From contig NZ_AUFE01000003.1 in assembly GCF_000426345.1 (NCBI RefSeq), positions 124,001 to 188,000 of the forward strand: a stretch of 64,000 bases of DNA, read 5' to 3'. The position numbers and the translations under genes are program-made. Positions 1 to 64,000 of the stretch are shown here, piece by piece (position 1 is the stretch's first letter; the number at the start of each line of letters is the position of its first letter). A model generated the notes under the pieces. The model was not told where the DNA came from. It searched no databases and worked only from the letters and a program-made list of their open reading frames with translations. This stretch comes from Cupriavidus phytohabitans (GTDB lineage Bacteria > Pseudomonadota > Gammaproteobacteria > Burkholderiales > Burkholderiaceae).

Positions 1-603
1 GCGGCGGACCATTCGCGCCGCGGAGCCAAAGCCATAACGACTGGGCACATCCACGTCATGCGACACCTTCATGCCGGGCCGAAGCTGCCGTAGCTGCAGT
101 TCTGGCCACTGCCGCCTGATCACCTGCCCAAGGATATGCAACCACTCATCCACCACCGGTCGCTCCAGATAGCCATGCCTGTGGGCATGCGAGCGGCTGG
201 CCGGGAAGCGTCTGTAGTTGTCCAGGTCGGTGCGGCCAACCTCCTCCTGGCGCGACAGCATCCAGTAGCAAAGACCGAGAATGTCATAGTGGATTCGATA
301 GCCAGCCGGCGTCGCCTCGATCAGCGGCGACGGAGCGCGCGCAAGGCCCGGCGCCGGTAAAGGTCCGCGCAGGGCCGGCTGCCAGCCCTCGGCAAGCGCA
401 TCCCAGGTTGTAAAGGCGAGCGCCGAGTCCGCGCGCTTGAAGGTGACGGGGTCAGCGGCAATCTCGATCGATCCCTCGCCGGATCCGGCAAGGCTCAAGC
501 GGACAAAGCCCGCGTCGGTGCCTTGCAACTGAAAACCATGGCCAAACCGCTCCGCGAGAATCCGCTGCAGCCAGGAGAGGGTTTCCTCAGTCATGTGCCT
601 CAT
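1..603 (-). CDS. Polysaccharide deacetylase-like protein (partial, N-terminal part)
   Basis: An open frame runs leftward from ATG at 603 (or the in-frame ATG at 594) to the window edge, about 200 codons, so the C-terminal part is missing. The N-terminal region has a hydrophilic domain with the pattern CYWMLSRQEEVGRTDLDNY followed by RPVVDEWLHILGQ, as found before the deacetylase domain in bacterial polysaccharide deacetylase-family proteins. The domain then begins with VSHDVDVPSRYG; the HDVD acidic pair is the usual metal and catalytic site of that family. It sits divergently from the exopolysaccharide genes that start at 1111, so a role in modifying or processing the polymer is likely. The substrate cannot be told from sequence. 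Start choice between 603 and 594 is open. Confidence 0.72.
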   Translation of the reverse strand, partial: MRHMTEETLSWLQRILAERFGHGFQLQGTDAGFVRLSLAGSGEGSIEIAADPVTFKRADSALAFTTWDALAEGWQPALRGPLPAPGLARAPSPLIEATPAGYRIHYDILGLCYWMLSRQEEVGRTDLDNYRRFPASRSHAHRHGYLERPVVDEWLHILGQVIRRQWPELQLRQLRPGMKVSHDVDVPSRYGFGSAARMVRR

Positions 604-1110
604 AGGGAATTCCAGAGTGAGAATGCCAGCGTTCTGATTGAACGATGGCTGTGCACGGCTTGAGCAGGGCATGGACACTACATGGCAAACCGAATGGCCG
701 AGCCACAGCCGATTGCGCTGACAGAGAAGATTATCGGGACTCGCTACCGTGCCGGCAATGAAGCTGGGTGTGACGCCGAACGCAAGGTGCGTGCGCTTTC
801 CTGCCGCACCCGCGAGGCTGCCGCGGTGCCGTGCCGGGCAGTGTGGTCTGGGCCACGCTATGCGCTTTCACGAGGCGTCGGACTCTGATTAGATATATTC
901 GGGGCGGATGAAAAAGTACGCTGCCACAACGGCAAGGTATTTGATCATCCGGCCCTGACCATGGCCCTGTGCGTCCGCATGCGGTCGCGGCAGGATCCGC
1001 TATTGTCAGGCCCGCGTCTGCTCTGTTGGCCGACCCGGCGGGCCGGGTCGGCCAGCCGGGAGAAGCCCGCCAATGACATGCGCGCCAGCATCCCACGATC
1101 CGGTCCCTCC
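604..1110. other. Intergenic region upstream of the exopolysaccharide operon
   Basis: This 500-base divergent spacer holds no convincing gene. It contains an AT-rich stretch at about 890-905 (attagatatattc) that could hold a -10 element for the rightward operon, and a long perfect inverted repeat at 1027-1054, listed separately. Promoter positions are not certain. Confidence 0.5.
1027..1054 (+). repeat. 13-bp perfect inverted repeat in the leader of the glycosyltransferase gene
   Basis: Arms TGGCCGACCCGGC (1027-1039) and its exact complement (1042-1054) are separated by GG. The very stable GC hairpin ends 56 bases before the glycosyltransferase ATG. No U-run follows, so it is not a typical intrinsic terminator. 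It could be a protein-binding palindrome or an RNA structure in the leader. Confidence 0.6.
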
Positions 1111-2361
1111 ATGAAGCACGTCTGGATTCTCAATCACTATGCCCTGGAACCCGGCAGCGACCACGGCGGCACGAGACACTTCCACCTGGCAGAGCACCTG
1201 AGCTCGTCCGGCTGGCAGGCAACCGTTATCGCGGCCAACACGGTCGGCGCAAGGGAACGGCAGCTGGAGGGGGGCAGGTTGTCGCGCCTTGACAGTATTC
1301 GCGATGTGTCTTTCCTCTGGGTACGTACGCCCACATACGAAGGCAATGGCGCCGGCCGCATCCTCAACATGCTGGCCTACAGTTGGCGCGCCTTGCGGCG
1401 GCGGACCACGCGTGGCCTGCCGCGTCCCGACGTGGTGATCGGCTCCAGCGTGCACCCCTTCGCCGCGGCGGCGGGCGCCCTGCTGGCGCACCGCTTCAAG
1501 GTCCCGTTCGTGTTCGAGGTGCGTGACTTGTGGCCGCAGACGCTCGTGGACATGGGTCGCCTGCGCGAAGGAGATTTCCTGACCTGGGCGCTGCGCAAGC
1601 TCGAGCTTTGGCTGTATCGGCGTGCCACTCGCATCGTCGTGCTGCTGCCGCACGCGTGGGAGTACATCGCGCCGCTGGGCATTCCGAAAGAGCGCATAAC
1701 CTGGATACCCAACGGCGTGGACCTGTCGCTGTTCCCACCGCCCACGCCTGCGCGCACCGTCGCGCCGTCCGAGCGTTTTACGCTGATGTATTTCGGCGCC
1801 CACGGGCAAGCCAACGGCCTGGACAATTTGCTGCAGGCAATGAAGCTTGTGCAGCAGCGGCCAGAGGGGCGGCACATCATCCTGCGCATGGTCGGAGATG
1901 GCGGCCTCAAGCCTGCGCTGATGGCGCAGGCACAGCAACTCGGCTTGCGCAATGTCATCTTTGAGCCCCCCGTACCGAAGACCCGAATTCCGGCTGTGGC
2001 AATGGAGGCCGATGCCTTTGTCATCGCCGTGCGCGACCTGCCGCAGTTGTACCGGTACGGCATCAGCATGAACAAGCTGTTTGACTACCTGGCCGCGGGC
2101 CGGCCCATCGTCATTGCCTCCAATGCCTCCAATAATCCGGTGGCCGACTCGACGGCGGGACTGACGGTGGCCGCGGAGCAGCCGGAGGCGCTTGCCGACG
2201 CCATCATCAGCATCGCAGCAGCGCCGCTCGAGGCTCGCCTGCGTATGGGGCGCGCCGGCCGCGAGTATGTCGAGCGCAACCACAGCTTCCAGCTGCTGGC
2301 GCAGCGCCTGGCTGGGGTGCTGGACGAAGCATGCAGAGCTCAGGCCAACCCGGTGTCTTGA
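1111..2361 (+). CDS. Glycosyltransferase family 4 (WbuB-like), exopolysaccharide synthesis
   Basis: 416 residues from the ATG at 1111 (MKHVWILNHYALEPG). The frame is open further upstream, but homologs of this type start at the HVWILNHYA strand. The N-terminal half has the donor-independent Rossmann fold with GGTRHFHLAEHL. The C-terminal half has the GT-B donor domain with the EADAFVIAVRDLP and SMNKLFDYLAAGRPIV segments, the latter carrying the conserved acidic/KLFDY donor-binding region of GT4 enzymes resembling WbuB and WcaL-type proteins. It should transfer a sugar to a lipid-linked intermediate at the cytoplasmic face of the membrane. It is followed, after 260 bases, by the Wza-type export gene on the same strand. 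The exact sugar is unknown. Confidence 0.85.
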   Translation: MKHVWILNHYALEPGSDHGGTRHFHLAEHLSSSGWQATVIAANTVGARERQLEGGRLSRLDSIRDVSFLWVRTPTYEGNGAGRILNMLAYSWRALRRRTTRGLPRPDVVIGSSVHPFAAAAGALLAHRFKVPFVFEVRDLWPQTLVDMGRLREGDFLTWALRKLELWLYRRATRIVVLLPHAWEYIAPLGIPKERITWIPNGVDLSLFPPPTPARTVAPSERFTLMYFGAHGQANGLDNLLQAMKLVQQRPEGRHIILRMVGDGGLKPALMAQAQQLGLRNVIFEPPVPKTRIPAVAMEADAFVIAVRDLPQLYRYGISMNKLFDYLAAGRPIVIASNASNNPVADSTAGLTVAAEQPEALADAIISIAAAPLEARLRMGRAGREYVERNHSFQLLAQRLAGVLDEACRAQANPVS

Positions 2362-2624
2362 CCTGGTTGATATCGAGGCTCCGCATTGCACACGGGTCGG
2401 AAGACCGGTGCCCGGCCTTTGCGCCCTCGCGGCAGGATACGAGATGCAGCGAACGGCTGGGTCCACTGGGGCAAAGCCTGGCGCTCGCGGTAGTACAGCC
2501 TTCTCGTCCGAACATTCAACGTGCGACAACGCACCGAAGCATGGAGCCGCCCCTCCTACGATGCAAAGCATCAGGGCATGGCATATGCGACGCGTTGTCC
2601 GCTGCCATCAGTAAGGAGACCGCC

Positions 2625-3797
2625 GTGAAACCAGTCAATTGGCGCATGCATTCCCGGATCATCCTGGCTACCTCTCGCCACAACATCGCTTCCAGTCTGT
2701 CGATACTTGTCGCCACCGGCCTGCTAGCAGCGTGCTCTGCATCGCCGGGCATGTACTTCGGCACCAATGCGGTGGTGAGCGCAATCGGTCCCGATGTCGT
2801 ACCCAAGGTGACACCGATCACCCTCGATCTGGTGAAAGCCCAACGCAGCAAGGCTCGTACAGACAATGAGCGGGTCGAAGAACTGTTCGCCACGCCGCGG
2901 CCTTATCAGATCGGCCCTGGCGACATCATCTCGGTCGTGGTATGGGACCATCCGGAACTGGTGTTTCCCACGCAGACCTACAGCATCGGCGCCGCCTTCG
3001 AAATCCCGCAGTCCAGCGGCGGCTCCAACGTGCCGGGTTATGTGGTCAGCGCACAGGGCGATATTCAGTTCCCCTACGCCGGCGTCATGAAGGTGGGTGG
3101 GAAGACCGCAAACCAGGTTCGCGACCAGATGGCGCGGGTTCTGTCGCGAGTGGTCAGGGACCCCCAGATGACGGTGCGGGTGCTCGGCTTCCGTAGCCAG
3201 CGTGTCTACGTTGACGGAGAAGTCAAGACGCCTGGCATGCAGGCCATCGATGACGCGCCCATGACGCTGGTGGAAGCGCTCAATCGCGCCGGCGGTGTGC
3301 TGAATCTGACCGGTGACAACAGCCGCATCCGCGTTACCCGCGGCGAGCGCAGCTGGTATGTCAACATTCCCGCCCTGCTTGCCAGGGGTATTGATCCGTC
3401 CCGCATTCTGCTGCGCTCGGGCGACATCGTCCGCGTGGAACAGCGCGAGGACAACAAGATCTTCGTGACCGGCGAAGTGGTGCGCCCCGCCTCCCTGCTC
3501 ATGCGCAATGGACGGATGACACTGAACGAGGCACTTGGCGATGCCGGCGGTGTCAATCCGAGTTCGGCCAATGCGGAGCAGATCTACGTTATCCGCAAGG
3601 CGGCCGATGGCGAGCCCAACATCTACCATCTGAACAGCAACTCTCCGGCGGCGCTGGCTATCGCCGAGGGCTTCGAGCTGGAACCGAAAGATGTGGTCTA
3701 TGTGGACGCACGTGAGGTCGTCCGCTGGAGCCGCGTGATCAACCAGTTGTTGCCGAGCACCCAGCCTGTGTTCAGTACTGCCACGGCAATCAAATAG
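2625..3797 (+). CDS. Outer-membrane polysaccharide export lipoprotein (Wza/EpsA family)
   Basis: 390 residues from GTG 2625, chosen because AAGGAG at 2613-2618 sits at good spacing. The frame extends upstream, but that stretch overlaps the glycosyltransferase end and looks non-coding. The signal peptide ends in a lipobox (LLAACS), so the protein should be lipidated. The poly-export domain starts at YQIGPGDIISVVVWDHPELV, followed by repeated SLBB-like beta-grasp units (RVYVDGEVKTPGMQAI, KIFVTGEVVRPASLLM). Length matches Wza (about 380). It is expected to form the octameric export channel working with the tyrosine autokinase encoded at 4272. First of a tight wza-wzb-wzc operon, as in Ralstonia epsA-epsP-epsB. 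Confidence 0.93.
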   Translation: MKPVNWRMHSRIILATSRHNIASSLSILVATGLLAACSASPGMYFGTNAVVSAIGPDVVPKVTPITLDLVKAQRSKARTDNERVEELFATPRPYQIGPGDIISVVVWDHPELVFPTQTYSIGAAFEIPQSSGGSNVPGYVVSAQGDIQFPYAGVMKVGGKTANQVRDQMARVLSRVVRDPQMTVRVLGFRSQRVYVDGEVKTPGMQAIDDAPMTLVEALNRAGGVLNLTGDNSRIRVTRGERSWYVNIPALLARGIDPSRILLRSGDIVRVEQREDNKIFVTGEVVRPASLLMRNGRMTLNEALGDAGGVNPSSANAEQIYVIRKAADGEPNIYHLNSNSPAALAIAEGFELEPKDVVYVDAREVVRWSRVINQLLPSTQPVFSTATAIK

Positions 3798-3801
3798 CGG
3801 G

Positions 3802-4275
3802 ATGCGAAACATGACTCGCTCGATCCTGGTGATTTGCATCGGCAATGTCTGTCGCAGCCCCATGGCGGCCTGCCTGCTGAGCCAACTTCTGCCCGCATGC
3901 GAGGTAGCTTCGGCCGGACTCGCTCCGCCGGTCGGCGCACCCGCGGATCCAAGCGCTGTCAGGCTGCTTGCGCGCGAGGGTCTCGATATTGCCAGTCACC
4001 GCGCCCGCGCCGTGAATGACGCACTTGTGGCAGCTGCAGACCTGATCCTCGTGATGGACAGCGAGCAACGCGACGAGCTTGAACGGGTTTTCCCGCTGGC
4101 ACGCGGGAAAACCCACCGGATTTGCGAATCTACGTCCACGGATGTGCCGGATCCGTATGGATGCTCGCCAAGCATGTTTTATATCGTTCTGGAACTGATC
4201 AAGCAGGGCATTGCTTCGTGGTCTGCACGGCTGGTAGAGGTTGCACCAACTGAGGGTCAAGGAGAAGTATCATGA
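3802..4275 (+). CDS. Low-molecular-weight protein-tyrosine phosphatase (Wzb/EpsP)
   Basis: 157 residues (154 if the second ATG at 3811 is used). The P-loop CIGNVCRSP gives the C-x5-R-S signature with the nucleophilic cysteine, and VPDPYG near the C-terminus carries the general-acid aspartate. The size is standard for the family. It starts 4 bases after the Wza stop, and its TGA overlaps the ATG of the kinase gene (ATGA), indicating translational coupling. Its known role in this arrangement is dephosphorylation of the C-terminal tyrosine cluster of the cognate Wzc kinase, which cycles polymer export. Confidence 0.94.
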   Translation: MRNMTRSILVICIGNVCRSPMAACLLSQLLPACEVASAGLAPPVGAPADPSAVRLLAREGLDIASHRARAVNDALVAAADLILVMDSEQRDELERVFPLARGKTHRICESTSTDVPDPYGCSPSMFYIVLELIKQGIASWSARLVEVAPTEGQGEVS

Positions 4276-6494
4276 GAACGGTCAGTACCCGGGATCAAAC
4301 CCCCGCTGGCGTGGACGAGCAGCAGTCGGCAGTGGACTTTACCGCCTATCTCGATTTGCTGGCCCGCTATCGAAAGACTTTCCTGTCCGTCGTCGGAGTG
4401 GTCATCGTGGTCGGCCTCGTCTATGCCTTCCTGGCCAAGCCCGTCTACCGCACGAACATGACGGTGCAAGTGGAGGAATCGGGTGGTAACCACGTCAGCA
4501 AGCTCATAGCCTCCATCTCCCCGGGTCCCGATGTCAAACCCGCCGCTTCTGCGGAGATTGAACTCCTGCGCTCGCGGATGGTGGTCGGAAAGGCTGTCGA
4601 CAACCTGCGTCTGTATATCGAAGCCGCACCGCGCTATTTCCCGCTGATCGGCCCGGCAATCGCCAGCTTCAATCCTGAACTGTCGCACCCTGGGCTGTTT
4701 GGATGGGGTGGCTTTGCGTGGGGCCATGAATCGATTACCGTGTCCCAGCTCGACGTTCCTGCGTCCATGGAGGAACGCAAGATCCGGCTGACCGCGCTGG
4801 GTAACAACGAGTACAGGGTGCGGTTTGCCAGCGACGATGCCGAGGCTACCGGCAAAGTGGGATCGCCATTGACGATCACCACTGCCAACGGCGCGGTCAC
4901 CATGCTGGTAAGCCAGTTGGACGGGCGCCCCGGTACCCAGTTCGTGCTGCGTCGCCTGGCGCGCACTGCGGGCATCGCGCGCTTGCAGGAGAAGCTGACG
5001 ATCAGCGAGCGCGGCAAGGATAGCGGCGTGATCGGCGTGTCTCTGGAAGGTGTCTCGCCTGACATGACAGCGGCTATCCTCAACGAAATCGGCAATGCCT
5101 ATGTTGACCAGAACATCCGCCGCAAAGCCGCCGAAGCCGAAAAGTCACTCGCATTTCTCGAGCAACAGCTGCCGCTGCTCAGGCAGCAGGTCGACACGGC
5201 CGAGACCCGATATAACGCGATGCGCAATCAACGCGGCACGATCGACCTCGGCGAGGAGTCCAAGCTGATCCTGGGTCAGTCGGTGCAGATCCAGACCAAG
5301 CTGCAAGAGTTGCAGCAAAAGCGCCAGGAACTGGCTGCACGCTTTACTTCAACGCATCCGGCCATCGCACTCGTCGACAGCCAGATCTCCGGCCTGACCG
5401 CCCAGCTGAACGGGGTGTCCGGGCGGATCCAGAAGCTGCCGGACGTGGAACAGAACGTGGTGCGGCTGATGCGCGACGTCAAGGTCAGCACCGAGCTGCT
5501 GCAGTCCCTGCTGAACGAGGTCCAGCAGCTGAAGCTGATCAAGGCGAGCAAGGTAGGAACGGCGCGCATTGTCGACCCGGCGGAGGTGCCGCTCAGGCCG
5601 GTCCGGCCGGACCGGGCGCTGATTGCCGGGCTATCGCTCGCCCTGGGCCTGGTTGCTGGCCTGCTGGTGGTCTTCGTGCGCCATACGCTCGAAGGCGGCG
5701 TGGCCGACCCGGACGAGATCGAGCGGCAGACAGGGATGACTGTCTACTCGACCATCCCCTTCAGCAAACAACAGTCACAGTTGTCACCGGGCGCCGGCCT
5801 TCTGGCACTCCAGCAGCCGGACGACCCTACCGTGGAGAGTCTGCGCAGCTTCCGTACCGCATTGCGTTTCGCCATGGCCGGGAGCAACAGCCCGACGGTG
5901 GTGATCACCGGGCCTGCCCCAGGCGTAGGCAAATCCTTTGTCTGTGCTAACTTTGCCGCAATTGCCGCCACCGGAAGCCGCGTGGTGCTCATCGATGCCG
6001 ACCTGCGCCGCGGTAGCCTGCAGAGTTCCTTTGATGTCAAGCGCGGCCCTGGCTTGACCGAACTGCTGATGGGCGCGCCGCTGGAGCAGGTATTGCAGCG
6101 GCAAGTGGCGCCCGGCCTGGACTTCATACCGACCGGCTCGCAACCACCACACGCGATCGATCTGCTGCTGAGCCCCGCCATGGACTCCCTGCTTGAGCAG
6201 CTCAAAGCGCGCTATGACCTGGTGCTGATCGATACGCCGCCAGTGCTTGTGGCTGCCGACGCGGGCATCCTGGCAGGCAAGGCTGGCGCCGTGTTTCTGG
6301 TGGCGCGCGCCGAGAAGACCACGACCGGCGAACTGGTTGCGACGCAACGCGCGATCCGGCAGGCCGGCGCCGATGTCAAGGGCGTGCTGTTCAACGGGCT
6401 TCTGATCGAGGGCCGCTGGTACCGGGCCCACAGCTACTTTGGCAAGTATCGCTATCTCGCCGATTACGGCAATGGACAGACCAAGCGGGCTTAG
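4272..6494 (+). CDS. Tyrosine autokinase / polysaccharide co-polymerase (Wzc/EpsB)
   Basis: 740 residues. A Wzz-type chain-length domain is bounded by two membrane segments (about residues 36-58 and 450-472) with a coiled periplasmic part between them. The cytoplasmic BY-kinase domain has Walker A GPAPGVGKS near 547, Walker A-prime VVLIDADLRRG near 571 and Walker B LVLIDTPPVL near 650. The tail carries a tyrosine cluster (WYRAHSYFGKYRYLADYG), the autophosphorylation site and target of the Wzb phosphatase encoded just upstream. The start overlaps the phosphatase stop by ATGA. Together with Wza it forms the trans-envelope export machine for the polymer made by this cluster. Confidence 0.95.
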   Translation: MRTVSTRDQTPAGVDEQQSAVDFTAYLDLLARYRKTFLSVVGVVIVVGLVYAFLAKPVYRTNMTVQVEESGGNHVSKLIASISPGPDVKPAASAEIELLRSRMVVGKAVDNLRLYIEAAPRYFPLIGPAIASFNPELSHPGLFGWGGFAWGHESITVSQLDVPASMEERKIRLTALGNNEYRVRFASDDAEATGKVGSPLTITTANGAVTMLVSQLDGRPGTQFVLRRLARTAGIARLQEKLTISERGKDSGVIGVSLEGVSPDMTAAILNEIGNAYVDQNIRRKAAEAEKSLAFLEQQLPLLRQQVDTAETRYNAMRNQRGTIDLGEESKLILGQSVQIQTKLQELQQKRQELAARFTSTHPAIALVDSQISGLTAQLNGVSGRIQKLPDVEQNVVRLMRDVKVSTELLQSLLNEVQQLKLIKASKVGTARIVDPAEVPLRPVRPDRALIAGLSLALGLVAGLLVVFVRHTLEGGVADPDEIERQTGMTVYSTIPFSKQQSQLSPGAGLLALQQPDDPTVESLRSFRTALRFAMAGSNSPTVVITGPAPGVGKSFVCANFAAIAATGSRVVLIDADLRRGSLQSSFDVKRGPGLTELLMGAPLEQVLQRQVAPGLDFIPTGSQPPHAIDLLLSPAMDSLLEQLKARYDLVLIDTPPVLVAADAGILAGKAGAVFLVARAEKTTTGELVATQRAIRQAGADVKGVLFNGLLIEGRWYRAHSYFGKYRYLADYGNGQTKRA

Positions 6495-6581
6495 CCGAGA
6501 CCACGGCGGCGGCTGGTGTAGTTTCCGTCCAGCCGTCGGCCGCTGAACTCGAACTCCGCTTCGCCTGAGGGCAAACAAGTC

Positions 6582-7250
6582 ATGCCACTCGTTCATGCGG
6601 ATACCGTCTCGTCCGTGGTCATCGCCGGCGCAGGCGGACTTGGGCTCGAACTCTATGACTACCTGCAGGCAGAAGCGCGGTGCGGCGGACCTGCGGTAGC
6701 GGGCTTCATCGATGACACGCCAGACAAGGTTCCGGAGGGCATAGACCTGCCACATCTGGGGTCGATTCGCCAGTTCCGCCCAACGCCGCGCCAGGCAGTG
6801 CTGGTAGCGATTGGTGCCACCCTGGCACGGCAAGACGTGCTGTCATGGCTCTTGCATATCGGGATCGAGGTTCCGATCTATGTCCATGGTACGGCCCTCG
6901 TCTCGCCCTCCTCCCACCTGGGCGTCGGCGCATTGATTTTTCCGTTCACGGTCATCAGCCGGGGCGCGGTGGTGGAGGACGGAGCGGTGGCCAATGTCTA
7001 CAGCGGAATTGGGCATGGTGCCCGGGTGGGTGCGTGCTCCGTGCTTTCCCCTCACGCGGTCCTCAACGGCAACGCCGCCATCGGACCGCGGTGCTTCCTG
7101 GGGACACGTGCGACGCTCTTCCCGGGCGTGAGCATCGGCGCGGAATGCGTTGTCGATTCTCACACCTGCGTTTCGACCAGCGCCAAGGACCGGCAGTTCA
7201 TCACCAGCGGCAGTTTCCAGATGACCTCACGCCTGATTCGCGATCAGTGA
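6582..7250 (+). CDS. Sugar O/N-acyltransferase, NeuD/PglD-type left-handed beta-helix
   Basis: 222 residues. The N-terminus is a Rossmann-like PglD domain (VVIAGAGGLGLELYDYL, then VAGFIDD), and the C-terminal half is hexapeptide repeats (IGHGARVGACSVLSPHAVLNGNAAIGPRC). The histidine in SGIGHGARVG is in the position of the catalytic base in PglD/NeuD enzymes. It probably acetylates a sugar nucleotide or nascent unit of the exopolysaccharide using acetyl-CoA. It lies 87 bases after the kinase gene on the same strand, likely the last gene of the operon. The acceptor sugar is not predictable. Confidence 0.85.
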   Translation: MPLVHADTVSSVVIAGAGGLGLELYDYLQAEARCGGPAVAGFIDDTPDKVPEGIDLPHLGSIRQFRPTPRQAVLVAIGATLARQDVLSWLLHIGIEVPIYVHGTALVSPSSHLGVGALIFPFTVISRGAVVEDGAVANVYSGIGHGARVGACSVLSPHAVLNGNAAIGPRCFLGTRATLFPGVSIGAECVVDSHTCVSTSAKDRQFITSGSFQMTSRLIRDQ

Positions 7251-7271
7251 TGAACAGCTCGGGGCTCCAGC

Positions 7272-7997
7272 TCAGAAAGTTTCAGAACATACGCGGTACG
7301 ACGGCACCCGGCATTTCACGACAGTCACCACGATCTGGCCGGAAACCGGATCGGTATCGATGTACCTTGAATAGCGCTCGGTGACGCCGAACCAATCCAT
7401 TCCATGTGACCACAATCGGCCTTTGACGGGACGTGTCGCTGCCAGCGCAAAGACCAACAGGAACCCGCAAAGCGCCACCCTCGCAAGCATCGGCGTCCGA
7501 CCGGGGAGCACAGGCTGGCGAGCGGGCTGGCGAGCGGGCCGACAAAAAGGATGCAAATTGATCCACGCCACGGCAAGTCCGACAGTCATGCCGATCAGGG
7601 TTTCAGCAAGCGTGTGATAGTGTCCGACGATCAGGGCAACTGCGACCAGTACCGCCACGAGTACACCGGCAGACAGGCCGATCCTGGCCGTTCGCCTGCC
7701 CCATGCCGATCCCAGTATCGCGCCCAGCATCGGGTAGACCGATGCAGTGAGCATGGCGTGCCCGCTTACGCTGTACACGTTCACCGATGGCATTGACCAT
7801 CCATTGAATTCGAACGCCAGCTTCCCTGCAAGAATGACGGCTGCGCCGCCAACCAGCGACACGAGCCAGTAAGACGCGCGCTTCCACAATCCCAGGTAGG
7901 CCAGACGGAGCGCAACAAGGCCCGCCAGGGGGATCGCCAGTGACGCGCCGCCACTATGGACAATCAGCATCCAGGATAGCTGCATCAGGAGCCTCAA
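7272..7997 (-). CDS. PAP2-family membrane phosphatase
   Basis: 241 residues with about five or six hydrophobic membrane segments. Phosphatase motifs are present in degenerate form: SVSGHAMLTA (PSGH motif) and VGHYHTLAETLIG (the SR-x5-H-x3-D region with the catalytic His). Members dephosphorylate lipid phosphates such as undecaprenyl pyrophosphate or phosphatidic acid. Here, convergent to the exopolysaccharide operon, recycling of the lipid carrier is an attractive guess. The C-terminal 70 residues beyond the last membrane segment are not recognised. Confidence 0.75.
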   Translation of the reverse strand: MRLLMQLSWMLIVHSGGASLAIPLAGLVALRLAYLGLWKRASYWLVSLVGGAAVILAGKLAFEFNGWSMPSVNVYSVSGHAMLTASVYPMLGAILGSAWGRRTARIGLSAGVLVAVLVAVALIVGHYHTLAETLIGMTVGLAVAWINLHPFCRPARQPARQPVLPGRTPMLARVALCGFLLVFALAATRPVKGRLWSHGMDWFGVTERYSRYIDTDPVSGQIVVTVVKCRVPSYRVCSETF

Positions 7998-8057
7998 CTT
8001 GTCGAATGGTCGCTTACCCGTGCGTCCCGGCGTATTTCTCCAGCGGCTTCCAGTTCA

Positions 8058-8675
8058 TCATGCGATATCGCCATCCGAGGCGCTCCGTTTGCTTCCCATG
8101 AAGCGAGGGGCAGAGAACTCTCCCGCGGCGCTGATCCCCTCGCGCGCTACTACCTTGATGACGGTCTTCCACAAGATCACGATGTCCAGCCACACCGAAA
8201 CATGATCGACGTACCAGACGTCCAGCCGGAATTTCTCTTCCCAGCTGATCGTGTTGCGTCCACTGATCTGTGCGAGTCCGGTAATGCCGGGACGGACCAT
8301 GTGGCGGCGCATCTGCTCTGGAGAGTAGCGCGGCAGGTACTCCATCAATAGCGGCCGCGGCCCAACCAGACTCATATCACCCTTGAGTACATTCCAGAGC
8401 TCCGGCAGCTCATCGAGGCTGGTGGAGCGAAGAAACGCCCCAAGTTTGGTCAGCCGCTCCGGATCAGGCAGCAGTTCGCCGTCCGGTCCGCGAGCATCCG
8501 TCATGGTACGGAACTTGAGAATGTGGAATGGTTCGCCATGAAGTCCCGGCCGGACCTGCCGGAAGAAAACCGGTTTTCCCAGACGCACGCGCACTAAGCA
8601 AATCAGGAGCAGAAGCGGAATGGCAAGCAGCAGCATGCCCAGCAAGGCCAGGACAACATCAAAGATGCGCTTCAT
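8058..8675 (-). CDS. Initiating phosphoglycosyl transferase (bacterial sugar transferase)
   Basis: 205 residues from ATG 8675, preferred over the ATG at 8711 because GGAG lies about 7 bases upstream. [20 protein letters not shown] is the single re-entrant membrane helix of monotopic enzymes. The catalytic core has [35 protein letters not shown] and the Asp-Glu dyad (SLDELP). [14 protein letters not shown] and [11 protein letters not shown] complete the PglC/WcaJ pattern. It transfers a sugar-1-phosphate to undecaprenyl phosphate to start the repeat unit at the inner membrane. It reads opposite to the main operon and follows PAP2 on the same strand. Confidence 0.92.
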
Positions 8676-9177
8676 CACGATTGCTCCGAGAAACCGCCCC
8701 TGTTTGGGCATGGCGCAGAGGGAGCGCCGCTGACAGGCAGAATCCCCTGCTGGAATGGCCGGTCTGCGGCCAGGAAAGGGTGAGCATTGAAGAATTCCTG
8801 ATCATTGCCGCGGAATGACAGGCGACCACCGCCCCTTCGCCGCGATGGCGCGCAGCGACCGCACTGCGGACAGGTCTTGCTTCATGCTCTTGGTTCGGGT
8901 GCCTTGCCCATGGCCTACGATCCATCCACGGGCACTCAGTTCGGAGGATTACCTGCAGTGACTATGCCCCGCGGTGCCCCTTCGCACCGTTGGCTACCTC
9001 ACACTTCAGCTGCCGGCTCTGCCACGGCGCCAGGGAGCACTCCCGCAACCATTTTTCCTCAGCTTGCTCTACCAGTTCTTCGAGTCTGTTTGAGAGCGCA
9101 CCGAATGGCGGATGTCGTCTCGCCAGAATCGGAAGTCCATACGCAAGCCAGCACAATGAAAGGTGAAGAGGACCGAC
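8676..9177. other. Intergenic region without a recognised gene
   Basis: A 500-base divergent spacer between the phosphoglycosyl transferase and DUF1839 gene 1. Open frames here are short, without ribosome sites or family resemblance. It presumably holds the divergent promoters, which I could not place. Confidence 0.4.
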
Positions 9178-10185
9178 ATGAAAGCCTCGACGACAAGCGG
9201 CGAAGGTGGGGGCGGGCTGGGAACCACCCTGTCGGCGACCGCGCATCCCCACGCCCTGCATGGTTCCGAAGCCATCTGGCAGGAAACCAATTGCTATATC
9301 GACCTGTGGGTGGAATTGCTGCATGGCTGGGGGCTCGAACCGCGCGCAGGACTCGCGTTCACCGTTGCACAAGACTTTGAAGGCGATCACTTCACCTTCT
9401 TCAAGTACCCGCAGATGGATCTGGAAACGCTGTATGGGATCAGCGTGCAGGAAATGGCCGTTTATGACACGCTGCAGGCACACGTCACGGCGCAGGTCGA
9501 ACGCGGTCACACCGCACTGGTCGAAGTCGACAGCTTTTACCTGCCCGACACGCATGCCACCGCCTACCGGCGCGAGCATGTCAAGACCACGATTGCAATC
9601 AACCGTATCGACAACCAGGCCGAGCGCGTCTGGTACTACCACAGCCTGGGCTACCACAGCGCGCAGGGCGAGGACTATCGCGGCCTGATGCGGCTCTTGC
9701 CCGAGCTCGCAGGCAACGCAAATATCCTGTTCCCCTATGCTGAATATGCAAAACGGGTGCGGCCTCCGCTCGAGTCGTCCGCGTTGGTCGATGCTTCGGT
9801 GGCACTGATGCGATACCACCTCGCCAGACGCCCTGCAGGCAATCCGGTAGGTCGCTGGCGACAGGTGTTCGGCAAGCACATGGACGCCTTGCTGGCGCGG
9901 GAAGAAGCCTATTTTCACCTGTACACCTTCAACTTCCCGCGCCAGCTGGGCGCCAACTTCGAGATGCTGCATCACTGGTTGTACTGGCTAAGCGAGCATG
10001 GGCACGAAACGCCCCTGGCCGTCGCAGACGACGCACGCACCATCGCAACCGAGAGCAAGGTATTGCAGTTCCGACTGGCGCGGGCGGTGGCACGCCGGCG
10101 CGCCGACCTCTGCGCCGACTGCCTCGATAGCCTGGAGTCCTGCCATGACAAGGCCATGGCGGGACTGCTATCGGCTTTCGGTTGA
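9178..10185 (+). CDS. DUF1839 family protein, copy 1
   Basis: 335 residues from ATG 9178, preceded by AGAGGA at suitable spacing. Recognised by the conserved set WQETNCYIDLWVELLHGWGLEP, DFEGDHFTFFKYP, ALVEVDSFYLPDT and WYYHSLGYHSAQGEDY. The family is uncharacterised. The Asn-Cys-Tyr, Glu-Val-Asp and Tyr-His patterns hint at a papain-like or transglutaminase-like fold, but that is only a guess. It converges on the GH2 gene, and a second DUF1839 gene sits with a GH2-like gene at 19.5-21.2 kb, so the two families appear functionally linked here. It probably belongs with the aminoacyl-carrier-protein cluster that follows. Confidence 0.85.
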   Translation: MKASTTSGEGGGGLGTTLSATAHPHALHGSEAIWQETNCYIDLWVELLHGWGLEPRAGLAFTVAQDFEGDHFTFFKYPQMDLETLYGISVQEMAVYDTLQAHVTAQVERGHTALVEVDSFYLPDTHATAYRREHVKTTIAINRIDNQAERVWYYHSLGYHSAQGEDYRGLMRLLPELAGNANILFPYAEYAKRVRPPLESSALVDASVALMRYHLARRPAGNPVGRWRQVFGKHMDALLAREEAYFHLYTFNFPRQLGANFEMLHHWLYWLSEHGHETPLAVADDARTIATESKVLQFRLARAVARRRADLCADCLDSLESCHDKAMAGLLSAFG

Positions 10186-10304
10186 GCCAGCACGCGGGGC
10201 GCCCCAGGAACGGCGCTTACAACCGCTTGCGGGCGGCGCCGGGCAACCGGAGTACCCCGCGGTGCGCGTCCGGGTCGACACCAGGACGTGATCGCCAGAC
10301 GACG

Positions 10305-12896
10305 CTAACCATCATAGCCAAGCGGATGGTCTGCATTCACAGCGTAGATTTCGCCTGAGGGAACGGGAACAGCATGCGCCGCGCCCTTGCCCTGGTGCAC
10401 GAGTCGAACTCGCCGGCTGCTTCCCGGTGCAAGGTGGAACCAGTTCTCCGAAGCCTGGTAGGCACCGTCTTCGATGTGCACCCAGCGCGCGAAGCGCTCC
10501 GCTGACACCGTCAGCCACCACTCGTCGCCAACCTGCTCAAGCTGCGCCCGCAACCCAGGCTCCTTGAGCGCGGCGGCACGGCGGTCGGGCAGGTACACGG
10601 CCTGGCTCAGTGGCTCGCCGCTGTCGCCGGCAAGCAACGTCGCCAGTACCACGTCATGCGTCGGCGGGCCGAAGCGATAGGCATATGTGAAGTCAAAGAA
10701 GCGATCCAGCAGTGCGGACGCCTCGATACGCTCCGATCCGCGCGCCGGCAGCCGCAGGCTGTGCCGGGCTTCAGCCACCACCATCGCGCCGTCACGCAGG
10801 CAGCGCAGGACCAGCAGCAGCGAGCGTGGTTGCGGCATTTCGTTCAGCACGTGCAGGTGCAGTCCGTTGAGCCCCTCATCGGTAATCAGCACCTGCACTG
10901 GTTGCCAGACCTGGCGTAGCGCATGCCATGCCGACTTGGGGCGCCCGCACGCATCGACAATACCCCAGCCTGCGCCAGGCGTCAGGTCTTGCAGCTGCCA
11001 GATCAGGCCGCCGGAACAACCCGATCCTACTCGTCGCCATTCGCTGAAGACTTCGGTCATCACCTCCGCCGTCACCGCCCGCGACAGCATCAGGTAGCGT
11101 TGGGGCTGTTCATACCGCAAGCGCGGGGGATCCACGTCGTACAAGGCGCGCAAATAGTGATCGCGGACATCTTCGAAATCCCACGGTGCCCCCGCGTCGC
11201 GCGGCACCGTGGCTTTCCAGCGCGGGGAATGCAGCGGCAGCGACAGTCCGTGCTCTGTCAGCGTCCGATCACCGGGAACATTGGCAAAGGCCAGGCATTC
11301 GGAGGCGAAGCGGACCTGCGCCAGCCGCGCATCCGTCAACGGGCGTTCGTAGGCCCCCACACCGTAATAGTGGCAGACACCGCTGTCCGGCTGGAACGGC
11401 CAGGCACCTCCGGTTGGCGAATTGCTGACATAGACCACGTCCGGGCGATACGCGGCAACCAGGCCCGGGATCAACTCCTCGAACAGCGGTTGCTTCCATT
11501 CGCCACGCGAGGTACCCAGCATTGCCGCCTGCTGCTCCGCCTCGCTACCGCCGCAAAGCACTGCAATGCTTGGATGCGCCCGGGTCGATGTCAGCCACCC
11601 GGTGACTTCGCGCTTGAAGTCATCGGTAAGGCCAACGCCGGGTCCGATGCTGCCATAGTCGAAGTTGGCGAACATGAAATCCTGCCAGACCAGCAAGCCC
11701 AGTCCGTCGCAAACCCGATAAAAGGCTTCACCCGGATAGCACGTGACACCGCTGATGCGCACCATATTCATGCCGCCGTCGCGCGCAAGCGTCAGCCAAT
11801 ACCGGGATGCTTCATCAGTGTCTGCGAGGCCAGGCAAATCGATGCTGGAAATGCAGGCCCCGCGGCAAAACAGCCGCTCGCCATTGATGCACAGCGCAAA
11901 CGGCTCCGACAACCTGGAAGACCCGGACGAGTCCGATGCGCTCGCACCGTCGAGCGATACCGTGCGAAAACCGACCCGACCGCATTCGATGGCGCGCCCG
12001 TCGACGGTTGCATCGACACGGTAGAGGTGTGGCTCGCCGTGCGTATGAGGCCACCATACCTTCGGGCGTTCGACCCGTAGCGTGCCCGCAAGGGTGTGCC
12101 TGTCAATGCGCGACAGCGTGCCGGGATAGCTGCAACCCTCACCGTCTGTTGCCTCGAACGACCCCGAGGCCGGCGCTGCCCCCGGGAAATGCAGGCGCAG
12201 CGAGACGACGCCTTGTCCTTCCGGCATTTCCGCCGACACGTCAGCACGCACGCCGTGGAGAATGTCGTCGCTTGCCGGATCGAGCAACTCTACGGAACGC
12301 CAGGGCCCCACCGCATGCACCGGCGGGCACCAGCCCGGCATATGGCCAAGCAGGGTCGTGCGGACCGTACGCAGGGTCGGGGGCACGATCATTCTGGGCT
12401 TCCAGCGCACGGCGCCACGCCGCTTGCGCAACCATGGATGCAGCGCCCGAAAACAGAGATACAGCAGGTTGTCTCCGTCCAGGTCGACCTCGACCTCGTG
12501 CGCGGCGAACATATGCTGAACACTTAGCACGAGTTTTCCGTTGAGCCAGGCTTCGGCCACTGTGGCGAGTCCGTTAAAGCGCAGCACCTGCCTGCCCCGG
12601 CCGGCAAAGCTCACTCGATACCAATGGTCATGCAGGTGCAGTGGCGGCGGCGCGGAGTCGTCCCAGCGCCCGGCGGCGCGCAGCGCGCTGGCCACCGTGC
12701 CAGGAACCGGGGCTGGCAGCCAGCCCGCCGTGCCATCCAGGCCCGCCGGACTGTCGGCTGCACCGGCGTCCGTCTGTATCCACGTCCACTCGCCACCGAG
12801 CGCGGCATTGCCAATGGGAATGCCCGATCGGACGTCAGGAAATGACTCCAGATCGGGCATCGAAGCGTTTGTGTCCGGGTAGCCTTGGGACTTCAT
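10305..12896 (-). CDS. Glycoside hydrolase family 2 protein (beta-mannosidase-like)
   Basis: 863 residues. An N-terminal jelly-roll sugar-binding domain (WLPAPVPGTVASALRAAG, HDHWYRVSF, EAWLNGKLVLS) is followed by an immunoglobulin-like domain and a TIM barrel (GGMNMVRISGVTCYPGEAFYRVCDGLGLLVWQDFMFANFDY). The pattern GGSEAEQQ holds the probable acid/base Glu and FASECLAF the probable nucleophile Glu. The length fits beta-mannosidases. There is no signal peptide, so it is likely cytoplasmic. The first ATG at 12896 was taken; an ATG 12 codons later is possible. The gene lies downstream of the aa:CP ligase on the same strand with a 138-base gap. Trimming of a glycan or glycoside product of this region is a reasonable guess. 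Confidence 0.85.
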   Translation of the reverse strand: MKSQGYPDTNASMPDLESFPDVRSGIPIGNAALGGEWTWIQTDAGAADSPAGLDGTAGWLPAPVPGTVASALRAAGRWDDSAPPPLHLHDHWYRVSFAGRGRQVLRFNGLATVAEAWLNGKLVLSVQHMFAAHEVEVDLDGDNLLYLCFRALHPWLRKRRGAVRWKPRMIVPPTLRTVRTTLLGHMPGWCPPVHAVGPWRSVELLDPASDDILHGVRADVSAEMPEGQGVVSLRLHFPGAAPASGSFEATDGEGCSYPGTLSRIDRHTLAGTLRVERPKVWWPHTHGEPHLYRVDATVDGRAIECGRVGFRTVSLDGASASDSSGSSRLSEPFALCINGERLFCRGACISSIDLPGLADTDEASRYWLTLARDGGMNMVRISGVTCYPGEAFYRVCDGLGLLVWQDFMFANFDYGSIGPGVGLTDDFKREVTGWLTSTRAHPSIAVLCGGSEAEQQAAMLGTSRGEWKQPLFEELIPGLVAAYRPDVVYVSNSPTGGAWPFQPDSGVCHYYGVGAYERPLTDARLAQVRFASECLAFANVPGDRTLTEHGLSLPLHSPRWKATVPRDAGAPWDFEDVRDHYLRALYDVDPPRLRYEQPQRYLMLSRAVTAEVMTEVFSEWRRVGSGCSGGLIWQLQDLTPGAGWGIVDACGRPKSAWHALRQVWQPVQVLITDEGLNGLHLHVLNEMPQPRSLLLVLRCLRDGAMVVAEARHSLRLPARGSERIEASALLDRFFDFTYAYRFGPPTHDVVLATLLAGDSGEPLSQAVYLPDRRAAALKEPGLRAQLEQVGDEWWLTVSAERFARWVHIEDGAYQASENWFHLAPGSSRRVRLVHQGKGAAHAVPVPSGEIYAVNADHPLGYDG

Positions 12897-13034
12897 GGAC
12901 TGCCTTCATCTCGTAACCCGCCAGGGCCGAAATGCCAGCCTGGCGGAGCACAGCCGACTGCCTCACAGAATGGCTCCAGCGGCATCGGCCGGCAGCATGC
13001 TGCGCGGTTCCGATTGGATCCTCGCGGCGTCAGA

Positions 13035-14048
13035 CTAGATGCCTCCGAGCACGTCGCGCACGCGTTGCGGCCAGCGCGCCAGTTCGAAGCCGTGATGGCG
13101 CAGCAAAGCCAGCGTCAGGCGCTCGATGCCGAAGCCCACGCAGCCGGTATGCGCCAGCGCCCCGTCATCAGTGCGCAGCGGCCACGCATGGGCGAAATGA
13201 TCCATGTGGTAGTTGAAACTCATGCAAGCGGTCGGTGGCGCGCCATCGTTGATCGGCACCAGCAGTTCAAACTTCAGCTTGAGTTCACGCTGACTGTCCG
13301 CGACGATCTTGCCACCACGACCGAAGAACGGATCGTTTGCAATATCCACTTCGTGCGGCAACCCGAGCATGCTGGCCAGCTTCTGGCCACGCTCCATCCA
13401 TATCTGGCGGAATTCGACAATCTGCTCGGCAGTCCCGAGCCGCACGTACTCGCGCTGGCGGAACATCTGCATGCGTGCGGGATCGATGGAAGGCTCATGG
13501 CGGAAGCAATACGTCAGCACGTCGACCACGAGGCCGCCACGGGGCATCGGCCCGCGGTCGGCCACTACCGGATAGACCGGATAGACCGGATAGCACGCCG
13601 CGGGTGCCAGCACCACTTCGGTCGGTCGCTGCTGCTCGGCCCATTCCTCACCGTGTTCCACACGGGCGAGCAGACGGTGATGTTCCCGTTCGCCGCCACA
13701 GAAGCAATGCACCGTCCCCGCCAGTTGCGGAAAACTCTTGAGGTATTCGCTCGCCTCGAAATCCTCGCGCGGCATCGCGGGAGGAAATCGCATCACTTCC
13801 GCATGCTGGTCGGCTCCGAGCTTGCTGATGGCGATGTTCAATCCATCGGCAATGCCTTCGAACAGCGCGCTGCGGCCATAAATGCCATCGACCTTGGTCG
13901 GGAAGAGCACACGGGCATCGATGAGCGCCTGCCGGTAGGCACGACGGCCGAGGTCCGGATCCTTCACCGGTACGGCGTGGAGAAAATGATCATCCGCGAC
14001 AGGAGATGCGTTTTCGTCGGCTGTGCAAGTGTGGCTGGTGTCGTCCAT
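13035..14048 (-). CDS. Amino acid:[carrier protein] ligase (class II aminoacyl-tRNA synthetase paralog)
   Basis: 337 residues with GAGGA 7 bases before ATG. It looks like a seryl-tRNA synthetase catalytic core without a tRNA-binding coiled arm. Motif 2 is CFRHEPSIDPARMQMFRQREYV (about 181-202) and motif 3 GFGIERLTLALL (306-316). Likely zinc ligands are Cys152, Glu200 and Cys303, as in the Bradyrhizobium enzymes that load glycine or alanine onto carrier-protein phosphopantetheine rather than tRNA. The carrier protein gene (15255) and an acyl-CoA dehydrogenase-like gene are directly upstream, 10 bases separating the latter. Right after Cys152 is an unusual YPVYPVYPV repeat made by a 9-base direct repeat. 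The amino acid used is not predictable. Confidence 0.92.
   Translation of the reverse strand: MDDTSHTCTADENASPVADDHFLHAVPVKDPDLGRRAYRQALIDARVLFPTKVDGIYGRSALFEGIADGLNIAISKLGADQHAEVMRFPPAMPREDFEASEYLKSFPQLAGTVHCFCGGEREHHRLLARVEHGEEWAEQQRPTEVVLAPAACYPVYPVYPVVADRGPMPRGGLVVDVLTYCFRHEPSIDPARMQMFRQREYVRLGTAEQIVEFRQIWMERGQKLASMLGLPHEVDIANDPFFGRGGKIVADSQRELKLKFELLVPINDGAPPTACMSFNYHMDHFAHAWPLRTDDGALAHTGCVGFGIERLTLALLRHHGFELARWPQRVRDVLGGI
13567..13593 (-). repeat. 9-bp tandem repeat inside the aa:CP ligase gene
   Basis: The unit GGATAGACC is repeated nearly three times in frame and encodes the YPV triplets next to the putative zinc ligand Cys152. It looks like a slippage-derived insertion of whole codons. 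Confidence 0.8.
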
Positions 14049-14058
14049 GTTCGGATCC

Positions 14059-15258
14059 TCAGGCAGTTCGGTCCGCCAGCAGCAGGTTGGCGGTGTTGGT
14101 CAGGATGCGATCGTTGTTGATCATCAGGGGCGCTGACCACAGATCCCGAAGGTGGCGTCCCAGGCTGAACGGCGTGCCATGCTTGTAGCCCGCCATGCCG
14201 CACACCAGCATCGCGATCTGGACTGCCTCGAGCGCCAGCGCCGACACGCTGGTCTTGAGACCATTCATTTCCGCCGCCAGGCTGAACATCGCCGACACGC
14301 CCTGCCTTGCGTGCCGCTGGCGCTGGTGGCTCAGCGCCAGCTCCAGACGGCCATCAAGCATCTGGATGATGGCCACGGCCTCAGCCACGCGCGTAGCCGA
14401 TGGCGGCAGCGTGCCGGGTCGGGCACGGGCCTGGCCCTGGAACAGTGCCTTGGCACGCTGGACCGCGTCCGCCGCGATGCCTGTCCACACGGCAGACCAC
14501 AGGATATGCGACACGGGGGTCATCGTAACGTCGGCAATCTCGCCAAACGGCACCGGCAGGATCTGATCGGTATGGCCGCGCGCTTCGAGCCGGAAGCCGT
14601 TGCTGCACGTGCCCCGCATGCCCAGGGTGTCCCATGCGGAGAGGTTTTCCAGCGTGTAGTCCGGCTTCAGAACACTCACCATGACCTGGTCCGTGGGCGC
14701 GGCATCGGGGTGCCGACGTGCCGTCACGAGAATTCCGTCAGCGTGGGCACCATAGGAGATGGTTGGCGCCATCTTCAGCAAATGCAGGTTGTCGTTGTCG
14801 ACGTTGACCGCGCATCCGCTGTTGCGCAAGGCACCGCCAATAGCCTCTTCGGAGGTGGCCGATGCGAGCAGCAACTGTTCGCCGCCAAGCCGTTGCAGCA
14901 GTTGCGCGTGCCATGCACTGTTGCCGGCATGGTTGACCAGGCATGCTACCTGGATCTGGTGCATGGCGTATATCATGCCCGTCGAAGCGCAGGCAGCGCC
15001 GAGCACGCGGCAAACTGCCGCGATCGCCTCGAGCGGCGCGCCACCACCGCCAAGGTCAATCGGTACCATCGCACCCAGCAGTTTGTGCTCGCGCAATACC
15101 GTGAAGGCCTGACAGGGAAAGCTTGCATCCCGGTCGATCTGGTCTGCATGCCGTGCGGCTTCTGCGGCGACCAGCCTCGCCGCCGCCATCCAGTGCGCAG
15201 CATCTGCAATCCCGGCGCGCGGATGTGTCAGCTCAACGCTGGCAAGGGCGGGACTCAC
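14059..15258 (-). CDS. Acyl-CoA dehydrogenase family protein of the aminoacyl-carrier-protein cluster
   Basis: 399 residues. The N-terminal helical domain includes LREHKLLGAMVPIDLGGGGAPLEAIAAVCRVLGAACASTGMIYAMHQIQ, typical of acyl-CoA dehydrogenase/HpaB-like flavoproteins. The middle beta-domain and C-terminal four-helix bundle (ALALEAVQIAMLVCGMAGYKHGTPFSLGRHLRDLWSAPLM) follow. The family oxidises acyl thioesters using FAD. Because it overlaps the carrier protein gene by 4 bases (ATGA type) and precedes the ligase, its substrate is probably an aminoacyl or derived group tethered to the carrier protein instead of a free CoA ester; that is inference. Confidence 0.85.
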   Translation of the reverse strand: MSPALASVELTHPRAGIADAAHWMAAARLVAAEAARHADQIDRDASFPCQAFTVLREHKLLGAMVPIDLGGGGAPLEAIAAVCRVLGAACASTGMIYAMHQIQVACLVNHAGNSAWHAQLLQRLGGEQLLLASATSEEAIGGALRNSGCAVNVDNDNLHLLKMAPTISYGAHADGILVTARRHPDAAPTDQVMVSVLKPDYTLENLSAWDTLGMRGTCSNGFRLEARGHTDQILPVPFGEIADVTMTPVSHILWSAVWTGIAADAVQRAKALFQGQARARPGTLPPSATRVAEAVAIIQMLDGRLELALSHQRQRHARQGVSAMFSLAAEMNGLKTSVSALALEAVQIAMLVCGMAGYKHGTPFSLGRHLRDLWSAPLMINNDRILTNTANLLLADRTA

Positions 15259-15506
15259 GCAGCCTCCTGCTCATTCTTGAGTTGCTCGGCTGCCGTAGCC
15301 AGTGCGCCGATGCTGCGGAACAGCTGGCGGGTCAGCATGCGATCGGGGATTTCGATGCCGAAGGCGTTCTCGATCGCGATCATGACATGCACGGTCGCCA
15401 GCGATGACAGTCCCGCTTCATACAGATCGGCGTGGTCATCCAGAGATTCAACTGGCACGTTCAGACGAGCCACTTCCGACAGAATGGTACGTATGGCTGC
15501 TCTCAT
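15255..15506 (-). CDS. Acyl carrier protein partnered with the aa:CP ligase
   Basis: 83 residues with the helical carrier fold. DLYEAGLSSLATVHVMIAIENAFGIEIPD contains Ser35 in the position of the phosphopantetheine attachment site (usual DSL, here SSL). The second serine position and the Leu-Ala-Thr-Val continuation match small carrier proteins that accept amino acids from synthetase-like ligases, not fatty-acid AcpP. It is the first gene of the ACP-dehydrogenase-ligase group, overlapping the dehydrogenase start by 4 bases, so the three are probably one transcript. Confidence 0.88.
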   Translation of the reverse strand: MRAAIRTILSEVARLNVPVESLDDHADLYEAGLSSLATVHVMIAIENAFGIEIPDRMLTRQLFRSIGALATAAEQLKNEQEAA

Positions 15507-15936
15507 GCTGGGGCTCCAGATTTAGGAAAAGCATGGTGTTGGGCTATTTAGCCCGGACTTCGGGCTCGAATCGGTACGCTTCCGTACGAATGGGCTGCGA
15601 GTGCCGGGACGCCTGCAAGGCCCTGGCACGGCGCGTTCCGGGCGGAGAAGCCCCACCTGGAGTTGCCAGGGCAATGCGTGGTCTTCGCGCGGGAAAGCAC
15701 GACGCGACATCCAGGCCCGGGGGCGAGGGCCCTGTCAGGTCTTCTTGCAACAGCGCTACCAGACGAGGCGATGCGCCCTGTCCAAGGGGGCAGCTCCGCC
15801 CGTAGGCGGCACCGATCGAGCGCCGTCACGCGTGCGGGCGTACCCGTTTCTGCGTAACGCTTTCCCCGCATCACTGCATGCGCTCGTGCGTATGTTGCGC
15901 AGAAAATTGGCACGTCCCGCGATCGGAGCGCCGGCT
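15507..15936. other. Intergenic region upstream of the carrier protein gene
   Basis: 430 bases without a convincing gene. It should hold the leftward promoter of the carrier protein operon. It contains one perfect copy of the chromid-origin 16-mer at 15839-15854. Confidence 0.5.
15839..15854 (+). repeat. Distal copy of the origin iteron (exact)
   Basis: CGTACCCGTTTCTGCG, identical to the commonest iteron of the repA origin about 14 kb away. It is the only copy found to the left of parB. Confidence 0.85.
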
Positions 15937-18372
15937 TCAGGCTTTCTCCGCTCCATTGATGACTTGCCTGGTCAATGCCGGGCGCTTCGCTTCCGCCTTG
16001 GGCAAGGGCATGCCCAGATAGGGATTGATGGTATTGAAGTCCGACCGGTTGCTGCGCCGTGGCATGACCCCGTTCAGGATCCCGCCCGCCAGCCGCGCAT
16101 TGGCATGCGCCAGGCGCTTGAGGGTGTCGTCGACCTGGCCCGCCGCCGTCACGTCCGCGCGCACCACCACCAGCGTGGAGCCCGCCAGGTTCGCCACCAG
16201 CGTGGCATCGGCCACGGCCAGCACCGGCGGCGTGTCGACCAGCACCAGGTCGAAGCGGCCCGCGCACAGCCGCAGCGTTTCCGCCAGCGCCGGCAGCATC
16301 AACAGTTCGGACGGATTCGCCGGCGCCGCGCCGCGGTTGAGCAGGAACAGGCCGCTGACCACGCTCGGCCTGACTGCATCGGCGATCGCGGCGCGCCCGG
16401 CCAGCACTTCGGCCAGGCCCGGCTCGACCGGCTGGTCGAACCAGTCCGCCACGCGGCCGCGGCGCAGGTCGGCGTCGATCAGCAGCACGCGCTGGCCGGC
16501 CTCGGCAAACAGCACCGCGAGGTTGACCGCGGTAAAGGTCTTGCCCGCGCTGCTGGCCGGGCTGGTGACCGCCACCACGCAATTGGGCGCATCGCGCAGC
16601 GCGAAGTGCAGCGCCGCGCGCAAGGTGCGCAGCCCCTCCACCGCCAGAGAATGCGGCGCGCGCCGCGCCAGCAGGTACTGGTCGTGCAAGCCCTGGCGCA
16701 GCAGCCGTTCGGCGCGCGCGTGCTCGTCCTCCGGCGCGGCCGCGGTGGCGGCATCGATCACCTCTGTGCCCGGCTCGGGCCAGCCCAGGCGCGCCTCGGT
16801 CGGCAGCGCGAAGCCCGCGGCGATGCCCAGGCGGCGCTTGGTTTCGATCTGGCGCTCGAGCTCGGACTGCTCGTTGCTGAAGGCGATGTCGCCGAGCATG
16901 GCCATGCCAAGCCGCTCTTCGGCATCGGCGGCGCTGGCCACCGACGGGCGCAGGCGCTGGCGCAGGTTGACGCCAGCCACGCCCAGGCACAGCCCGAGCA
17001 GCGCGCCCACGGAAGCGAACGGCCACGTGCCGATCCCGACCGGCGTCACCGGCGCGATCGCCGCGTCGATCACGCGCAGCTGGCTGGAGCTGTCGGACAG
17101 CATCAGCGACAGCTGCTCGACCTTGGTGCGCAGGGTCATGTACATGTCCTCGGCCACCTTGACGTCGCGCGTCAGCGCCACCGATTCGCGCTCGGAGGCC
17201 GACAGGCTTTGCATGCGCGCATCGATCTCGGCACGCTCGCGCGTCATCTGCTGGATCTGGCTGTCGACCGTGCGCACTTCATTGGCCTCGGTGGTGAAGC
17301 GCTGCAGCAGCCGCGTGCGCTCCAGCCGCAGCGCGGCGATCTGGCGCTGGTACTCCATGCTGTTGTTCAGGAACGATTGCGCATCGCGGCTGGGCGCCAG
17401 CGAGCCGGTACGCGCGCGGTAACGCGTCAGCGCCTCTTCCGCGCGCGTGAGCTCGGCCTGCACGCGCGGAAGTTCGTTGGACAGGAAGGCCAGCGTGCCG
17501 GCGGCGTCCTCGCGGCGCTTGGTGGTCTGTCCGTCGATATAGGCGCGCGTGACGCCGTTGACCAGCTCGGCGGCAAGCTGCCGGTCCGCATACTGCCAGC
17601 CCACGCGCACCGTGCCGCCCGGCTGCGCCGGTGCGCCGCCGGGACTCGCGGACATCTGCGCGCCTTCGCTCTCGACCTGCAGGCCCCTGCGCACGGCCTC
17701 GGCGGTGCGCGCGAGATCGTGACGTGTCAGCACGAAGCGCGTGCCGGGCGCGGCCTCGATGCGGTCCACGCGCAGCGTAATGCCGTTGCCGCTGGCGGTC
17801 TCGCCGACACGGCCCTCGAGCAGCAGCACGTCCTGGTCGAAGAGCCGGTAAGCGCCGTCGCGGCGTGCCTCGAACAGCAGGGGATGGTCCACCAGGTCTT
17901 CGGGCACGCTCATGGTGTCGACCACCAGGCGTTCGCCGCCCCAGGCATAGCCCTGGCTTGCGGGCCAGGTCCCGCGCACGTGGCCGGGCGTGGAGAAGCG
18001 GTCCAGCAGCGCGCCCACCAGCGGCGCGCGCAACGGCTGCGCGGTGATATCCAGGCGCAGGCGCTCCACCACTGGCCCCACCACGGCGCGGCTCTTGAGC
18101 AGCCCCGCGTCGAAGCCGGCAGCGCCCTGCGTCTGCGCGACGCTGCGCACGCCGCCGTCGCGCCCCTCCACCTGCACCAGCGCCTGCGCGCGGTATTGCG
18201 GCGGCTCGGACAGCGCCACCAGCGCGCCGACGCCGGCGCCGGCAACGCCCGCGGCAACGATCCAGCCCATGTGGTCCATCAGTGCGCGCGCCTGGCGCGT
18301 GCCGGCGGGCTGAGCTTCGCGCCGGGGGGCCGCACCTTCCGCCGGTGCGCCGGCATATGACAGTCTGCTCAC
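15937..18372 (-). CDS. Wzc/GumC-like chain-length and ATPase protein, second copy
   Basis: 811 residues. A Wzz-type N-terminus carries one membrane helix (WIVAAGVAGAGVGALVALS), a long coiled region follows, then a second helix near TWPFASVGALLGLCLGVAG. The C-terminal BY-kinase-like domain has Walker A TSPASSAGKTF, VLLIDADLRRG and LVLVDTPPVLAVAD. Unlike the first kinase (4272) the tail lacks a tyrosine cluster, having a single Tyr (NPYLGMP). No Wza or Wzb gene is adjacent; a Crp/Fnr regulator is directly upstream on the same strand. It may control polymer length for another glycan or a secondary polymer without Wzb-type phosphorylation control. Confidence 0.87.
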   Translation of the reverse strand: MSRLSYAGAPAEGAAPRREAQPAGTRQARALMDHMGWIVAAGVAGAGVGALVALSEPPQYRAQALVQVEGRDGGVRSVAQTQGAAGFDAGLLKSRAVVGPVVERLRLDITAQPLRAPLVGALLDRFSTPGHVRGTWPASQGYAWGGERLVVDTMSVPEDLVDHPLLFEARRDGAYRLFDQDVLLLEGRVGETASGNGITLRVDRIEAAPGTRFVLTRHDLARTAEAVRRGLQVESEGAQMSASPGGAPAQPGGTVRVGWQYADRQLAAELVNGVTRAYIDGQTTKRREDAAGTLAFLSNELPRVQAELTRAEEALTRYRARTGSLAPSRDAQSFLNNSMEYQRQIAALRLERTRLLQRFTTEANEVRTVDSQIQQMTRERAEIDARMQSLSASERESVALTRDVKVAEDMYMTLRTKVEQLSLMLSDSSSQLRVIDAAIAPVTPVGIGTWPFASVGALLGLCLGVAGVNLRQRLRPSVASAADAEERLGMAMLGDIAFSNEQSELERQIETKRRLGIAAGFALPTEARLGWPEPGTEVIDAATAAAPEDEHARAERLLRQGLHDQYLLARRAPHSLAVEGLRTLRAALHFALRDAPNCVVAVTSPASSAGKTFTAVNLAVLFAEAGQRVLLIDADLRRGRVADWFDQPVEPGLAEVLAGRAAIADAVRPSVVSGLFLLNRGAAPANPSELLMLPALAETLRLCAGRFDLVLVDTPPVLAVADATLVANLAGSTLVVVRADVTAAGQVDDTLKRLAHANARLAGGILNGVMPRRSNRSDFNTINPYLGMPLPKAEAKRPALTRQVINGAEKA

Positions 18373-18459
18373 GGGTACCGCTCCTCAAATGGGATCAGCG
18401 CGGCGTCCTGCGCCGCGCGTGGTCAGCCGCATGCCGCCAGGGGCAGCCGGCAGCGCCGT

Positions 18460-19182
18460 TCAGGCGTTGGCCAGCGCGGGCAGCAGCCGGTCATATTCGC
18501 GCTTGACCAGCTTGTAGCATTCGCAGGAATGCTTCTCCAGGCCGCAGCGGTCCAGTACCGTGATATGGCCGCGGCTGTGGTGGATCAGTCCAAGGTCCTC
18601 CAGCTTGCCCGCGGCCTCGGTCACGCCTTCGCGACGCACGCCGAGCATGTTGGCAATGACCTGCTGCGTGATCACCAGCTCGTTGGAACTGAGCCGGTCG
18701 ATCGCCAGCAGCAGCCAGCGGCACAGCTGCTTGTTCAGCGAGTGGTGGCGGTTGCACGCGGCGGTCTGTGCGATCTGCGTCAGCATCGCCTGCACGTACA
18801 GCAGCGTCACGCGCTGCAGCGTGGGCAGGCGCGGCAGCTCGGCGCGCAGCATGCGTGCGGGGATACGGTAGGCAAGGCCGGGGCTGCGCACTTCGACGCG
18901 GCTGGGCATGGTGTCGCCGCCGGTGACTACCGGGATGCCGACCAGCCCTTCATGGCCGACCGCGGCAATCTCGACGGTCGCGCCGTCTTCGAGCAGCGAC
19001 AGCAGCGAAACCACCGCCGTGGTTGGGAAGTAGACGTGGACGATGCGCTGGCCGGAATCGGTGAGCAGCTCCCCGGCGCGCAGCCGGACCAGCTCGAAAT
19101 GCTGGGCCAGTGTTTCCCACTCGCCACGCGGCAACGCGCTGAGCAGGTGATTGACATGCAGTTCCGACCGATGCGTGATCAT
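18460..19182 (-). CDS. Crp/Fnr-family transcriptional regulator
   Basis: 240 residues from ATG 19182 (an earlier in-frame start at 19203 adds seven residues). The N-terminal cupin-like sensor domain (LRAGELLTDSGQRIVHVYFPTTAVVSLLSLLEDGATVEIAAVGHEG) resembles Crp/Fnr relatives that lack the cAMP contact residues. The C-terminal winged helix is VITQQVIANMLGVRREGVTEAAGKLEDLGLIHHSRGHITVLD. Four cysteines are scattered, but the Fnr N-terminal cluster is absent. It precedes the second Wzc-like gene by 87 bases on the same strand and may regulate it. Its ligand is unknown. Confidence 0.88.
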   Translation of the reverse strand: MITHRSELHVNHLLSALPRGEWETLAQHFELVRLRAGELLTDSGQRIVHVYFPTTAVVSLLSLLEDGATVEIAAVGHEGLVGIPVVTGGDTMPSRVEVRSPGLAYRIPARMLRAELPRLPTLQRVTLLYVQAMLTQIAQTAACNRHHSLNKQLCRWLLLAIDRLSSNELVITQQVIANMLGVRREGVTEAAGKLEDLGLIHHSRGHITVLDRCGLEKHSCECYKLVKREYDRLLPALANA

Positions 19183-19479
19183 TTTTTCGTACCCCCTGTC
19201 CAAACCCGTTTGCGGAACAACGTCCTGCCGGCTCGGCGAACGCCACTCGGGAAAAACGGGCTTCAGCCTTGCCGGTTCCCGTTCAGCGCCAGCATGGCCG
19301 GCATGACTGGTATCCGACTGCCTGGCTGCGCCGTTGACCCTGCTGCGGCGCTGACTGCAAGCCAGTGACTCTATTTAGCGTCATGGAAAGACGCTGCGAC
19401 AGTAGGCGAATGGTTGGGGAGCGCTCATCCATCGGGAGGTTGGCCGGAAAGCCGAGCGGGATGCCCGGCCGTGGCGCAT
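19183..19479. other. Intergenic spacer, no feature seen
   Basis: About 300 bases between the GH2-like truncated gene and the Crp/Fnr gene, both leftward. It may hold the regulator promoter. No gene or clear repeat was seen. Confidence 0.4.
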
Positions 19480-20247
19480 TCAGCGTGCAGCGCGCGGCAG
19501 CGGCGCAGGCAGGCGCCGGGCCCTCCTGCAAAAGTCGGAGATGGGAGCAAGCGCGGGGCGGCCGGCGGAGACGGCCGGTGCCGGAAGGGACGGAAGGGGC
19601 GCGAGCAATTCGACAAGCTGGCATGGCCCGACCTCATCCAGCGGCAAGGCGCGTGGAAGAAAGCCGGCCAGGTGGCCGGCGGCGGCCACCACGGTGCAGC
19701 GCCAGCCATGCACTGCCGCCGCCGCGGGGTGCAGCACGCGTGGCGCGCGGAAGCACAGGTGGATCGTGTTCATGCCCGACAGTTCGATCGCGGCCTCGTG
19801 CAGATCGTGCAACTGGTGCAGCCCGGCGTCGCGGCCGGTCGCATCATCCACGGCAATCGCCAGGCGCCCGTTGAACCACGCTTCGGTGCCGCGCGCCAGG
19901 CCGCGCAGGCGCAGCAGCCGTGGCCCGTGTCCGGCAATGCACAGCCGGTACCAGTAGTCGTGGCAGTGCAGCGGCACCGGAGCGCCTTCGCGCAAGCGGC
20001 CCGCTGCCCGCATGGCCATCGCGACCGAACCGGGCACCGGTGCCGGCAGCCAGCACGCGCCGTCGTCGAGCACCGCCGGCGACGGGGCCGCGCCGGGCAG
20101 CGTCTGCAGCCATCGCCACGGACCGCAAGGCGCGCGCGACGCTATGTTGGTGAAGGCGGTGACGAAGGCGGTGACGGGTGTGGCGCCGGGCAGTGGGACG
20201 AGGGCAGCGGCCGGCCGGCCCGTGGCCGCGGCATCGGGAGAAGTCAT
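19480..20247 (-). CDS. GH2-like protein reduced to the N-terminal sugar-binding domain
   Basis: 255 residues. From ACWLPAPVPGSVAMAMRAAGRLREGAPVPLHCHDYWYRLCIAGHG it follows the N-terminal jelly-roll of the 863-residue GH2 enzyme at 10305 segment by segment, through EAWFNGRLAIAV and VGPCQLVELLAPL, then ends shortly after with a Pro/Ala/Arg-rich tail. The immunoglobulin-like and catalytic barrel domains are absent, so it cannot be a GH2 hydrolase. Its ATG overlaps the DUF1839 copy 2 stop (ATGA), so it is translated in step with that gene. This suggests a kept carbohydrate-binding or scaffold role rather than simple debris, although a truncated duplicate is possible. Confidence 0.75.
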   Translation of the reverse strand: MTSPDAAATGRPAAALVPLPGATPVTAFVTAFTNIASRAPCGPWRWLQTLPGAAPSPAVLDDGACWLPAPVPGSVAMAMRAAGRLREGAPVPLHCHDYWYRLCIAGHGPRLLRLRGLARGTEAWFNGRLAIAVDDATGRDAGLHQLHDLHEAAIELSGMNTIHLCFRAPRVLHPAAAAVHGWRCTVVAAAGHLAGFLPRALPLDEVGPCQLVELLAPLPSLPAPAVSAGRPALAPISDFCRRARRLPAPLPRAAR

Positions 20248-21227
20248 GGCGCATACTCGCCGAAATGCCGGGCCAGCGCCGGCACGCTGGCCTGGTAGGA
20301 GGCCTCGAGCTGGTCCAGGCAATCGTCGCAGCGATCCGGTTTGCGGCTGATCACGGCGCGCATCAGCCGGAACTGCATCACCATTGCTTCCGACGCCATC
20401 GTGTAGCACGCTTCGGCCGCCTTCTCGGGAACCTCCTGTCCCTGCATCACCAGCCAGCGCAGGTAGCGCGCGAGCAGCTCGAAGTTGGCGCCGAGCTGGC
20501 GCAGCACGCCCGAGGCGTAGTGGTGGAAACCCGGCTCGCCGCGCGCCATCAGCCGCTCCAGGTGCGCGGGAAACGCGGCGCGGAACTGTGTCACGGGATT
20601 CTGCTGCGGCCGGTTGCCCAGGTGCGTGCGCAGCAGCGCCAGCGAAGCGTCGAGCAGCGACTCGCGCCCGCGCAGCCGGCCATCGCGGCGCACCACATCG
20701 GCATGCACGAAGGGCAGCGTCTCGGCGCTGCGCGCTCCCGGCGCCAGCTGGAAGATCGCGGCGTAGTCCTCGCCGCTGGCGGTGTGGTAGCCGTCGGTAT
20801 GGTAATAGCCGACGGCGCCCGCCTCGGGGATCAGCACGTCGACGGCGATGCAGGTCGGCGTGCGGTGGCGCTGGTAGCCGGCGCCGGGCGGTGGCGGCAG
20901 CTGGCTGCTGTCGAGCTCGATCACGACGAGATGTCCGCGCGCGGTCTGCGCCGCCACGTGCGACTCGAGCGAGTCGTACAGCGTCATCGCATGGGCGGTC
21001 AACCCGTAGAGCCGCTCGAGGTCCGCCACCGGAAAGCGGCACTGCGTGAAATGGTCGGCCTCGAAATCCTGCCGCACTGCGCACGGCAGCGCGGCGACCG
21101 GTGGCAATTCGAGTCCGTGCAGCAACTCGATCCACAGGTCGATATGGCAGTTGACGTGCGACCACACCGGATTGCCGCCGCGCAACCCGGGCCCGCCACG
21201 TCCACGCATCTTGGTGTCGCCGTACAC
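20244..21227 (-). CDS. DUF1839 family protein, copy 2
   Basis: 327 residues from GTG 21227, chosen for a perfect GGAGGT five bases upstream; the frame is open far beyond but that part is repeat-derived. It matches copy 1 along its length: VNCHIDLWIELLHGLELPPVA, DFEADHFTQCRFPVADLERLYGL, VVIELDSSQLP, GYYHTDGYHTASGEDYAAIF, and a C-terminal pair of cysteines in KPDRCDDCLDQLEASY (copy 1 has RADLCADCLDSLESCH). Function unknown. The conserved CxxC near the end could bind a metal. It is the first gene of a two-gene unit with the truncated GH2-like protein. Confidence 0.85.
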   Translation of the reverse strand: MYGDTKMRGRGGPGLRGGNPVWSHVNCHIDLWIELLHGLELPPVAALPCAVRQDFEADHFTQCRFPVADLERLYGLTAHAMTLYDSLESHVAAQTARGHLVVIELDSSQLPPPPGAGYQRHRTPTCIAVDVLIPEAGAVGYYHTDGYHTASGEDYAAIFQLAPGARSAETLPFVHADVVRRDGRLRGRESLLDASLALLRTHLGNRPQQNPVTQFRAAFPAHLERLMARGEPGFHHYASGVLRQLGANFELLARYLRWLVMQGQEVPEKAAEACYTMASEAMVMQFRLMRAVISRKPDRCDDCLDQLEASYQASVPALARHFGEYAP

Positions 21228-21596
21228 TAGAGACCTCCGCGCCTGCCATGCCGATCCAATTGCGGGTGTGCGTGGCGCGCGCCGGATGCGTGCCCTCGCG
21301 CTCGCGTTCCGGCTGCCGTGCACTGACATTCTGTTGTCATGCCCGCCTTCTCCCTGCACCGAGCCAAATGCTTGCGCCATCGGTCTTGACGGCGATCTTG
21401 GCGCGCGCGGTTCAGGACAGTCTGTTGGACGGCGCACAAACTTTGCACAGGTCCCGAGGTCCGGGCGTCGATGCGTTGCGCATGGCTGCGCGTGCCGACG
21501 GATGCGCGCCTGCGCTTGTCGCCGCAGAGGTTGAGGTCCGGTTGAGCCGGTTGAGTGGCATTGAGCACGCATGCGTGACACGCATGCTGCTTCTGG

Positions 21597-21709
21597 TTGA
21601 TACAGTCGCGCGTGCCGATTGGATATCGTCAAGAGGACGTGTGGGCGGCAGTATTGCCCGCACGCCTTCAAAGCCCGCATGGTCCCCCGGTCGGCGGGCT
21701 TCTTTTTTT
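21597..21709 (+). ncRNA. Candidate small RNA with its own promoter and terminator
   Basis: TTGATA (21597-21602) is followed 18 bases later by GGATAT (21621-21626), giving a possible sigma-70 promoter with start near 21633. A strong intrinsic terminator (stem AAGCCCGC/GCGGGCTT, then C and seven Ts) ends at 21709. No open frame with a ribosome site lies between them, so a transcript of about 75 nucleotides is possible. The -10 is weak; the terminator is more secure than the promoter. Confidence 0.4.
21671..21709 (+). terminator. Rho-independent terminator
   Basis: AAGCCCGC at 21671-21678 pairs with GCGGGCTT at 21694-21701, followed by C and seven Ts. No annotated rightward gene ends before it, which is the reason to suspect an RNA gene upstream. 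Confidence 0.7.
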
Positions 21710-21803
21710 GTGGCATGGCATGGGCGCGACGGCGTGCGCCAGCGCGGGCGACGCCGGCAGTCATGTGCATGGCCTGTGGCCGCACGGCAATGGTTGGCGA
21801 GCG

Positions 21804-21893
21804 GAATGGGGAGAATGGGGAGAATGGGGAGAATGGGGAGAATGGGGAGAATGGGGAGAATGGGGAGAATGGGGAGGATGGGGAGGATGGGCA
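21804..21893 (+). repeat. 9-bp tandem repeat (GAATGGGGA, about 10 units)
   Basis: Eight exact GAATGGGGA units (21804-21875) are followed by two GGATGGGG(A/C) variants. The strand is strongly purine biased. The unit length is a multiple of three, so open frames persist on both strands, but there is no protein evidence. Confidence 0.9.
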
Positions 21894-21993
21894 GACCTGC
21901 TGCAGGATGACGGCAGCAGTGATCGCGTGCCTCGCCCTCGCGCTGGCGCGGGCGAGGCATGCGCAATACAGCAAGGCGCCGCAGCGCCCCGGC

Positions 21994-22272
21994 TCAGGGT
22001 AGCGTAGCTGCCGGCAGGCGCAGACGATGCTGCGCCAGGATCAGTGCGCGGAAGGTTTCCACGCGCAACACCGCTTCACGCTGTCCTGCTTCACGCGCTG
22101 CCTGCGCTGCGGCATGCTCGCAATCGAAGCGGCGACCATGCAGTTCACCGCGATACAGCAGCGCCTGCTCGCCGGCACCAGCCAGCCGGATTTCGAAGCA
22201 GCAAGCCCATTTGCCCCGGCCCTCGCGCACGGCGAAGCCATGCACGACCAGGTAATCCATCCCGCCTTCCAT
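21994..22272 (-). CDS. Small unknown protein
   Basis: 92 residues from ATG 22272 (AGGGGG a few bases upstream); ATG 22260, preceded by GGAAGG, is an equal alternative giving MDYLVVHGFAVREGRGKW. The composition is protein-like, with alternating strands (WACCFEIRLAG, ALLYRGELHGRRF) then an Ala/Glu-rich helix. No family is recognised. It stands alone between the repeat region and the two receiver-domain genes. Confidence 0.55.
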   Translation of the reverse strand: MEGGMDYLVVHGFAVREGRGKWACCFEIRLAGAGEQALLYRGELHGRRFDCEHAAAQAAREAGQREAVLRVETFRALILAQHRLRLPAATLP

Positions 22273-22440
22273 ACGACCCCCTAGCATCCCGGTGCGGCAT
22301 GCCTCTTGGAGCGGGGCCGCTCGCACGCCGGGCATTTGAAGCATAGTGCTTGCGCGCATAGAGCGCCCTCATCCGCAGGCTGTAATCCCGTGGTGGCCGA
22401 AAGAGGGAAGCGCGTGTGGGCGCGTGAGGGGCCGGCAGAC

Positions 22441-22926
22441 TCAGTCGGCGCCAACGCTGTCCTGCGGCATTGCCTGCATCAGCGAAAGCGCCATGCGCGG
22501 GAAACACTGGCCGCCAGCCCACACCAGCGCGGTCGCGGCGCAGACGAGCTCGGCAGGCGCCGGCACCGCCAGGCAACCGCTCGCGCCCAGCAGCGCGGCG
22601 TGGACGATCAGCGCCGCGTCGAGCCGGTCTGACAACACCAGCCAGCGGCGCGGGGCGAGCCGGGCATGCATCTGGTCGAGCAGCTTGCGCGGGTCACCGT
22701 CCAGTCCGCTGCAATCGATCAGCGCGATATCGGGCGGCTCGCTGCCGGGCTCGTCCGCATCGGGATGACGCTGCCGGCCGGCAGCGCACTCCTGCAGCCA
22801 TTGCGGCGCGCGCCACCGGATCGGGCGCGGCAGGCCCAGCGCTTCCAGGCGACGCACCAGGGTGCGGCACATCATTTCGTTGCTGGCAATCAGGTAGGTC
22901 GGCATCGATTCGGCAATGGCGCCCAT
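22441..22926 (-). CDS. Degenerate receiver-domain protein without output domain
   Basis: 161 residues. Topology is that of a CheY-like receiver: PTYLIASNEMMCRTLVRRLEALG, an Asp in PPDIALIDCSGLDGDP where the phosphoacceptor lies, and RRWLVLSDRLDAALIVHAALLGASGCLAVPAPAEL for the last strands. The acidic pair near the N-terminus is replaced (ASNE). It ends at AGGQCFPRMALSL with no helix-turn-helix. It resembles the N-terminal half of the LuxR-type regulator just upstream (23228), whose matching segment is AGGECFPSLLLSE, so it is probably a duplicated, output-less partner. Confidence 0.7.
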   Translation of the reverse strand: MGAIAESMPTYLIASNEMMCRTLVRRLEALGLPRPIRWRAPQWLQECAAGRQRHPDADEPGSEPPDIALIDCSGLDGDPRKLLDQMHARLAPRRWLVLSDRLDAALIVHAALLGASGCLAVPAPAELVCAATALVWAGGQCFPRMALSLMQAMPQDSVGAD

Positions 22927-23227
22927 GGCCGCTGCGGCGCGATGGGTCCAGGGTCAGAAGGTCATGTGGCCGGACGGCCCGCCGTGGCGAACATGGCGCG
23001 CCTCGCGGCGAGCGCGCCCTGCCGTTGGGCGCCTGACGCAATGGCGTGCGGCAGGCGGCGGCGAACGCCTCCCTGTCAACGTAGCAAGCGCTCCCCGCCA
23101 CCGCCTCATGCTTTTGGTGGACGCCACCACGTCAAAAGGATGACCCGCGGGGATGGCCGCGGCACCGGATCCGACCGGCGCCGGCATGGCTGCAAGCGAT
23201 GCACCCCAGAACGGTCATGCAGGGACG
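22927..23227. other. Intergenic spacer, nothing recognised
   Basis: 300 bases between the two receiver genes, both leftward. Some inverted-repeat potential but no gene. It presumably carries the promoter of the downstream gene. Confidence 0.35.
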
Positions 23228-24031
23228 TCAGGCGGCCTGGCACGCGCCGAGCGGCCGCACCGCCGGCGGGCCGGCCCAGTCCAGCGTGGCGCCGCGCTGC
23301 AGCGCCACGTAGACGGCCTCGCCCTTGTTGCGGACATGGAGCCGCTGGTACAGCGTGCAGGCATGGGTCTTGGCCGTGGCCACGGAGATATTGAGCATCC
23401 GGCTGACGGTCTTGATTGGATAGCCGCGCGCTAGCAAGGCCAGCACCTCGTACTGCCGTTCGGTGATATTGAGCAGATGCGCGCCGCTCGACGGCGTCTC
23501 GCTCGCATGCGCAACCGGCGCTTCGCCGCGCAACGCATGCAGCGGCACCACCACCGGGCCGGCGGCGTGACTGGTCGGCTCGGTCGGAGCGAGCATGGGC
23601 GGCGTGCCGGCTTCGTCGCCGCGTCCGCTGGCCGGCTCGGACAGCAGCAGCGATGGGAAGCACTCCCCGCCGGCCAGCACGAGCCGCACCGCGGCGTCGA
23701 GCGCTTCGGCGCTGGCGGCCTTGTGCAGGCAGCCGCGTACGGGCTCCGGCAGCGCCGGCCGTGACAGTGCCGCGGCGGGTTGCTCGGTCAGCAGCAGCAC
23801 GCGCCGGGGCCGCAGGCGCTCGCACAGGTCGTCGAGTTGCGCCCAGCCTGCCGCGGCGTCGGACGGTAGCCCGTAGACCAGCAAGTCGGCTTCTATCAGC
23901 CAGAGGTCGGGTTCGATCGGCGCGAGCGGATCGATATCGGTGAGGTCGCCCGGGAGATGCGCTTGGGCCAGGAGGTGGCGAAGACCAAGGCGCAACAGTG
24001 GATGTTGCTCGATCAAGAGGATGCTGGCCAT
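23228..24031 (-). CDS. LuxR/NarL-family response regulator with atypical receiver
   Basis: 267 residues. The receiver (ASILLIEQHPLLRLGLRHLLAQ; PDLWLIEADLLVYGLPSD) keeps the fold, but the usual acidic pocket is altered: the N-terminal pair is Glu-Gln and the acceptor strand reads LIEADLL. A linker of about 50 residues leads to a clear LuxR helix-turn-helix, LNITERQYEVLALLARGYPIKTVSRMLNISVATAKTHACTLYQRLHV. The target genes are unknown. No histidine kinase is adjacent. The next leftward gene is a receiver-only relative, suggesting a paired module that may work without phosphorylation. Confidence 0.85.
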   Translation of the reverse strand: MASILLIEQHPLLRLGLRHLLAQAHLPGDLTDIDPLAPIEPDLWLIEADLLVYGLPSDAAAGWAQLDDLCERLRPRRVLLLTEQPAAALSRPALPEPVRGCLHKAASAEALDAAVRLVLAGGECFPSLLLSEPASGRGDEAGTPPMLAPTEPTSHAAGPVVVPLHALRGEAPVAHASETPSSGAHLLNITERQYEVLALLARGYPIKTVSRMLNISVATAKTHACTLYQRLHVRNKGEAVYVALQRGATLDWAGPPAVRPLGACQAA

Positions 24032-24602
24032 GGCCGCTCTCCTTCTTATTGCGGCAAGCCCAGGCCCTGCGACAAACCCGTTCTTGCTGTTGGACCAGCT
24101 TCCGCTATGCTGCGGCTCGCAGATCCATACGATCCGGCTTGTTCCTGGCCTGGTACGGCGTCCCGTCGGTTGCCGTGCCCGTCCCTTCCCTTGGAGTGCC
24201 GAATCGCCCCGTTTGCGCCGTTCGAGCCGTGACTGGCCGGCTAATGCCGGGCCGCGCAGCTCATGACTGACGCTTTAGTAACTTTCCAACCAGATTTAAC
24301 AGAATCTAATTCTGATCTTCAGCTTATGAAACAGGGGCGTCGAAAGCAAGCCTCTGTGCATTGCAGCGGGGTATTCCCCGAGGGCTATCTTCCCTACGTA
24401 CCGGAGCCCCACCTCCGGCCACCCACTGCGACCCTTCCAGCGCAGCTTAACCGGGCAGACAGATGTTCGGGCGGCAAGGTACTGGCGGAATGGCGCTTAT
24501 CCCGCATAAAATTATCGGCATTGCTCTTTGCTGTGCATTTCCGGGTGGATGGATTCGGGCTCAGCTTAAGTGCTTTATAAATCAAGGAGTTAGGCGAGCC
24601 AT
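24032..24602. other. Intergenic region between the LuxR-type regulator and the recombinase
   Basis: 570 bases between divergent genes. It is relatively AT-rich at 24262-24330 and 24490-24590, unlike the surrounding GC-rich sequence, so it probably holds both promoters. AAGGAG at about 24582 precedes the recombinase start. A 105-codon frame at 24263 has no ribosome site or family resemblance and is not called. Confidence 0.45.
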
Positions 24603-26309
24603 GTGCCCTCCCCCACTGACCGCCCCGCGCCGTTGCCCATGTTGCCAGGATCACATTCCGTCAGCCTGACCCGCAGCGAATTCGCCGCCGTCCGCGCCTA
24701 TGTGCAAGGCATGCCGGCAGCCATGGTCGTCGGCCGCTATCTGGCCGACGACGGCGATGACGACGACGCCGGTGAATCGGCCCTGCGCACGCTGCTGAGC
24801 CTGCGCGACCGCATGGTCCAGCTGGCGCATCTCCATGGCCGCGCCGATCTGGCCGAGCTGCTGGTGGCCGGTCCGGGCCGTTCCAACCGCGGCATGGATC
24901 GCCGGGTGGACGCGCTGGCGGAACTGGAACGGCTCGGTACAGCGGCACCACGGGCGGAGCATGGTGTGGAATTGTGGTTCGGGCCGTCACTGGCGCGGCG
25001 CCTGCGCCATGCCGAAATTGTTAACATTAAAGCACTTATTGGGCTGACCAACGTCCGCGGCACGGCATGGTGGCGGCGCGTACCACGTATTGGAGCCCTC
25101 GCCGGCCAAGCCATCAACCGCTGGCTGGCAGAGCATCGTGAACTGGTCCGCACGCCCCAGGGCCAGCCCATGCTGGCCGCGCATGTGGGTAACCGCACGC
25201 CACTGACGCGCGGGGCGCTGGCACCAGACATGCCACGCCTGCTGCCGCTGGAATTTCTCGCCAGCGATGCGGAGGCGCCGCCCGCCTGTCCCTTTGCCAG
25301 CGGCGTCGGCATGGTGCGCAAATGGCTGCACGCCAGCACTCCCCCTGCCGGCGCCACGCATGCCGCGTACCGGAAGGAGGCCGAACGGCTGTTGCTGTGG
25401 GCGGCAATCGAGCGCCGCAAGGATCTCGCCGCGTTGGACGAGCAGGACCGCCAGGCATACCTGGCCTTTCTTGCCGACCCACAGCCGGCGGCGCGCTGGT
25501 GCGGACCGCGGGCACCCCGGCAAGTCGGGTCCTGGCGGCCATTTACCGGGCCGCTGGGCGAGGTCAGCCGGCGCCATAGCATGCGTGTCCTGGGCGCCTT
25601 GTGGGCGTGGATGGCGCGCAATGGGTACGACTCGGCCGCCCGGTGGCTGCCAATAGGGGGACCGGCACGGGGTGCGGCGGCGGATATGGGCATGGCGGCC
25701 GCGGCCGGAGATGCGGCATCCGGACTGGACACCGGGAGCGCTGCCTGCCGGGAAGCTGTCGACGACATGGCGCTGGTGCGCTTCACAGCCTGGCTGGAGA
25801 ACGAAGGCAGCCGGCCGGACGGCGTGCGCTACCGGGCCGCGGCCGCGGCGGTCGCGCTGCTGCTGGAATGCCGGCCGCGCTTTGCCGGGCTTGTGGCGCT
25901 GCGCTGGAAAGACCTGCGGATCCTCCACCGGGTGTCCGGAACGAGGACGGAGGAAGCGCCGGACGACGACCGGCTTGCGCTCACCGACACGGCGCTGGCC
26001 GCGCTACGGCGTCACTGGCAAGACCGGGGATTGGACCTGGACGCACCCGCCGCGGCGGATGTGCCCCTGCTCGGCCCGCCCGCCGCGCCGCCCACCCGGC
26101 GGGCGCAGCGCAAGCTCGCCAGCACGGCCTATCCGCCCTATTCGGTGCGCGGGCTGCATGCGCTGCTGTCGGCTGCGATTACCCGCTATCGGAGGCTGGA
26201 TGCCGCCTTTCCGGCCCGGTCGCCACGTGACCTCATTCGCGAGGGGCAGCGTTGCCGGACAGCGTCGGCGTCGGTCGAAGAAGTTGGTACGGGGGGAGAG
26301 TTGCCGTAG
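24603..26309 (+). pseudogene. Tyrosine recombinase (phage-integrase family, DUF3701-type N-terminus), C-terminus damaged
   Basis: The 568-codon frame starts at GTG 24603. The N-terminal part has VRGTAWWRRVPRIGALAGQAINRWL, as in the DUF3701 integrase-like proteins of Ralstonia and Burkholderia relatives, followed by a core-binding domain (HAAYRKEAERLLLWAAIE, HSMRVLGALWAWM). The first catalytic Arg region is present (LLLECRPRFAGLVALRWKDLRI). The second box, normally SPHDLR, reads SPRDLIREGQ, so His and Arg are lost, and the remaining residues to the stop do not resemble the helix with the active-site Tyr. Fragments of similar character appear in other frames to about 26400, consistent with frameshifts. 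It lies next to parB, so a former dimer-resolution or chromid-integration role is conceivable. Confidence 0.65.
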
Positions 26310-26468
26310 GGACTGGCGGTGCGGAACAGGATGGGTGGCGGCGTTACCACCGAAGAACTGGGTACGCTACAGGATCTTGCCGAGCGATCCTGCCACAGCT
26401 GGAGACCTGGATGCCCCGGGGACGGTGGTGTGCAATGATCCGCCTCCCCGGTTCTACCTCGTCCTCAC

Positions 26469-27482
26469 TCAGAGCAAGGTCTTGTCCAGTCCGAAGCGAG
26501 CCTTGAGCAGCTCGACCAGATCCTCCCGGGCACTACGGTCGCCCAGCTGGACATCGAGGACGACTCGCCCCGAATCCCACTCCTTGATGGTCCCGAGCAA
26601 CTGGCCGCCGTCGGTCCGGATCTTGTATTGCCGGCTGATTTCCTTGATCTTGCGCGCCTTGCCCTCCTGGGCATGCTTGCGGATCGCCTCGACTTCGCGG
26701 CTTGACAGGCCATCGTTGATGATCCGCGCAGCCAGCTCGCGGGTCCGCTCCTCCCCCGCCAACTTGCAGTACAAAGTCAGCTCATACCCGGCGGCGATGC
26801 CGATCGCGCTCGGCCGCTCGCGCATCACGCCAAGCACGGACTCGGGCAGGCGCAACAGCGCCAGCGTCTTGTTGACCGTGCCGGCGGACATCCCGGTCAG
26901 TTCGCAGATTTCTTCTTCCTTCTGGACCTTGCCTTCATCGAGCAGCTGGCGCCAGGCGATCGCATTGTCCAGTGCCGACTGGTCCGAGCGCTGCTCGTTG
27001 AGCATGAACGACAGCCGGTAGAAGTCCAGGTCGCTCAGGTCGTCCTCGACAAAGCACTCCATCTCGAGCTTGCCGGCTGACGCCAGCGCTCGTTTGCGGT
27101 AGTGGCCGTCGATCAGGATGTAGTGGCCGGGACGCGACGTGTCCGGGGCAGCGAGGCCGGGGGTCTTCTGTCCATGCGTGGCGATCGACGCCGCACGCTC
27201 CTGCACGATGGCGGGATCATAGATCCGGCGGGCATTCAGCGGATTGTCATGAAGCTGCGCCAGCGGAATCCGCACCAGCTGCCGGCCAGTCGCCATCTCG
27301 CCAGCACTTTCAGCGCTGAAAGCGGCAGCGGCATCGTTGGTCCTGCCCTGCAGCAGCCCATTCGGATGCTGCGAAATCGCTGCCTCGGCCCGGGCAAACC
27401 GGTCCAGCGTGTCGCTGCGGTGCTTCTCTGCCACCATGCCGGCGAGCATGCCGGCCTTGAGGCTTTTCAGTTTTGTAGCCAT
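26469..27482 (-). CDS. parB: Chromid partition protein ParB
   Basis: 337 residues. The N-terminal ParB/Spo0J nuclease-like domain includes VRIPLAQLHDNPLNARRIYD and HYILIDGHYRKRALASAG (the box equivalent to GERRxRA). The central helix-turn-helix DNA-binding part is EEEICELTGMSAGTVNKTLALLRLPESVLG. A C-terminal dimerisation domain follows. It starts 3 bases after the parA stop, so parA-parB form an operon. A parS-like palindrome lies inside its own coding sequence (27307-27322), and a second lies before parA. It should load onto parS and, with ParA, segregate this replicon. Confidence 0.94.
   Translation of the reverse strand: MATKLKSLKAGMLAGMVAEKHRSDTLDRFARAEAAISQHPNGLLQGRTNDAAAAFSAESAGEMATGRQLVRIPLAQLHDNPLNARRIYDPAIVQERAASIATHGQKTPGLAAPDTSRPGHYILIDGHYRKRALASAGKLEMECFVEDDLSDLDFYRLSFMLNEQRSDQSALDNAIAWRQLLDEGKVQKEEEICELTGMSAGTVNKTLALLRLPESVLGVMRERPSAIGIAAGYELTLYCKLAGEERTRELAARIINDGLSSREVEAIRKHAQEGKARKIKEISRQYKIRTDGGQLLGTIKEWDSGRVVLDVQLGDRSAREDLVELLKARFGLDKTLL
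27307..27322. promoter_or_regulatory. Putative parS site 1 (inside parB)
   Basis: CTTTCAGCGCTGAAAG is a perfect 16-bp palindrome, identical to the copy before parA (28156-28171) and not seen elsewhere in the window. A repeated perfect 16-bp palindrome restricted to the parAB locus is the usual appearance of chromid parS sites. Confidence 0.8.
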
Positions 27483-27485
27483 GCC

Positions 27486-28145
27486 TTATTGCTCAATCAA
27501 AGACAACACTTCGTCGACCATCATGTCGACCTCCTGTACCGCCTCACGCGCCCCGGCAACGCCATGGACAGTACAGCCGATCGCCTGGCATTCGCGGAAG
27601 GCCGAGCGCGATCCAATCATCGAATTCAGAAGCGGCACCTCGCCATCGTCTCCCAGGATCTCGATCGCCTGCCGCGCGATCGACACGCGCCGCTGCACCA
27701 TATTGGCCATCACCCGGATCAGCAAGGTTTCATTCTGGACTTGCGCATGTTGTGCCAGCGTTTTTGCTGCGACCGCCGCCCAGAGGTCCGGAGGCGATGG
27801 CACCACCGGGATGATGGCAAGGTCGGAGATCAGCAGCGCACTGGACGGCGCCGCCGAATGGACTGCAGGCGGACAGTCGACAACGATGTAATCGTAATCG
27901 TGCACAAACTTCCGAACTTCTCGGTGCATGGCGCCGCCCGATGGCGCGAGGCCGATCACCGACGCGGGGAACGGGCGCTCATCGCTGGCCTGGGCGGCCC
28001 AGCGGGTGGCGGTGCCTTGTTCGTCCATGTCAACCAACATGGAGCGGGCACCCCGCAGGCCCAGCGTTCCCGCCAGGTGCATGCTGACCGTGGTCTTTCC
28101 GCAACCACCTTTCTGGTTGAAGACGGTGATGATTTTGGCTGCCAC
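27486..28145 (-). CDS. parA: Chromid partition ATPase ParA
   Basis: 219 residues from GTG 28145, with GAGAGG about 6 bases upstream. Deviant Walker A QKGGCGKTT at 11-19, Walker A-prime ARSMLVDMDEQGTATRW and Walker B DYIVVDCPP. It lacks an N-terminal helix-turn-helix, so it is the short (type Ib-like) ParA, and autoregulation is unlikely to be through a ParA DNA-binding domain. It works with ParB to move the replicon over the nucleoid. A parS-like palindrome lies 11 bases upstream of its start codon and could let ParB repress the operon. Confidence 0.95.
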   Translation of the reverse strand: MAAKIITVFNQKGGCGKTTVSMHLAGTLGLRGARSMLVDMDEQGTATRWAAQASDERPFPASVIGLAPSGGAMHREVRKFVHDYDYIVVDCPPAVHSAAPSSALLISDLAIIPVVPSPPDLWAAVAAKTLAQHAQVQNETLLIRVMANMVQRRVSIARQAIEILGDDGEVPLLNSMIGSRSAFRECQAIGCTVHGVAGAREAVQEVDMMVDEVLSLIEQ

Positions 28146-28155
28146 TGCGACCTCT

Positions 28156-28171
28156 CTTTCAGCGCTGAAAG
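28156..28171. promoter_or_regulatory. Putative parS site 2 (upstream of parA)
   Basis: A second exact CTTTCAGCGCTGAAAG palindrome just before the parA ribosome site. It could serve as both centromere and operator of the parAB operon. Confidence 0.8.
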
Positions 28172-28369
28172 CGCGGTTTGACTCTTAAGGCGCAACTGTA
28201 GCCAAAAGGAGGTGGCGCTTCAACCATTTTCCAAATTTACAAAAATTTTAATGAGGTACGAAGAAAGGCACCCGGCTTTTTTGGCAGGCGCCAGGGCTTC
28301 GACAATAAATTTGCTTGAAATGCGGGCGCCCCTGTGTCTAAAGTATTTGTAGTGCGCATTACGCCGCAC
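28172..28369. other. AT-rich divergent spacer between parA and the cold-shock gene
   Basis: About 200 bases, notably AT-rich at 28225-28260 (aaatttacaaaaatttt). It is likely to hold the parAB promoter on the minus strand. Confidence 0.5.
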
Positions 28370-28398
28370 ATGACACCGCAATCCAAAGTGGTTATGAT
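28370..28398 (+). promoter_or_regulatory. Sigma-70 promoter of the cold-shock gene
   Basis: ATGACA at 28370-28375, 17-base spacer, TATGAT at 28393-28398. The start would be near 28405, giving a leader of about 120 bases, typical of cold-shock genes whose leaders control translation at low temperature. Confidence 0.65.
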
Positions 28399-28523
28399 GC
28401 GCGCTACAGTCGAGTCAAGTCGTGTCAACCTCGTCGGCTTCCGTTCGGTATCTACGAGAACTCAACGTGCTTGAACGGTTGTTTGCGTGGTGTACTAGAA
28501 CTTGCTTCGAAAAGGAAATTCTT

Positions 28524-28727
28524 ATGGCAACCGGTACGGTCAAGTGGTTTAACGAGACCAAGGGCTTCGGCTTCATTACCCCGGACGACGGTGGTGCAGA
28601 TCTGTTTGCGCACTTTTCCGAAATCCAGGGCTCTGGCTTCAAGACCCTGAAGGATGGGCAGCGCGTGACGTTTGAAGTCAAGCAGGGGCCGAAGGGTCTG
28701 CAGGCTTCGGGCATCAAGCCGGCCTGA
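28524..28727 (+). CDS. Cold-shock protein, CspA family (left of origin)
   Basis: 67 residues, the normal size. RNP1 KGFGFI and RNP2 LFAHFS are intact ([30 protein letters not shown]). AAGGAA precedes ATG 28524 by 7 bases. It acts as a single-stranded nucleic-acid chaperone in the cytoplasm. It converges on repA and shares a strong terminator with it. A second csp gene lies on the far side of the origin (31499), so the repA-origin block is bracketed by two csp genes. Confidence 0.96.
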
Positions 28728-28773
28728 TCCAGCTGATTTGCCCGCTGCGGCAACCCTGCAACGGCGGACAAAC

Positions 28774-28806
28774 AAAAAGGCAAGCGTTGAACGCTTGCCT
28801 TTTTTT
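28774..28806. terminator. Bidirectional terminator between csp and repA
   Basis: AGGCAAGCG at 28778-28786 pairs with CGCTTGCCT at 28792-28800, flanked by an A-run on the left and seven Ts on the right. It should end both the rightward csp and the leftward repA transcript (repA stops at 28832). Confidence 0.9.
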
Positions 28807-28831
28807 GCGTCTGGCCCTTGTGGCCGGGCGC

Positions 28832-29980
28832 TCAGCCCAGCTTGCGCACACTGGTACGGGACGGCTGCAGGATCAGCGCCTTGGACGAATCCGCATCGAC
28901 CTTTGCGCCAGGATAGACCACCAGCACGTCCTTCAGCGCCTTGCGGAACAGCGCGCGGAACTTGCGCTCGCTTTCGGTTTCGGTGCCAAACTGCATTTGC
29001 AGGGCTTCCCAGGGGATCTCGGTGCGTCGCTGGATCGTGAAGAACCGGTAGGTCAGCCACGAATAAACGTCCAGGGCGAATGGCGACTGCTTCAGCGCCT
29101 TCAGTGCGCGCATGTCCACCGGTACCGGGCGGTTGACCAGTTCGTTGAAAAACGGCTCGGACAGCACCACAAAACTCTCGAACATCGAGCCCTGCCCCGG
29201 CTGCATCGGGTCCCACCAAGTGGACAATTGGTCGGCCAGCAGGTAGCCGACGCGGTCGATCGATAACGGCTCGTGGTTCGGGTTCTGGTTCTGGCTCGGC
29301 GTGGACTTGTTCTGCACGATCGCAATGGTCGCGGAAAACAGCCGGATCATCTGCTGGCGCACCAGCGTCATGGTGCCGCGCTTGCCGCCGGTAGCCATCG
29401 GGATACCGAGGTTGTACATGAACTCGGACAACGAATTGCCCAGCGAGATGCGCCGGTCTTCCACCGTCCCGGTGAACTCGCCCCGCTTCTTCTTCGCCAT
29501 GATCTCCTTGCCGATCCAGGCAAGCATCAAGCGCGGATAGGAGCCATAGGGATAGCCCAGCGAGACCGTCTCCGACACCAGCTTCTGGCGGCCATTGGCC
29601 GCGCGTTCGGAGCGTTGCTGCGTGAAGTAGCCGGGCTGGATCATCAGCGAGATATTGCCGCTGGTGCGCGTCCATACCGGCGGCGCGCCCTTGGGCGCCC
29701 GATATGGCAGCGTGACCTGGACGCTGGCGCGGCTCAGGAAGCCAACTTCGCCGCTTTGCCAGGCGTCCTCGCGTTCCATGGCTTGCGCCTCGTCAAACAG
29801 GCGCTGGAATTTCTCGGACGGAACCAGGCTGTTCTCGTTGCCGGGAACAATGATGCGGGAGGGTTCGGCGTCCATGTCGAGGACACTTCGATCCCCCGTG
29901 GCGGCCGGGGAGCGTTTGATGGGCATATTGGCGTGCTTCGGATTACCCGCCTTTGTACTCGAAGCCGCAAAGGTTGTCAC
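28832..29980 (-). CDS. repA: Replication initiation protein RepA of the chromid
   Basis: 382 residues from GTG 29980; an ATG at 29926 (MPIKRSPAATGDRS) is an alternative. It matches the plasmid-encoded RepA family: VGFLSRASVQVTLPYRAPKGAP, ETVSLGYPYGSYPRLMLAWIGKEIM, ISLGNSLSEFMYNLGIP, SFVVLSEPFFNELVNRPVPVDMRALKALKQSPFALDVYSWLTYRFF. These form the winged-helix initiator that binds iterons. The adjacent origin carries many copies of one 16-mer, the expected RepA target. One copy (29980-29995) touches the GTG start, so RepA probably represses itself. No good ribosome site precedes either start, consistent with low expression. Confidence 0.94.
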   Translation of the reverse strand: MTTFAASSTKAGNPKHANMPIKRSPAATGDRSVLDMDAEPSRIIVPGNENSLVPSEKFQRLFDEAQAMEREDAWQSGEVGFLSRASVQVTLPYRAPKGAPPVWTRTSGNISLMIQPGYFTQQRSERAANGRQKLVSETVSLGYPYGSYPRLMLAWIGKEIMAKKKRGEFTGTVEDRRISLGNSLSEFMYNLGIPMATGGKRGTMTLVRQQMIRLFSATIAIVQNKSTPSQNQNPNHEPLSIDRVGYLLADQLSTWWDPMQPGQGSMFESFVVLSEPFFNELVNRPVPVDMRALKALKQSPFALDVYSWLTYRFFTIQRRTEIPWEALQMQFGTETESERKFRALFRKALKDVLVVYPGAKVDADSSKALILQPSRTSVRKLG

Positions 29981-29995
29981 GCAGAAACAGGTACG
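29980..29995 (-). promoter_or_regulatory. Iteron overlapping the repA start (probable autoregulatory operator)
   Basis: CGCAGAAACAGGTACG is the complement of the iteron variant CGTACCTGTTTCTGCG. It abuts the GTG start of repA, so RepA bound here would block its own expression. Confidence 0.7.
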
Positions 29996-30203
29996 CTGAG
30001 GCGCTGTCCTGGTTGCCGGGGTTTTGTTATCCGGGGACTCTCATGACTGGCAGCTGGGGGGCGAACGGTGGGCAACCCGCAAGGGTTGTCCACGGTGCGC
30101 AACCCTGTGACTACCAGTAAACGATACCAATACGGGTTAACTACTTGTAAACCGTATACGTGAAGTTCAGCGCCTTGATTCATAAGGGGAAAAACCACCC
30201 CTG

Positions 30204-31315
30204 CGAACCCGATTCTGCGGACAAACGTACTCGATTCTGCGAAGGGCCGAACCCGAATCTGCGACGCCCCGAACCTGTATCTGCGAACCGCGCGTACTGG
30301 TTTCTGCGGGGATAACCCCGTGTTTCCACAGGCTTTTCCACAACGGCAGCATTGCAGAGCGTACCCGTTTCTGCGGCGCCCCAGGCGGTATACGCCGTTT
30401 ACACCGGATTTACCGCTGGATTGCACGGCCGGGAGGCCGGCGGCCCGGGTTATCCACGCAGAAAAAGGTTCGACCCTGGGGCCGCGCTCATCCGCCTGAT
30501 GCTGGCAGCGTACCCATTTCTGCGACGGATGACCCTAATCCGTACCCGTTTCTGCGCCGCGAAGAAAAAACACCTTGCCTCCGGCTCGGCGTACCTGTTT
30601 CTGCGGCGTACCCGTTTCTGCGTCAGAGCCGCCCGTACGCCGGAGTTCGGTCTGCGTACCCGTTTCTGCGTGCCCGACCCCAGGGCGGCATGGATGCATC
30701 CGTACCCATTTCTGCGTTGATAAAAGGGGTCTGCGAATAGACGCACCGGCAAGTTTCCATTATATATCGGCCAATCATGAAAAGCTAGCGCTCACACTCA
30801 ACGTATACGTCGAGATACCGCCTTTTGAGTGGGCGTACCCGTTTCTGCGGGGAACCCCGGCTAAGCTTCGCCCCAGCCAGGCCGACGCCCCTGGGAAACC
30901 CCGTACCCCGTACCCGTTTCTGCGTGTGAACGTGGCGTGCAAAAACGAACGAGGCGTACCTGTTTCTGCGGCGGCTCGTTTCAGACCTTTGAGGGATCGG
31001 GTCTTGTGCGCTGCAATAGGAGGCGTACCCGTTTCTGCGTAGCATCCGAAGCCTGTTTGTGTGGATATCTCAGCGCCGGGCCGTCACTGGCGCACCATTG
31101 ATCTGGCGGGCCCGGAAACGTGGCGATGCCAGGCGTACCTGTTTCTGCGAAGGGCGCGAGGACACACGGGGTGGGGCCCAGACCCGGGCGTACCCGATTC
31201 TGCGTCCCCGCCGGGGTGTGACGAGGCTCTATGGAGGCGTGGCGTACCCGTTTCTGCGTAAGTCGACCACGACCATTCCCGGATTCCTGCGCAGCAAGGC
31301 GTACCTGTTTCTGCG
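30204..31315 (+). repeat. RepA iteron array (21 copies of a 16-mer)
   Basis: Consensus CGTACCCGTTTCTGCG. Exact copies start at 30360, 30541, 30607, 30655, 30834, 30909, 31024 and 31243. CGTACCTGTTTCTGCG copies start at 30590, 30955, 31134 and 31300. CGTACCCATTTCTGCG copies start at 30509 and 30701. Weaker copies start at 30204, 30226, 30248, 30270, 30293 and 31189, and a reversed weak copy at 30457. All but 30457 point the same way. The left block (30204-30308) is degenerate at 22-bp or near-22-bp spacing, while the rest are irregularly spaced. Confidence 0.92.
30450..30458 (+). promoter_or_regulatory. DnaA-box-like site
   Basis: TTATCCACG differs from the TTATCCACA consensus by one base and overlaps the reversed iteron at 30457. 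Companion candidates are TTTTCCACA at 30334-30342 and TTGTCCACG at 30086-30094. Confidence 0.6.
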
Positions 31316-31432
31316 GACGCGGGCGTGTGGAAGGAAGGTGTGCGCAGGACCGGCGCAACGGGAGGGAGAAGCGGAGGGCGGCTGACCGGTGAACCTGGTG
31401 CCGCGGGCAGGCAGCACAAGCCGCCGGAAAAC

Positions 31433-31459
31433 AAAAAACCCCGCCGAGGCGGGGTTTTT
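31433..31459. terminator. Terminator of the right-hand cold-shock gene
   Basis: CCCCGCC (31439-31445) pairs with GGCGGGG (31448-31454), with six As on the left and five Ts on the right. It works for the leftward csp gene that stops at 31499, and shields the origin from transcription. Confidence 0.88.
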
Positions 31460-31498
31460 CAGTTGCGTGGCGCGCACGTGGCGCGCCTTGGGCAACGC

Positions 31499-31702
31499 TT
31501 ACAGCGGGGTGATGTTCGCTGCCTGCAGGCCCTTCGGACCGTTCTTGACTTCGAACTGCACACGCTGGTTTTCCTGCAGCGACTTGAAGCCGTCGGCGCG
31601 GATTTCCGAGAAGTGGGCGAAGAGGTCGTCACCACCTGCGTCCGGCTTGATGAAGCCAAAACCCTTGGCGTCGTTGAACCACTTGACGATACCGGTTTGC
31701 AT
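31499..31702 (-). CDS. Cold-shock protein, CspA family (right of origin)
   Basis: 67 residues with intact RNP motifs ([32 protein letters not shown]). It is clearly paralogous to the csp at 28524 but reads leftward, towards the origin, and stops at a strong terminator. The leader contains a 12-bp perfect hairpin (31733-31758) 30 bases before the ATG, a possible temperature-responsive or translation-controlling element. Confidence 0.96.
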
Positions 31703-31732
31703 GATTTGCTTTCCAGAAAAAGGATATTAAAC

Positions 31733-31758
31733 GTCGGATGGCGCACGCGCCATCCGAC
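31733..31758 (-). promoter_or_regulatory. Hairpin in the csp leader
   Basis: GTCGGATGGCGC (31733-31744) and its exact complement (31747-31758) are separated by AC. There is no immediate U-run. The position in the 5-prime leader of a cold-shock gene suggests an RNA structure affecting translation or stability; a DNA operator is also possible. Confidence 0.6.
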
Positions 31759-32154
31759 AGGGGAACTCAAGGAAAGGACACCATGGACAACCGAAGTACC
31801 AGACGGTGGCTAACGAATGAACTGTTGCCTCGTCGCTTGAATCTAGCCGCGTTTATACGGGGGATTGAGGCCAGCGTCAAGTTGGGGCAGCCCCGAACCC
31901 GCCATGCCCGGGCGCGCCGGCGCCGCGCCCAGCCTCTGTGCGCCCAATATCCGCCCTGGAATCCGCTGTGGAATCCGCTGTGGAATCCGCTGTGGGATCA
32001 TCACGCCTTTTGCATATCGCTTATCCGTTTGCGCCGTGGCGGACCCGGCCCATTCTGGGCCAGAGTACGCTTGCCGCATGGTGGCGCGCCACCCGGCCAC
32101 GGCCGCGCCGGCATGCCTGCCGCGGACACGATAACGATGCCAGGAGACTCAGTC
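31759..32154. other. Divergent spacer between csp and the purine permease
   Basis: About 400 bases. It contains three exact 12-bp tandem units TGGAATCCGCTG (31957-31992). The permease frame stays open through this region and an ATG at 31783 has a fair ribosome site, but the encoded stretch is not like any permease N-terminus. Confidence 0.5.
31957..31992 (+). repeat. 12-bp tandem repeat (3 units)
   Basis: TGGAATCCGCTG occurs three times exactly and is followed by a degenerate TGGGATC start of a fourth. Confidence 0.85.
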
Positions 32155-33519
32155 ATGTCGATGCCGGAACCCGCTTCCAAGCCGGGTACGCCTTCCGTTA
32201 ACCCCTCGCGCGGCCAGCCGACGCTGCTCGAGCGCCTGTTCAAGCTGCGCGAGCACCAGACTGATGTCCGCACCGAGATCCTCGCCGGCATCACCACTTT
32301 CCTGACGATGGCGTACATCATCTTCGTCAACCCGTCGATCCTGGGCGACGCCGGCATGCCCAAGGACGCGGTCTTCGTCGCGACCTGCGTGGCCGCGGCG
32401 ATCGGTACGCTGATCATGGGGTTCTATGCCAATTACCCGATTGCGCTGGCACCCGGCATGGGCCTGAACGCGTACTTTGCGTACACCGTGGTGAAGGGCA
32501 TGGGCTTTCCGTGGGAGGCGGCGCTGGGCGCGGTCTTCATCTCGGGCTGCCTGTTCCTGCTGGTGACGCTGTTCCGCGTGCGCGAAATGATCGTCAACGG
32601 CATCCCGCATTCCATCCGCGTGGCGATCACCGCGGGTATCGGCCTGTTCCTGGCGATCGTCGCGCTGAAGAATGCCGGCATCGTGGCCGCGAGCCCGGCG
32701 ACGCTGGTCACCCTCGGCGACCTGCACCAGCCGCCGGCGGTGCTGGCCATTGTCGGCTTCTTCGTGATCGTCGCGCTGGACCACCTGCGCGTGAAGGGTG
32801 CGATCCTGATCGGTATCCTGCTGACCACGTTGCTGAGCTTCGCTTTTGCCGGCAACACCTTCCACGGCGTGTTTTCGGCACCTCCTTCGCTGAGCCCGAC
32901 GCTGCTGAAGCTCGATATCTCGGCGGCGCTGTCGATCGGCATCATCAATGTCGTGCTGGTGTTCTTCCTGGTCGAGCTGTTCGATGCCACCGGCACGCTG
33001 ATGGGCGTGGCCAATCGCGCCGGCCTGCTCAAGGCCGGCCGCATGGACCGGCTGAACAAGGCGTTGATGGCTGACAGCACCGCCATCATGGCCGGCTCGT
33101 TCCTTGGTACGTCGTCGACGACTGCGTACATCGAAAGCGCTTCCGGCGTGCAGGCCGGCGGGCGCACGGGGCTGACCGCGGTGACAGTGGCGGTGTTGTT
33201 CCTGGCGGCGCTGTTCATCGCGCCGCTGGCGGGTACGGTTCCTGCCTATGCCACCGCGCCGGCGCTGCTGTATGTGTCCTGCCTGATGTTGCGCGAACTG
33301 CTGGAGATCGACTGGAACGACGTCACCGAAGTCGTGCCGGCGGTCATGACCGCGCTGGGTATGCCCTTCACGTACTCGGTCGCGAACGGGGTGGCGTTCG
33401 GTTTCATCAGCTACGCGGCACTGAAGCTGCTGACCGGGCGCGCGCGCAGCGTGCCGGTGATGGTCTGGATCATCGCCGCGGTCTTTGTGTTCAAGTTCTA
33501 TTACTTGCCTGGCCACTAG
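32155..33519 (+). CDS. Purine (guanine/hypoxanthine/adenine) permease, AzgA-like NCS2 family
   Basis: 454 residues from ATG 32155, with GGAG 8 bases upstream. About 12-14 membrane segments. Signatures are TEILAGITTFLTMAYIIFVNPSIL at the start, NYPIALAPGMGLNAYFAYTVV, VELFDATGTLMGVANRAGLL and GTSSTTAYIESASGVQAGGRTGL, which carry the substrate-binding Asp/Glu residues of bacterial AzgA-type proton-coupled purine transporters (GhxP, AdeP, PbuG). It imports nucleobases across the inner membrane. Three iteron copies follow within 280 bases of its stop. Confidence 0.93.
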   Translation: MSMPEPASKPGTPSVNPSRGQPTLLERLFKLREHQTDVRTEILAGITTFLTMAYIIFVNPSILGDAGMPKDAVFVATCVAAAIGTLIMGFYANYPIALAPGMGLNAYFAYTVVKGMGFPWEAALGAVFISGCLFLLVTLFRVREMIVNGIPHSIRVAITAGIGLFLAIVALKNAGIVAASPATLVTLGDLHQPPAVLAIVGFFVIVALDHLRVKGAILIGILLTTLLSFAFAGNTFHGVFSAPPSLSPTLLKLDISAALSIGIINVVLVFFLVELFDATGTLMGVANRAGLLKAGRMDRLNKALMADSTAIMAGSFLGTSSTTAYIESASGVQAGGRTGLTAVTVAVLFLAALFIAPLAGTVPAYATAPALLYVSCLMLRELLEIDWNDVTEVVPAVMTALGMPFTYSVANGVAFGFISYAALKLLTGRARSVPVMVWIIAAVFVFKFYYLPGH

Positions 33520-33628
33520 GCATTTCTGGCGGCAAGAGCAGACGTGGGCGGCACTGGCCGCCCATTCTTTATCGCGCAGGCCCCTTGTTCCATCGCAGGA
33601 AGGCCGGAATGCCGCAAGGCGCGCAAAG

Positions 33629-33644
33629 CGTACCCAATTCTGCG
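33629..33644 (+). repeat. Distal origin-type iteron (variant)
   Basis: CGTACCCAATTCTGCG, two differences from the main iteron; it combines changes that occur separately in the origin array. Confidence 0.75.
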
Positions 33645-33674
33645 GGCGGTCCCCAACCGCACGAGCGTTCGCAG

Positions 33675-33690
33675 CGTACCTGTTTCTGCG
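33675..33690 (+). repeat. Distal origin-type iteron
   Basis: CGTACCTGTTTCTGCG, identical to four copies in the origin array and to the operator at the repA start. Confidence 0.85.
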
Positions 33691-33786
33691 TGCTGCAATT
33701 CGATGGCCTTGGCGCGAACCATACCGCCTCGCACCGGCCAGGCTGGCTGCCGAGAGCGCTGGCATCACCCGTTCGGGGTGCGAAAG

Positions 33787-33802
33787 CGTACCCGTTTCTG
33801 CG
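33787..33802 (+). repeat. Distal origin-type iteron (exact)
   Basis: CGTACCCGTTTCTGCG, exact consensus. Confidence 0.85.
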
Positions 33803-33860
33803 TACCATGCCGGCGAAGAAACGGCTGGCCAGCGGCACGACAGAGGGGCCGCAATCCCAT

Positions 33861-33920
33861 TCGAAATTTAGTCCGAAATTCGGTCCGAAATTTGGCGCGA
33901 AATTCGGTCCCAAATCTGTC
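33861..33920 (+). repeat. 12-bp degenerate tandem repeat
   Basis: About five units of TCCGAAATTYGG (33861-33920), an AT-rich element in a GC-rich setting about 100 bases from the nearest iteron. It could be a minisatellite or a protein-binding array. Confidence 0.75.
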
Positions 33921-34060
33921 ACAGATCAAGCCGGCAAACGGCTTCCGATGCGCCGATTGGCGGTGTGCAGGCCGGCTCATACCAAAGTATGAGATTGGGT
34001 GTAACTCACCCACTCAGGGCTGGACAAACCGCCCCAAATGCACTGAACTATAGGCGTGGC

Positions 34061-34090
34061 AAAGAGGGGCGCGGCAAGGCGCCCCTTCTT
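34061..34090 (+). terminator. Terminator-like hairpin
   Basis: GGGGCGC (34066-34072) pairs with GCGCCCC (34079-34085), followed by TTCTT. No gene ends close by, so its role is unclear. Confidence 0.45.
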
Positions 34091-34317
34091 CACTCCGGTG
34101 CATGCGGCTGGATTGCCGGAGCACACCGAGCGCGCGTTGGCGCCGTCCGCCAGTAAAGGGGGCAGCTCGGATGAGATCGCCAGACAAGGCGGCAAGGCCA
34201 CGACCAGGGAGCGTGCGGGAAAAACACGTGCGCCACGCAGACATTAATAATTCCAAGACTGACAAGTGGTATCCGCAGACGTGTAGTGCCGGGGGATGTT
34301 GTTCAACGGGGATAATC

Positions 34318-34788
34318 ATGACCGCAGGAGAGATCCGGCGACCCGCAATCGGGCCAGTCAGGGAGTCAATAAGCCGATCCACTAGCCGATCCATTCACCA
34401 CGCCTGGGCTGCTCTGGGGGAAGCCGCAGGTGAAACGCCCGCAAACCGCGCCAGCCGTGACGGCGCCGCTGCCGACGTGGCGGCCCTGCTGGCTGACGAC
34501 AGTGCGCTCAGCGACAGCGCGCGTGCCGCGGTGGAAAACCTGCTGCGCCGCCACCGCCTGCTGGAGGGTGAACTGGCGCGCCAGCGCGCCATGCTGCAGG
34601 AATGGATCCTGAGCCAGCTCACCTACAAGTCGCTCTACTACCAGTACTCCGGACAGACCCCCGAGGCACCCCGCGTAGAGCTGATGCGTGAGAAGGAGGC
34701 GGTGCGGCGACGCATCCGCGAACAGCTCCAGTGCGGCAGCTATCTCGCCGCGCCCGAGGAGCCGGCCCGCAGTCTGTCCACCTCGTGA
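34318..34788 (+). CDS. Unknown protein upstream of the VpsR-like regulator
   Basis: 156 residues from ATG 34318. It is an Ala/Arg/Glu-rich, mostly helical protein with LLRRHRLLEGELARQRAMLQEWILSQLTYKSLYYQYSGQTPEAPRVELMREKEAVRRRIREQL, likely coiled coil. No family is recognised. The gene reads in the same direction as the sigma-54 activator that begins 126 bases after its stop. No membrane segment or signal peptide. Confidence 0.6.
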   Translation: MTAGEIRRPAIGPVRESISRSTSRSIHHAWAALGEAAGETPANRASRDGAAADVAALLADDSALSDSARAAVENLLRRHRLLEGELARQRAMLQEWILSQLTYKSLYYQYSGQTPEAPRVELMREKEAVRRRIREQLQCGSYLAAPEEPARSLSTS

Positions 34789-34913
34789 TACCGACGTTGC
34801 TCGCGGGCGCCAACCCGCAGCCAGTCCAGCCCCAGTCCGCGCCACGGCCACCGGCCCCCGCGCGGTCCACAGGTGCCGGAACCAAGAACAAGCCAAACGT
34901 CCGGGAGATCGTG

Positions 34914-36284
34914 ATGGACCGACTGTGCAAGGCGTCACGCACTGCGCAGATCGTGGTCGTGTCGCGTCATGAAGATTTTGGGTTTGACCCGTCCAGCTTC
35001 GGCCCGGGATGGGAACTGCGCCGCGTGCAGCAGATGCGCGACGTCGAACGCGTGGTACGCGCGAGCCCGCCGAGCGCGGGCGTGATCGACCTGCAGGACG
35101 AATACAGCGATGCCGAGCTCGGCCAGCTCGAACTCGCGCTACAGCATCTGCATGTCACCTGGGTGGCCATCACCTGCGACGCGATGCTCGCCGACGAGCG
35201 CGTGCGCCGGCTGATCCGCGACTACTGCGTGGACTACGTGCGCACGCCGTTCTCGGTGCAGGAGCTGATCTACACGCTCAAGCACGCGCATGGCATGGCG
35301 TCGCTGCATGGCGCGCGCCCGCAGGAGACGACGGCGTCGCGCGGCACCATGATCGGCGAGTGCGCGGCCATGCGAGCCATGTTCCGCTCGCTGGCCAAGG
35401 TGGCGCACAACGAGGCGCCGGTATTCATCTCCGGCGAATCCGGTACCGGCAAGGAACTGGCCGCACAGGCGATCCACGATGCCTCGAGCCGGCGCAAGGG
35501 GCCGTTCATCGCCATCAATTGCGGTGCCATTCCCTCGCACCTGGTGCAGTCGGAACTGTTCGGCTACGAGAAGGGCGCGTTCACCGGCGCCAACCAGCGC
35601 AAGATCGGCTGGATCGAGCAGGCGCAGGGCGGCACGCTGTTTCTCGACGAGATCGGCGACCTGCCGCTGGAAAGCCAGGTAGCGCTGCTGCGTTTCCTGC
35701 AGCAGGGCACCATTACGCGCCTGGGCGGGCACCAGTCGATCCCCCTGAACTTGCGCATCATCTCGGCCACGCACGTGGACCTGGTGGCGGCGCAGGGCGA
35801 CGGGCGCTTCCGCTCCGACCTGTTCCACCGGCTGTGCGTGCTGACACTGAGCATTCCGCCACTGCGCGAGCGCGGCGAGGACATCCTCCAGCTGGCCAAC
35901 GCCGTGCTGGCCGAGCACGGGCACGAGGCGCACCGGCGCATCCGCGGCTTCTCGGCATGCGCGACCCAGGCCATGATGCAGTACGCGTGGCCGGGCAACG
36001 TGCGCGAGCTGATCAACCGCGTGCGCCGCGCCATCGTCATGACCGACAACCGCAAGATCACGGCCGAGGACCTGCAGCTGCACGGCGGCGCCGAACTGCC
36101 GCGCAAGACCCTCGACGCGATCCGCGAGGAGGCCGAGCGCGAGGCGATCCGCAACGTGATGGCCAGCCATGGCTTCCACGTGGTGCCGGCCGCGCGCGAG
36201 CTCAACGTGTCGCGCGTAACCCTGTACCGGCTGATGCACAAGCACAATATCCGCGTGGAAAGCCAGCCCGCCGCGGGCGAGTAA
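34914..36284 (+). CDS. VpsR-like sigma-54-type transcriptional activator
   Basis: 456 residues from ATG 34914 (GGGAG upstream; GTG 34911 is adjacent). The N-terminal receiver-like domain (about 1-130) lacks a standard phosphorylation pocket, as in VpsR. The AAA+ domain has Walker A GESGTGKE near 174, ELFGYEKGAFTGA near 217-226 (the sigma-54 loop, intact) and GGTLFLDEIGDLP near 240. RSDLFHRL and LRERGEDI follow, and a Fis-type helix-turn-helix (VVPAARELNVSRVTLYRLMHKHNI) ends the protein. VpsR relatives activate exopolysaccharide or cellulose genes in response to c-di-GMP in Vibrio and Burkholderia. The polysaccharide cluster at 1-8 kb is a plausible target, by inference. Confidence 0.9.
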   Translation: MDRLCKASRTAQIVVVSRHEDFGFDPSSFGPGWELRRVQQMRDVERVVRASPPSAGVIDLQDEYSDAELGQLELALQHLHVTWVAITCDAMLADERVRRLIRDYCVDYVRTPFSVQELIYTLKHAHGMASLHGARPQETTASRGTMIGECAAMRAMFRSLAKVAHNEAPVFISGESGTGKELAAQAIHDASSRRKGPFIAINCGAIPSHLVQSELFGYEKGAFTGANQRKIGWIEQAQGGTLFLDEIGDLPLESQVALLRFLQQGTITRLGGHQSIPLNLRIISATHVDLVAAQGDGRFRSDLFHRLCVLTLSIPPLRERGEDILQLANAVLAEHGHEAHRRIRGFSACATQAMMQYAWPGNVRELINRVRRAIVMTDNRKITAEDLQLHGGAELPRKTLDAIREEAEREAIRNVMASHGFHVVPAARELNVSRVTLYRLMHKHNIRVESQPAAGE

Positions 36285-36433
36285 GCGGCAACGACGCTTC
36301 GCAAGCGACGGTCGCCGCCGCGCCGCTCTTGAGCGGAGCGCCACGCTGTCGGGCACCAGGCAGCGCGCCACAGGAAAGGGGAACCGCCGACGTCCGCTCG
36401 CCGGTTCCGCCTTTCCCCGTGCCCGCTGGCACG

Positions 36434-36841
36434 TCAGCGCACAAGCGCGCGGGGCTGGCCGGCCCCGCCTCCCCCAACGGCCCCATCCGCCGGGACGGCC
36501 GCGAGATTCATGCTGATCTTGCCGCGCGGCGTGCGCGGCGGGCCGTTGTCATCCCGTTGCAGCCACGGCGGCGCGTCGCGCCGATCCGGGTAGTCGCGCG
36601 CCTGCCGGCCGCCTTGCGGCGCCGCAGGTGCGGCCGTGCCCGGCGAGGTGTCCTGCTGCATACGCAGTTCGCCCCAGGCCCAGCCGAAGCCGCGTACATA
36701 CACATCATTGCTGACCGCCGCGTGGCTGTTGGCGCTGGCGTCGTCGGGACGATCGAACCAGGCATAGCTGGCTGCCATGGCAGGGGCCGGGAAGACCGCC
36801 AAGGCGGCCAGCATGCCTGCGACAGGAATTGCGGCTTTCAT
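36434..36841 (-). CDS. Small exported protein of unknown function
   Basis: 135 residues from ATG 36841, preceded by AGGAGGAG. A clear signal peptide is MKAAIPVAGMLAALAVFPAPAMA with cleavage after AMA. The mature part is SYAWFDRPDDASANSHAAVSNDVYVRGFGWAWGELRM, then a Pro/Arg/Gly-rich stretch. No family recognised; probably periplasmic. Convergent with the VpsR-like gene. Confidence 0.7.
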   Translation of the reverse strand: MKAAIPVAGMLAALAVFPAPAMAASYAWFDRPDDASANSHAAVSNDVYVRGFGWAWGELRMQQDTSPGTAAPAAPQGGRQARDYPDRRDAPPWLQRDDNGPPRTPRGKISMNLAAVPADGAVGGGGAGQPRALVR

Positions 36842-37637
36842 GGCGTCTCCTCCTTGTGGAAAAAAGTGCCCGCCGGGGGACGGAGCACAAATCCGCGCGG
36901 GCATGCCGGCTGGCTGCCCCTCTTGATTCCGCGCCGGCTCCGGTCAGGCGCGCCGCTTTCCGGCCGGGCGCCTGCAGGCCGCGCGCGTGCAGGCCGGACC
37001 GCTGGCCCCCCGCGCTCCGCCGGGGCATGGTGCGCTGGCCGTGTCTAGTTGTGCCGGCTCGACCCGCGCGCGCGGATAGGGCAGCAGTGGCGGCGAAAGC
37101 AGGTCCGTCACCGTAGGCGGCGGGCCCGCCAACCGGTATGAGCGCCGGCGCGCCGTCATGCGTGAAGGCGGTTGACGCATGGCTGGTCTCTCTCCGCAGT
37201 GGTAGCTCGATGATCCGGACGCGCGCGGCGTCCCCTGCGGATGCTGAGCGACAAGTGTGCCAATGGCCGCAAAGGCTTGTGCCATGCGGGTTTGCGGCCC
37301 GCCCGGGGGGCGCTGTACGCGGCCGCGGCGGCGGCGCCGGGCCATTCGGTTTCGCTACTGCAACGCGTGCGGCGAGCGCCACCGCTGGCCGCGCCTGCGC
37401 ATGTGCGCGCGTGGCCGCCTGACACGCACGCCGGGTGCGGGATAGCGCGCCCAGGCAGCGGCGCATTCCCCGCACTGCACCGGGTTGCATCTTTGAAACC
37501 GGAGTTACATCAGCCTTGCATTCGCGTAACACGGGGAACACCGACGAGCCAGCGCACTGCCCGCGCGGCGCCGGGGGCAGCGCACGGCGCAGCACGCAGA
37601 AACGGGTACGCAGCGGCGGCAGCGGCTGCCGCGATCG
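36842..37637. other. Intergenic region without a recognised gene
   Basis: About 800 bases. Frames are long because of the high GC content but carry no ribosome sites or family features. One iteron-type 16-mer is at 37595. Confidence 0.45.
37595..37610 (-). repeat. Distal origin-type iteron (exact, reversed)
   Basis: CGCAGAAACGGGTACG is the exact complement of the consensus iteron. A weaker relative (TTACCCGTTCCTGCG) is at 37995-38009. Confidence 0.85.
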
Positions 37638-37820
37638 TCAGCGAGCCTGTCCCGGCGGAGTGGGTGCCGGCGGCATGGTGGGAGTGTCAGCGGAGGATGA
37701 GGTCGTGGCAGTGCCCGAGATGGGTTTGGGGCCGGGCTGGCTGCGCTCGCAGCCGGCAACGCCCAGCATCCCGACCACAAGCATGGCGGCCACCGGTCGT
37801 GCGGAGAGGAAACGGGTCAC
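37638..37820 (-). CDS. Small lipoprotein
   Basis: 60 residues from GTG 37820, chosen for a perfect AAGGAGG 6 bases upstream. The signal peptide RFLSARPVAAMLVVGMLGVAGC ends in a lipobox (GVAGC), so it should be a lipoprotein. The mature part is only about 35 residues, Pro/Ser/Thr-rich and disordered. Function unknown. Confidence 0.7.
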   Translation of the reverse strand: MTRFLSARPVAAMLVVGMLGVAGCERSQPGPKPISGTATTSSSADTPTMPPAPTPPGQAR

Positions 37821-38044
37821 GGATGCCTCCTTGCGCCGGCGCGCTGGCACGGGATGCGCCGGCAGGTGTGCCTGGTCTTACTGTAGCAGGTCGCCTCAGG
37901 GGTGCCGCTTGGGCAAGCCGCGCGATGCGCAGTATGATGAACGCAAGCACCCTCGCTGCCGGAGCGTCCCGCGGCCGCTCGCCAGGCGTTCCGGTTACCC
38001 GTTCCTGCGTACCAGGGCTCCCGAACCGGGGCATACCAAAGGCC

Positions 38045-39073
38045 GTGACCGACAACACCGAACATCGCACCGAACATCGACCCGCATCGTCCCCCGGCAG
38101 CGGTGCCCCGCAGCCTCGACTCCATCGACCTCACTGGCTGCCGGACCGCCACACCGGCGCGCGCACGCTGCGCGTGGTCACCGCGGCGGTCGCCTCGTGG
38201 TTTGACCACCGCGCCGCCAGCAAGGGCGCTGCGCTGTCCTTCTACATGCTGTTCTCGCTGGCGCCGATCCTGGTGCTGGTGATCTCGATAGCCGGGCTGT
38301 TCTTCGGCGCCGAGGCGGCGCGCGGCGAGATCTTCACCCAGATCGAAGGGCTGGTCGGCGAACAGGGCGCCACGGCGATCCAGCAGATCCTGGCCGCCAC
38401 GCACCGCGCCGGCGGCAGCGGCATGGCCGCGCTGATCGCCATGGGCATCCTGTTTGTCGGCGCCACCAGCGCCTTTGCCGAACTCAAGAGCAGCCTCGAC
38501 GACATCTGGCATGTGCCGGTGCCCAAGACCGCCGGCTGGCAGACGCTGCTGCGCGCGCGGCTGCTGTCGTTCAGCCTGGTGCTGGTTCTGGCCTTCATGC
38601 TGCTGGTGTCGCTGATCGTCAACGCCGCGCTGGCGGTGGTCGAACGCATCTGGGGCCAGCTGTGGACGCAATCCTGGTTCGCCCCGGTGGCAGACGTGAT
38701 TTCGACGGCGTTTTCCTTTGCGGTCGTGACCGCGCTGTTCGCCGTGATCTTCAAGATGCTGCCCAACGCGCGCATCGCCTGGCGCGACGTGACCATGGGC
38801 GCCATCATCACCGCGCTGCTGTTCTCGGTGGGAAAGCGGCTGATCGGCCTCTATCTGGGAAATAGTGCGGTGGCCTCCTCATACGGCGCGGCGGGCTCGG
38901 TGGTGGCGCTGATGCTGTGGATCTACTATTCGGCGCAGATCTTCTTCTTCGGCGCCGAGCTGACGCGCCAGTACGCGCTGCAGTTCGGCAGCCTGCGCGG
39001 CGTGCCAGGCATGGGAGGGGAGGGGGATGGCAAGCGCGAACGCAAAACCCCGGCCTGGCCCGCGAACCGGTAA
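38045..39073 (+). CDS. YihY/UPF0761 family inner-membrane protein
   Basis: 342 residues from GTG 38045; upstream in-frame starts exist but that region looks non-coding. The family core is ASKGAALSFYMLFSLAPILVLVISIAGLFFG, FAELKSSLDDIWHVP, and SSYGAAGSVVALMLWIYYSAQIFFFGAELTRQYA, with six membrane segments. Early annotation as ribonuclease BN is not supported in the family; the function is unknown, possibly envelope or transport related. RF3 follows on the same strand. Confidence 0.9.
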   Translation: MTDNTEHRTEHRPASSPGSGAPQPRLHRPHWLPDRHTGARTLRVVTAAVASWFDHRAASKGAALSFYMLFSLAPILVLVISIAGLFFGAEAARGEIFTQIEGLVGEQGATAIQQILAATHRAGGSGMAALIAMGILFVGATSAFAELKSSLDDIWHVPVPKTAGWQTLLRARLLSFSLVLVLAFMLLVSLIVNAALAVVERIWGQLWTQSWFAPVADVISTAFSFAVVTALFAVIFKMLPNARIAWRDVTMGAIITALLFSVGKRLIGLYLGNSAVASSYGAAGSVVALMLWIYYSAQIFFFGAELTRQYALQFGSLRGVPGMGGEGDGKRERKTPAWPANR

Positions 39074-39198
39074 AATAGCGCCCCATTCCTTCCGTAAGTC
39101 CCGCATGGCCCGGCGCAGTGCCGCCTGCGGCGGCGCCGGTCGGGGTGCCGGCTCATGCCGCATCCTCTACTCCCTCTACCTATTCCCAGCCAGATTCC

Positions 39199-40812
<1,614 letters not shown>

Positions 40813-40827
40813 GCGCGTACCGAAGCT

Positions 40828-40862
40828 AAAAAAACGGCTCGCCTTGGCGAGCCGTTTTCTTG
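40828..40862. terminator. Bidirectional terminator between prfC and the TonB receptor
   Basis: ACGGCTCGCC (40834-40843) pairs with GGCGAGCCGT (40846-40855), with an A-run before and TTTCTT after. It separates the convergent genes ending at 40812 and 40876. Confidence 0.9.
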
Positions 40863-40875
40863 TCCGGAAGTCTGC

Positions 40876-43068
40876 TCAGTACGCCAGCGACGCCTGGATA
40901 TAGAACGTCCGCGGCATCCCCACGTACTTGCCCGCATTGTTATCGGTGGAGCGTGTGAAATAGCGCTTGTCGAACAAATTCTTCACGCCCACGGCCACCT
41001 TCAGGTTCTGCGCCGACTTGCCGAAATCGTAGCCCAGCCGCATGTTCAGCAGCGCGTAGCCCGGAATATCGCCCAGCGCGCCATTGGCGCTCTCCGCGGT
41101 CTGGTACGTGGTCGACGTGCTCGGGTCGCCCGGCGAATGCTGCTTGGACTGCGCGTAGCCGTCGATATTGAAGGCCCAGCGGTTGCGCGCATAGCGCATG
41201 CCCACGGTGGCCACATGGCGAGAATAGAACGGCAGGTCGCGCCCGGCGAAGTTGCCCTGGTTGTAGGTGGCTTCGGTGAAGGTGTAGGTCGCGTACGCCG
41301 ACAGGCCGGCCAGCGACTTGTCGAGCGCGCCGAAGTCATAGCGCAGCGACGATTCCACGCCACGGTGGGTGGTGGCGCCGAGGTTGGTCCACGCATCCGG
41401 CGCGCCGCCGGTGCCGCCGCGCAGCTGCAGCTCGTCGTCAAAGTCGATATTGAACAGCGTCAGCTCGCCGCCCCAGCCGTTGCTGTTGAAGTGCGTGCCG
41501 ATCTCGTACGTCTTCGCCTTCTCGGGCGTCAGGCCGTTGGTGGTCTGCGCGATCTGGAAGTACTGCAGCGGCCCGAACGAGACGCCGGCGTTGGCGAACA
41601 GCTTCCACTGGTCGCTGACGTGGTACATCACCGCCAGCGACGGCAACGGCTCGTCGGACGAGACATCGTTGCGCGCGCCGGTGAAGTTGTCGGTCACGTA
41701 CGAACGGATGAATTCGTAGCGCAGGCCCGGCGTGATGGTCCAGCTGCCGACGTTGATGGTGTCGTCGACATAGACCGCGTTGGCGGTGGTGCCGCCCGTG
41801 CGCGACTGGTACACCGGCGACGGCAGCGTGGTGGGATCGATGGTGCCCGGGGTGTAGAACACCGTGCGCGAGGCCTTCTCGTCGCTGGCTTCGCGCAGGA
41901 AGCGGTAGCCGACGCTGACCTCGTGGCTCATGTTCTCGCCGCGGAACAGCTGCGAATAGCGCGGCTCGATCGCAAACGTATGGTAGTTGCGCGGCGCCGA
42001 GGTCAGGCGGCGCAGGTTGGCATTTGCGCCCGTGCCTTGCTGCTCGATATTGCTGCCGCGGAAGCTGTCGGTGTAGTACGTCAGCACCTCGAACTTGCGG
42101 TTGTTGTCGTTGTGGCTGTACTTCAGGCTGAAGTCGTTGCGGCGGCCGTCGAAATTGTCGTAGGGCCGCACCGACTGGAAAGGATCGGCCGCGTACTGTG
42201 CTGGCGTGAGGCCGCCGGGCATGCCGGCCCGGCCCTCGTAGTAGTGGAAGGCCGCGCTCAGTTCGTCGGTCTTCGAGATCCGGTAGTTGCCCTTGAGCAT
42301 CAGGTCGTCGATATTGACGTGGTCGTTGCTCTCGCGATAGCCGTTGCCATGGATGCCCGAGTACAGCAGCGCGCCGCCCAGCCCGTTGTCGTTGGTGCCG
42401 CCGATGAACGCGGTCGGGTTGGTCTTGACGCTGCCGCCGTGGCTGTAGATGTCGGTCGAGACCGAGGCATCGGCCGCGAAGGTCTTCGGGATCGACCGCG
42501 TCGCGAAGTTGATGATGCCGCCCACGTTCTGCGGGCCGTAGCGCACCGAACCCGCGCCGCGCACCACGTCGATGCTTTCCAGGTTGCCCAGCGACAGCGG
42601 TGCCATCGACAGCTGCGGCTGGCCATAGGGCGCCACCGCCAGCGGCACGCCGTCCATCAGGATGGTCGAGCGCGGCGACAGGCGCGCGGTCAGGCCGCGC
42701 ACGCCCACGTTGAGCGACACATCGCTGCCGCCGGTGCCGTTGTTCTCCTGCACCTGCACACCCGGGACGCGGCGCAGCACCTCGCGGACGTTGTTGGCGC
42801 CGGCTTCCTGGAAGGTCTCGCGGTCGACGATGGTGCGGGCGCCGGGATGCTCCAGCACCTTGGCTTCATCGGCGTCTTCGAGCCAGTTGCCGACCACGGT
42901 GACGGCATTGAGGGTGGTTTCCGCGCTGGCGCCGCCGGCGGCGGTGGCCGTGGCGGCAGTCTGGGCGTGGACGGGGAGGGCGAACAGCAGGGCGGCGCCG
43001 ATGGCACCGCCGGTGAGACGGAAAGCGGGCTGCAAGATGAGGATCCTGGAAAGGGCAGCGCAGTCCAC
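40876..43068 (-). CDS. TonB-dependent iron receptor, FecA-like
   Basis: 730 residues. A signal peptide ends at LLFALPVHAQT. The plug domain has TLNAVTVVG (TonB box region), REVLRRVPGVQVQENNGTGGSDVSLNVGVRGL, and APYGQPQLSMAPLSLGNLESIDVVRGAGSVRYGPQNVGGIINF. A 22-strand barrel ends in FYIQASLAY with the terminal aromatic pattern. It resembles ferric-citrate receptors in the plug, but lacks an N-terminal signalling extension, and no fecI/fecR is adjacent. It is likely for a ferric-siderophore or ferric citrate. A Fur-box-like sequence (43103-43121) lies just upstream. Confidence 0.92.
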   Translation of the reverse strand: MDCAALSRILILQPAFRLTGGAIGAALLFALPVHAQTAATATAAGGASAETTLNAVTVVGNWLEDADEAKVLEHPGARTIVDRETFQEAGANNVREVLRRVPGVQVQENNGTGGSDVSLNVGVRGLTARLSPRSTILMDGVPLAVAPYGQPQLSMAPLSLGNLESIDVVRGAGSVRYGPQNVGGIINFATRSIPKTFAADASVSTDIYSHGGSVKTNPTAFIGGTNDNGLGGALLYSGIHGNGYRESNDHVNIDDLMLKGNYRISKTDELSAAFHYYEGRAGMPGGLTPAQYAADPFQSVRPYDNFDGRRNDFSLKYSHNDNNRKFEVLTYYTDSFRGSNIEQQGTGANANLRRLTSAPRNYHTFAIEPRYSQLFRGENMSHEVSVGYRFLREASDEKASRTVFYTPGTIDPTTLPSPVYQSRTGGTTANAVYVDDTINVGSWTITPGLRYEFIRSYVTDNFTGARNDVSSDEPLPSLAVMYHVSDQWKLFANAGVSFGPLQYFQIAQTTNGLTPEKAKTYEIGTHFNSNGWGGELTLFNIDFDDELQLRGGTGGAPDAWTNLGATTHRGVESSLRYDFGALDKSLAGLSAYATYTFTEATYNQGNFAGRDLPFYSRHVATVGMRYARNRWAFNIDGYAQSKQHSPGDPSTSTTYQTAESANGALGDIPGYALLNMRLGYDFGKSAQNLKVAVGVKNLFDKRYFTRSTDNNAGKYVGMPRTFYIQASLAY

Positions 43069-43102
43069 TGGCGGATGCGCCGAATGGGGCCGGATTATAA
43101 GT

Positions 43103-43121
43103 GCGAGTGATTCTCAGATGC
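43103..43121 (-). promoter_or_regulatory. Putative Fur box upstream of the TonB receptor gene
   Basis: On the coding (minus) strand the sequence reads GCATCTGAGAATCACTCGC, close to the TGAGAATCATTCTC core of beta- and gammaproteobacterial Fur boxes. It is 35 bases before the ATG. Confidence 0.5.
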
Positions 43122-43376
43122 GATTAGCCAGATCAAACCGGGGACGTTTGTGGCATCCATGCATCAATGTTGATACATTGGGAGCACAAAATATGGCAAA
43201 AAAGCCACATAAAATGACCAGCGAATCACGTCGCATGCATGTGTATGCACTAATTCAGCAGTCACCGTAAAATCCTGGCTTTGTGCCGTCGCCTTGCCGC
43301 GGCGATTGCCGCGCCGGTATCGCTGTGGCGCCTCCATGGCCGCCCCCTCGCTGTCTGACCCCGCCCTCCCGCATCC
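43122..43376. other. Divergent promoter region
   Basis: 250 bases between the receptor and the MFS gene, unusually AT-rich at 43190-43270. It probably holds both promoters. A 25-codon frame at about 43193 was considered and not called. Confidence 0.4.
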
Positions 43377-44624
43377 ATGTCTTCCCCTGCCACCGTCCCG
43401 GCCGCCGAGCCGGATAGCGTCTTCGGCGACGCCGTGTTCCGCCGCTACTGGTTCGCACGCCTGTGCACCACCATCGGCTACCAGATCTTTACCGTGGCGG
43501 TGGGCTGGCAGATGTATGACCTGACACGCGACCCGCTGATGCTGGGGATGGTCGGGCTGGTGCAGTTCCTGCCCTCGGTGGTGCTGATCCTGATGTCCGG
43601 CCACGTTGCCGACCGCTTCGACCGGCGCCGCATCGTGCGCACCTGCCAGTCGATCGAGGCGCTGCTGGCCGCCGGCATGGCTGTGGCCAGCCTCACCGGC
43701 TGGATCGACAGCCACCACATCTTTGTCTTCGTTGCGCTGATCGGCGCGACGCGCGCGTTCGAGAACCCCACGCTGCAGGCGCTGCTGCCCAGCGTGGTGA
43801 CGCCGCGCCAGCTGCCGCGCGCGGTGGCGCTGGCCAGCTCCGCCGGGCAGACCGCGATCATCATTGGCCCGGCCATCGGCGGCTTTGCCTACGTGGCGGG
43901 CCCCGGCGTGGTATATGCGCTGAGCGCGACGCTGTTCATCATCGCGGCGGTGCTGGTCAGCGGCATGACTCTGCGCCAGGCCGCTCAGCGGCTGACCGCG
44001 CCGGTCAGTGTCAGCACGGTGTTTGCCGGCTTTGCCTATATCCGCAGCCGGCCGGTACTGCTGGGAGCGATCTCGCTGGACCTGTTCGCGGTGCTGCTGG
44101 GCGGCGCGGTGGCGCTGCTGCCGATCTACGCACGCGACATCCTGCATACCGGGCCGTGGGGCCTGGGACTGCTGCGTTCGTCGCCGGCGGTCGGTGCGCT
44201 GGTCATGGCGCTATGGCTGGCGCGCCACCCGCTGAACCGACGCGCCGGGCGCATCATGTTCGGCGCGGTCGCGCTGTTCGGCGTCGCCACGGTGGTGTTC
44301 GGGGTATCGACGTGGCTGCCGCTGTCGATGGTGGCGCTGGTAGTGCTGGGGGCCTCGGACATGATCAGCGTGGTGGTGCGCTCGACGCTGGTCCAGCTCG
44401 ATACGCCCGACGACATGCGCGGGCGGGTCGGCGCGGTCAACTCAGTATTCATCGGCGCCTCCAACCAGCTGGGCGAGTTTGAATCCGGCGTGACCGCGGC
44501 GCTGTTCGGCCCGGTAGGCGCGGTGATCCTTGGTGGGGTCGGCACGGTGCTGGTGGTGGCAGTGTGGATGCGGCTGTTCCCGGCGCTGGCCTCGCGTGAC
44601 CGGCTGCACGAACACGTCGTCTGA
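43377..44624 (+). CDS. MFS transporter, EntS-like
   Basis: 415 residues, with 12 predicted membrane segments. The start YWFARLCTTIGYQIFTVAVGWQMYDLTRDPLMLGMVGLVQFLP and the loop GHVADRFDRRRIV match the EntS/MFS_3 group, which exports siderophores such as enterobactin. The adjacent divergent TonB receptor and Fur-box-like site make iron-related export plausible, but no siderophore synthesis genes are in the window, so a drug-export role is also possible. Confidence 0.85.
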   Translation: MSSPATVPAAEPDSVFGDAVFRRYWFARLCTTIGYQIFTVAVGWQMYDLTRDPLMLGMVGLVQFLPSVVLILMSGHVADRFDRRRIVRTCQSIEALLAAGMAVASLTGWIDSHHIFVFVALIGATRAFENPTLQALLPSVVTPRQLPRAVALASSAGQTAIIIGPAIGGFAYVAGPGVVYALSATLFIIAAVLVSGMTLRQAAQRLTAPVSVSTVFAGFAYIRSRPVLLGAISLDLFAVLLGGAVALLPIYARDILHTGPWGLGLLRSSPAVGALVMALWLARHPLNRRAGRIMFGAVALFGVATVVFGVSTWLPLSMVALVVLGASDMISVVVRSTLVQLDTPDDMRGRVGAVNSVFIGASNQLGEFESGVTAALFGPVGAVILGGVGTVLVVAVWMRLFPALASRDRLHEHVV

Positions 44625-44692
44625 AATTCGGCGGGCCGCCCGCCGTGAAATCAGCCGCCACAGCCGCTCCGATGTCGCGGCCGCCCGAAAAG

Positions 44693-44708
44693 CGTACCCA
44701 TTTCTGCG
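44693..44708 (+). repeat. Distal origin-type iteron (variant A)
   Basis: CGTACCCATTTCTGCG, identical to origin copies at 30509 and 30701. It lies between the MFS and AraC genes. Confidence 0.85.
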
Positions 44709-44834
44709 TAACCCCGGCCGCGCGGCTGGCGGTATAGTCGAGCGTTGCGCCGCGGACTTCCGGCCAACTTTCGTCGCTGAAAGTTGCCGCCACGCTCCGT
44801 CCCGAAACGCCTCACTGCCGATCCGCCCCGCCAC

Positions 44835-45725
44835 ATGGCCACCCCGTCCGACCCGCTCCAGCGCCACGCGGTCTTTGCCGCGCTCACCGGCTCGCGCGCG
44901 TCGCTCGAGCGCGCGGCCGTGCTGGGTGATGGGCTGGGCCTGGCGCTGTGGCGCAACCGGGACGACGATACCGCCTACGCCCGTCCCGGCCATCACACTA
45001 TTTCGGTCTACCTCGAAGGCGGCCTTGGCACCTACCGGCGCGACCAGCCCAGCAACAAAGGCGCGCCCGGACGGCTCTGCCTGTTGCCGGCGGACCATGA
45101 CTCGCGCTGGCACGTGGGTGGCCCACAGCGATTCGTTCACCTGTATTTCAGGCCGGAGATGCTGGCCTGGCACTGCGTGCGCCTGCTCGACCGCGAGCCG
45201 CGTTCGGTGGCGCTGCGCGACCTGACCTTTGCCGACGATCCGTTCCTGTACGCATTGAGCCAGCGGCTGGCGGCGCTCGACTGGCGCCAGCCCGAGGCGC
45301 GCATGGCCGGCAACGCGCTGGCGCATGAGGCCGTCAGCCACCTGGTGCTGCACCACGCCGGGCGCGCTGCGCCGATGGACTGGCGTGGCGGACTGTCGGT
45401 GCAGGCGAGGCGCACGGTGCGCGACTGGATCGAGAGCCATCCCGCGCACAACCCGACCCTGGGTGAACTGGCCGCGCTGGCGGGCCTGTCGGAATTCCAC
45501 TTCGCGCGCATGTTCCGGGTTTCGTTCGGCATGCCGCCCCATGCCTGGATCCTGCGGGCGCGGCTCGAGCGTGCCCGCCAGCTGCTGGCCGAGACGCGGC
45601 CTGGCCTGCACGAAGTGGCCGCGCGGGCGGGGTTTGCCTCGGCCAGCCACCTCAGCCACCGCTTCCGTGCCGCGTTCGGGGTCACGCCCGGCACCTGGCG
45701 GGCGGGGTTGTCGTCCTCCGTGTGA
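44835..45725 (+). CDS. AraC-family transcriptional regulator
   Basis: 296 residues from ATG 44835 (an upstream in-frame start at 44784 is less likely). The N-terminal AraC-type cupin sensor (HHTISVYLEGGLGTYRRDQPSNKGAPGRLCLLPADHDSRWHVGG) is followed by two helix-turn-helix motifs (LGELAALAGLSEFHFARMFRVSFGMPPHAWILRARLERARQLL and HEVAARAGFASASHLSHRFRAAFGVTPGTWR). Its position after the MFS transporter suggests it may regulate that gene. The effector is unknown. Confidence 0.92.
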   Translation: MATPSDPLQRHAVFAALTGSRASLERAAVLGDGLGLALWRNRDDDTAYARPGHHTISVYLEGGLGTYRRDQPSNKGAPGRLCLLPADHDSRWHVGGPQRFVHLYFRPEMLAWHCVRLLDREPRSVALRDLTFADDPFLYALSQRLAALDWRQPEARMAGNALAHEAVSHLVLHHAGRAAPMDWRGGLSVQARRTVRDWIESHPAHNPTLGELAALAGLSEFHFARMFRVSFGMPPHAWILRARLERARQLLAETRPGLHEVAARAGFASASHLSHRFRAAFGVTPGTWRAGLSSSV

Positions 45726-46010
45726 ATCGCCGCAGGCCCCTGCCGGGCACGGGCTGGCGCGGCGGCGCGGGGGCCTTTCCAGATTGCGCGGGAAACCAAT
45801 TGGCGCCTGGGTTGTCACCTGTACTGTGGCGTGTGCCTGGCCTTTGTCGGTGATCGTCTGACATCCTGCGCTCAAAAGACATCAATTCCTGGTAAGTTTT
45901 GGCGGATCATCGGTTATCGGCGAGGCGCCGCATTCCCGTGACCGCACGCAGAAACGGGTACGCCCCACCCGCGCCGCCGCAAATCAACAACCCCAAACGG
46001 AGTCGCCCTC
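45726..46010. other. Spacer upstream of mscS
   Basis: 285 bases. It contains an exact iteron-type 16-mer (45947-45962), about 50 bases before the mscS start. No gene seen. Confidence 0.5.
45947..45962 (-). repeat. Distal origin-type iteron (exact, reversed)
   Basis: CGCAGAAACGGGTACG, exact complement of the consensus, 49 bases before the mscS ATG. Confidence 0.85.
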
Positions 46011-46940
46011 ATGGACCTGAACTTCCTCGATGCCAACAAGCTGGAGGCGGGCTGGGCCTACCTGGTCCAGTTCGCCATCAACCAGGGGATGAACTGCCTG
46101 GCCGCGATCCTGATACTGCTCGCCGGCTGGTGGCTGTCCGCACGCGTGGCCAGCGCGGCCCGGCGCGCGCTGGGCCGCACCCACGTGGACGAGACCATGC
46201 GGCCGCTGCTGGCCAATGCGCTGCAGTGGATGGTGCGCGTGCTGACCATCGTGCTGGTGCTGTCGCAGTTCGGCGTGCAGACCGCCAGCATCATCGCAAT
46301 GCTCGGTGCCGCCGGCCTGGCCATCGGCCTGGCGTTGCAAGGCACGCTGCAGAACATCGCCGCTGGCATCATGCTGGTGCTGCTGCGGCCATTCCGCGTG
46401 GGCCAGTACATCGATGCGCAGGGCGTGGCGGGAACGGTGCGCGAGACAGGCCTGTTCATGACCGAGCTCACCACGTTCGACGGCGTCTGCCTGCGCGTGC
46501 CCAACGGCAAGCTGTGGGGCAGCGCGATCACCAACTACAGCGAGAATGCCACGCGTCGCGCCGATATCGAGGCCACCGTGACCTTCGACAGCGATGTGCA
46601 GCGCAGCCTCGAGGCGCTGCGCGGGATGCTGGCGAGCGAGCCGCGCCTGCTGTCCGAGCCGCGCCCTGAGGCCATGGTGGTCAACTACACGCAGCAGGGC
46701 ATCACGCTGAACGTGCGCTACTGGGCTTCGAACGACGACTACTGGAACGTGCGCTTCGCCTTCTACGAGCGCATCAAGCAGGTGCTGGAGCAAGCGGGCA
46801 GCAAGCTGGCGGTGCCGATCCAGGAACTGCACGTGCCAGGCGCGGGCTCGGTGCCGGGCGCCGTGAAGGTGTCCGACGGCGCGGCGCCTGCGCGCACCGC
46901 CGGCGCCGCGCCGCGACAGCCCGTGCAGCGGCTCGGCTAG
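46011..46940 (+). CDS. mscS: Small-conductance mechanosensitive channel (MscS)
   Basis: 309 residues, with three N-terminal membrane helices. The pore helix and following region are typical: [55 protein letters not shown]. The cytoplasmic beta and cage domain follow ([36 protein letters not shown]). It releases solutes on hypo-osmotic shock. Its TAG stop overlaps the edd TAG stop head to tail on the shared CTAG at 46937-46940. The C-terminal 40 residues are Ala/Pro-rich and variable. Confidence 0.93.
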
Positions 46941-48775
46941 GCGGCGGCGCTGCCTTCGTCGGCAAACAGCGTGCAGGCGCCGCTTTCGGCCGTGCTCACA
47001 TTGTTGCGGAACGCCGCGAACAGGTCGCGGCCGACGCCGTGCCGGTTGGCACTGAGATCGGGGTGGGCGGCCTCTCGCGCGCGCCATTCGTCGTCCGGCA
47101 CCAGTACCTCGAGCACGCCCGCGGGCGCATCCACGCGCATCAGGTCGCCGGTGCGCACGCGTGCGAGCGCGCCGCCGCGCAGCGCTTCCGGACAGACGTG
47201 GATCGCGGCCGGCACCTTGCCCGAAGCCCCCGACATGCGCCCGTCAGTCACCAGCGCCACATGGAAGCCGCGGTCCTGCAGCACCGTCAGCGTCGGCGTC
47301 AGCTTGTGCAGCTCGGGCATGCCGCACGCGGCCGGGCCCTGCCACGGCAGCACCGCGACAAAGTCGCGTTCCAGCTCGCCGCGCTTGAACGCGTGCAGCA
47401 CGTCGTCCTGATGCTCGAACACGATTGCCGGCGCCTGCACCACCTGGTGCTCCGGCTTGACCGCCGAGGTCTTGATCACCGCGCGGCCCAGCTTGCCGTC
47501 CAGCACCTTGATGCCGCCGTCCGGCAAGAACGGCTGGCCGGCACTGCGCACGATGCTGTCGTCGAGCGGCGCCGCGGGGCCGTCGATCCAGCCCAGCTTA
47601 CCGTCGCGCAGCACGGGCTCGCGTGTGTAGTCCTCCAGCCCGCGGCCGAAGATGGTGGTCACATCGTCGTGCAGCAGCCCCAGCGACAGCAGGCCGCGGA
47701 TCACCACAGGCAGCCCGCCGGCGGCCTGGAACTGGTTCACGTCGGCCTTGCCGTTGGGGTACACGCGCGCCAGCAGCGGCACTACCGCGGACAGTTCGTC
47801 AAAGTCGTCCCACCCCAGCACGATGCCGCCCACGCGCGCCATCGCAATCAGGTGCAGCGTGTGGTTGGTCGAGCCGCCAGTGGCGAGCAGCCCGACGATG
47901 CCGTTGACGAAGGCGCGTTCGTCCAGCACCTCGGCCACTGGCGTGTAGCGCTCGCCGCCATGCACCAGCTTGAGCGCCTGGCGCGCGGCCTCGCGCGTCA
48001 GCGCCTCACGCAGCGGCGTGCCGGGGTTGACGAAGGCGGTGCCCGGCAGGTGCAGCCCCATTATTTCCATCAACATCTGGTTGGAATTGGCGGTGCCGTA
48101 GAAGGTGCAGGTGCCGGGGCCGTGGTAGGAGCGGGTCTCGGCTTCGAGCAGTGCTTCCCTCCCGATCTTGCCTTCGGCATAGAGCTGGCGCGTGCGCGCC
48201 TTCTCGTCGTTGCTGATGCCGGTGGTCATCGGCCCGCCCGGCACGAACACCGCCGGCAGGTGGCCGAACGACAGCGCGCCCATCACCAGCCCCGGCACGA
48301 TCTTGTCGCACACGCCCAGGTACAGCGCGGCGTCGAACATCTGGTGCGACAGCGCTACTGCGGAGGCCAGCGCGATCACGTCACGCGAAAACAGCGACAG
48401 GTCCATGCCGTCCTGGCCCTGCGTCACGCCATCGCACATCGCCGGCGTGCCGCCCGCGAACTGCGCAGTGCCACCGGCCTCCAGCGCCGCCTCCTTGATC
48501 CACTGCGGATAGGCCGCCAGCGGCTGGTGCGCCGACAGCATGTCGTTATAGGCGGAGACGATCGCCAGGTTGGGCCGCTGGTCAGCCTTCAGGCGGATCT
48601 TGGCTTCGTCAGGCATTGCGGCCACCGCGTGGGCCAGGTTGGTACAAGAGAGCTGGGCGCGTTCCACTTTCTGCCCGGCCATGGCGCGGGTGCGGTCCAG
48701 GTAGGCCTGGCGCGTGGCGGCACTGCGGGAGACGATGCGGGCGGTGACCCGCTCGAGCACTGGATGACGTGGCAT
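46937..48775 (-). CDS. edd: 6-phosphogluconate dehydratase
   Basis: 612 residues from ATG 48775 with GGAG upstream. It is IlvD/Edd family: [109 protein letters not shown] and [19 protein letters not shown]. The cysteines in SCTN, CDGV, CDK and GTCTF include the iron-sulphur cluster ligands. It converts 6-phosphogluconate to KDPG, the first committed step of the Entner-Doudoroff pathway. It is divergent from zwf-pgl-glk with a 200-base shared control region that holds an iteron-type 16-mer. No KDPG aldolase (eda) is in the window. Confidence 0.96.
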
Positions 48776-48861
48776 GGGGTTCTCCTGCGGGGGAGCTTTC
48801 AGCCTAGTGCACTTTGCCGGACGCTGCACGCCGGAGGCCTGCCCGTGGCCCACGCGAACCA

Positions 48862-48877
48862 CGCAGAAATGGGTACG
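48862..48877 (-). repeat. Distal origin-type iteron (variant A, reversed)
   Basis: CGCAGAAATGGGTACG, complement of CGTACCCATTTCTGCG, in the middle of the edd/zwf divergent control region. Confidence 0.85.
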
Positions 48878-48975
48878 CTTGCCTCGCCAAGCCGTAGCGA
48901 CTCACGTAAACTGGCCGCAACACGGCCCGCCATCGGGCGCTGGCCGCGACAACTCGAATCCTCAAGGAGCGCAGG

Positions 48976-50457
48976 GTGAGCATGCCTGATTTCGACATGG
49001 TGCTGTTCGGCGGCACCGGCGACCTGGCGCGGCGCAAGCTGCTGCCTTCCCTGTTCGACGCGCACCACGCCGGCCTGCTGCATCCCGCCGCGCGCATCCT
49101 CGCCACCGGCAGCCAGCCGTTGTCGACCGGCGACTACCTCGCATCGCTGGAGCAGACCGTGCGGCCCACGCTGGCCCATGCGCCGCCGGAGTCATGGGAA
49201 AAATTCTGCGCGCGCATCAGCTACGTGCAGGCCGACGCACGCGTGCCCGCGCATTTCGACGCGCTGGCCGACAAGGTGCTGTCGCGCAAGCCGGAAGTGG
49301 TGGTGTGCTATCTCGCCACGGCGCCGCACCTGTTCGTGTCGATCTGTGAACAGCTTGCGCGCACGGGCCTCAATACGCGCACGGCGCCCAACGTGCCGAA
49401 CGTGCCCAACGTACGTATCGTGCTGGAAAAACCGCTGGGCCACGACCTCGAATCGAACGAGGCGATCAACTCGGCGGTGGCGAATTTCTTCGCCGAAGAG
49501 CAGATCTACCGTATCGACCACTACCTCGGCAAGGAGTCGGTGCAGAACCTGATGGCGATCCGCTTCGGCAATGCCCTGTTCGAGCCGCTGTGGCGGCGCG
49601 AGTGGGTGCAGGACGTGCAGATCACCATCGCCGAAGAGCTCGGCGTGGAGACGCGCGGCGACTTCTATGACCAGACCGGCGCGCTGCGCGACATGGTGCA
49701 GAACCACCTGCTGCAGCTGCTGTGCATGGTGGCGATGGAGCCGCCCGCCAGCCTTTCGGAAGACGCCATCCGCGACGAGAAGATCAAGATCCTGAAGGCG
49801 CTCAAGCCGATCACGCCGCAGGACGTCGCCGAAAAAACCGTGCGCGGGCAGTACCGCGCGGGCGCCATCGGCGGCAAGCCGGTGCCGGGCTACACGGATG
49901 AGGCCGGCATCGCGTCCGACAGCCGCACCGAGACCTTTGCCGCGATCAAGGCCGAGATCGCCAACTGGCGCTGGGAAGGCGTGCCGTTCTACCTGCGCAC
50001 CGGCAAGCGCATGCAGGCGCGCGTGGCCGAGATCGTGATCCACTTCCGCGACGTGCCGCACGCGATCTTCCCGCGCCCGCTGACGCTGTCGCCGCAGAAC
50101 CGGCTGGTGATCCAGCTGCAGCCCGAGGAAAGCATCCGGCTGTATTGCCTGGTCAAGCAGCCTGGCGACACGCTCGAGCTGACGCCGACCTCGCTCGACC
50201 TCGACTTCGCCAACTCGTTCAAGGTGCGCCGCGCCGGCGCCTACGAGCGGCTGCTGCTGGACGTGATCCGCGGCCGGCTGGGTTTGTTCGTGCGCCGCGA
50301 CGAGCAGGTGCAGGCGTGGCGCTGGGTCGAGCCCATCATCGATACCTGGGAAGCCAGCACGGTCCCGCCCAAGCCCTATACCGCCGGCACCTGGGGCCCG
50401 GCCGCGTCGTCGGCGCTGATGTCGCGCGACGGCGCCTTGTGGCACGAAGAAGCCTGA
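48976..50457 (+). CDS. zwf: Glucose-6-phosphate 1-dehydrogenase
   Basis: 493 residues from GTG 48976, with AAGGAG at 48964-48969. NADP-binding LFGGTGDLARRKLLPSLF, catalytic RIDHYLGKESVQNLMAIRFGN and the His in the active site (IDHYLGKE) are present. C-terminal YLRTGKRM and VIHFRDVPHAIF are typical. It makes 6-phosphogluconolactone from glucose 6-phosphate. A local ACGTGCCGA-type 9-bp repeat gives NVPNVPNV (about residues 138-145), a family-atypical insertion. First gene of a zwf-pgl-glk-regulator-kinase operon. Confidence 0.96.
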   Translation: MSMPDFDMVLFGGTGDLARRKLLPSLFDAHHAGLLHPAARILATGSQPLSTGDYLASLEQTVRPTLAHAPPESWEKFCARISYVQADARVPAHFDALADKVLSRKPEVVVCYLATAPHLFVSICEQLARTGLNTRTAPNVPNVPNVRIVLEKPLGHDLESNEAINSAVANFFAEEQIYRIDHYLGKESVQNLMAIRFGNALFEPLWRREWVQDVQITIAEELGVETRGDFYDQTGALRDMVQNHLLQLLCMVAMEPPASLSEDAIRDEKIKILKALKPITPQDVAEKTVRGQYRAGAIGGKPVPGYTDEAGIASDSRTETFAAIKAEIANWRWEGVPFYLRTGKRMQARVAEIVIHFRDVPHAIFPRPLTLSPQNRLVIQLQPEESIRLYCLVKQPGDTLELTPTSLDLDFANSFKVRRAGAYERLLLDVIRGRLGLFVRRDEQVQAWRWVEPIIDTWEASTVPPKPYTAGTWGPAASSALMSRDGALWHEEA

Positions 50458-50472
50458 ACCAGAGGAAACGAC

Positions 50473-51153
50473 ATGCGCCTGTTCGAACATCCCACCCCGA
50501 CGGACCAGGCCGAGGCCCTGGCCATCTCGATCAGCAATGCGCTCGAACTCGCCATCCGCGTCAACGGCTGGGCGGTGCTGGCGGTATCCGGCGGACGCTC
50601 GCCGGTGCCGATGTTCGAGCGGCTGCGCTACCGCCCGCTGCGCTGGGAAGCGGTGACGGTGACGCTGGTCGACGAACGCGTGGTGCCGCCCGACCATCCC
50701 GACAGCAATGCCGCGCTGGTGCGCGCGCACCTGCTGCGCGAGGCCGCCGGCAGTGCCGCCTTTATCCCGCTGGTGGCCGATGCACAGGACGTGGCCGACC
50801 CGGCCGCGGCGGTAGCGCGCGCGAATCGGGCGTTCCGCCAGCCTGACGTGGTGGTGCTCGGCATGGGTGAGGATGGCCATACCGCGTCGCTGTTCCCGGA
50901 CGCGCCCGAACTGCAGGACGCGCTGAGCGATCCGCAGCCGGCCTACCTGCTGACGCATCCGGGCACCGCGCCGCATGCGCGCATCACGCTGAACCTGGCC
51001 GCGCTGCTGGCGGCCGAGCGCGCATTCCTGTCCGTCACTGGCGAGGCCAAGGCCCAGGTGCTCCAGCGCGCGCTGCAGGGGCCGACGCCCGCGCTGCCGG
51101 TGAGCCTGGTGGCGTCGCGCCACCGGCACGGTTTCGATGTGTTCAAGGCCTGA
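50473..51153 (+). CDS. pgl: 6-phosphogluconolactonase
   Basis: 226 residues with GAGGAAA before the ATG. It is DevB type: LAVSGGRSPVPMFERL, TLVDERVVPPDHPDSNAALVRAHLL and DVVVLGMGEDGHTASLFPDAPEL with conserved Asp and His. It hydrolyses 6-phosphogluconolactone to 6-phosphogluconate. It lies 15 bases after zwf and before glk in one operon. Confidence 0.95.
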   Translation: MRLFEHPTPTDQAEALAISISNALELAIRVNGWAVLAVSGGRSPVPMFERLRYRPLRWEAVTVTLVDERVVPPDHPDSNAALVRAHLLREAAGSAAFIPLVADAQDVADPAAAVARANRAFRQPDVVVLGMGEDGHTASLFPDAPELQDALSDPQPAYLLTHPGTAPHARITLNLAALLAAERAFLSVTGEAKAQVLQRALQGPTPALPVSLVASRHRHGFDVFKA

Positions 51154-51171
51154 ATTCTGACTGAAGGGGAC

Positions 51172-52236
51172 GTGACCGACGCCATGGCTGACACCGCCTC
51201 CATACCCTCGACCGCCACCGCCACCGCCACCGCCACCGCCACCTTCCCACGCCTGCTCGGCGATGTCGGCGGCACCAACGTGCGCTTCGCGCTGGAGACC
51301 GCGCCCATGCAGATCGGCCCGGTGACCGCGCTCAAGGTCGCCGATTTTCCTTCGCTCGAAGCCGCGTTGCGCCAGTTCCTGGACGGCCTGGCCGGCACCG
51401 GCCAGCCCTTGCCGCGCCATGCTGCGATCGGGCTGGCCAACCCGGTCACCGGCGACCAGGTCAGGCTGACCAACCACAACTGGTCGTTCTCGATCGACGG
51501 CATGCGCCGCGCGCTCGGCCTGCAGACGCTGGTGGCGCTGAACGACTTCACCGCGCTGGCGCTGGCCTTGCCGCACCTGCCGGCGGACGGCCTGGCGCGG
51601 GTGCGCGCCGGCACCGCGATCCTGAACCCGCCGCTGGCGCCGCTGGCGCTGGTGGGACCTGGCACGGGGCTGGGCGTGTCGGGGCTGGTGCCGGCCCCGG
51701 GCGGGCAGGTGGTGGCGCTGGCCGGGGAGGGTGGCCATATCGAGCTGATGCCGGTTACCGACGATGAATGGGTGGCTTGGCGCGCGGCCCATCGCCAGGT
51801 CGGACGGGTGTCCGCGGAACGGCTTTTGTCAGGCGCGGGGCTGTCGCAGATCCATGCCGCGCTGGCCGCAGAAACGGGTACGCTTTTGCTCGCGCCGCTG
51901 CAGCCGGAGCAGGTTACCGACGGCGCTTTCCAGCGCAACGACCCGCTGTGCCAGCGCACCATGACGGTGTTCTTCGGACTGCTGGGCTCGGTCGCGGCCG
52001 ATATCGCGCTGGTGCTGGGCGCGCGCGGCGGCGTCTACCTGGGTGGCGGCATCCTGCCGCGCTTCGTGCCGGCGCTGCAGGCCTCTGCCTTCACCGAGCG
52101 CTTTGTCGCCAAGGGCCGCATGCGCGGGTGGCTCGAAGACGTGCCGGTCCATGTCATCACCGCGCGCCACCCGGCGCTGCCCGGGCTGGCGCGGGCGCTG
52201 GCCGAACGCCTGGACCGTAGGGCGGGGAACGCCTAG
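51172..52236 (+). CDS. glk: Glucokinase
   Basis: 354 residues from GTG 51172 (ATG 51184 possible). Phosphate-binding LLGDVGGTNVRFAL, the glucose-contact segment LTNHNWSFSIDGMRRAL, VALNDFTALA with the catalytic Asp, GPGTGLGVSGLV and GEGGHIELMP match Glk-type glucokinases. An N-terminal STATATATATATF is made by an ACCGCC hexanucleotide repeat (51211-51243) and would be slippage-prone. The coding sequence also contains an exact origin-type iteron. It phosphorylates glucose with ATP, feeding zwf. Confidence 0.95.
   Translation: MTDAMADTASIPSTATATATATATFPRLLGDVGGTNVRFALETAPMQIGPVTALKVADFPSLEAALRQFLDGLAGTGQPLPRHAAIGLANPVTGDQVRLTNHNWSFSIDGMRRALGLQTLVALNDFTALALALPHLPADGLARVRAGTAILNPPLAPLALVGPGTGLGVSGLVPAPGGQVVALAGEGGHIELMPVTDDEWVAWRAAHRQVGRVSAERLLSGAGLSQIHAALAAETGTLLLAPLQPEQVTDGAFQRNDPLCQRTMTVFFGLLGSVAADIALVLGARGGVYLGGGILPRFVPALQASAFTERFVAKGRMRGWLEDVPVHVITARHPALPGLARALAERLDRRAGNA
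51211..51243 (+). repeat. Hexanucleotide repeat at the start of glk
   Basis: ACCGCC repeated five times plus ACC, encoding Thr-Ala pairs. Unit length six keeps the frame, so changes would alter only linker length. Confidence 0.9.
51867..51882 (-). repeat. Origin-type iteron inside glk
   Basis: CGCAGAAACGGGTACG, exact complement of the consensus, within the glk coding sequence (encodes AETGT). It is the only distal copy inside a recognised gene. Confidence 0.8.
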
Positions 52237-52238
52237 CC

Positions 52239-52934
52239 ATGCGCGTGCTGTTGGTGGAAGACGACGCCATGATCGGCGACAGCGTCAGGCAGGCGCTGCG
52301 GCAGGAGGGCTTCACCGTCGACTGGGTGCGCGATGGCGATGCGGGCCTGGCCGCGGCCACGTCGTCGCAGGAAGGCGAAGCGTGCTACGACCTGGTGCTG
52401 CTCGACCTCGGCCTGCCGCGCCGCCCGGGGCTTGACGTGCTGCGCACGCTGCGCACGCGCGGCGTGCCAACGCCGGTGCTGATCCTGACCGCGCGCGACG
52501 CGGTAGCCGACCGCGTCGCGGGCCTCAATGCCGGCGCCGACGACTACCTGGTCAAGCCCTTCGACCTGCAGGAACTGGCCGCGCGCATGCACGCACTCGC
52601 GCGCCGCGCCGCGGGCCGGGCCGAGCCGCTGGTGAGCTATGGCGAGATCGTGCTCAACCCGTCCACGCGCGAGGTCACGCACCGCGGCGAGCCGGTACGG
52701 CTGTCGGCGCGCGAGTTCGCGCTGCTGTCGGCGCTGATGTCGCGGCCGGGCAAGGTGTGGTCGGTGCCGCAGCTGCAGGAGCGCCTCTACGGCTGGGACG
52801 ACGAGGTCGGCAGCAATACCGTAGAGGTCTATATCCACGCGCTGCGCAAGAAGTTCGGCGCCGCGCTGATCCGCAATATCCGCGGCGTGGGCTATGTGGT
52901 GCCGCGCCTGGATGGCGAGGGAGAGCCCGCCTGA
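52239..52934 (+). CDS. OmpR/QseB-type response regulator
   Basis: 231 residues. The receiver has Asp8/Asp9, phosphoacceptor Asp56 (LVLLDLGLPRRPG), Thr and Lys (LTARD, LVKPFDLQEL). The C-terminal winged helix is AREFALLSALMSRPGKVWSVPQLQERLYGWDDEVGSNTVEVYIHALRKKFG. It starts 2 bases after the glk stop and overlaps the kinase start (ATGA), so it is co-transcribed with the zwf-pgl-glk genes and may control carbohydrate or carboxylate uptake genes. The closest general type is TctD/QseB. Confidence 0.93.
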   Translation: MRVLLVEDDAMIGDSVRQALRQEGFTVDWVRDGDAGLAAATSSQEGEACYDLVLLDLGLPRRPGLDVLRTLRTRGVPTPVLILTARDAVADRVAGLNAGADDYLVKPFDLQELAARMHALARRAAGRAEPLVSYGEIVLNPSTREVTHRGEPVRLSAREFALLSALMSRPGKVWSVPQLQERLYGWDDEVGSNTVEVYIHALRKKFGAALIRNIRGVGYVVPRLDGEGEPA

Positions 52935-54262
52935 TGCGCTCGATCCAGCGAACCCTGCTGTGGTGGCTGGCCGCGGGACTGCTCGCCGGCATTGCCATTG
53001 CCACCGTGCTGATCTACGGCCAGGCGCGCCAGGAAGCCAATGCGCTGTTCGACTACCAGATGAAGCAGATGGCCGCGGCGCTGCCGAGCCGCTTTGCCGA
53101 CCCGGTGGCGCCGCCCTTCATCGGCTCGCCCGGCGACCTGACGCATGCCGACGAGGACGTCGTCATCCATATCTGGGACGGCTCCGGGCGCAGCCTGTAC
53201 CTGTCGCATTCGCACCCGGCGCTGCCCGCGCGTGCCGAGCTGGGCTTCTCCAACGTGACCACGCAGCAGGGCGAATGGCGGCTGTACAGCATGCAGCTCG
53301 GGCCCACCGTGGTGCAGATCGCGCAGCCGATGAGCGCGCGCCGCACGCTGGCCGCGCGCATGGCGCTGCGTACCGTGGCGCCGCTGCTGTTGCTGCTGCC
53401 GCTGCTGGGCTGGCTGGTATGGATGGCGGTGGGCCGCGGCCTGCGGCCGCTGCGCGAGATCGCCGCCGAAGTACGCGCGCGCGACGCCACCACGCTGGAA
53501 CCGCTTGCGGTGCGACAGATGCCGGACGAGATTGCGCCGCTCAGCGTCGCGCTGAACCAGTTGCTGGCTCGGCTCTCGCACGCCATCGACACGCAGCGCG
53601 CCTTCGTGGCCGACGCCGCCCACGCGCTGCGCACGCCGCTGGCCGCGCTGCAGTTGCAGGCCCAGCTGGTCGAGCGTGCCGACAACGGCGCGGCGCGCGA
53701 CGAGGCCGTGGCGAAGCTGCGCCAGGGGCTGGAGCGGCTGACCCACCTCGTCACGCAGCTGCTGACTCTGGCGCGGCAGGAGCCCGGCGCCGCCACGCCG
53801 CCGCGCGAGCCTGTCGAGCTGCGCGCGCTGGCCGCCGGCGTGGTGGCGGAACTGGCCCAGGCCGCGCTGGACCGCGATATCGACCTGGGCGTGGATGGCG
53901 ACGCCAACGCGGCGCCGGCGATCGTGTGTGGTGATGCCGATGCCTTGCGCATCCTGCTGACCAACCTGCTGGACAACGCGCTGGCCTATATCCCGGCCGG
54001 CAGCCGCATCGACGTGCACGTGGCACGCGGGGCCGACGGGCGTTCGGTCGAACTGGTGGTCAGCGACAACGGCCCCGGCATTGCGGTCGGGGAGCGCGAG
54101 CGTGTGTTCGACCGCTTCTACCGCCTGCCCGAGGCGCCGACCGGCGGCAGCGGGCTGGGCCTGGCGATCGTGGCGGAGATCGCGCAGTCGCACGGGGCGC
54201 GGGTGGCGCTGGAGGACGCGCGGCCGGGGCTGCGCGTCAGGGTCACATTTCCGGCCGCCTGA
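52934..54262 (+). CDS. Sensor histidine kinase partnered with the response regulator at 52239
   Basis: 442 residues from ATG 52934. Two membrane helices (about 8-30 and 148-172) flank a roughly 115-residue periplasmic sensor. A HAMP-like segment follows. The H-box is FVADAAHALRTPLAALQ with His230, N-box LTNLLDNALAYIPAGS, G1 VSDNGPGI, and G2 GGSGLGLAIV. It is TctE/QseC-like; the signal is unknown. Translationally coupled to its regulator. Confidence 0.93.
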   Translation: MRSIQRTLLWWLAAGLLAGIAIATVLIYGQARQEANALFDYQMKQMAAALPSRFADPVAPPFIGSPGDLTHADEDVVIHIWDGSGRSLYLSHSHPALPARAELGFSNVTTQQGEWRLYSMQLGPTVVQIAQPMSARRTLAARMALRTVAPLLLLLPLLGWLVWMAVGRGLRPLREIAAEVRARDATTLEPLAVRQMPDEIAPLSVALNQLLARLSHAIDTQRAFVADAAHALRTPLAALQLQAQLVERADNGAARDEAVAKLRQGLERLTHLVTQLLTLARQEPGAATPPREPVELRALAAGVVAELAQAALDRDIDLGVDGDANAAPAIVCGDADALRILLTNLLDNALAYIPAGSRIDVHVARGADGRSVELVVSDNGPGIAVGERERVFDRFYRLPEAPTGGSGLGLAIVAEIAQSHGARVALEDARPGLRVRVTFPAA

Positions 54263-54278
54263 GCGCTGGCGAGAGTCA

Positions 54279-54294
54279 CGCAGAAATGGGTACG
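54279..54294 (-). repeat. Distal origin-type iteron (variant A, reversed)
   Basis: CGCAGAAATGGGTACG, 17 bases after the kinase stop. Confidence 0.85.
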
Positions 54295-54391
54295 CTTTGC
54301 TGGTGCGACGCAATGCCGTGCGGCGCGCGAGCCATGCCCAGCAGTCATCATCGGACGCTCGGGCAGGCAGTAGCGGTTACGCAGACGGGCA

Positions 54392-54407
54392 CGCAGAAAT
54401 GGGTACG
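54392..54407 (-). repeat. Distal origin-type iteron (variant A, reversed)
   Basis: CGCAGAAATGGGTACG, the rightmost copy found, about 24 kb from the repA start. Confidence 0.85.
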
Positions 54408-54463
54408 CTCTGGCGCCGCGCGTATCATCGGAGTTCTCTCCTGCTCACACACAAAAGGCTGGC

Positions 54464-54919
54464 ATGCGTGCAATCGGCAACTTCCTCTGGTTCATCCTCG
54501 GCGGCGTGGTGATGGGCCTGGCCTGGTGGCTGGCCGGGCTGCTCTGCTTTCTCTCGATCGTCGGCATCCCGTGGGGCAAGGCCTGCTTCGTGATCGGCAG
54601 CTTCACCTTCTTCCCGTTCGGCAAACAGGCCATCAGCCGGCGCGAGCTGACCGGGCGCGACGATGTCGGCACCGGCGCCCTCGGGCTGGTGGGCAATGTG
54701 CTGTGGTTTGTGTTTGCCGGCGTGTGGCTGGCGCTCGGCCACGTGATGGCGGCGGTCGCCAACTTCGTCACCATCATCGGCATCCCGTTCGCAATCCAGC
54801 ACCTGAAGCTGGCCGGCATCGCGCTGGCGCCGATCGGCCAGACCGTGGTCGCCAATGAGGTAGCCGAAGCCGCGCGCCGCGACGGTGCGCGCGCACACGT
54901 AGACGGCCTGCGTCGCTAG
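54464..54919 (+). CDS. YccF domain membrane protein
   Basis: 151 residues. Two YccF domains are in tandem: MRAIGNFLWFILGGVVMGLAWWLAGLLCFLSIVGIPWGKACFVIG and TGALGLVGNVLWFVFAGVWLALGHVMAAVANFVTIIGIPFAIQHLKL, each with a hydrophobic helix and the GIP turn. Inner-membrane, function unknown. Size is normal for the E. coli relative. Confidence 0.92.
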   Translation: MRAIGNFLWFILGGVVMGLAWWLAGLLCFLSIVGIPWGKACFVIGSFTFFPFGKQAISRRELTGRDDVGTGALGLVGNVLWFVFAGVWLALGHVMAAVANFVTIIGIPFAIQHLKLAGIALAPIGQTVVANEVAEAARRDGARAHVDGLRR

Positions 54920-54940
54920 GTGTCGTCGCTAGGTTTCGTC

Positions 54941-55408
54941 CTAGGTTTCGTCAATACCCGCCGCGCCGTCCTGCCGGGCGGCGTGCGCGACCAGCCGGTC
55001 GAGCAGGCTGCCGAGCAGCGCCTGCTCATCCTCGCTCAGGCAGCCGAAGATCTCGTCATTGCGCCGCGCAATCATGGCGATCGCCTGCCGGTACAGCGGC
55101 TTGCCCTGCGCGGTCAGCGACAGCACCACGCCGCGGCCATCGGCGGCGCTGGATTCCTTGCTGACCAGCCCCCGTTCCACCAGCGCCTGCGCCGAGCGGC
55201 TGGCCTGGCCCTTGGTCAGGTTGGCGCGGTGCGCCAGCGCGTTGACCGACAGCGGCGCGAACGCGCCGATCGCGGCCAGGCAGCGGCCTTCGCTCAGCAG
55301 CAGGCCGCACTGCTCCAGGTAGGCGGCAGCGCTGTCCTTGTCGCTGAGCTTGTTGACCTGGTGCAGGCGGTAGGTCAGGAACTGGTCCAGGCGTGGCAGT
55401 GGTTTCAT
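54941..55408 (-). CDS. MarR-family transcriptional regulator
   Basis: 155 residues. The winged helix core is LSVNALAHRANLTKGQASRSAQALVERGLVSKESSAADGRGVVLSLTAQGKPLY, with the DGR wing and helical dimerisation ends. It reads leftward just downstream of the monooxygenase/DUF2783 pair and probably responds to an aromatic substrate of that enzyme. A candidate operator with AACTA/TAGTT half sites lies in the monooxygenase promoter region (57354-57390). Confidence 0.9.
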   Translation of the reverse strand: MKPLPRLDQFLTYRLHQVNKLSDKDSAAAYLEQCGLLLSEGRCLAAIGAFAPLSVNALAHRANLTKGQASRSAQALVERGLVSKESSAADGRGVVLSLTAQGKPLYRQAIAMIARRNDEIFGCLSEDEQALLGSLLDRLVAHAARQDGAAGIDET

Positions 55409-55442
55409 GGCGATGTCCGGTCGGGCGTCGGCATTGTAGTGC

Positions 55443-55622
55443 CTACGGCTGGCTGCGCGCCTCCGCCTCGTCGATCAATGCAAGCACCGGTGCCAGCGAT
55501 TCCTGCCGGCTCATCAGCCCAAGGCACATCATCGCCAGCAGCAGCGGGGATCGTTCTTCGCCAACGCGGCCCATGGCTTCGCACAGGCGGGTATAGGCGA
55601 GGTCAAGGTCATCAGCTTGCAT
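55443..55622 (-). CDS. DUF2783 family small protein
   Basis: 59 residues, MQADDLDLAYTRLCEAMGRV then ERSPLLLAMMCLGLMSRQESLAPVLALIDEAEA. It is helical and fits the small DUF2783 proteins that neighbour flavin hydroxylases in beta-proteobacteria. Its ATG overlaps the end of the monooxygenase gene (stop at 55612) by 11 bases, indicating coupled translation. It may be an accessory or stabilising subunit; no function is known. Too short to appear in routine length filters. Confidence 0.8.
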   Translation of the reverse strand: MQADDLDLAYTRLCEAMGRVGEERSPLLLAMMCLGLMSRQESLAPVLALIDEAEARSQP

Positions 55623-57321
55623 GGCGGGCTCCGGACTGCTGGGGTTGCGGGGATTGCGGGGTTTGCATCAGCGGGGCGAGGGTTGCGCCGACGTCGTCCC
55701 ATGCGGGCGCGCGCCAGCGCGACAGCACGTATCCGTCGGGGCGGATCGCGTAGAGCGTGCCGGGCCGGGCGCCGTAGCGCGACTGCGCCTGGCCGGCGAC
55801 ATCGGCGAGCGCGCCCTCTGCGGGGGCGGTGGTGCCGTTGACGACCACGCGTGCCTGCAGCGTATGCGGATGGGCCTGCGCCAGCGCGGCCAGCGGGGCG
55901 GGCAGCGTCGGCGAGTCGCCGAAGTACAGCAGCGTGAAGCGCTGCCCGAAGCATTGCGTCAGGTGGCCGATGCCTTCCGCGCTGGCGACGCGCGCCTCCG
56001 GAGCGGGCAACCCGGGCGCGGCGCCGGGGCAGTCGGCGCCGAAGTCGCTGGCTCCGTTCAGCGGCGAACCGGCATAGGCGATCGGTGCCGACTGGCGCGG
56101 GTTGATCAGCGAACGCACCGGGTTGTCGCCCTGTGCCAGCCGCAGCGTGGCTTCGCGCATCAGGCGGAAGGCAAAGTCGGGCGGCGCCATGAATTCGGTG
56201 CTCTTGGCGCCGTAGGCGATGTTCTGCCGGGTGGCGTGGACGCGCTCGACCGAATAGGAGTCGAGCAGGCTGTCCGCCGCCTGGCCGCGTACTACCGCGG
56301 CCAGCTTCCACGCCAGGTTGCCGGCGTCGTCCAGCCCCGAGTTGAGCCCGCGCACGCCGAAGATCGGCACCAGGTGCGCGGCGTCGCCGGCGAACAGCAC
56401 GCGGCCGTGGCGATAGTCCGGCAGCGTCAGGCACTTGGCGTTGTAGATCGAGATCCACAGCGGCTGCCAGGGCTCGGTCTCGCCGATCATGTCGAGGTGG
56501 CTCTGCACGCGAGGCAGCACATTCTCCGGCTTGACCGCTTCCTCGGGATCCTCGTCGTCGCGGATCTGGTAGTCGATGCGCCAGACGTCGTCAGGCTGGC
56601 GGTGCATCAGGATGGTCGAGCCCGGATTCGACGGCGGGTCGAACCAGGCCAGCCGTTCCACCTCGCGCCGGGTTTTCTGCACGATGTCGACGATCACATA
56701 GCGGCCTTCATACTGCGTGCCTTCCATGCGCAGGCCCAGTTGCTCGCGCACCGTGCTGCGGCCGCCGTCGCAGGCCACCAGCCATTGCGCGTCGACCTGC
56801 GCCACGCCGTCGGCGCTTTCGATTTCGGCGACGACGCCACCGTCATGCGGCCGCACCGCGCGCACGCGCGCACCGAAGCGCACGTCGGCCGGCGTGGCCC
56901 CCCGCAGCGCGGCCTCGTGCGCGAACGCTTCGAGGTAGTACTGCTGGATATTGACCATCGGCGCAAAGCGTTCGTCAGGCTCGCTCGGCATGCGGAAGTG
57001 CAGCACCTCGGCGTCGCGGTAGTAGCTGCGGCCGCCCACCCAGGGCAGGCCGGTTTCGACCGTTTGCCGGTCCGCGCCGACCCAGGCCAGGATCTCGAGC
57101 GAGCGGCGCGACATGCAGATGGCGCGGCTCCCGGCGCAGTAGCCGTCGTCGGCCTCGACCACCAGCGTGGCGATGCCGTAGCGCGCCAGCAGCGCCGCCA
57201 GCGCCAGCCCGACCGGGCCGCCGCCGGCGATCAGCACGGGTACGTGTCGCGGCCAGGGGCGCGCGGTAACGGGAGGCGGTGCCGGCGGCACTGCCGCGTG
57301 GGGGACGGTGGAGTCTGGCAT
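55612..57321 (-). CDS. FAD-dependent aromatic monooxygenase, MhpA-like
   Basis: 569 residues. FAD motifs are PVLIAGGGPVGLALAALLARYGIATLVVEA (GxGxxG near residue 33), the DG motif WLVACDGGRSTVREQLGL and the GD motif VLFAGDAAHLVPIFGVRGLNSGLDDAGNLAWKLA. A C-terminal thioredoxin-like domain ends the protein, as in phenol and 3-(3-hydroxyphenyl)propionate hydroxylases. It hydroxylates an aromatic ring using NAD(P)H and O2; the substrate is not known. It is followed by DUF2783 and a MarR regulator, a typical degradation or detoxification unit, and divergent from an OPT transporter. Confidence 0.92.
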   Translation of the reverse strand: MPDSTVPHAAVPPAPPPVTARPWPRHVPVLIAGGGPVGLALAALLARYGIATLVVEADDGYCAGSRAICMSRRSLEILAWVGADRQTVETGLPWVGGRSYYRDAEVLHFRMPSEPDERFAPMVNIQQYYLEAFAHEAALRGATPADVRFGARVRAVRPHDGGVVAEIESADGVAQVDAQWLVACDGGRSTVREQLGLRMEGTQYEGRYVIVDIVQKTRREVERLAWFDPPSNPGSTILMHRQPDDVWRIDYQIRDDEDPEEAVKPENVLPRVQSHLDMIGETEPWQPLWISIYNAKCLTLPDYRHGRVLFAGDAAHLVPIFGVRGLNSGLDDAGNLAWKLAAVVRGQAADSLLDSYSVERVHATRQNIAYGAKSTEFMAPPDFAFRLMREATLRLAQGDNPVRSLINPRQSAPIAYAGSPLNGASDFGADCPGAAPGLPAPEARVASAEGIGHLTQCFGQRFTLLYFGDSPTLPAPLAALAQAHPHTLQARVVVNGTTAPAEGALADVAGQAQSRYGARPGTLYAIRPDGYVLSRWRAPAWDDVGATLAPLMQTPQSPQPQQSGARHAS

Positions 57322-57353
57322 GGCGGGGTCTCGTTCTGTGCAATTGGTTGTGT

Positions 57354-57390
57354 GCGAAACTATATCTCAGATAGTTGCGCGCGAAACTAG
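57354..57390. promoter_or_regulatory. Candidate MarR operator in the monooxygenase promoter
   Basis: AACTAT-N7-ATAGTT (57358-57376) is a near-perfect inverted repeat, and TAGTT-N9-AACTA overlaps it to the right (57372-57389). The half sites AACTA/TAGTT alternate three times, directly upstream of the monooxygenase start. This suits a MarR dimer. Confidence 0.55.
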
Positions 57391-57426
57391 TGTTTACCCG
57401 CTTGGCTTAACGGCTCCGCCCGCCAA

Positions 57427-57486
57427 AGGGAGACAAGCAGGGAGACAAGCAGGGAGACAAGCAGGGAGACAAGGAGGGAGACAAGG
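57427..57486 (+). repeat. 12-bp tandem repeat (5 units)
   Basis: AGGGAGACAAGC x3 followed by AGGGAGACAAGG x2, 75 bases before the OPT start. Copy number may vary and could affect OPT expression. Confidence 0.9.
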
Positions 57487-57562
57487 CGCACATCGCCCAC
57501 CCCGTGCCGTGGCCTATGCTTCGCAGAGCGCACCCCGCTACTGCTGCCTCCGAGCCTTCGCC

Positions 57563-59359
57563 ATGCCGATCCTGCCCACCGACGCCGTGCCCCGCGCCAG
57601 CTGGCTGCCAGCTGCCGGCAGCTGGCGCTACCACGCGCTGCTGGGCGCCGCCGGCATGCTGGTGCTCGGGCCGCTCGGCGGCATAGCCGCGGCTTACATG
57701 AATTTCTCGCTGGGCTTCTTTGTCGGTGGCCAGGTGCTGGCCGGCATACTTGGCTCGGTGGTGACGGCGGGCTATGGCGCACCGGGCCGGCATGGTGCCA
57801 ACTACATCCAGACCGCGGCGGCGTCGGTGGCGGGAATGGGCGGCATGGCCGTGGTGCTGCAGGCGATGGCCTGGATGGGCATGCCGTCACCGCCGCTGTG
57901 GCAGCTCGTGCTCTACATGCTGTGCATCGGCATGTATGGCGTTGGCATCGGCATGCTGTACACGCCATTGCTGGTGGACCGCATGCAGCTGACGTTCCCG
58001 TCGGGACTGGCGGTTGCCAATATCCTGCGCGCGCTGACCGACCCGGTGCTGCTGCGGCGCTCGGTGGCGCGGCTGGGCGGCGGCATGGCGCTGGGGATGG
58101 CCAGCGGCCTGGGCGCCGCGCGCGTGCCGTGGCTGGCGGCGCTGGACCTGTCGGCGGCAACCTTCGGCGCCGGCATGATCGTCGGGGCGCGCATCGGTAT
58201 TGCCGCGCTGGTGGGTGGCCTTGCCGGCTGGGCGCTGACGCCGTGGTTCGTGTCCGTGGGGTGGCTCGCGCCTGGCGAACCGTATCGCAAGGCTACCTTC
58301 CTGGTGGCGCTGGGCATGATCATGGGCGCGGCGGCGCTCGATGTCGCGCTGCTGCTGGCGCAGGCGTGGCGACGCTGGCGCAGCCAGGCCTCGCGGGAGG
58401 CGCAGGCGCGGCGTGGGCCCGGCATGGCCTGGGTGGCCGCGTGGGCGCTGCTGTGGGGCGTGGGCACCGTAGCCGCGGGCGTGGCGTGGTTTGGCCAGCC
58501 GCTGGGCTTCCAGCTGATGGCGGTGCTGCTGGTGCTGGTGTTCGCGCTGGTCAACGGCATCTCGGTCGGCATGGTCGACCAGAACCCGATCTCGTCCGCC
58601 TTCGTGCTGACGGTGATCCTGATGGCCGCGGCCGGCTTGCGCGCGCCGCATGTCGGCCTGATCGCGGCGACCGTGCTGCTGGTGGCGACCGCCGAAGCCA
58701 GCGACATGCAGCAGGACCGCTCCACCGGCTGGCGCCTCGGCAGCGACCGCATGGTGCAGTTCGGCTATCAGGTCGCCGGTATCGTGGTGGGCGCGCTTGT
58801 TGCCGTGGCGATGGCGCGGCTGTTCATGCAGGCGTATCCGGTGCTGGCGCTGGACCAGACCCAGCTGCCGGCGGACCAGCAGCCGGCGCGCTGGACTTCC
58901 GCCATGACCTACAAGATCGTCGGCGTGCTGCACGGGCTGGCGCAGCCGCGCGCCGCGCAGCATGCCGCGGTGGCGCTCGGGCTGGCACTGGGGCTGGCGA
59001 CGGCGGTGCTGCGCAGGGTCATCCTGGGCGGCCCGGCGTGGCAGCGCTTCGCGCAGTCTGGCCTGCCGGGCAGGGTGGCGGATTTCCTGCTGGATGCGGT
59101 GCTCCTGCCGTCACCCTATGCCTCGTCCTTCGGCGGCTTCGTCAACCTGTCAGCAGCCGGCTGGATGGCCGCTGGCGGCGTGGCGGCAAGTGTCGGCGGC
59201 GCCATGGCCAGGCGCAAGCCCGGGGCCAGGCATGACCGGCAGGCGCTGCCCGGGGACATGAGCACCGCATCGCTGCTGGGCGGCGGCCTGATCGCCGGCG
59301 ACGCGCTGGCGGCACTGGCCCTCGGCCTGATCGGGCTGCTCGCAGTGACGTGGAGCTGA
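57563..59359 (+). CDS. OPT-family oligopeptide/metal-chelate transporter
   Basis: 598 residues from ATG 57563; the frame is open upstream only through the tandem repeat. About 14-16 membrane segments. Conserved parts are GGIAAAYMNFSLGFFVGGQVLAGILGSVV, QTAAASVAGMGGMAVVLQA, LTFPSGLAVANILRAL, and QVAGIVVGALVAVAMARLFMQAYPVLALDQTQLPADQQPARWTSAMTYKIVGVLHGL. OPT proteins import peptides or iron-siderophore/metal chelates. Substrate unknown. Divergent from the monooxygenase gene. Confidence 0.88.
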   Translation: MPILPTDAVPRASWLPAAGSWRYHALLGAAGMLVLGPLGGIAAAYMNFSLGFFVGGQVLAGILGSVVTAGYGAPGRHGANYIQTAAASVAGMGGMAVVLQAMAWMGMPSPPLWQLVLYMLCIGMYGVGIGMLYTPLLVDRMQLTFPSGLAVANILRALTDPVLLRRSVARLGGGMALGMASGLGAARVPWLAALDLSAATFGAGMIVGARIGIAALVGGLAGWALTPWFVSVGWLAPGEPYRKATFLVALGMIMGAAALDVALLLAQAWRRWRSQASREAQARRGPGMAWVAAWALLWGVGTVAAGVAWFGQPLGFQLMAVLLVLVFALVNGISVGMVDQNPISSAFVLTVILMAAAGLRAPHVGLIAATVLLVATAEASDMQQDRSTGWRLGSDRMVQFGYQVAGIVVGALVAVAMARLFMQAYPVLALDQTQLPADQQPARWTSAMTYKIVGVLHGLAQPRAAQHAAVALGLALGLATAVLRRVILGGPAWQRFAQSGLPGRVADFLLDAVLLPSPYASSFGGFVNLSAAGWMAAGGVAASVGGAMARRKPGARHDRQALPGDMSTASLLGGGLIAGDALAALALGLIGLLAVTWS

Positions 59360-59478
59360 CAGCGGCGGATTGTCAAATTCCATTGACGCTTCTGTCCAAT
59401 CTCCAGTGGATTGTCAAATCGCACGGCCGGCGTACCATGTCGGCCAGACAGAAGTACCGCCTGACCCGGAGAATCCTC

Positions 59479-60636
59479 ATGGCCCTTGACCAAGAATCCT
59501 TTGCCCTGCTGCGCGCCTCGGTGCAGCGCTTCATCGACGAACGCCTGAAGCCCGCCGAGGACACGCTGGAAGAGATCGACGACGTCCCCGCCGATATCGT
59601 CGCGGACATGAAGGAGATGGGCCTGTTCGGCATCTCCATTCCCGAAAACTACGGCGGCATCGGCCTGTCGATGTCGCAGGAATGCGATGTGGTGTATGAC
59701 CTCGGCCACACCGCGTTTGCCTTCCGCTCGGTGTTCGGCACCAACGTCGGCATCGGCTCGCAGGGCATCCTGATGGATGGCACCGAAGCGCAGAAGCAGT
59801 CTTACCTGCCGCGTATCGCCAGCGGCGACCTGATCATCTCGTTTGCGCTGACCGAGCCGAATGCCGGCTCCGACGCCGCCTCGCTGCAGACCAGGGCCGA
59901 ACTGGACGGCGACCACTACGTCATCAACGGCACCAAGCGTTTTATTACCAACGCACCGCGCGCCGGCGCCTTCACGCTGATGGCGCGCACTGGCGGTCCG
60001 GGTGCCTCGGGCATTTCGTCCTTTATCGTGCCGGCCGACACCCCGGGCATCTCGCTGGGCAAGCCGGACAAGAAGATGGGCCAGCGCGGCACCAAGACCT
60101 GCGACGTGGTGCTGGAGAACGCGCGCGTGCCCGCCGCCAACATCATCGGCGGCGTGCCGGGCGTGGGCTTCAAGACCGCCATGAAGGTGCTCGACCGCGG
60201 CCGCCTGCATCTCTCGGCGCTGGCCTGCGGCATGGCGCATCGCCTGATCACCGACGCGGTGGCGTATGCCAAGGAGCGCAAGCAGTTCGGCAAGCCCATT
60301 GGCGACTTCCAGCTGATCCAGGCCATGCTGGCCGACAGCCAGGCCGAGCTCTATGCCGGCCTGTCGATGGTGCGCGACTGCGCGCAGCGCTATGACGCCA
60401 AGCCCGCAGGCAAGAGCGATCCGGAAGTCAGCATGCTGGCCTCCTGCACCAAGATGTTCTGTACCGAGATGGTGGGCCGCGTTGCCGACCGCGCCGTGCA
60501 GATCCACGGCGGCGCCGGCTATATCGCCGAGTACAAGGCCGAGCGCTTCTACCGCGACGTGCGCCTGCTGCGCCTGTATGAAGGCACCACGCAGATCCAG
60601 CAGTTGATCATCGCCAAGCAGCTGCTGCGCGACTGA
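59479..60636 (+). CDS. Acyl-CoA dehydrogenase
   Basis: 385 residues from ATG 59479 with CGGAGA upstream. Standard family: MGLFGISIPENYGGIGLSMSQ, FALTEPNAGSDAASLQTRA (FAD/acyl site), GTKRFITNAPRAGAFTLMAR, KMGQRGTKTCDVVLENARVP, and VQIHGGAGYIAEYKAERFYRDVRLLRLYEGTTQIQQLIIAKQLL with the Glu catalytic-base region (YEGT). It oxidises acyl-CoA to enoyl-CoA with electron-transfer flavoprotein. Chain specificity unknown. It may have a housekeeping fatty-acid or branched-chain role, and is a different subfamily from the gene at 14059. Confidence 0.94.
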   Translation: MALDQESFALLRASVQRFIDERLKPAEDTLEEIDDVPADIVADMKEMGLFGISIPENYGGIGLSMSQECDVVYDLGHTAFAFRSVFGTNVGIGSQGILMDGTEAQKQSYLPRIASGDLIISFALTEPNAGSDAASLQTRAELDGDHYVINGTKRFITNAPRAGAFTLMARTGGPGASGISSFIVPADTPGISLGKPDKKMGQRGTKTCDVVLENARVPAANIIGGVPGVGFKTAMKVLDRGRLHLSALACGMAHRLITDAVAYAKERKQFGKPIGDFQLIQAMLADSQAELYAGLSMVRDCAQRYDAKPAGKSDPEVSMLASCTKMFCTEMVGRVADRAVQIHGGAGYIAEYKAERFYRDVRLLRLYEGTTQIQQLIIAKQLLRD

Positions 60637-60668
60637 CCATGCAACCGCCCGGCGCGGCAGGAGTCGAC

Positions 60669-61238
60669 ATGAACGATTGGCAGGATCGCGGGCCGGCAGG
60701 CCATGACGTTGACACGCCGCACCGCCTGCGCGCGGTGGTGGCGTCCTATCGCAGTGCGCTGCAGGCGTACACGCTGGCGGTATCGCCCGCGGAGCTGATG
60801 GCGCTGGGCGCGGTGCCGGCCAACATCGCCCAGGTCAGCGACCCGCGCGCGCAGGCGCATCTGGCGCGCTTGCGCCGCGAGGTGCAGGCCAGCGGCATCG
60901 CGCTGCCTGGCGCGATCGTGCTGGCGATAAGCGGCGGTAGCCTGCATTGCGAATGCGATCACCTGTACACGCTGCAACTGCAGCCGTGCCGCGGCGACCG
61001 CCTGATCGTGATGGAGGGCTACGAGCGCCTGCTGGCGCTGGCGCATGGCGAACGCCGCCAATGCAAGACGCTGGTGTCGGCAGTCATGTGGCGCACGGCA
61101 CTGGACAGCGCCGCGCAGGTGTCGTCGGCCAATGCCGGACAGCTCGCCGAAGCCGATGAGGCGGCCAGGGCGATCGCTGCTGTCGCCACGCAATCGTGCG
61201 CGGCGCGATGGGCCAACGCGACGCGGGTCTGGCACTGA
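60669..61238 (+). CDS. Unknown protein downstream of acyl-CoA dehydrogenase
   Basis: 189 residues from ATG 60669, preceded by AGGAG; an in-frame ATG at 60639 is an alternative. It is mostly helical with a short strand segment and two cysteines in SLHCECDHLYTLQLQPCRGDRLIVMEGYERLLALAHGERRQCKTL; the CxC plus His could bind metal. No family recognised. It starts 32 bases after the dehydrogenase stop and is probably co-transcribed with it. Confidence 0.65.
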   Translation: MNDWQDRGPAGHDVDTPHRLRAVVASYRSALQAYTLAVSPAELMALGAVPANIAQVSDPRAQAHLARLRREVQASGIALPGAIVLAISGGSLHCECDHLYTLQLQPCRGDRLIVMEGYERLLALAHGERRQCKTLVSAVMWRTALDSAAQVSSANAGQLAEADEAARAIAAVATQSCAARWANATRVWH

Positions 61239-61317
61239 TCGCACCGGGTGCGATGAGAAGGTCGAGGGCCGCCGGCATGGCGGCCTTTATTCTTGGTTGC
61301 TGCGCTTATTGCTGCGG

Positions 61318-61695
61318 CTATTGCTGCGGCCACACGCCATCGACATCGCGCAGCAGGTGGCCGGCGAGAATATAGTCCCCGAGCCGCGTGGCCTTGGCTT
61401 CGAGTTCGAGCAGTTCATGGTCCGCCAGCGTGCCGAGGTCGAACTGGCAATAGAGATTGCGTTGGCGGAACGTGCCCTTGGGTTTGGCGAGCCCTTCGAT
61501 CAGGGCTTCGCGGGAGCGGACGGCAATGCTTTCCTGTCCGCGATACTGCACCTTGATACCGCGCTTTTCTCCGAGCCTGCCGAGTTCGACCGCATCCTGC
61601 CAGCCCGTCTCATAGTCCAGCTCCAGGGCCAGCACGTCTTCCGAGGCCAGAAGCCGGAGCGCTTCTGCCTTGCTGCCAGCTCGCACGATTGACAT
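61318..61695 (-). CDS. Unknown cytoplasmic protein
   Basis: 125 residues from ATG 61695, with AAGAGGTG 6 bases upstream; the frame is open to 61755, but that part lacks a ribosome site. Sequence MSIVRAGSKAEALRLLASEDVLALELDYETGWQDAVELGRLG reads as a small alpha/beta protein. No signal peptide, membrane segment or recognised family. Confidence 0.6.
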   Translation of the reverse strand: MSIVRAGSKAEALRLLASEDVLALELDYETGWQDAVELGRLGEKRGIKVQYRGQESIAVRSREALIEGLAKPKGTFRQRNLYCQFDLGTLADHELLELEAKATRLGDYILAGHLLRDVDGVWPQQ

Positions 61696-61793
61696 CCACA
61701 CCTCTTGTATCGACTTATACTGTACGAATATACAGTCAACCCGGGGTCGCGGCAAGAGCCTGCATCGCGGTGCCTGCCCGCCTGTCCTGCGCG

Positions 61794-61881
61794 CCCGGCC
61801 CTTACCCGGCCCTTACCCGGCCCTTACCCGGTGCTTACCCGGCCTTTACCCGGTCCTTACCCGGTCCTTACCCGTCACTTA
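61794..61881 (+). repeat. 11-bp tandem repeat (8 units)
   Basis: Units of CCCGGCCCTTA (three exact) followed by variants (CCCGGTGCTTA, CCCGGCCTTTA, CCCGGTCCTTA twice, CCCGTCACTTA). It lies between the unknown gene and the M16 peptidase gene. No gene uses it. Confidence 0.9.
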
Positions 61882-61926
61882 GCCTGGCCGCCCGCCAGTG
61901 CAGCCGAATTTTGTTTCCCCGGTATG

Positions 61927-64000
61927 TCAGGGCTGCGCGGCCGGCGTGGTGCCGGCGGCTTCGGTGCTCGCCCCGCCGCCTGGCTGGCTGCCGCTGGCCG
62001 CATCGCGTGCGTGAGTCGGTTGCGCCGCGAGCGCCCCGCTGAAGTCGCCCGCATAGACGCGGGACATTCCCCCCGCCTGTATATAGCGCCGGATCGCGGC
62101 GTTGACCGATTCCGTCGTGGCCGCGCGCAGGCGTGTCTCGAGTTCCGCGGTAAAGGCCATGGTGCGGCCCAGGTAGAGCTGGTAGGCAAGCGTACCCGCC
62201 AGCGCTGCGTCATTGCTGCGGCTGACCGTGCCCTGCTGCAGCAGGCCGCTGACAGCTTCCGCCAGTTCCGGTGCGGTGATGCCGTCGCGCGTGAAGCGCT
62301 CGAGTTCGTCGGCGACCGCGCGCTGCAAGCGCGCGAGGTTCTGCGGCGCATACTGCGCCTGCACGCCGAAGCGGCCGGCGCGGTCGAGCGCGCCCACCTG
62401 TACCCAGCTGCTGGCGCCGTAGCTCAACCCCTCCTGCTGGCGCAGGCGGTCGGCCAGCCGGCTGCGCAGGCTGGCACCCCCCAGCACGCGGTTCGCGATC
62501 ATCATCAGCGCATAGTCCGGCGAGTCGCTGGTCAGGTCGATCGGCGCCGCGGCCACGTAGACGGCATTCGCCTTGCCCGGCGCGGGGAGCGTGAGTTCTG
62601 CCGGCGGAATCGGCACGAAGGGCCGGTCGACGCGCGCATACGGCTGCGCCGCGGTCCAGTCGCCGAACAGCTGCGCGGCCTGCGCCGCCGCGGCCGGCGC
62701 GTCGAAGTCACCGACCAGGCTCAGCTGCGCATTGCCCGCGCCGTAGAAACGCGCATGGAAATCCCGCACCTGCGCCAGCGTGGCCGCGCGCAGGTCGGCG
62801 ATGTTCTCGGCGAAACTGCGCGCGTGGCGCGGGTCGCCCACGGGATAAGGGTCACCGTGACGGCCGAGTGCATTCGATGCCATCACGCCCGGCTGGCTCT
62901 GGATGCTTTCGATATCGGCGATGCTGGTCTTGCGCAGCGTCTCGAATTCCGCTTCGGGGAAGTCAGGCGCGCGCAGGATCTCGCGCAGCAGTGCCAGCAG
63001 CTCGGGCAGCTGGGCCCGGCGCGTTTCGAAGCTGACGGTCACGCGCTCGGAATTGCCGCCGATGCCGACGCGCGCGCGCAGCGCCTCGATGCGGTCGGCG
63101 ATCTGCTCGCGGCTCATGCCGCCGGCGCCGCGCCGAAGCATCGTCGCGGTCATCGCCCCCACCGTGGTCAGCCCTTGCAGGCTCTGCGCGTCTCCCATGC
63201 GCAGCACCAGCACGCCGTGCACCACCTCGCCGCGCGCGGGTTTGGGCAGCAGAGCCAGCTGCATGCCGTTGGCCAGCGTCTGGCGCGTGGTATGTGCTTC
63301 GATATTGGCTGGGCTGGGGTCGAACGGCGCGACCGCGGCCAGCGCCGGCTTGCCCTGGTAGCCACTGACCATCGCGGCGACATCCGGCGTAGCGGGCACC
63401 TGCGCGCGGGCTGGCTGCGCGGACGGCACGAACAGGCCCACGGTGCGGTTCGACGACTGCAGGTAGTTCTGTGCCACGCGCTGCACGTCTGCCAGCGTGG
63501 TCGTGTCGATGCGGTCGCGGTTCAGGAAGAACAGCCGCCAGTCGCCCTTGGCAATGGCTTCGGACAGGGCGATACCAAGCGCGCCCGGGTCGCTCATGTA
63601 GTGGTCGTAGGCATTGCGCATGCGCACGCGCGCGCGTTCCAGCTCGGCTTCGGTCACGGGGGCCTCGGCAAAGCCTTCGACCTGCGTGATCAGGCCTGCG
63701 CGCGCGGCTGCGAGCGACTGGTCCCTGGACGTCTCCGCCATGAACAGCAGCGTGCCGGGATCCTTCATCGAATAGAAAGCGCTGCCGATCGAAGCGGCCT
63801 GGCCGCGCTCGACCAGCGCCTTGTACAGGCGTCCGCCGGGCGTGTCGCCGAGGATGATCGTCAGCAGCGACAGTGCCGTGGTGTCGGGATGCGCGCCGGG
63901 GCTGACGTGGTACTGCGCGGCCACCAGGCTGTTGTCGCCGGGCCGCATGACCACCAGTTCGCGCGCGCCTTCCTGCGCCGGCTCGACCGTATGCTCGGGC
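61927..64000 (-). CDS. M16-family zinc peptidase-like protein (partial, C-terminal part)
   Basis: The frame is open to the right edge (TVEPAQEGARELVVMRPGDN), so the N-terminal part is outside. About 690 codons are visible, covering the end of the first and the whole of the second M16 domain. The visible domain-2 start is TLANGMQLALLPKPARGEVVHGVLVLRMGDAQSLQGLTTVGAMTATMLRRGAGGMS. It has no HxxEH zinc motif, as expected of the inactive partner domain; any active site would be in the missing N-terminal part. Members (pitrilysin/PqqL-like) act in the periplasm. The gene is likely over 900 codons in all. Confidence 0.88.
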   Translation of the reverse strand, partial: PEHTVEPAQEGARELVVMRPGDNSLVAAQYHVSPGAHPDTTALSLLTIILGDTPGGRLYKALVERGQAASIGSAFYSMKDPGTLLFMAETSRDQSLAAARAGLITQVEGFAEAPVTEAELERARVRMRNAYDHYMSDPGALGIALSEAIAKGDWRLFFLNRDRIDTTTLADVQRVAQNYLQSSNRTVGLFVPSAQPARAQVPATPDVAAMVSGYQGKPALAAVAPFDPSPANIEAHTTRQTLANGMQLALLPKPARGEVVHGVLVLRMGDAQSLQGLTTVGAMTATMLRRGAGGMSREQIADRIEALRARVGIGGNSERVTVSFETRRAQLPELLALLREILRAPDFPEAEFETLRKTSIADIESIQSQPGVMASNALGRHGDPYPVGDPRHARSFAENIADLRAATLAQVRDFHARFYGAGNAQLSLVGDFDAPAAAAQAAQLFGDWTAAQPYARVDRPFVPIPPAELTLPAPGKANAVYVAAAPIDLTSDSPDYALMMIANRVLGGASLRSRLADRLRQQEGLSYGASSWVQVGALDRAGRFGVQAQYAPQNLARLQRAVADELERFTRDGITAPELAEAVSGLLQQGTVSRSNDAALAGTLAYQLYLGRTMAFTAELETRLRAATTESVNAAIRRYIQAGGMSRVYAGDFSGALAAQPTHARDAASGSQPGGGASTEAAGTTPAAQP

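What the first reader, a model, noticed from the sequence alone, without database searches (positions are those of the whole stretch)
15839..54407. Origin iterons dispersed over about 38 kb around a chromid origin
Seen: the 16-mer CGTACCCGTTTCTGCG and its close variants occur 21 times in the ~1.1 kb origin and 11 more times outside it, at 15839, 33629, 33675, 33787, 37595, 44693, 45947, 48862, 51867, 54279 and 54392. A 16-mer that is exact or nearly so this often cannot be chance. Ten of the distal copies lie to the right of repA and one to the left, nearly all between genes. The six copies between 45.9 and 54.4 kb are all reversed. Known: RepA-like initiators bind origin iterons, and in Vibrio chromosome 2 distal initiator sites control copy number by titration or handcuffing. 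Inference: here the initiator may be controlled by a dispersed site set, possibly also affecting transcription of flanking genes such as edd/zwf.
Basis: partly seen in the sequence, partly recalled or inferred. Interest (0 to 1): 0.8.

Follow-up and report, generated by a model that had tools for sequence, protein, structure and literature searches.

The report
Conserved initiator sites ringing chromid origin
The second chromosome of this bacterium carries about twenty extra copies of its replication-initiator motif scattered on both sides of its origin; [quoted passage not shown]

Summary
The 16-mer occurs 35 times in the window (3 mismatches or fewer; 0.68 expected), and distal copies continue on both sides of the origin over about 150 kb of the 239-kb contig. 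In seven complete-looking chr2 replicons 131 of 140 distal copies lie within 125 kb of ori2. Flank-defined orthologous gaps keep a copy in 106 of 110 cells against 5 of 562 control cells. Across 299 family genomes, all 56 with the RepA orthologue have 16 or more copies and the other 243 have 5 or fewer. Ralstonia keeps a similar layout with mostly different neighbours, which argues against control of edd/zwf. Burkholderia chr2, with another initiator family and iteron, has an analogous layout; three RepA-family plasmids have none. Best reading: RepA sites acting as titration or handcuffing sinks that double soon after initiation, as shown for Vibrio chrII. RepA binding is inferred. Origin iterons, Vibrio distal sites and a distal Burkholderia c2 cluster are in print; my searches found no description of the Cupriavidus/Ralstonia distal set.

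The parts
29980..31315 (+). ori2 iteron array: 22 copies of the 16-mer (<=3 mismatches), 20 on + and 2 on - (29980, 30457)
30204..30308 (+). five iterons at 22-23 bp spacing with 2-3 mismatches each (30204, 30226, 30248, 30270, 30293): probable replication-active, phased, weaker iterons near an AT-rich block (56% AT at 30100-30199)
   Evidence: (3-5 phased copies in 50 of 50 loci scanned, mean 2.23 mismatches vs 0.91 for the other array copies)
29980..29995 (-). single reversed iteron about 50 bp upstream of the repA start: possible autoregulatory operator (inference)
28832..29926 (-). repA, initiator, Pfam RepA_C PF04796
   Evidence: E 1.9e-32; start chosen by eye
27486..28145 (-). parA (ParA-type ATPase)
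26469..27482 (-). parB (ParB HTH PF17762)
15839..15854 (+). distal iteron, exact; orthologous gap keeps a copy in 1 of 2 cells (there in the other orientation)
33629..33644 (+). distal iteron (2 mismatches), cluster downstream of the permease gene
   Evidence: cluster kept in 37 of 37 cells and in Ralstonia
33675..33690 (+). distal iteron, same cluster
33787..33802 (+). distal iteron, same cluster, exact
37595..37610 (-). distal iteron, exact; kept in 30 of 30 flank-defined cells
44693..44708 (+). distal iteron, 59 bp from a parS-like palindrome at 44768; kept in 2 of 2 cells
45947..45962 (-). distal iteron, exact; kept in 2 of 2 cells
48862..48877 (-). distal iteron between edd and zwf; kept in 4 of 4 cells
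51867..51882 (-). distal iteron inside the glucokinase coding sequence, exact; kept in 5 of 5 cells
54279..54294 (-). distal iteron; its gap keeps copies in 4 of 4 cells
54392..54407 (-). distal iteron, same gap
27307..27322 (.). perfect 16-bp palindrome CTTTCAGCGCTGAAAG, candidate parS (inference)
28156..28171 (.). second perfect copy of the candidate parS, upstream of parA
44768..44783 (.). degenerate candidate parS (2 mismatches), 59 bp from the distal iteron at 44693

Best explanation
The distal 16-mers are binding sites of the chromid initiator RepA and belong to the replication control of ori2. The origin has a core of five phased, weaker iterons where RepA would open the DNA, a control block of 16 closer-to-consensus copies, one copy before repA, and about 20 further near-consensus copies scattered, in Cupriavidus, mostly over some 40 kb on one side and 110-120 kb on the other. 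After ori2 fires, the forks soon double the scattered copies; these then soak up free RepA (titration) and/or pair with origin-bound RepA (handcuffing), so ori2 cannot re-fire in the same cycle. Shown here: positions, enrichment round ori2, conservation, coupling to RepA, intergenic placement. Inferred: RepA binding, titration/handcuffing, the timing benefit.
For: Same motif as the array beside repA. Of 299 family genomes, all 56 with the RepA orthologue (one cut at a contig end) carry 16-43 copies; the other 243, including one Cupriavidus genome without it (G298), carry 0-5. In seven chr2 replicons 131 of 140 distal copies lie within 125 kb of ori2, 6-14% of the replicon, and their number is steady (21, 20, 23, 19, 22, 17, 18) in replicons of 1.8-3.9 Mb, though six of the seven are one genus. 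106 of 110 flank-defined orthologous gaps keep a copy (4 cells count a genome twice) against 5 of 562 control cells. At 37595 core identity is 0.99, flanks 0.55, over 32 sequences chosen because they have the site. The copy inside glucokinase ranks 2 of 1047 windows for conservation, and the one amino-acid change seen leaves a permitted iteron variant. Ralstonia keeps a similar set beside mostly different genes. Three Burkholderia chr2-size records with another iteron (in the one checked, a Rep3-type initiator): all 30 distal copies lie within 20 kb of the array or in one block about 150-210 kb away. Three plasmids of the same RepA family: 0 distal copies. Titration by distal sites is demonstrated for Vibrio chrII (PMC3937223, passages).
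Against: No binding, copy-number or timing data here. A few copies conserved in place lie far from ori2: one about 650 kb (G244), 750 kb (G003) and over 2 Mb (G001) away, another 250-320 kb (G001, G003); early doubling would not help there. Titration needs neither fixed positions nor orientations, yet 102 of 106 keep orientation; this may be mere inheritance. Single copies could be too weak to titrate. Four of 110 cells lack a copy; CH34 lacks one and has one in the opposite orientation. In Ralstonia 10 of 34 distal copies overlap genes called by my script. The plasmid control is only three small plasmids.
Confidence: 0.62

Rival explanations
1. Architectural role: RepA (perhaps with ParB at nearby parS-like palindromes) bridges the scattered iterons to the origin array, folding or positioning the ori2 domain for segregation; replication control is secondary.
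For: Sites flank ori2 on both sides and keep position and orientation. A parS-like palindrome (<=2 mismatches) lies 59 bp from the 44693 copy, 47, 48 and 83 bp from the copy at the matching distance from ori2 in G002, G145 and G244, and 8 bp from a distal iteron in two Ralstonia genomes at another place. Hi-C of C. necator shows wide ori2 contacts (PMC13342612, passages).
Against: Most distal iterons have no parS-like neighbour, the G003 counterpart of 44693 among them; the Hi-C passage speaks of contacts with chromosome 1, not within the ori2 domain; number is steadier than position between the two genera.
Confidence: 0.2
2. RepA doubles as a transcription regulator of neighbouring genes (such as edd, zwf, glk) through these sites.
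For: Some copies lie in divergent gaps, e.g. between edd and zwf; gaps conserved in Cupriavidus.
Against: Tandem, convergent, divergent and coding contexts all occur; of 14 intergenic gaps 4 are convergent, 7 tandem, 3 divergent. Several copies sit between two gene 3' ends. Apart from parB-parA-repA-ori-permease few neighbours are shared with Ralstonia, yet G074 has 17 distal copies.
Confidence: 0.07
3. Relics: copies left by duplication or mobile repeats, or neutral drift of origin fragments.
For: Stray copies exist on short or plasmid-like contigs and in a phage-like gene.
Against: Flanks of different copies show no shared sequence beyond the 16-mer by eye; orthologous copies survive where flank identity is 0.55; 106 of 110 vs 5 of 562.
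Confidence: 0.02
4. The set serves mainly to time ori2 against chromosome 1, with a crtS-like partner on chromosome 1.
For: Vibrio has such a site (PMC11711613, passages); three genomes (G001, G244, G293) carry one exact 16-mer on the large contig without RepA.
Against: G001 and G244 share one copy inside a coding, phage-like gene, G293's has other flanks; G145, G002, G003 and G074 have none at 0 mismatches. A crtS-like site need not resemble an iteron, so this is not excluded.
Confidence: 0.05

Closest known systems
[quoted passage not shown] PMC3937223, passages read)
   Same: Origin-type iterons outside the origin, on the chromid, near ori2, so duplicated early; there shown to lower origin copy number and read as titration sites.
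   Different: Different initiator; about 20 copies here rather than six sites; on both sides, as single copies or groups of up to four; no second site class looked for; sequence evidence only.
Burkholderia cenocepacia c2 iterons (PMC4948915, passages read; a table caption tells of a second c2 iteron cluster 140 kb from the origin and others throughout the genome)
   Same: A chromid of the same family with iterons away from the origin; seen here in three chr2-size records.
   Different: Rep3-type initiator and unrelated iteron; a compact far block plus a few near copies.
Origin iterons of Cupriavidus/Ralstonia chr2 (PMC2864759, PMC6379261, PMC10986519, passages read)
   Same: This motif at the origin; at least 12, 20 and 12 copies reported, read as RepA sites.
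   Different: The passages I read describe origin copies only, no distal ones.
E. coli datA and genome-wide DnaA sites (as described in PMC3937223, passages)
   Same: Initiator sites outside the origin that limit re-initiation.
   Different: DnaA and ATP hydrolysis; datA is one locus.

Membership tests
Iteron-controlled RepA replicon | Initiator gene next to repeated iterons | tested here: met
   RepA PF04796 beside 22 iterons
Iteron-controlled RepA replicon | Helically phased tandem iterons of about 22 bp | tested here: met
   3-5 phased copies in 50 of 50 loci scanned
Iteron-controlled RepA replicon | DnaA boxes and AT-rich stretch near the phased iterons | tested here: met
   five DnaA-like boxes at <=1 mismatch to TT(A/T)TNCACA between 30322 and 31068; AT 0.56 at 30100-30199
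Iteron-controlled RepA replicon | Initiator binds the iterons | not testable with these tools
   only co-occurrence here; PMC10986519 calls the motif essential for RepA binding, citing a reference I did not see
Distal initiator titration sites (Vibrio chrII / datA type) | Origin-type sites outside the origin, enriched near it | tested here: met
   131 of 140 within 125 kb
Distal initiator titration sites (Vibrio chrII / datA type) | Bound by the initiator; lower origin copy number in trans, relieved by extra initiator | not testable with these tools
   needs ChIP/EMSA and copy-number assays
RctB system of Vibrio proper | RctB-type initiator | tested here: not met
   Pfam gives PF04796 only; no direct comparison with RctB was made
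RctB system of Vibrio proper | Second class of inhibitory sites (29/39-mers) | not tested
   no search made
crtS-type checkpoint | One conserved initiator site on chromosome 1 | tested here: not met
   tested only for an iteron-like site: no conserved copy
Dispersed parS centromere cluster | Palindromic ParB site | tested here: not met
   the 16-mer is not palindromic (sequence); a separate palindrome is the parS candidate
Dispersed mobile repeat (REP/MITE) | Longer shared repeat or flanks | tested here: not met
   40-bp flanks of the window copies and strays look unrelated by eye

The most novel reading that the evidence does not exclude
Seeding the neighbourhood of a plasmid-type origin with extra initiator sites is a repeated step in turning a plasmid into a chromosome: at least three initiator types (RctB in Vibrio, Rep3 in Burkholderia chr2, RepA_C in Cupriavidus/Ralstonia chr2) have each acquired their own distal iterons, while the three small plasmids of the RepA_C family looked at have none, and in Cupriavidus/Ralstonia selection holds the number of sites (about 20) rather than their address.
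Probability: 0.4. Interest if true: 0.8.

Novelty: new variant of a known kind. Interest (0 to 1): 0.62.

Why it matters
How plasmid-derived chromids came to fire once per cell cycle is little known outside Vibrio. Here is a sequence-defined, conserved set of candidate control sites in Cupriavidus, a genus with a tractable laboratory species (C. necator H16), plus a set of different design in Burkholderia. It gives sites to delete and binding to map, and suggests a general route by which a plasmid origin is tamed.

Tried and rejected
Transcription control of edd/zwf: rejected as main function. crtS-like iteron on chromosome 1: none conserved; the G001/G244 copy lies in a coding gene that looks phage-like by eye. 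Mobile-repeat origin: flanks unrelated by eye. Strays of the window's own genome: C18:61453 is a conserved site whose orthologues L174, L094 and L098 lie on RepA-bearing contigs; C81, C117 and C119 lie on contigs of 9-18 kb, C117 in a long open frame with relatives in G298. G298, a Cupriavidus without RepA orthologue, has 5 copies, but also lacks the permease gene next to ori2, so a replaced origin and an incomplete assembly cannot be told apart; I do not lean on it. Of six parS consensuses recalled from memory five gave no hit at 2 mismatches or fewer and a loose sixth gave five imperfect hits, not followed. A PDB sequence search with RepA gave nothing meaningful. Literature searches; none listed a description of distal iterons in Cupriavidus or Ralstonia; supplementary files and most subscription journals were not searchable. 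Gene positions come from my own codon-usage caller, not from an annotation. Draft relatives G004-G007 and the odd 4.7-Mb record of G001 were left out of the distance table.
Full report
WHAT IS THERE. The window is bases 124001-188000 of contig C3 (239,074 bases) of a 7.58-Mb draft genome. RepA is 99% identical to that of C. necator A5-1 and other Cupriavidus, so this is a Cupriavidus second chromosome. repA (PF04796) sits with parA and parB. Beyond the window the copies go on: with a degenerate form (CGTACCNRWTTCTGCG, no mismatch) contig C3 has 21 distal copies from 43511 to 192173, 9 left of the window, 11 in it and 1 to its right. Five, not six, copies between 45.9 and 54.4 kb are reversed.

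ORIGIN ANATOMY. In 50 of 50 loci scanned (L031-L080) 3-5 iterons stand in phase at 22-23 bp spacing; they depart more from consensus (231 copies, mean 2.23 mismatches) than the other array copies (807, mean 0.91). Both samples were selected by a mismatch limit. One reversed copy lies about 50 bp before the repA start. This looks like an active core, a control block and an operator; those roles are inference from iteron plasmids in general (recalled).

DISTRIBUTION. Distal copies per chr2 (degenerate pattern, 0 mismatches): 21 (G002), 20 (G145), 23 (G244), 19 (G293), 22 (G003), 17 (G074, Ralstonia) (positions typed) and 18 in CH34, counted by me from the list. Within 125 kb of ori2: 20, 19, 22, 18, 19, 15 and 18, that is 131 of 140, in 6-14% of the replicon. 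The spread is uneven: in G002, G145, G244 and G003 about 25-40 kb on one side and 110-120 kb on the other, plus single outliers. The large contig without RepA has no such match in G145, G002, G003 and G074, and one each in G244, G293 and G001; the G001 and G244 copies are one orthologous coding site, G293's is another. Smaller contigs of G000, G001, G002 and G003 also carry single copies. G001's RepA-bearing record (4.7 Mb) has further scattered copies and, like the drafts G004-G007, is not in the table.

COUPLING TO RepA. In one sample of 299 family genomes (same handles in both searches), 56 have the RepA orthologue (39 Cupriavidus; 16 Ralstonia, one cut at a contig end; 1 of a third genus; genus names of the unnamed g-groups inferred from RepA identity) and carry 28-43, 26-35 and 16 copies; the other 243 carry 0-5 (my count from its table and tally).

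CONSERVATION. For 16 gaps or genes with distal copies I looked for the flanking proteins in 71 other stretches (21 genome pieces, 50 loci); 47 held at least one adjacent pair. Of 110 cells 106 contain a copy at 1 mismatch or fewer, 102 of these in the same orientation; 4 cells count two genomes twice (L045 = G002, L077 = G003); 5 further cells were dropped because the flanks lay too far apart or overlapped. Misses: two at gap 2, one each at gaps 6 and 7. The same procedure on 144 gaps without a copy gave 5 of 562 cells. Most test cells (67 of 110) come from the two gaps nearest to ori2 on the permease side. In CH34, not in that count, 11 gaps had both flanks on one stretch: 9 keep a copy (one in the opposite orientation), 1 is ambiguous (a 1-mismatch hit in an 8.7-kb interval), 1 lacks it; 5 gaps could not be judged. 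At 37595, 32 sequences (window and 31 loci) give core identity 0.99 and flank identity 0.55; 5 of the 36 loci tried had no hit in the search interval, one of them (L031) with a copy just outside it. The copy inside glucokinase ranks 2 of 1047 16-base windows of that gene over six genomes; in G002 a Thr-to-Met change turns it into another permitted variant.

GENE CONTEXT. 19 of 21 distal copies on C3 are intergenic where 16% of the sequence is (P 1e-13). By gap: 4 convergent, 7 tandem, 3 divergent; convergent excess P about 0.035, divergent deficit P 0.17. Some copies are squeezed between two gene ends, e.g. 25 and 19 bp away at C3:101676. Ralstonia G074 shares parB, parA, repA, the origin and the permease with 4 trailing copies (3-4 in the Cupriavidus counterpart gap at most). 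In the 72 kb of G074 examined, its other genes gave only four weaker hits (31-58% identity) on the 239-kb contig, at places that do not correspond; yet it has 13 more distal copies, all on the par side. So the sites follow the origin, not the genes. In the Ralstonia stretches 24 of 34 distal copies are intergenic, in the Cupriavidus stretches 100 of 113.

OTHER CHROMIDS AND PLASMIDS. PMC4948915 prints a Burkholderia c2 iteron. In three records of 2.4-3.2 Mb (filed as plasmids; taken here for chr2) its pattern (1 mismatch allowed) gives 11, 10 and 10 copies at the array and 7, 9 and 14 elsewhere; all 30 lie within 20 kb of the array or in one block about 150-210 kb away. The far block lies in homologous DNA in the three. 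The gene beside the array, checked in W01 only, is Rep3-type (PF01051, PF21205), not PF04796. Three plasmids with RepA relatives (38, 65 and 94 kb; 33-45% identity) have 6-10 iterons within 1.6 kb of repA and none elsewhere at 2 mismatches.

PARS. A perfect palindrome CTTTCAGCGCTGAAAG occurs at 27307 and 28156; all 50 loci L031-L080 have 2-4 copies (2 mismatches allowed). A degenerate copy lies 59 bp from the 44693 iteron, and 47, 48 and 83 bp from the iteron at the matching distance in G002, G145 and G244, but none beside the G003 counterpart; in Ralstonia G006 and G074 one lies 8 bp from another distal iteron (edge-to-edge gaps computed by me). ParB binding is a guess.

MECHANISM. For Vibrio chrII, PMC3937223 (passages) shows that distal RctB sites near ori2 lower origin-plasmid copy number, relieved for most by more RctB, and argues that their early doubling helps prevent re-initiation. 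The present set fits that logic: near ori2, close to consensus, number steady, addresses free between genera. The far conserved copies (250 kb to over 2 Mb from ori2) do not fit it well and remain unexplained. Whether RepA binds, and whether it acts by titration, handcuffing or folding, is not shown here; PMC10986519 calls the origin motif essential for RepA binding, citing work I did not see.

PRIOR ART AND NOVELTY. Origin iterons of this motif: PMC2864759 (at least 12), PMC6379261, PMC10986519 (passages). Distal sites: Vibrio (passages of PMC6090056 and PMC3937223) and a caption for Burkholderia c2. I found no print of the Cupriavidus/Ralstonia distal set. Hence: new variant of a known kind, with strong conservation evidence and a possible general rule.

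Noticed in passing
window 27307-27322 and 28156-28171: Perfect 16-bp palindrome, two copies at parA/parB, found in all 50 relatives' loci scanned (2-4 copies each, <=2 mismatches): probable parS of the chromid, with degenerate copies next to some distal iterons in both genera.
   Followed up: partly
L085, L094, L098, L174 position 4001: One iteron conserved at the same intergenic place far from ori2 (about 650 kb in G244, 750 kb in G003, over 2 Mb in G001), unexplained by the early-doubling idea.
   Followed up: partly
L087 position 4001; L195 and L198 position 1501: The 16-mer lies inside a very long open frame on a 9-kb contig, with relatives in G298 that also carry it; possibly mobile DNA.
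   Followed up: partly
G298: A genome placed in the same genus without the chr2 RepA orthologue or the permease beside ori2 and with only 5 iterons: replaced origin or missing sequence.
   Followed up: partly
L089 and L173 position 4001: An exact iteron inside a coding, phage-like gene on the large RepA-free contig of two Cupriavidus genomes, encoding a QKRVR stretch.
   Followed up: no
window 24639-26309: Gene with PF12482 (phage integrase protein) beside the parB-parA-repA cluster.
   Followed up: no
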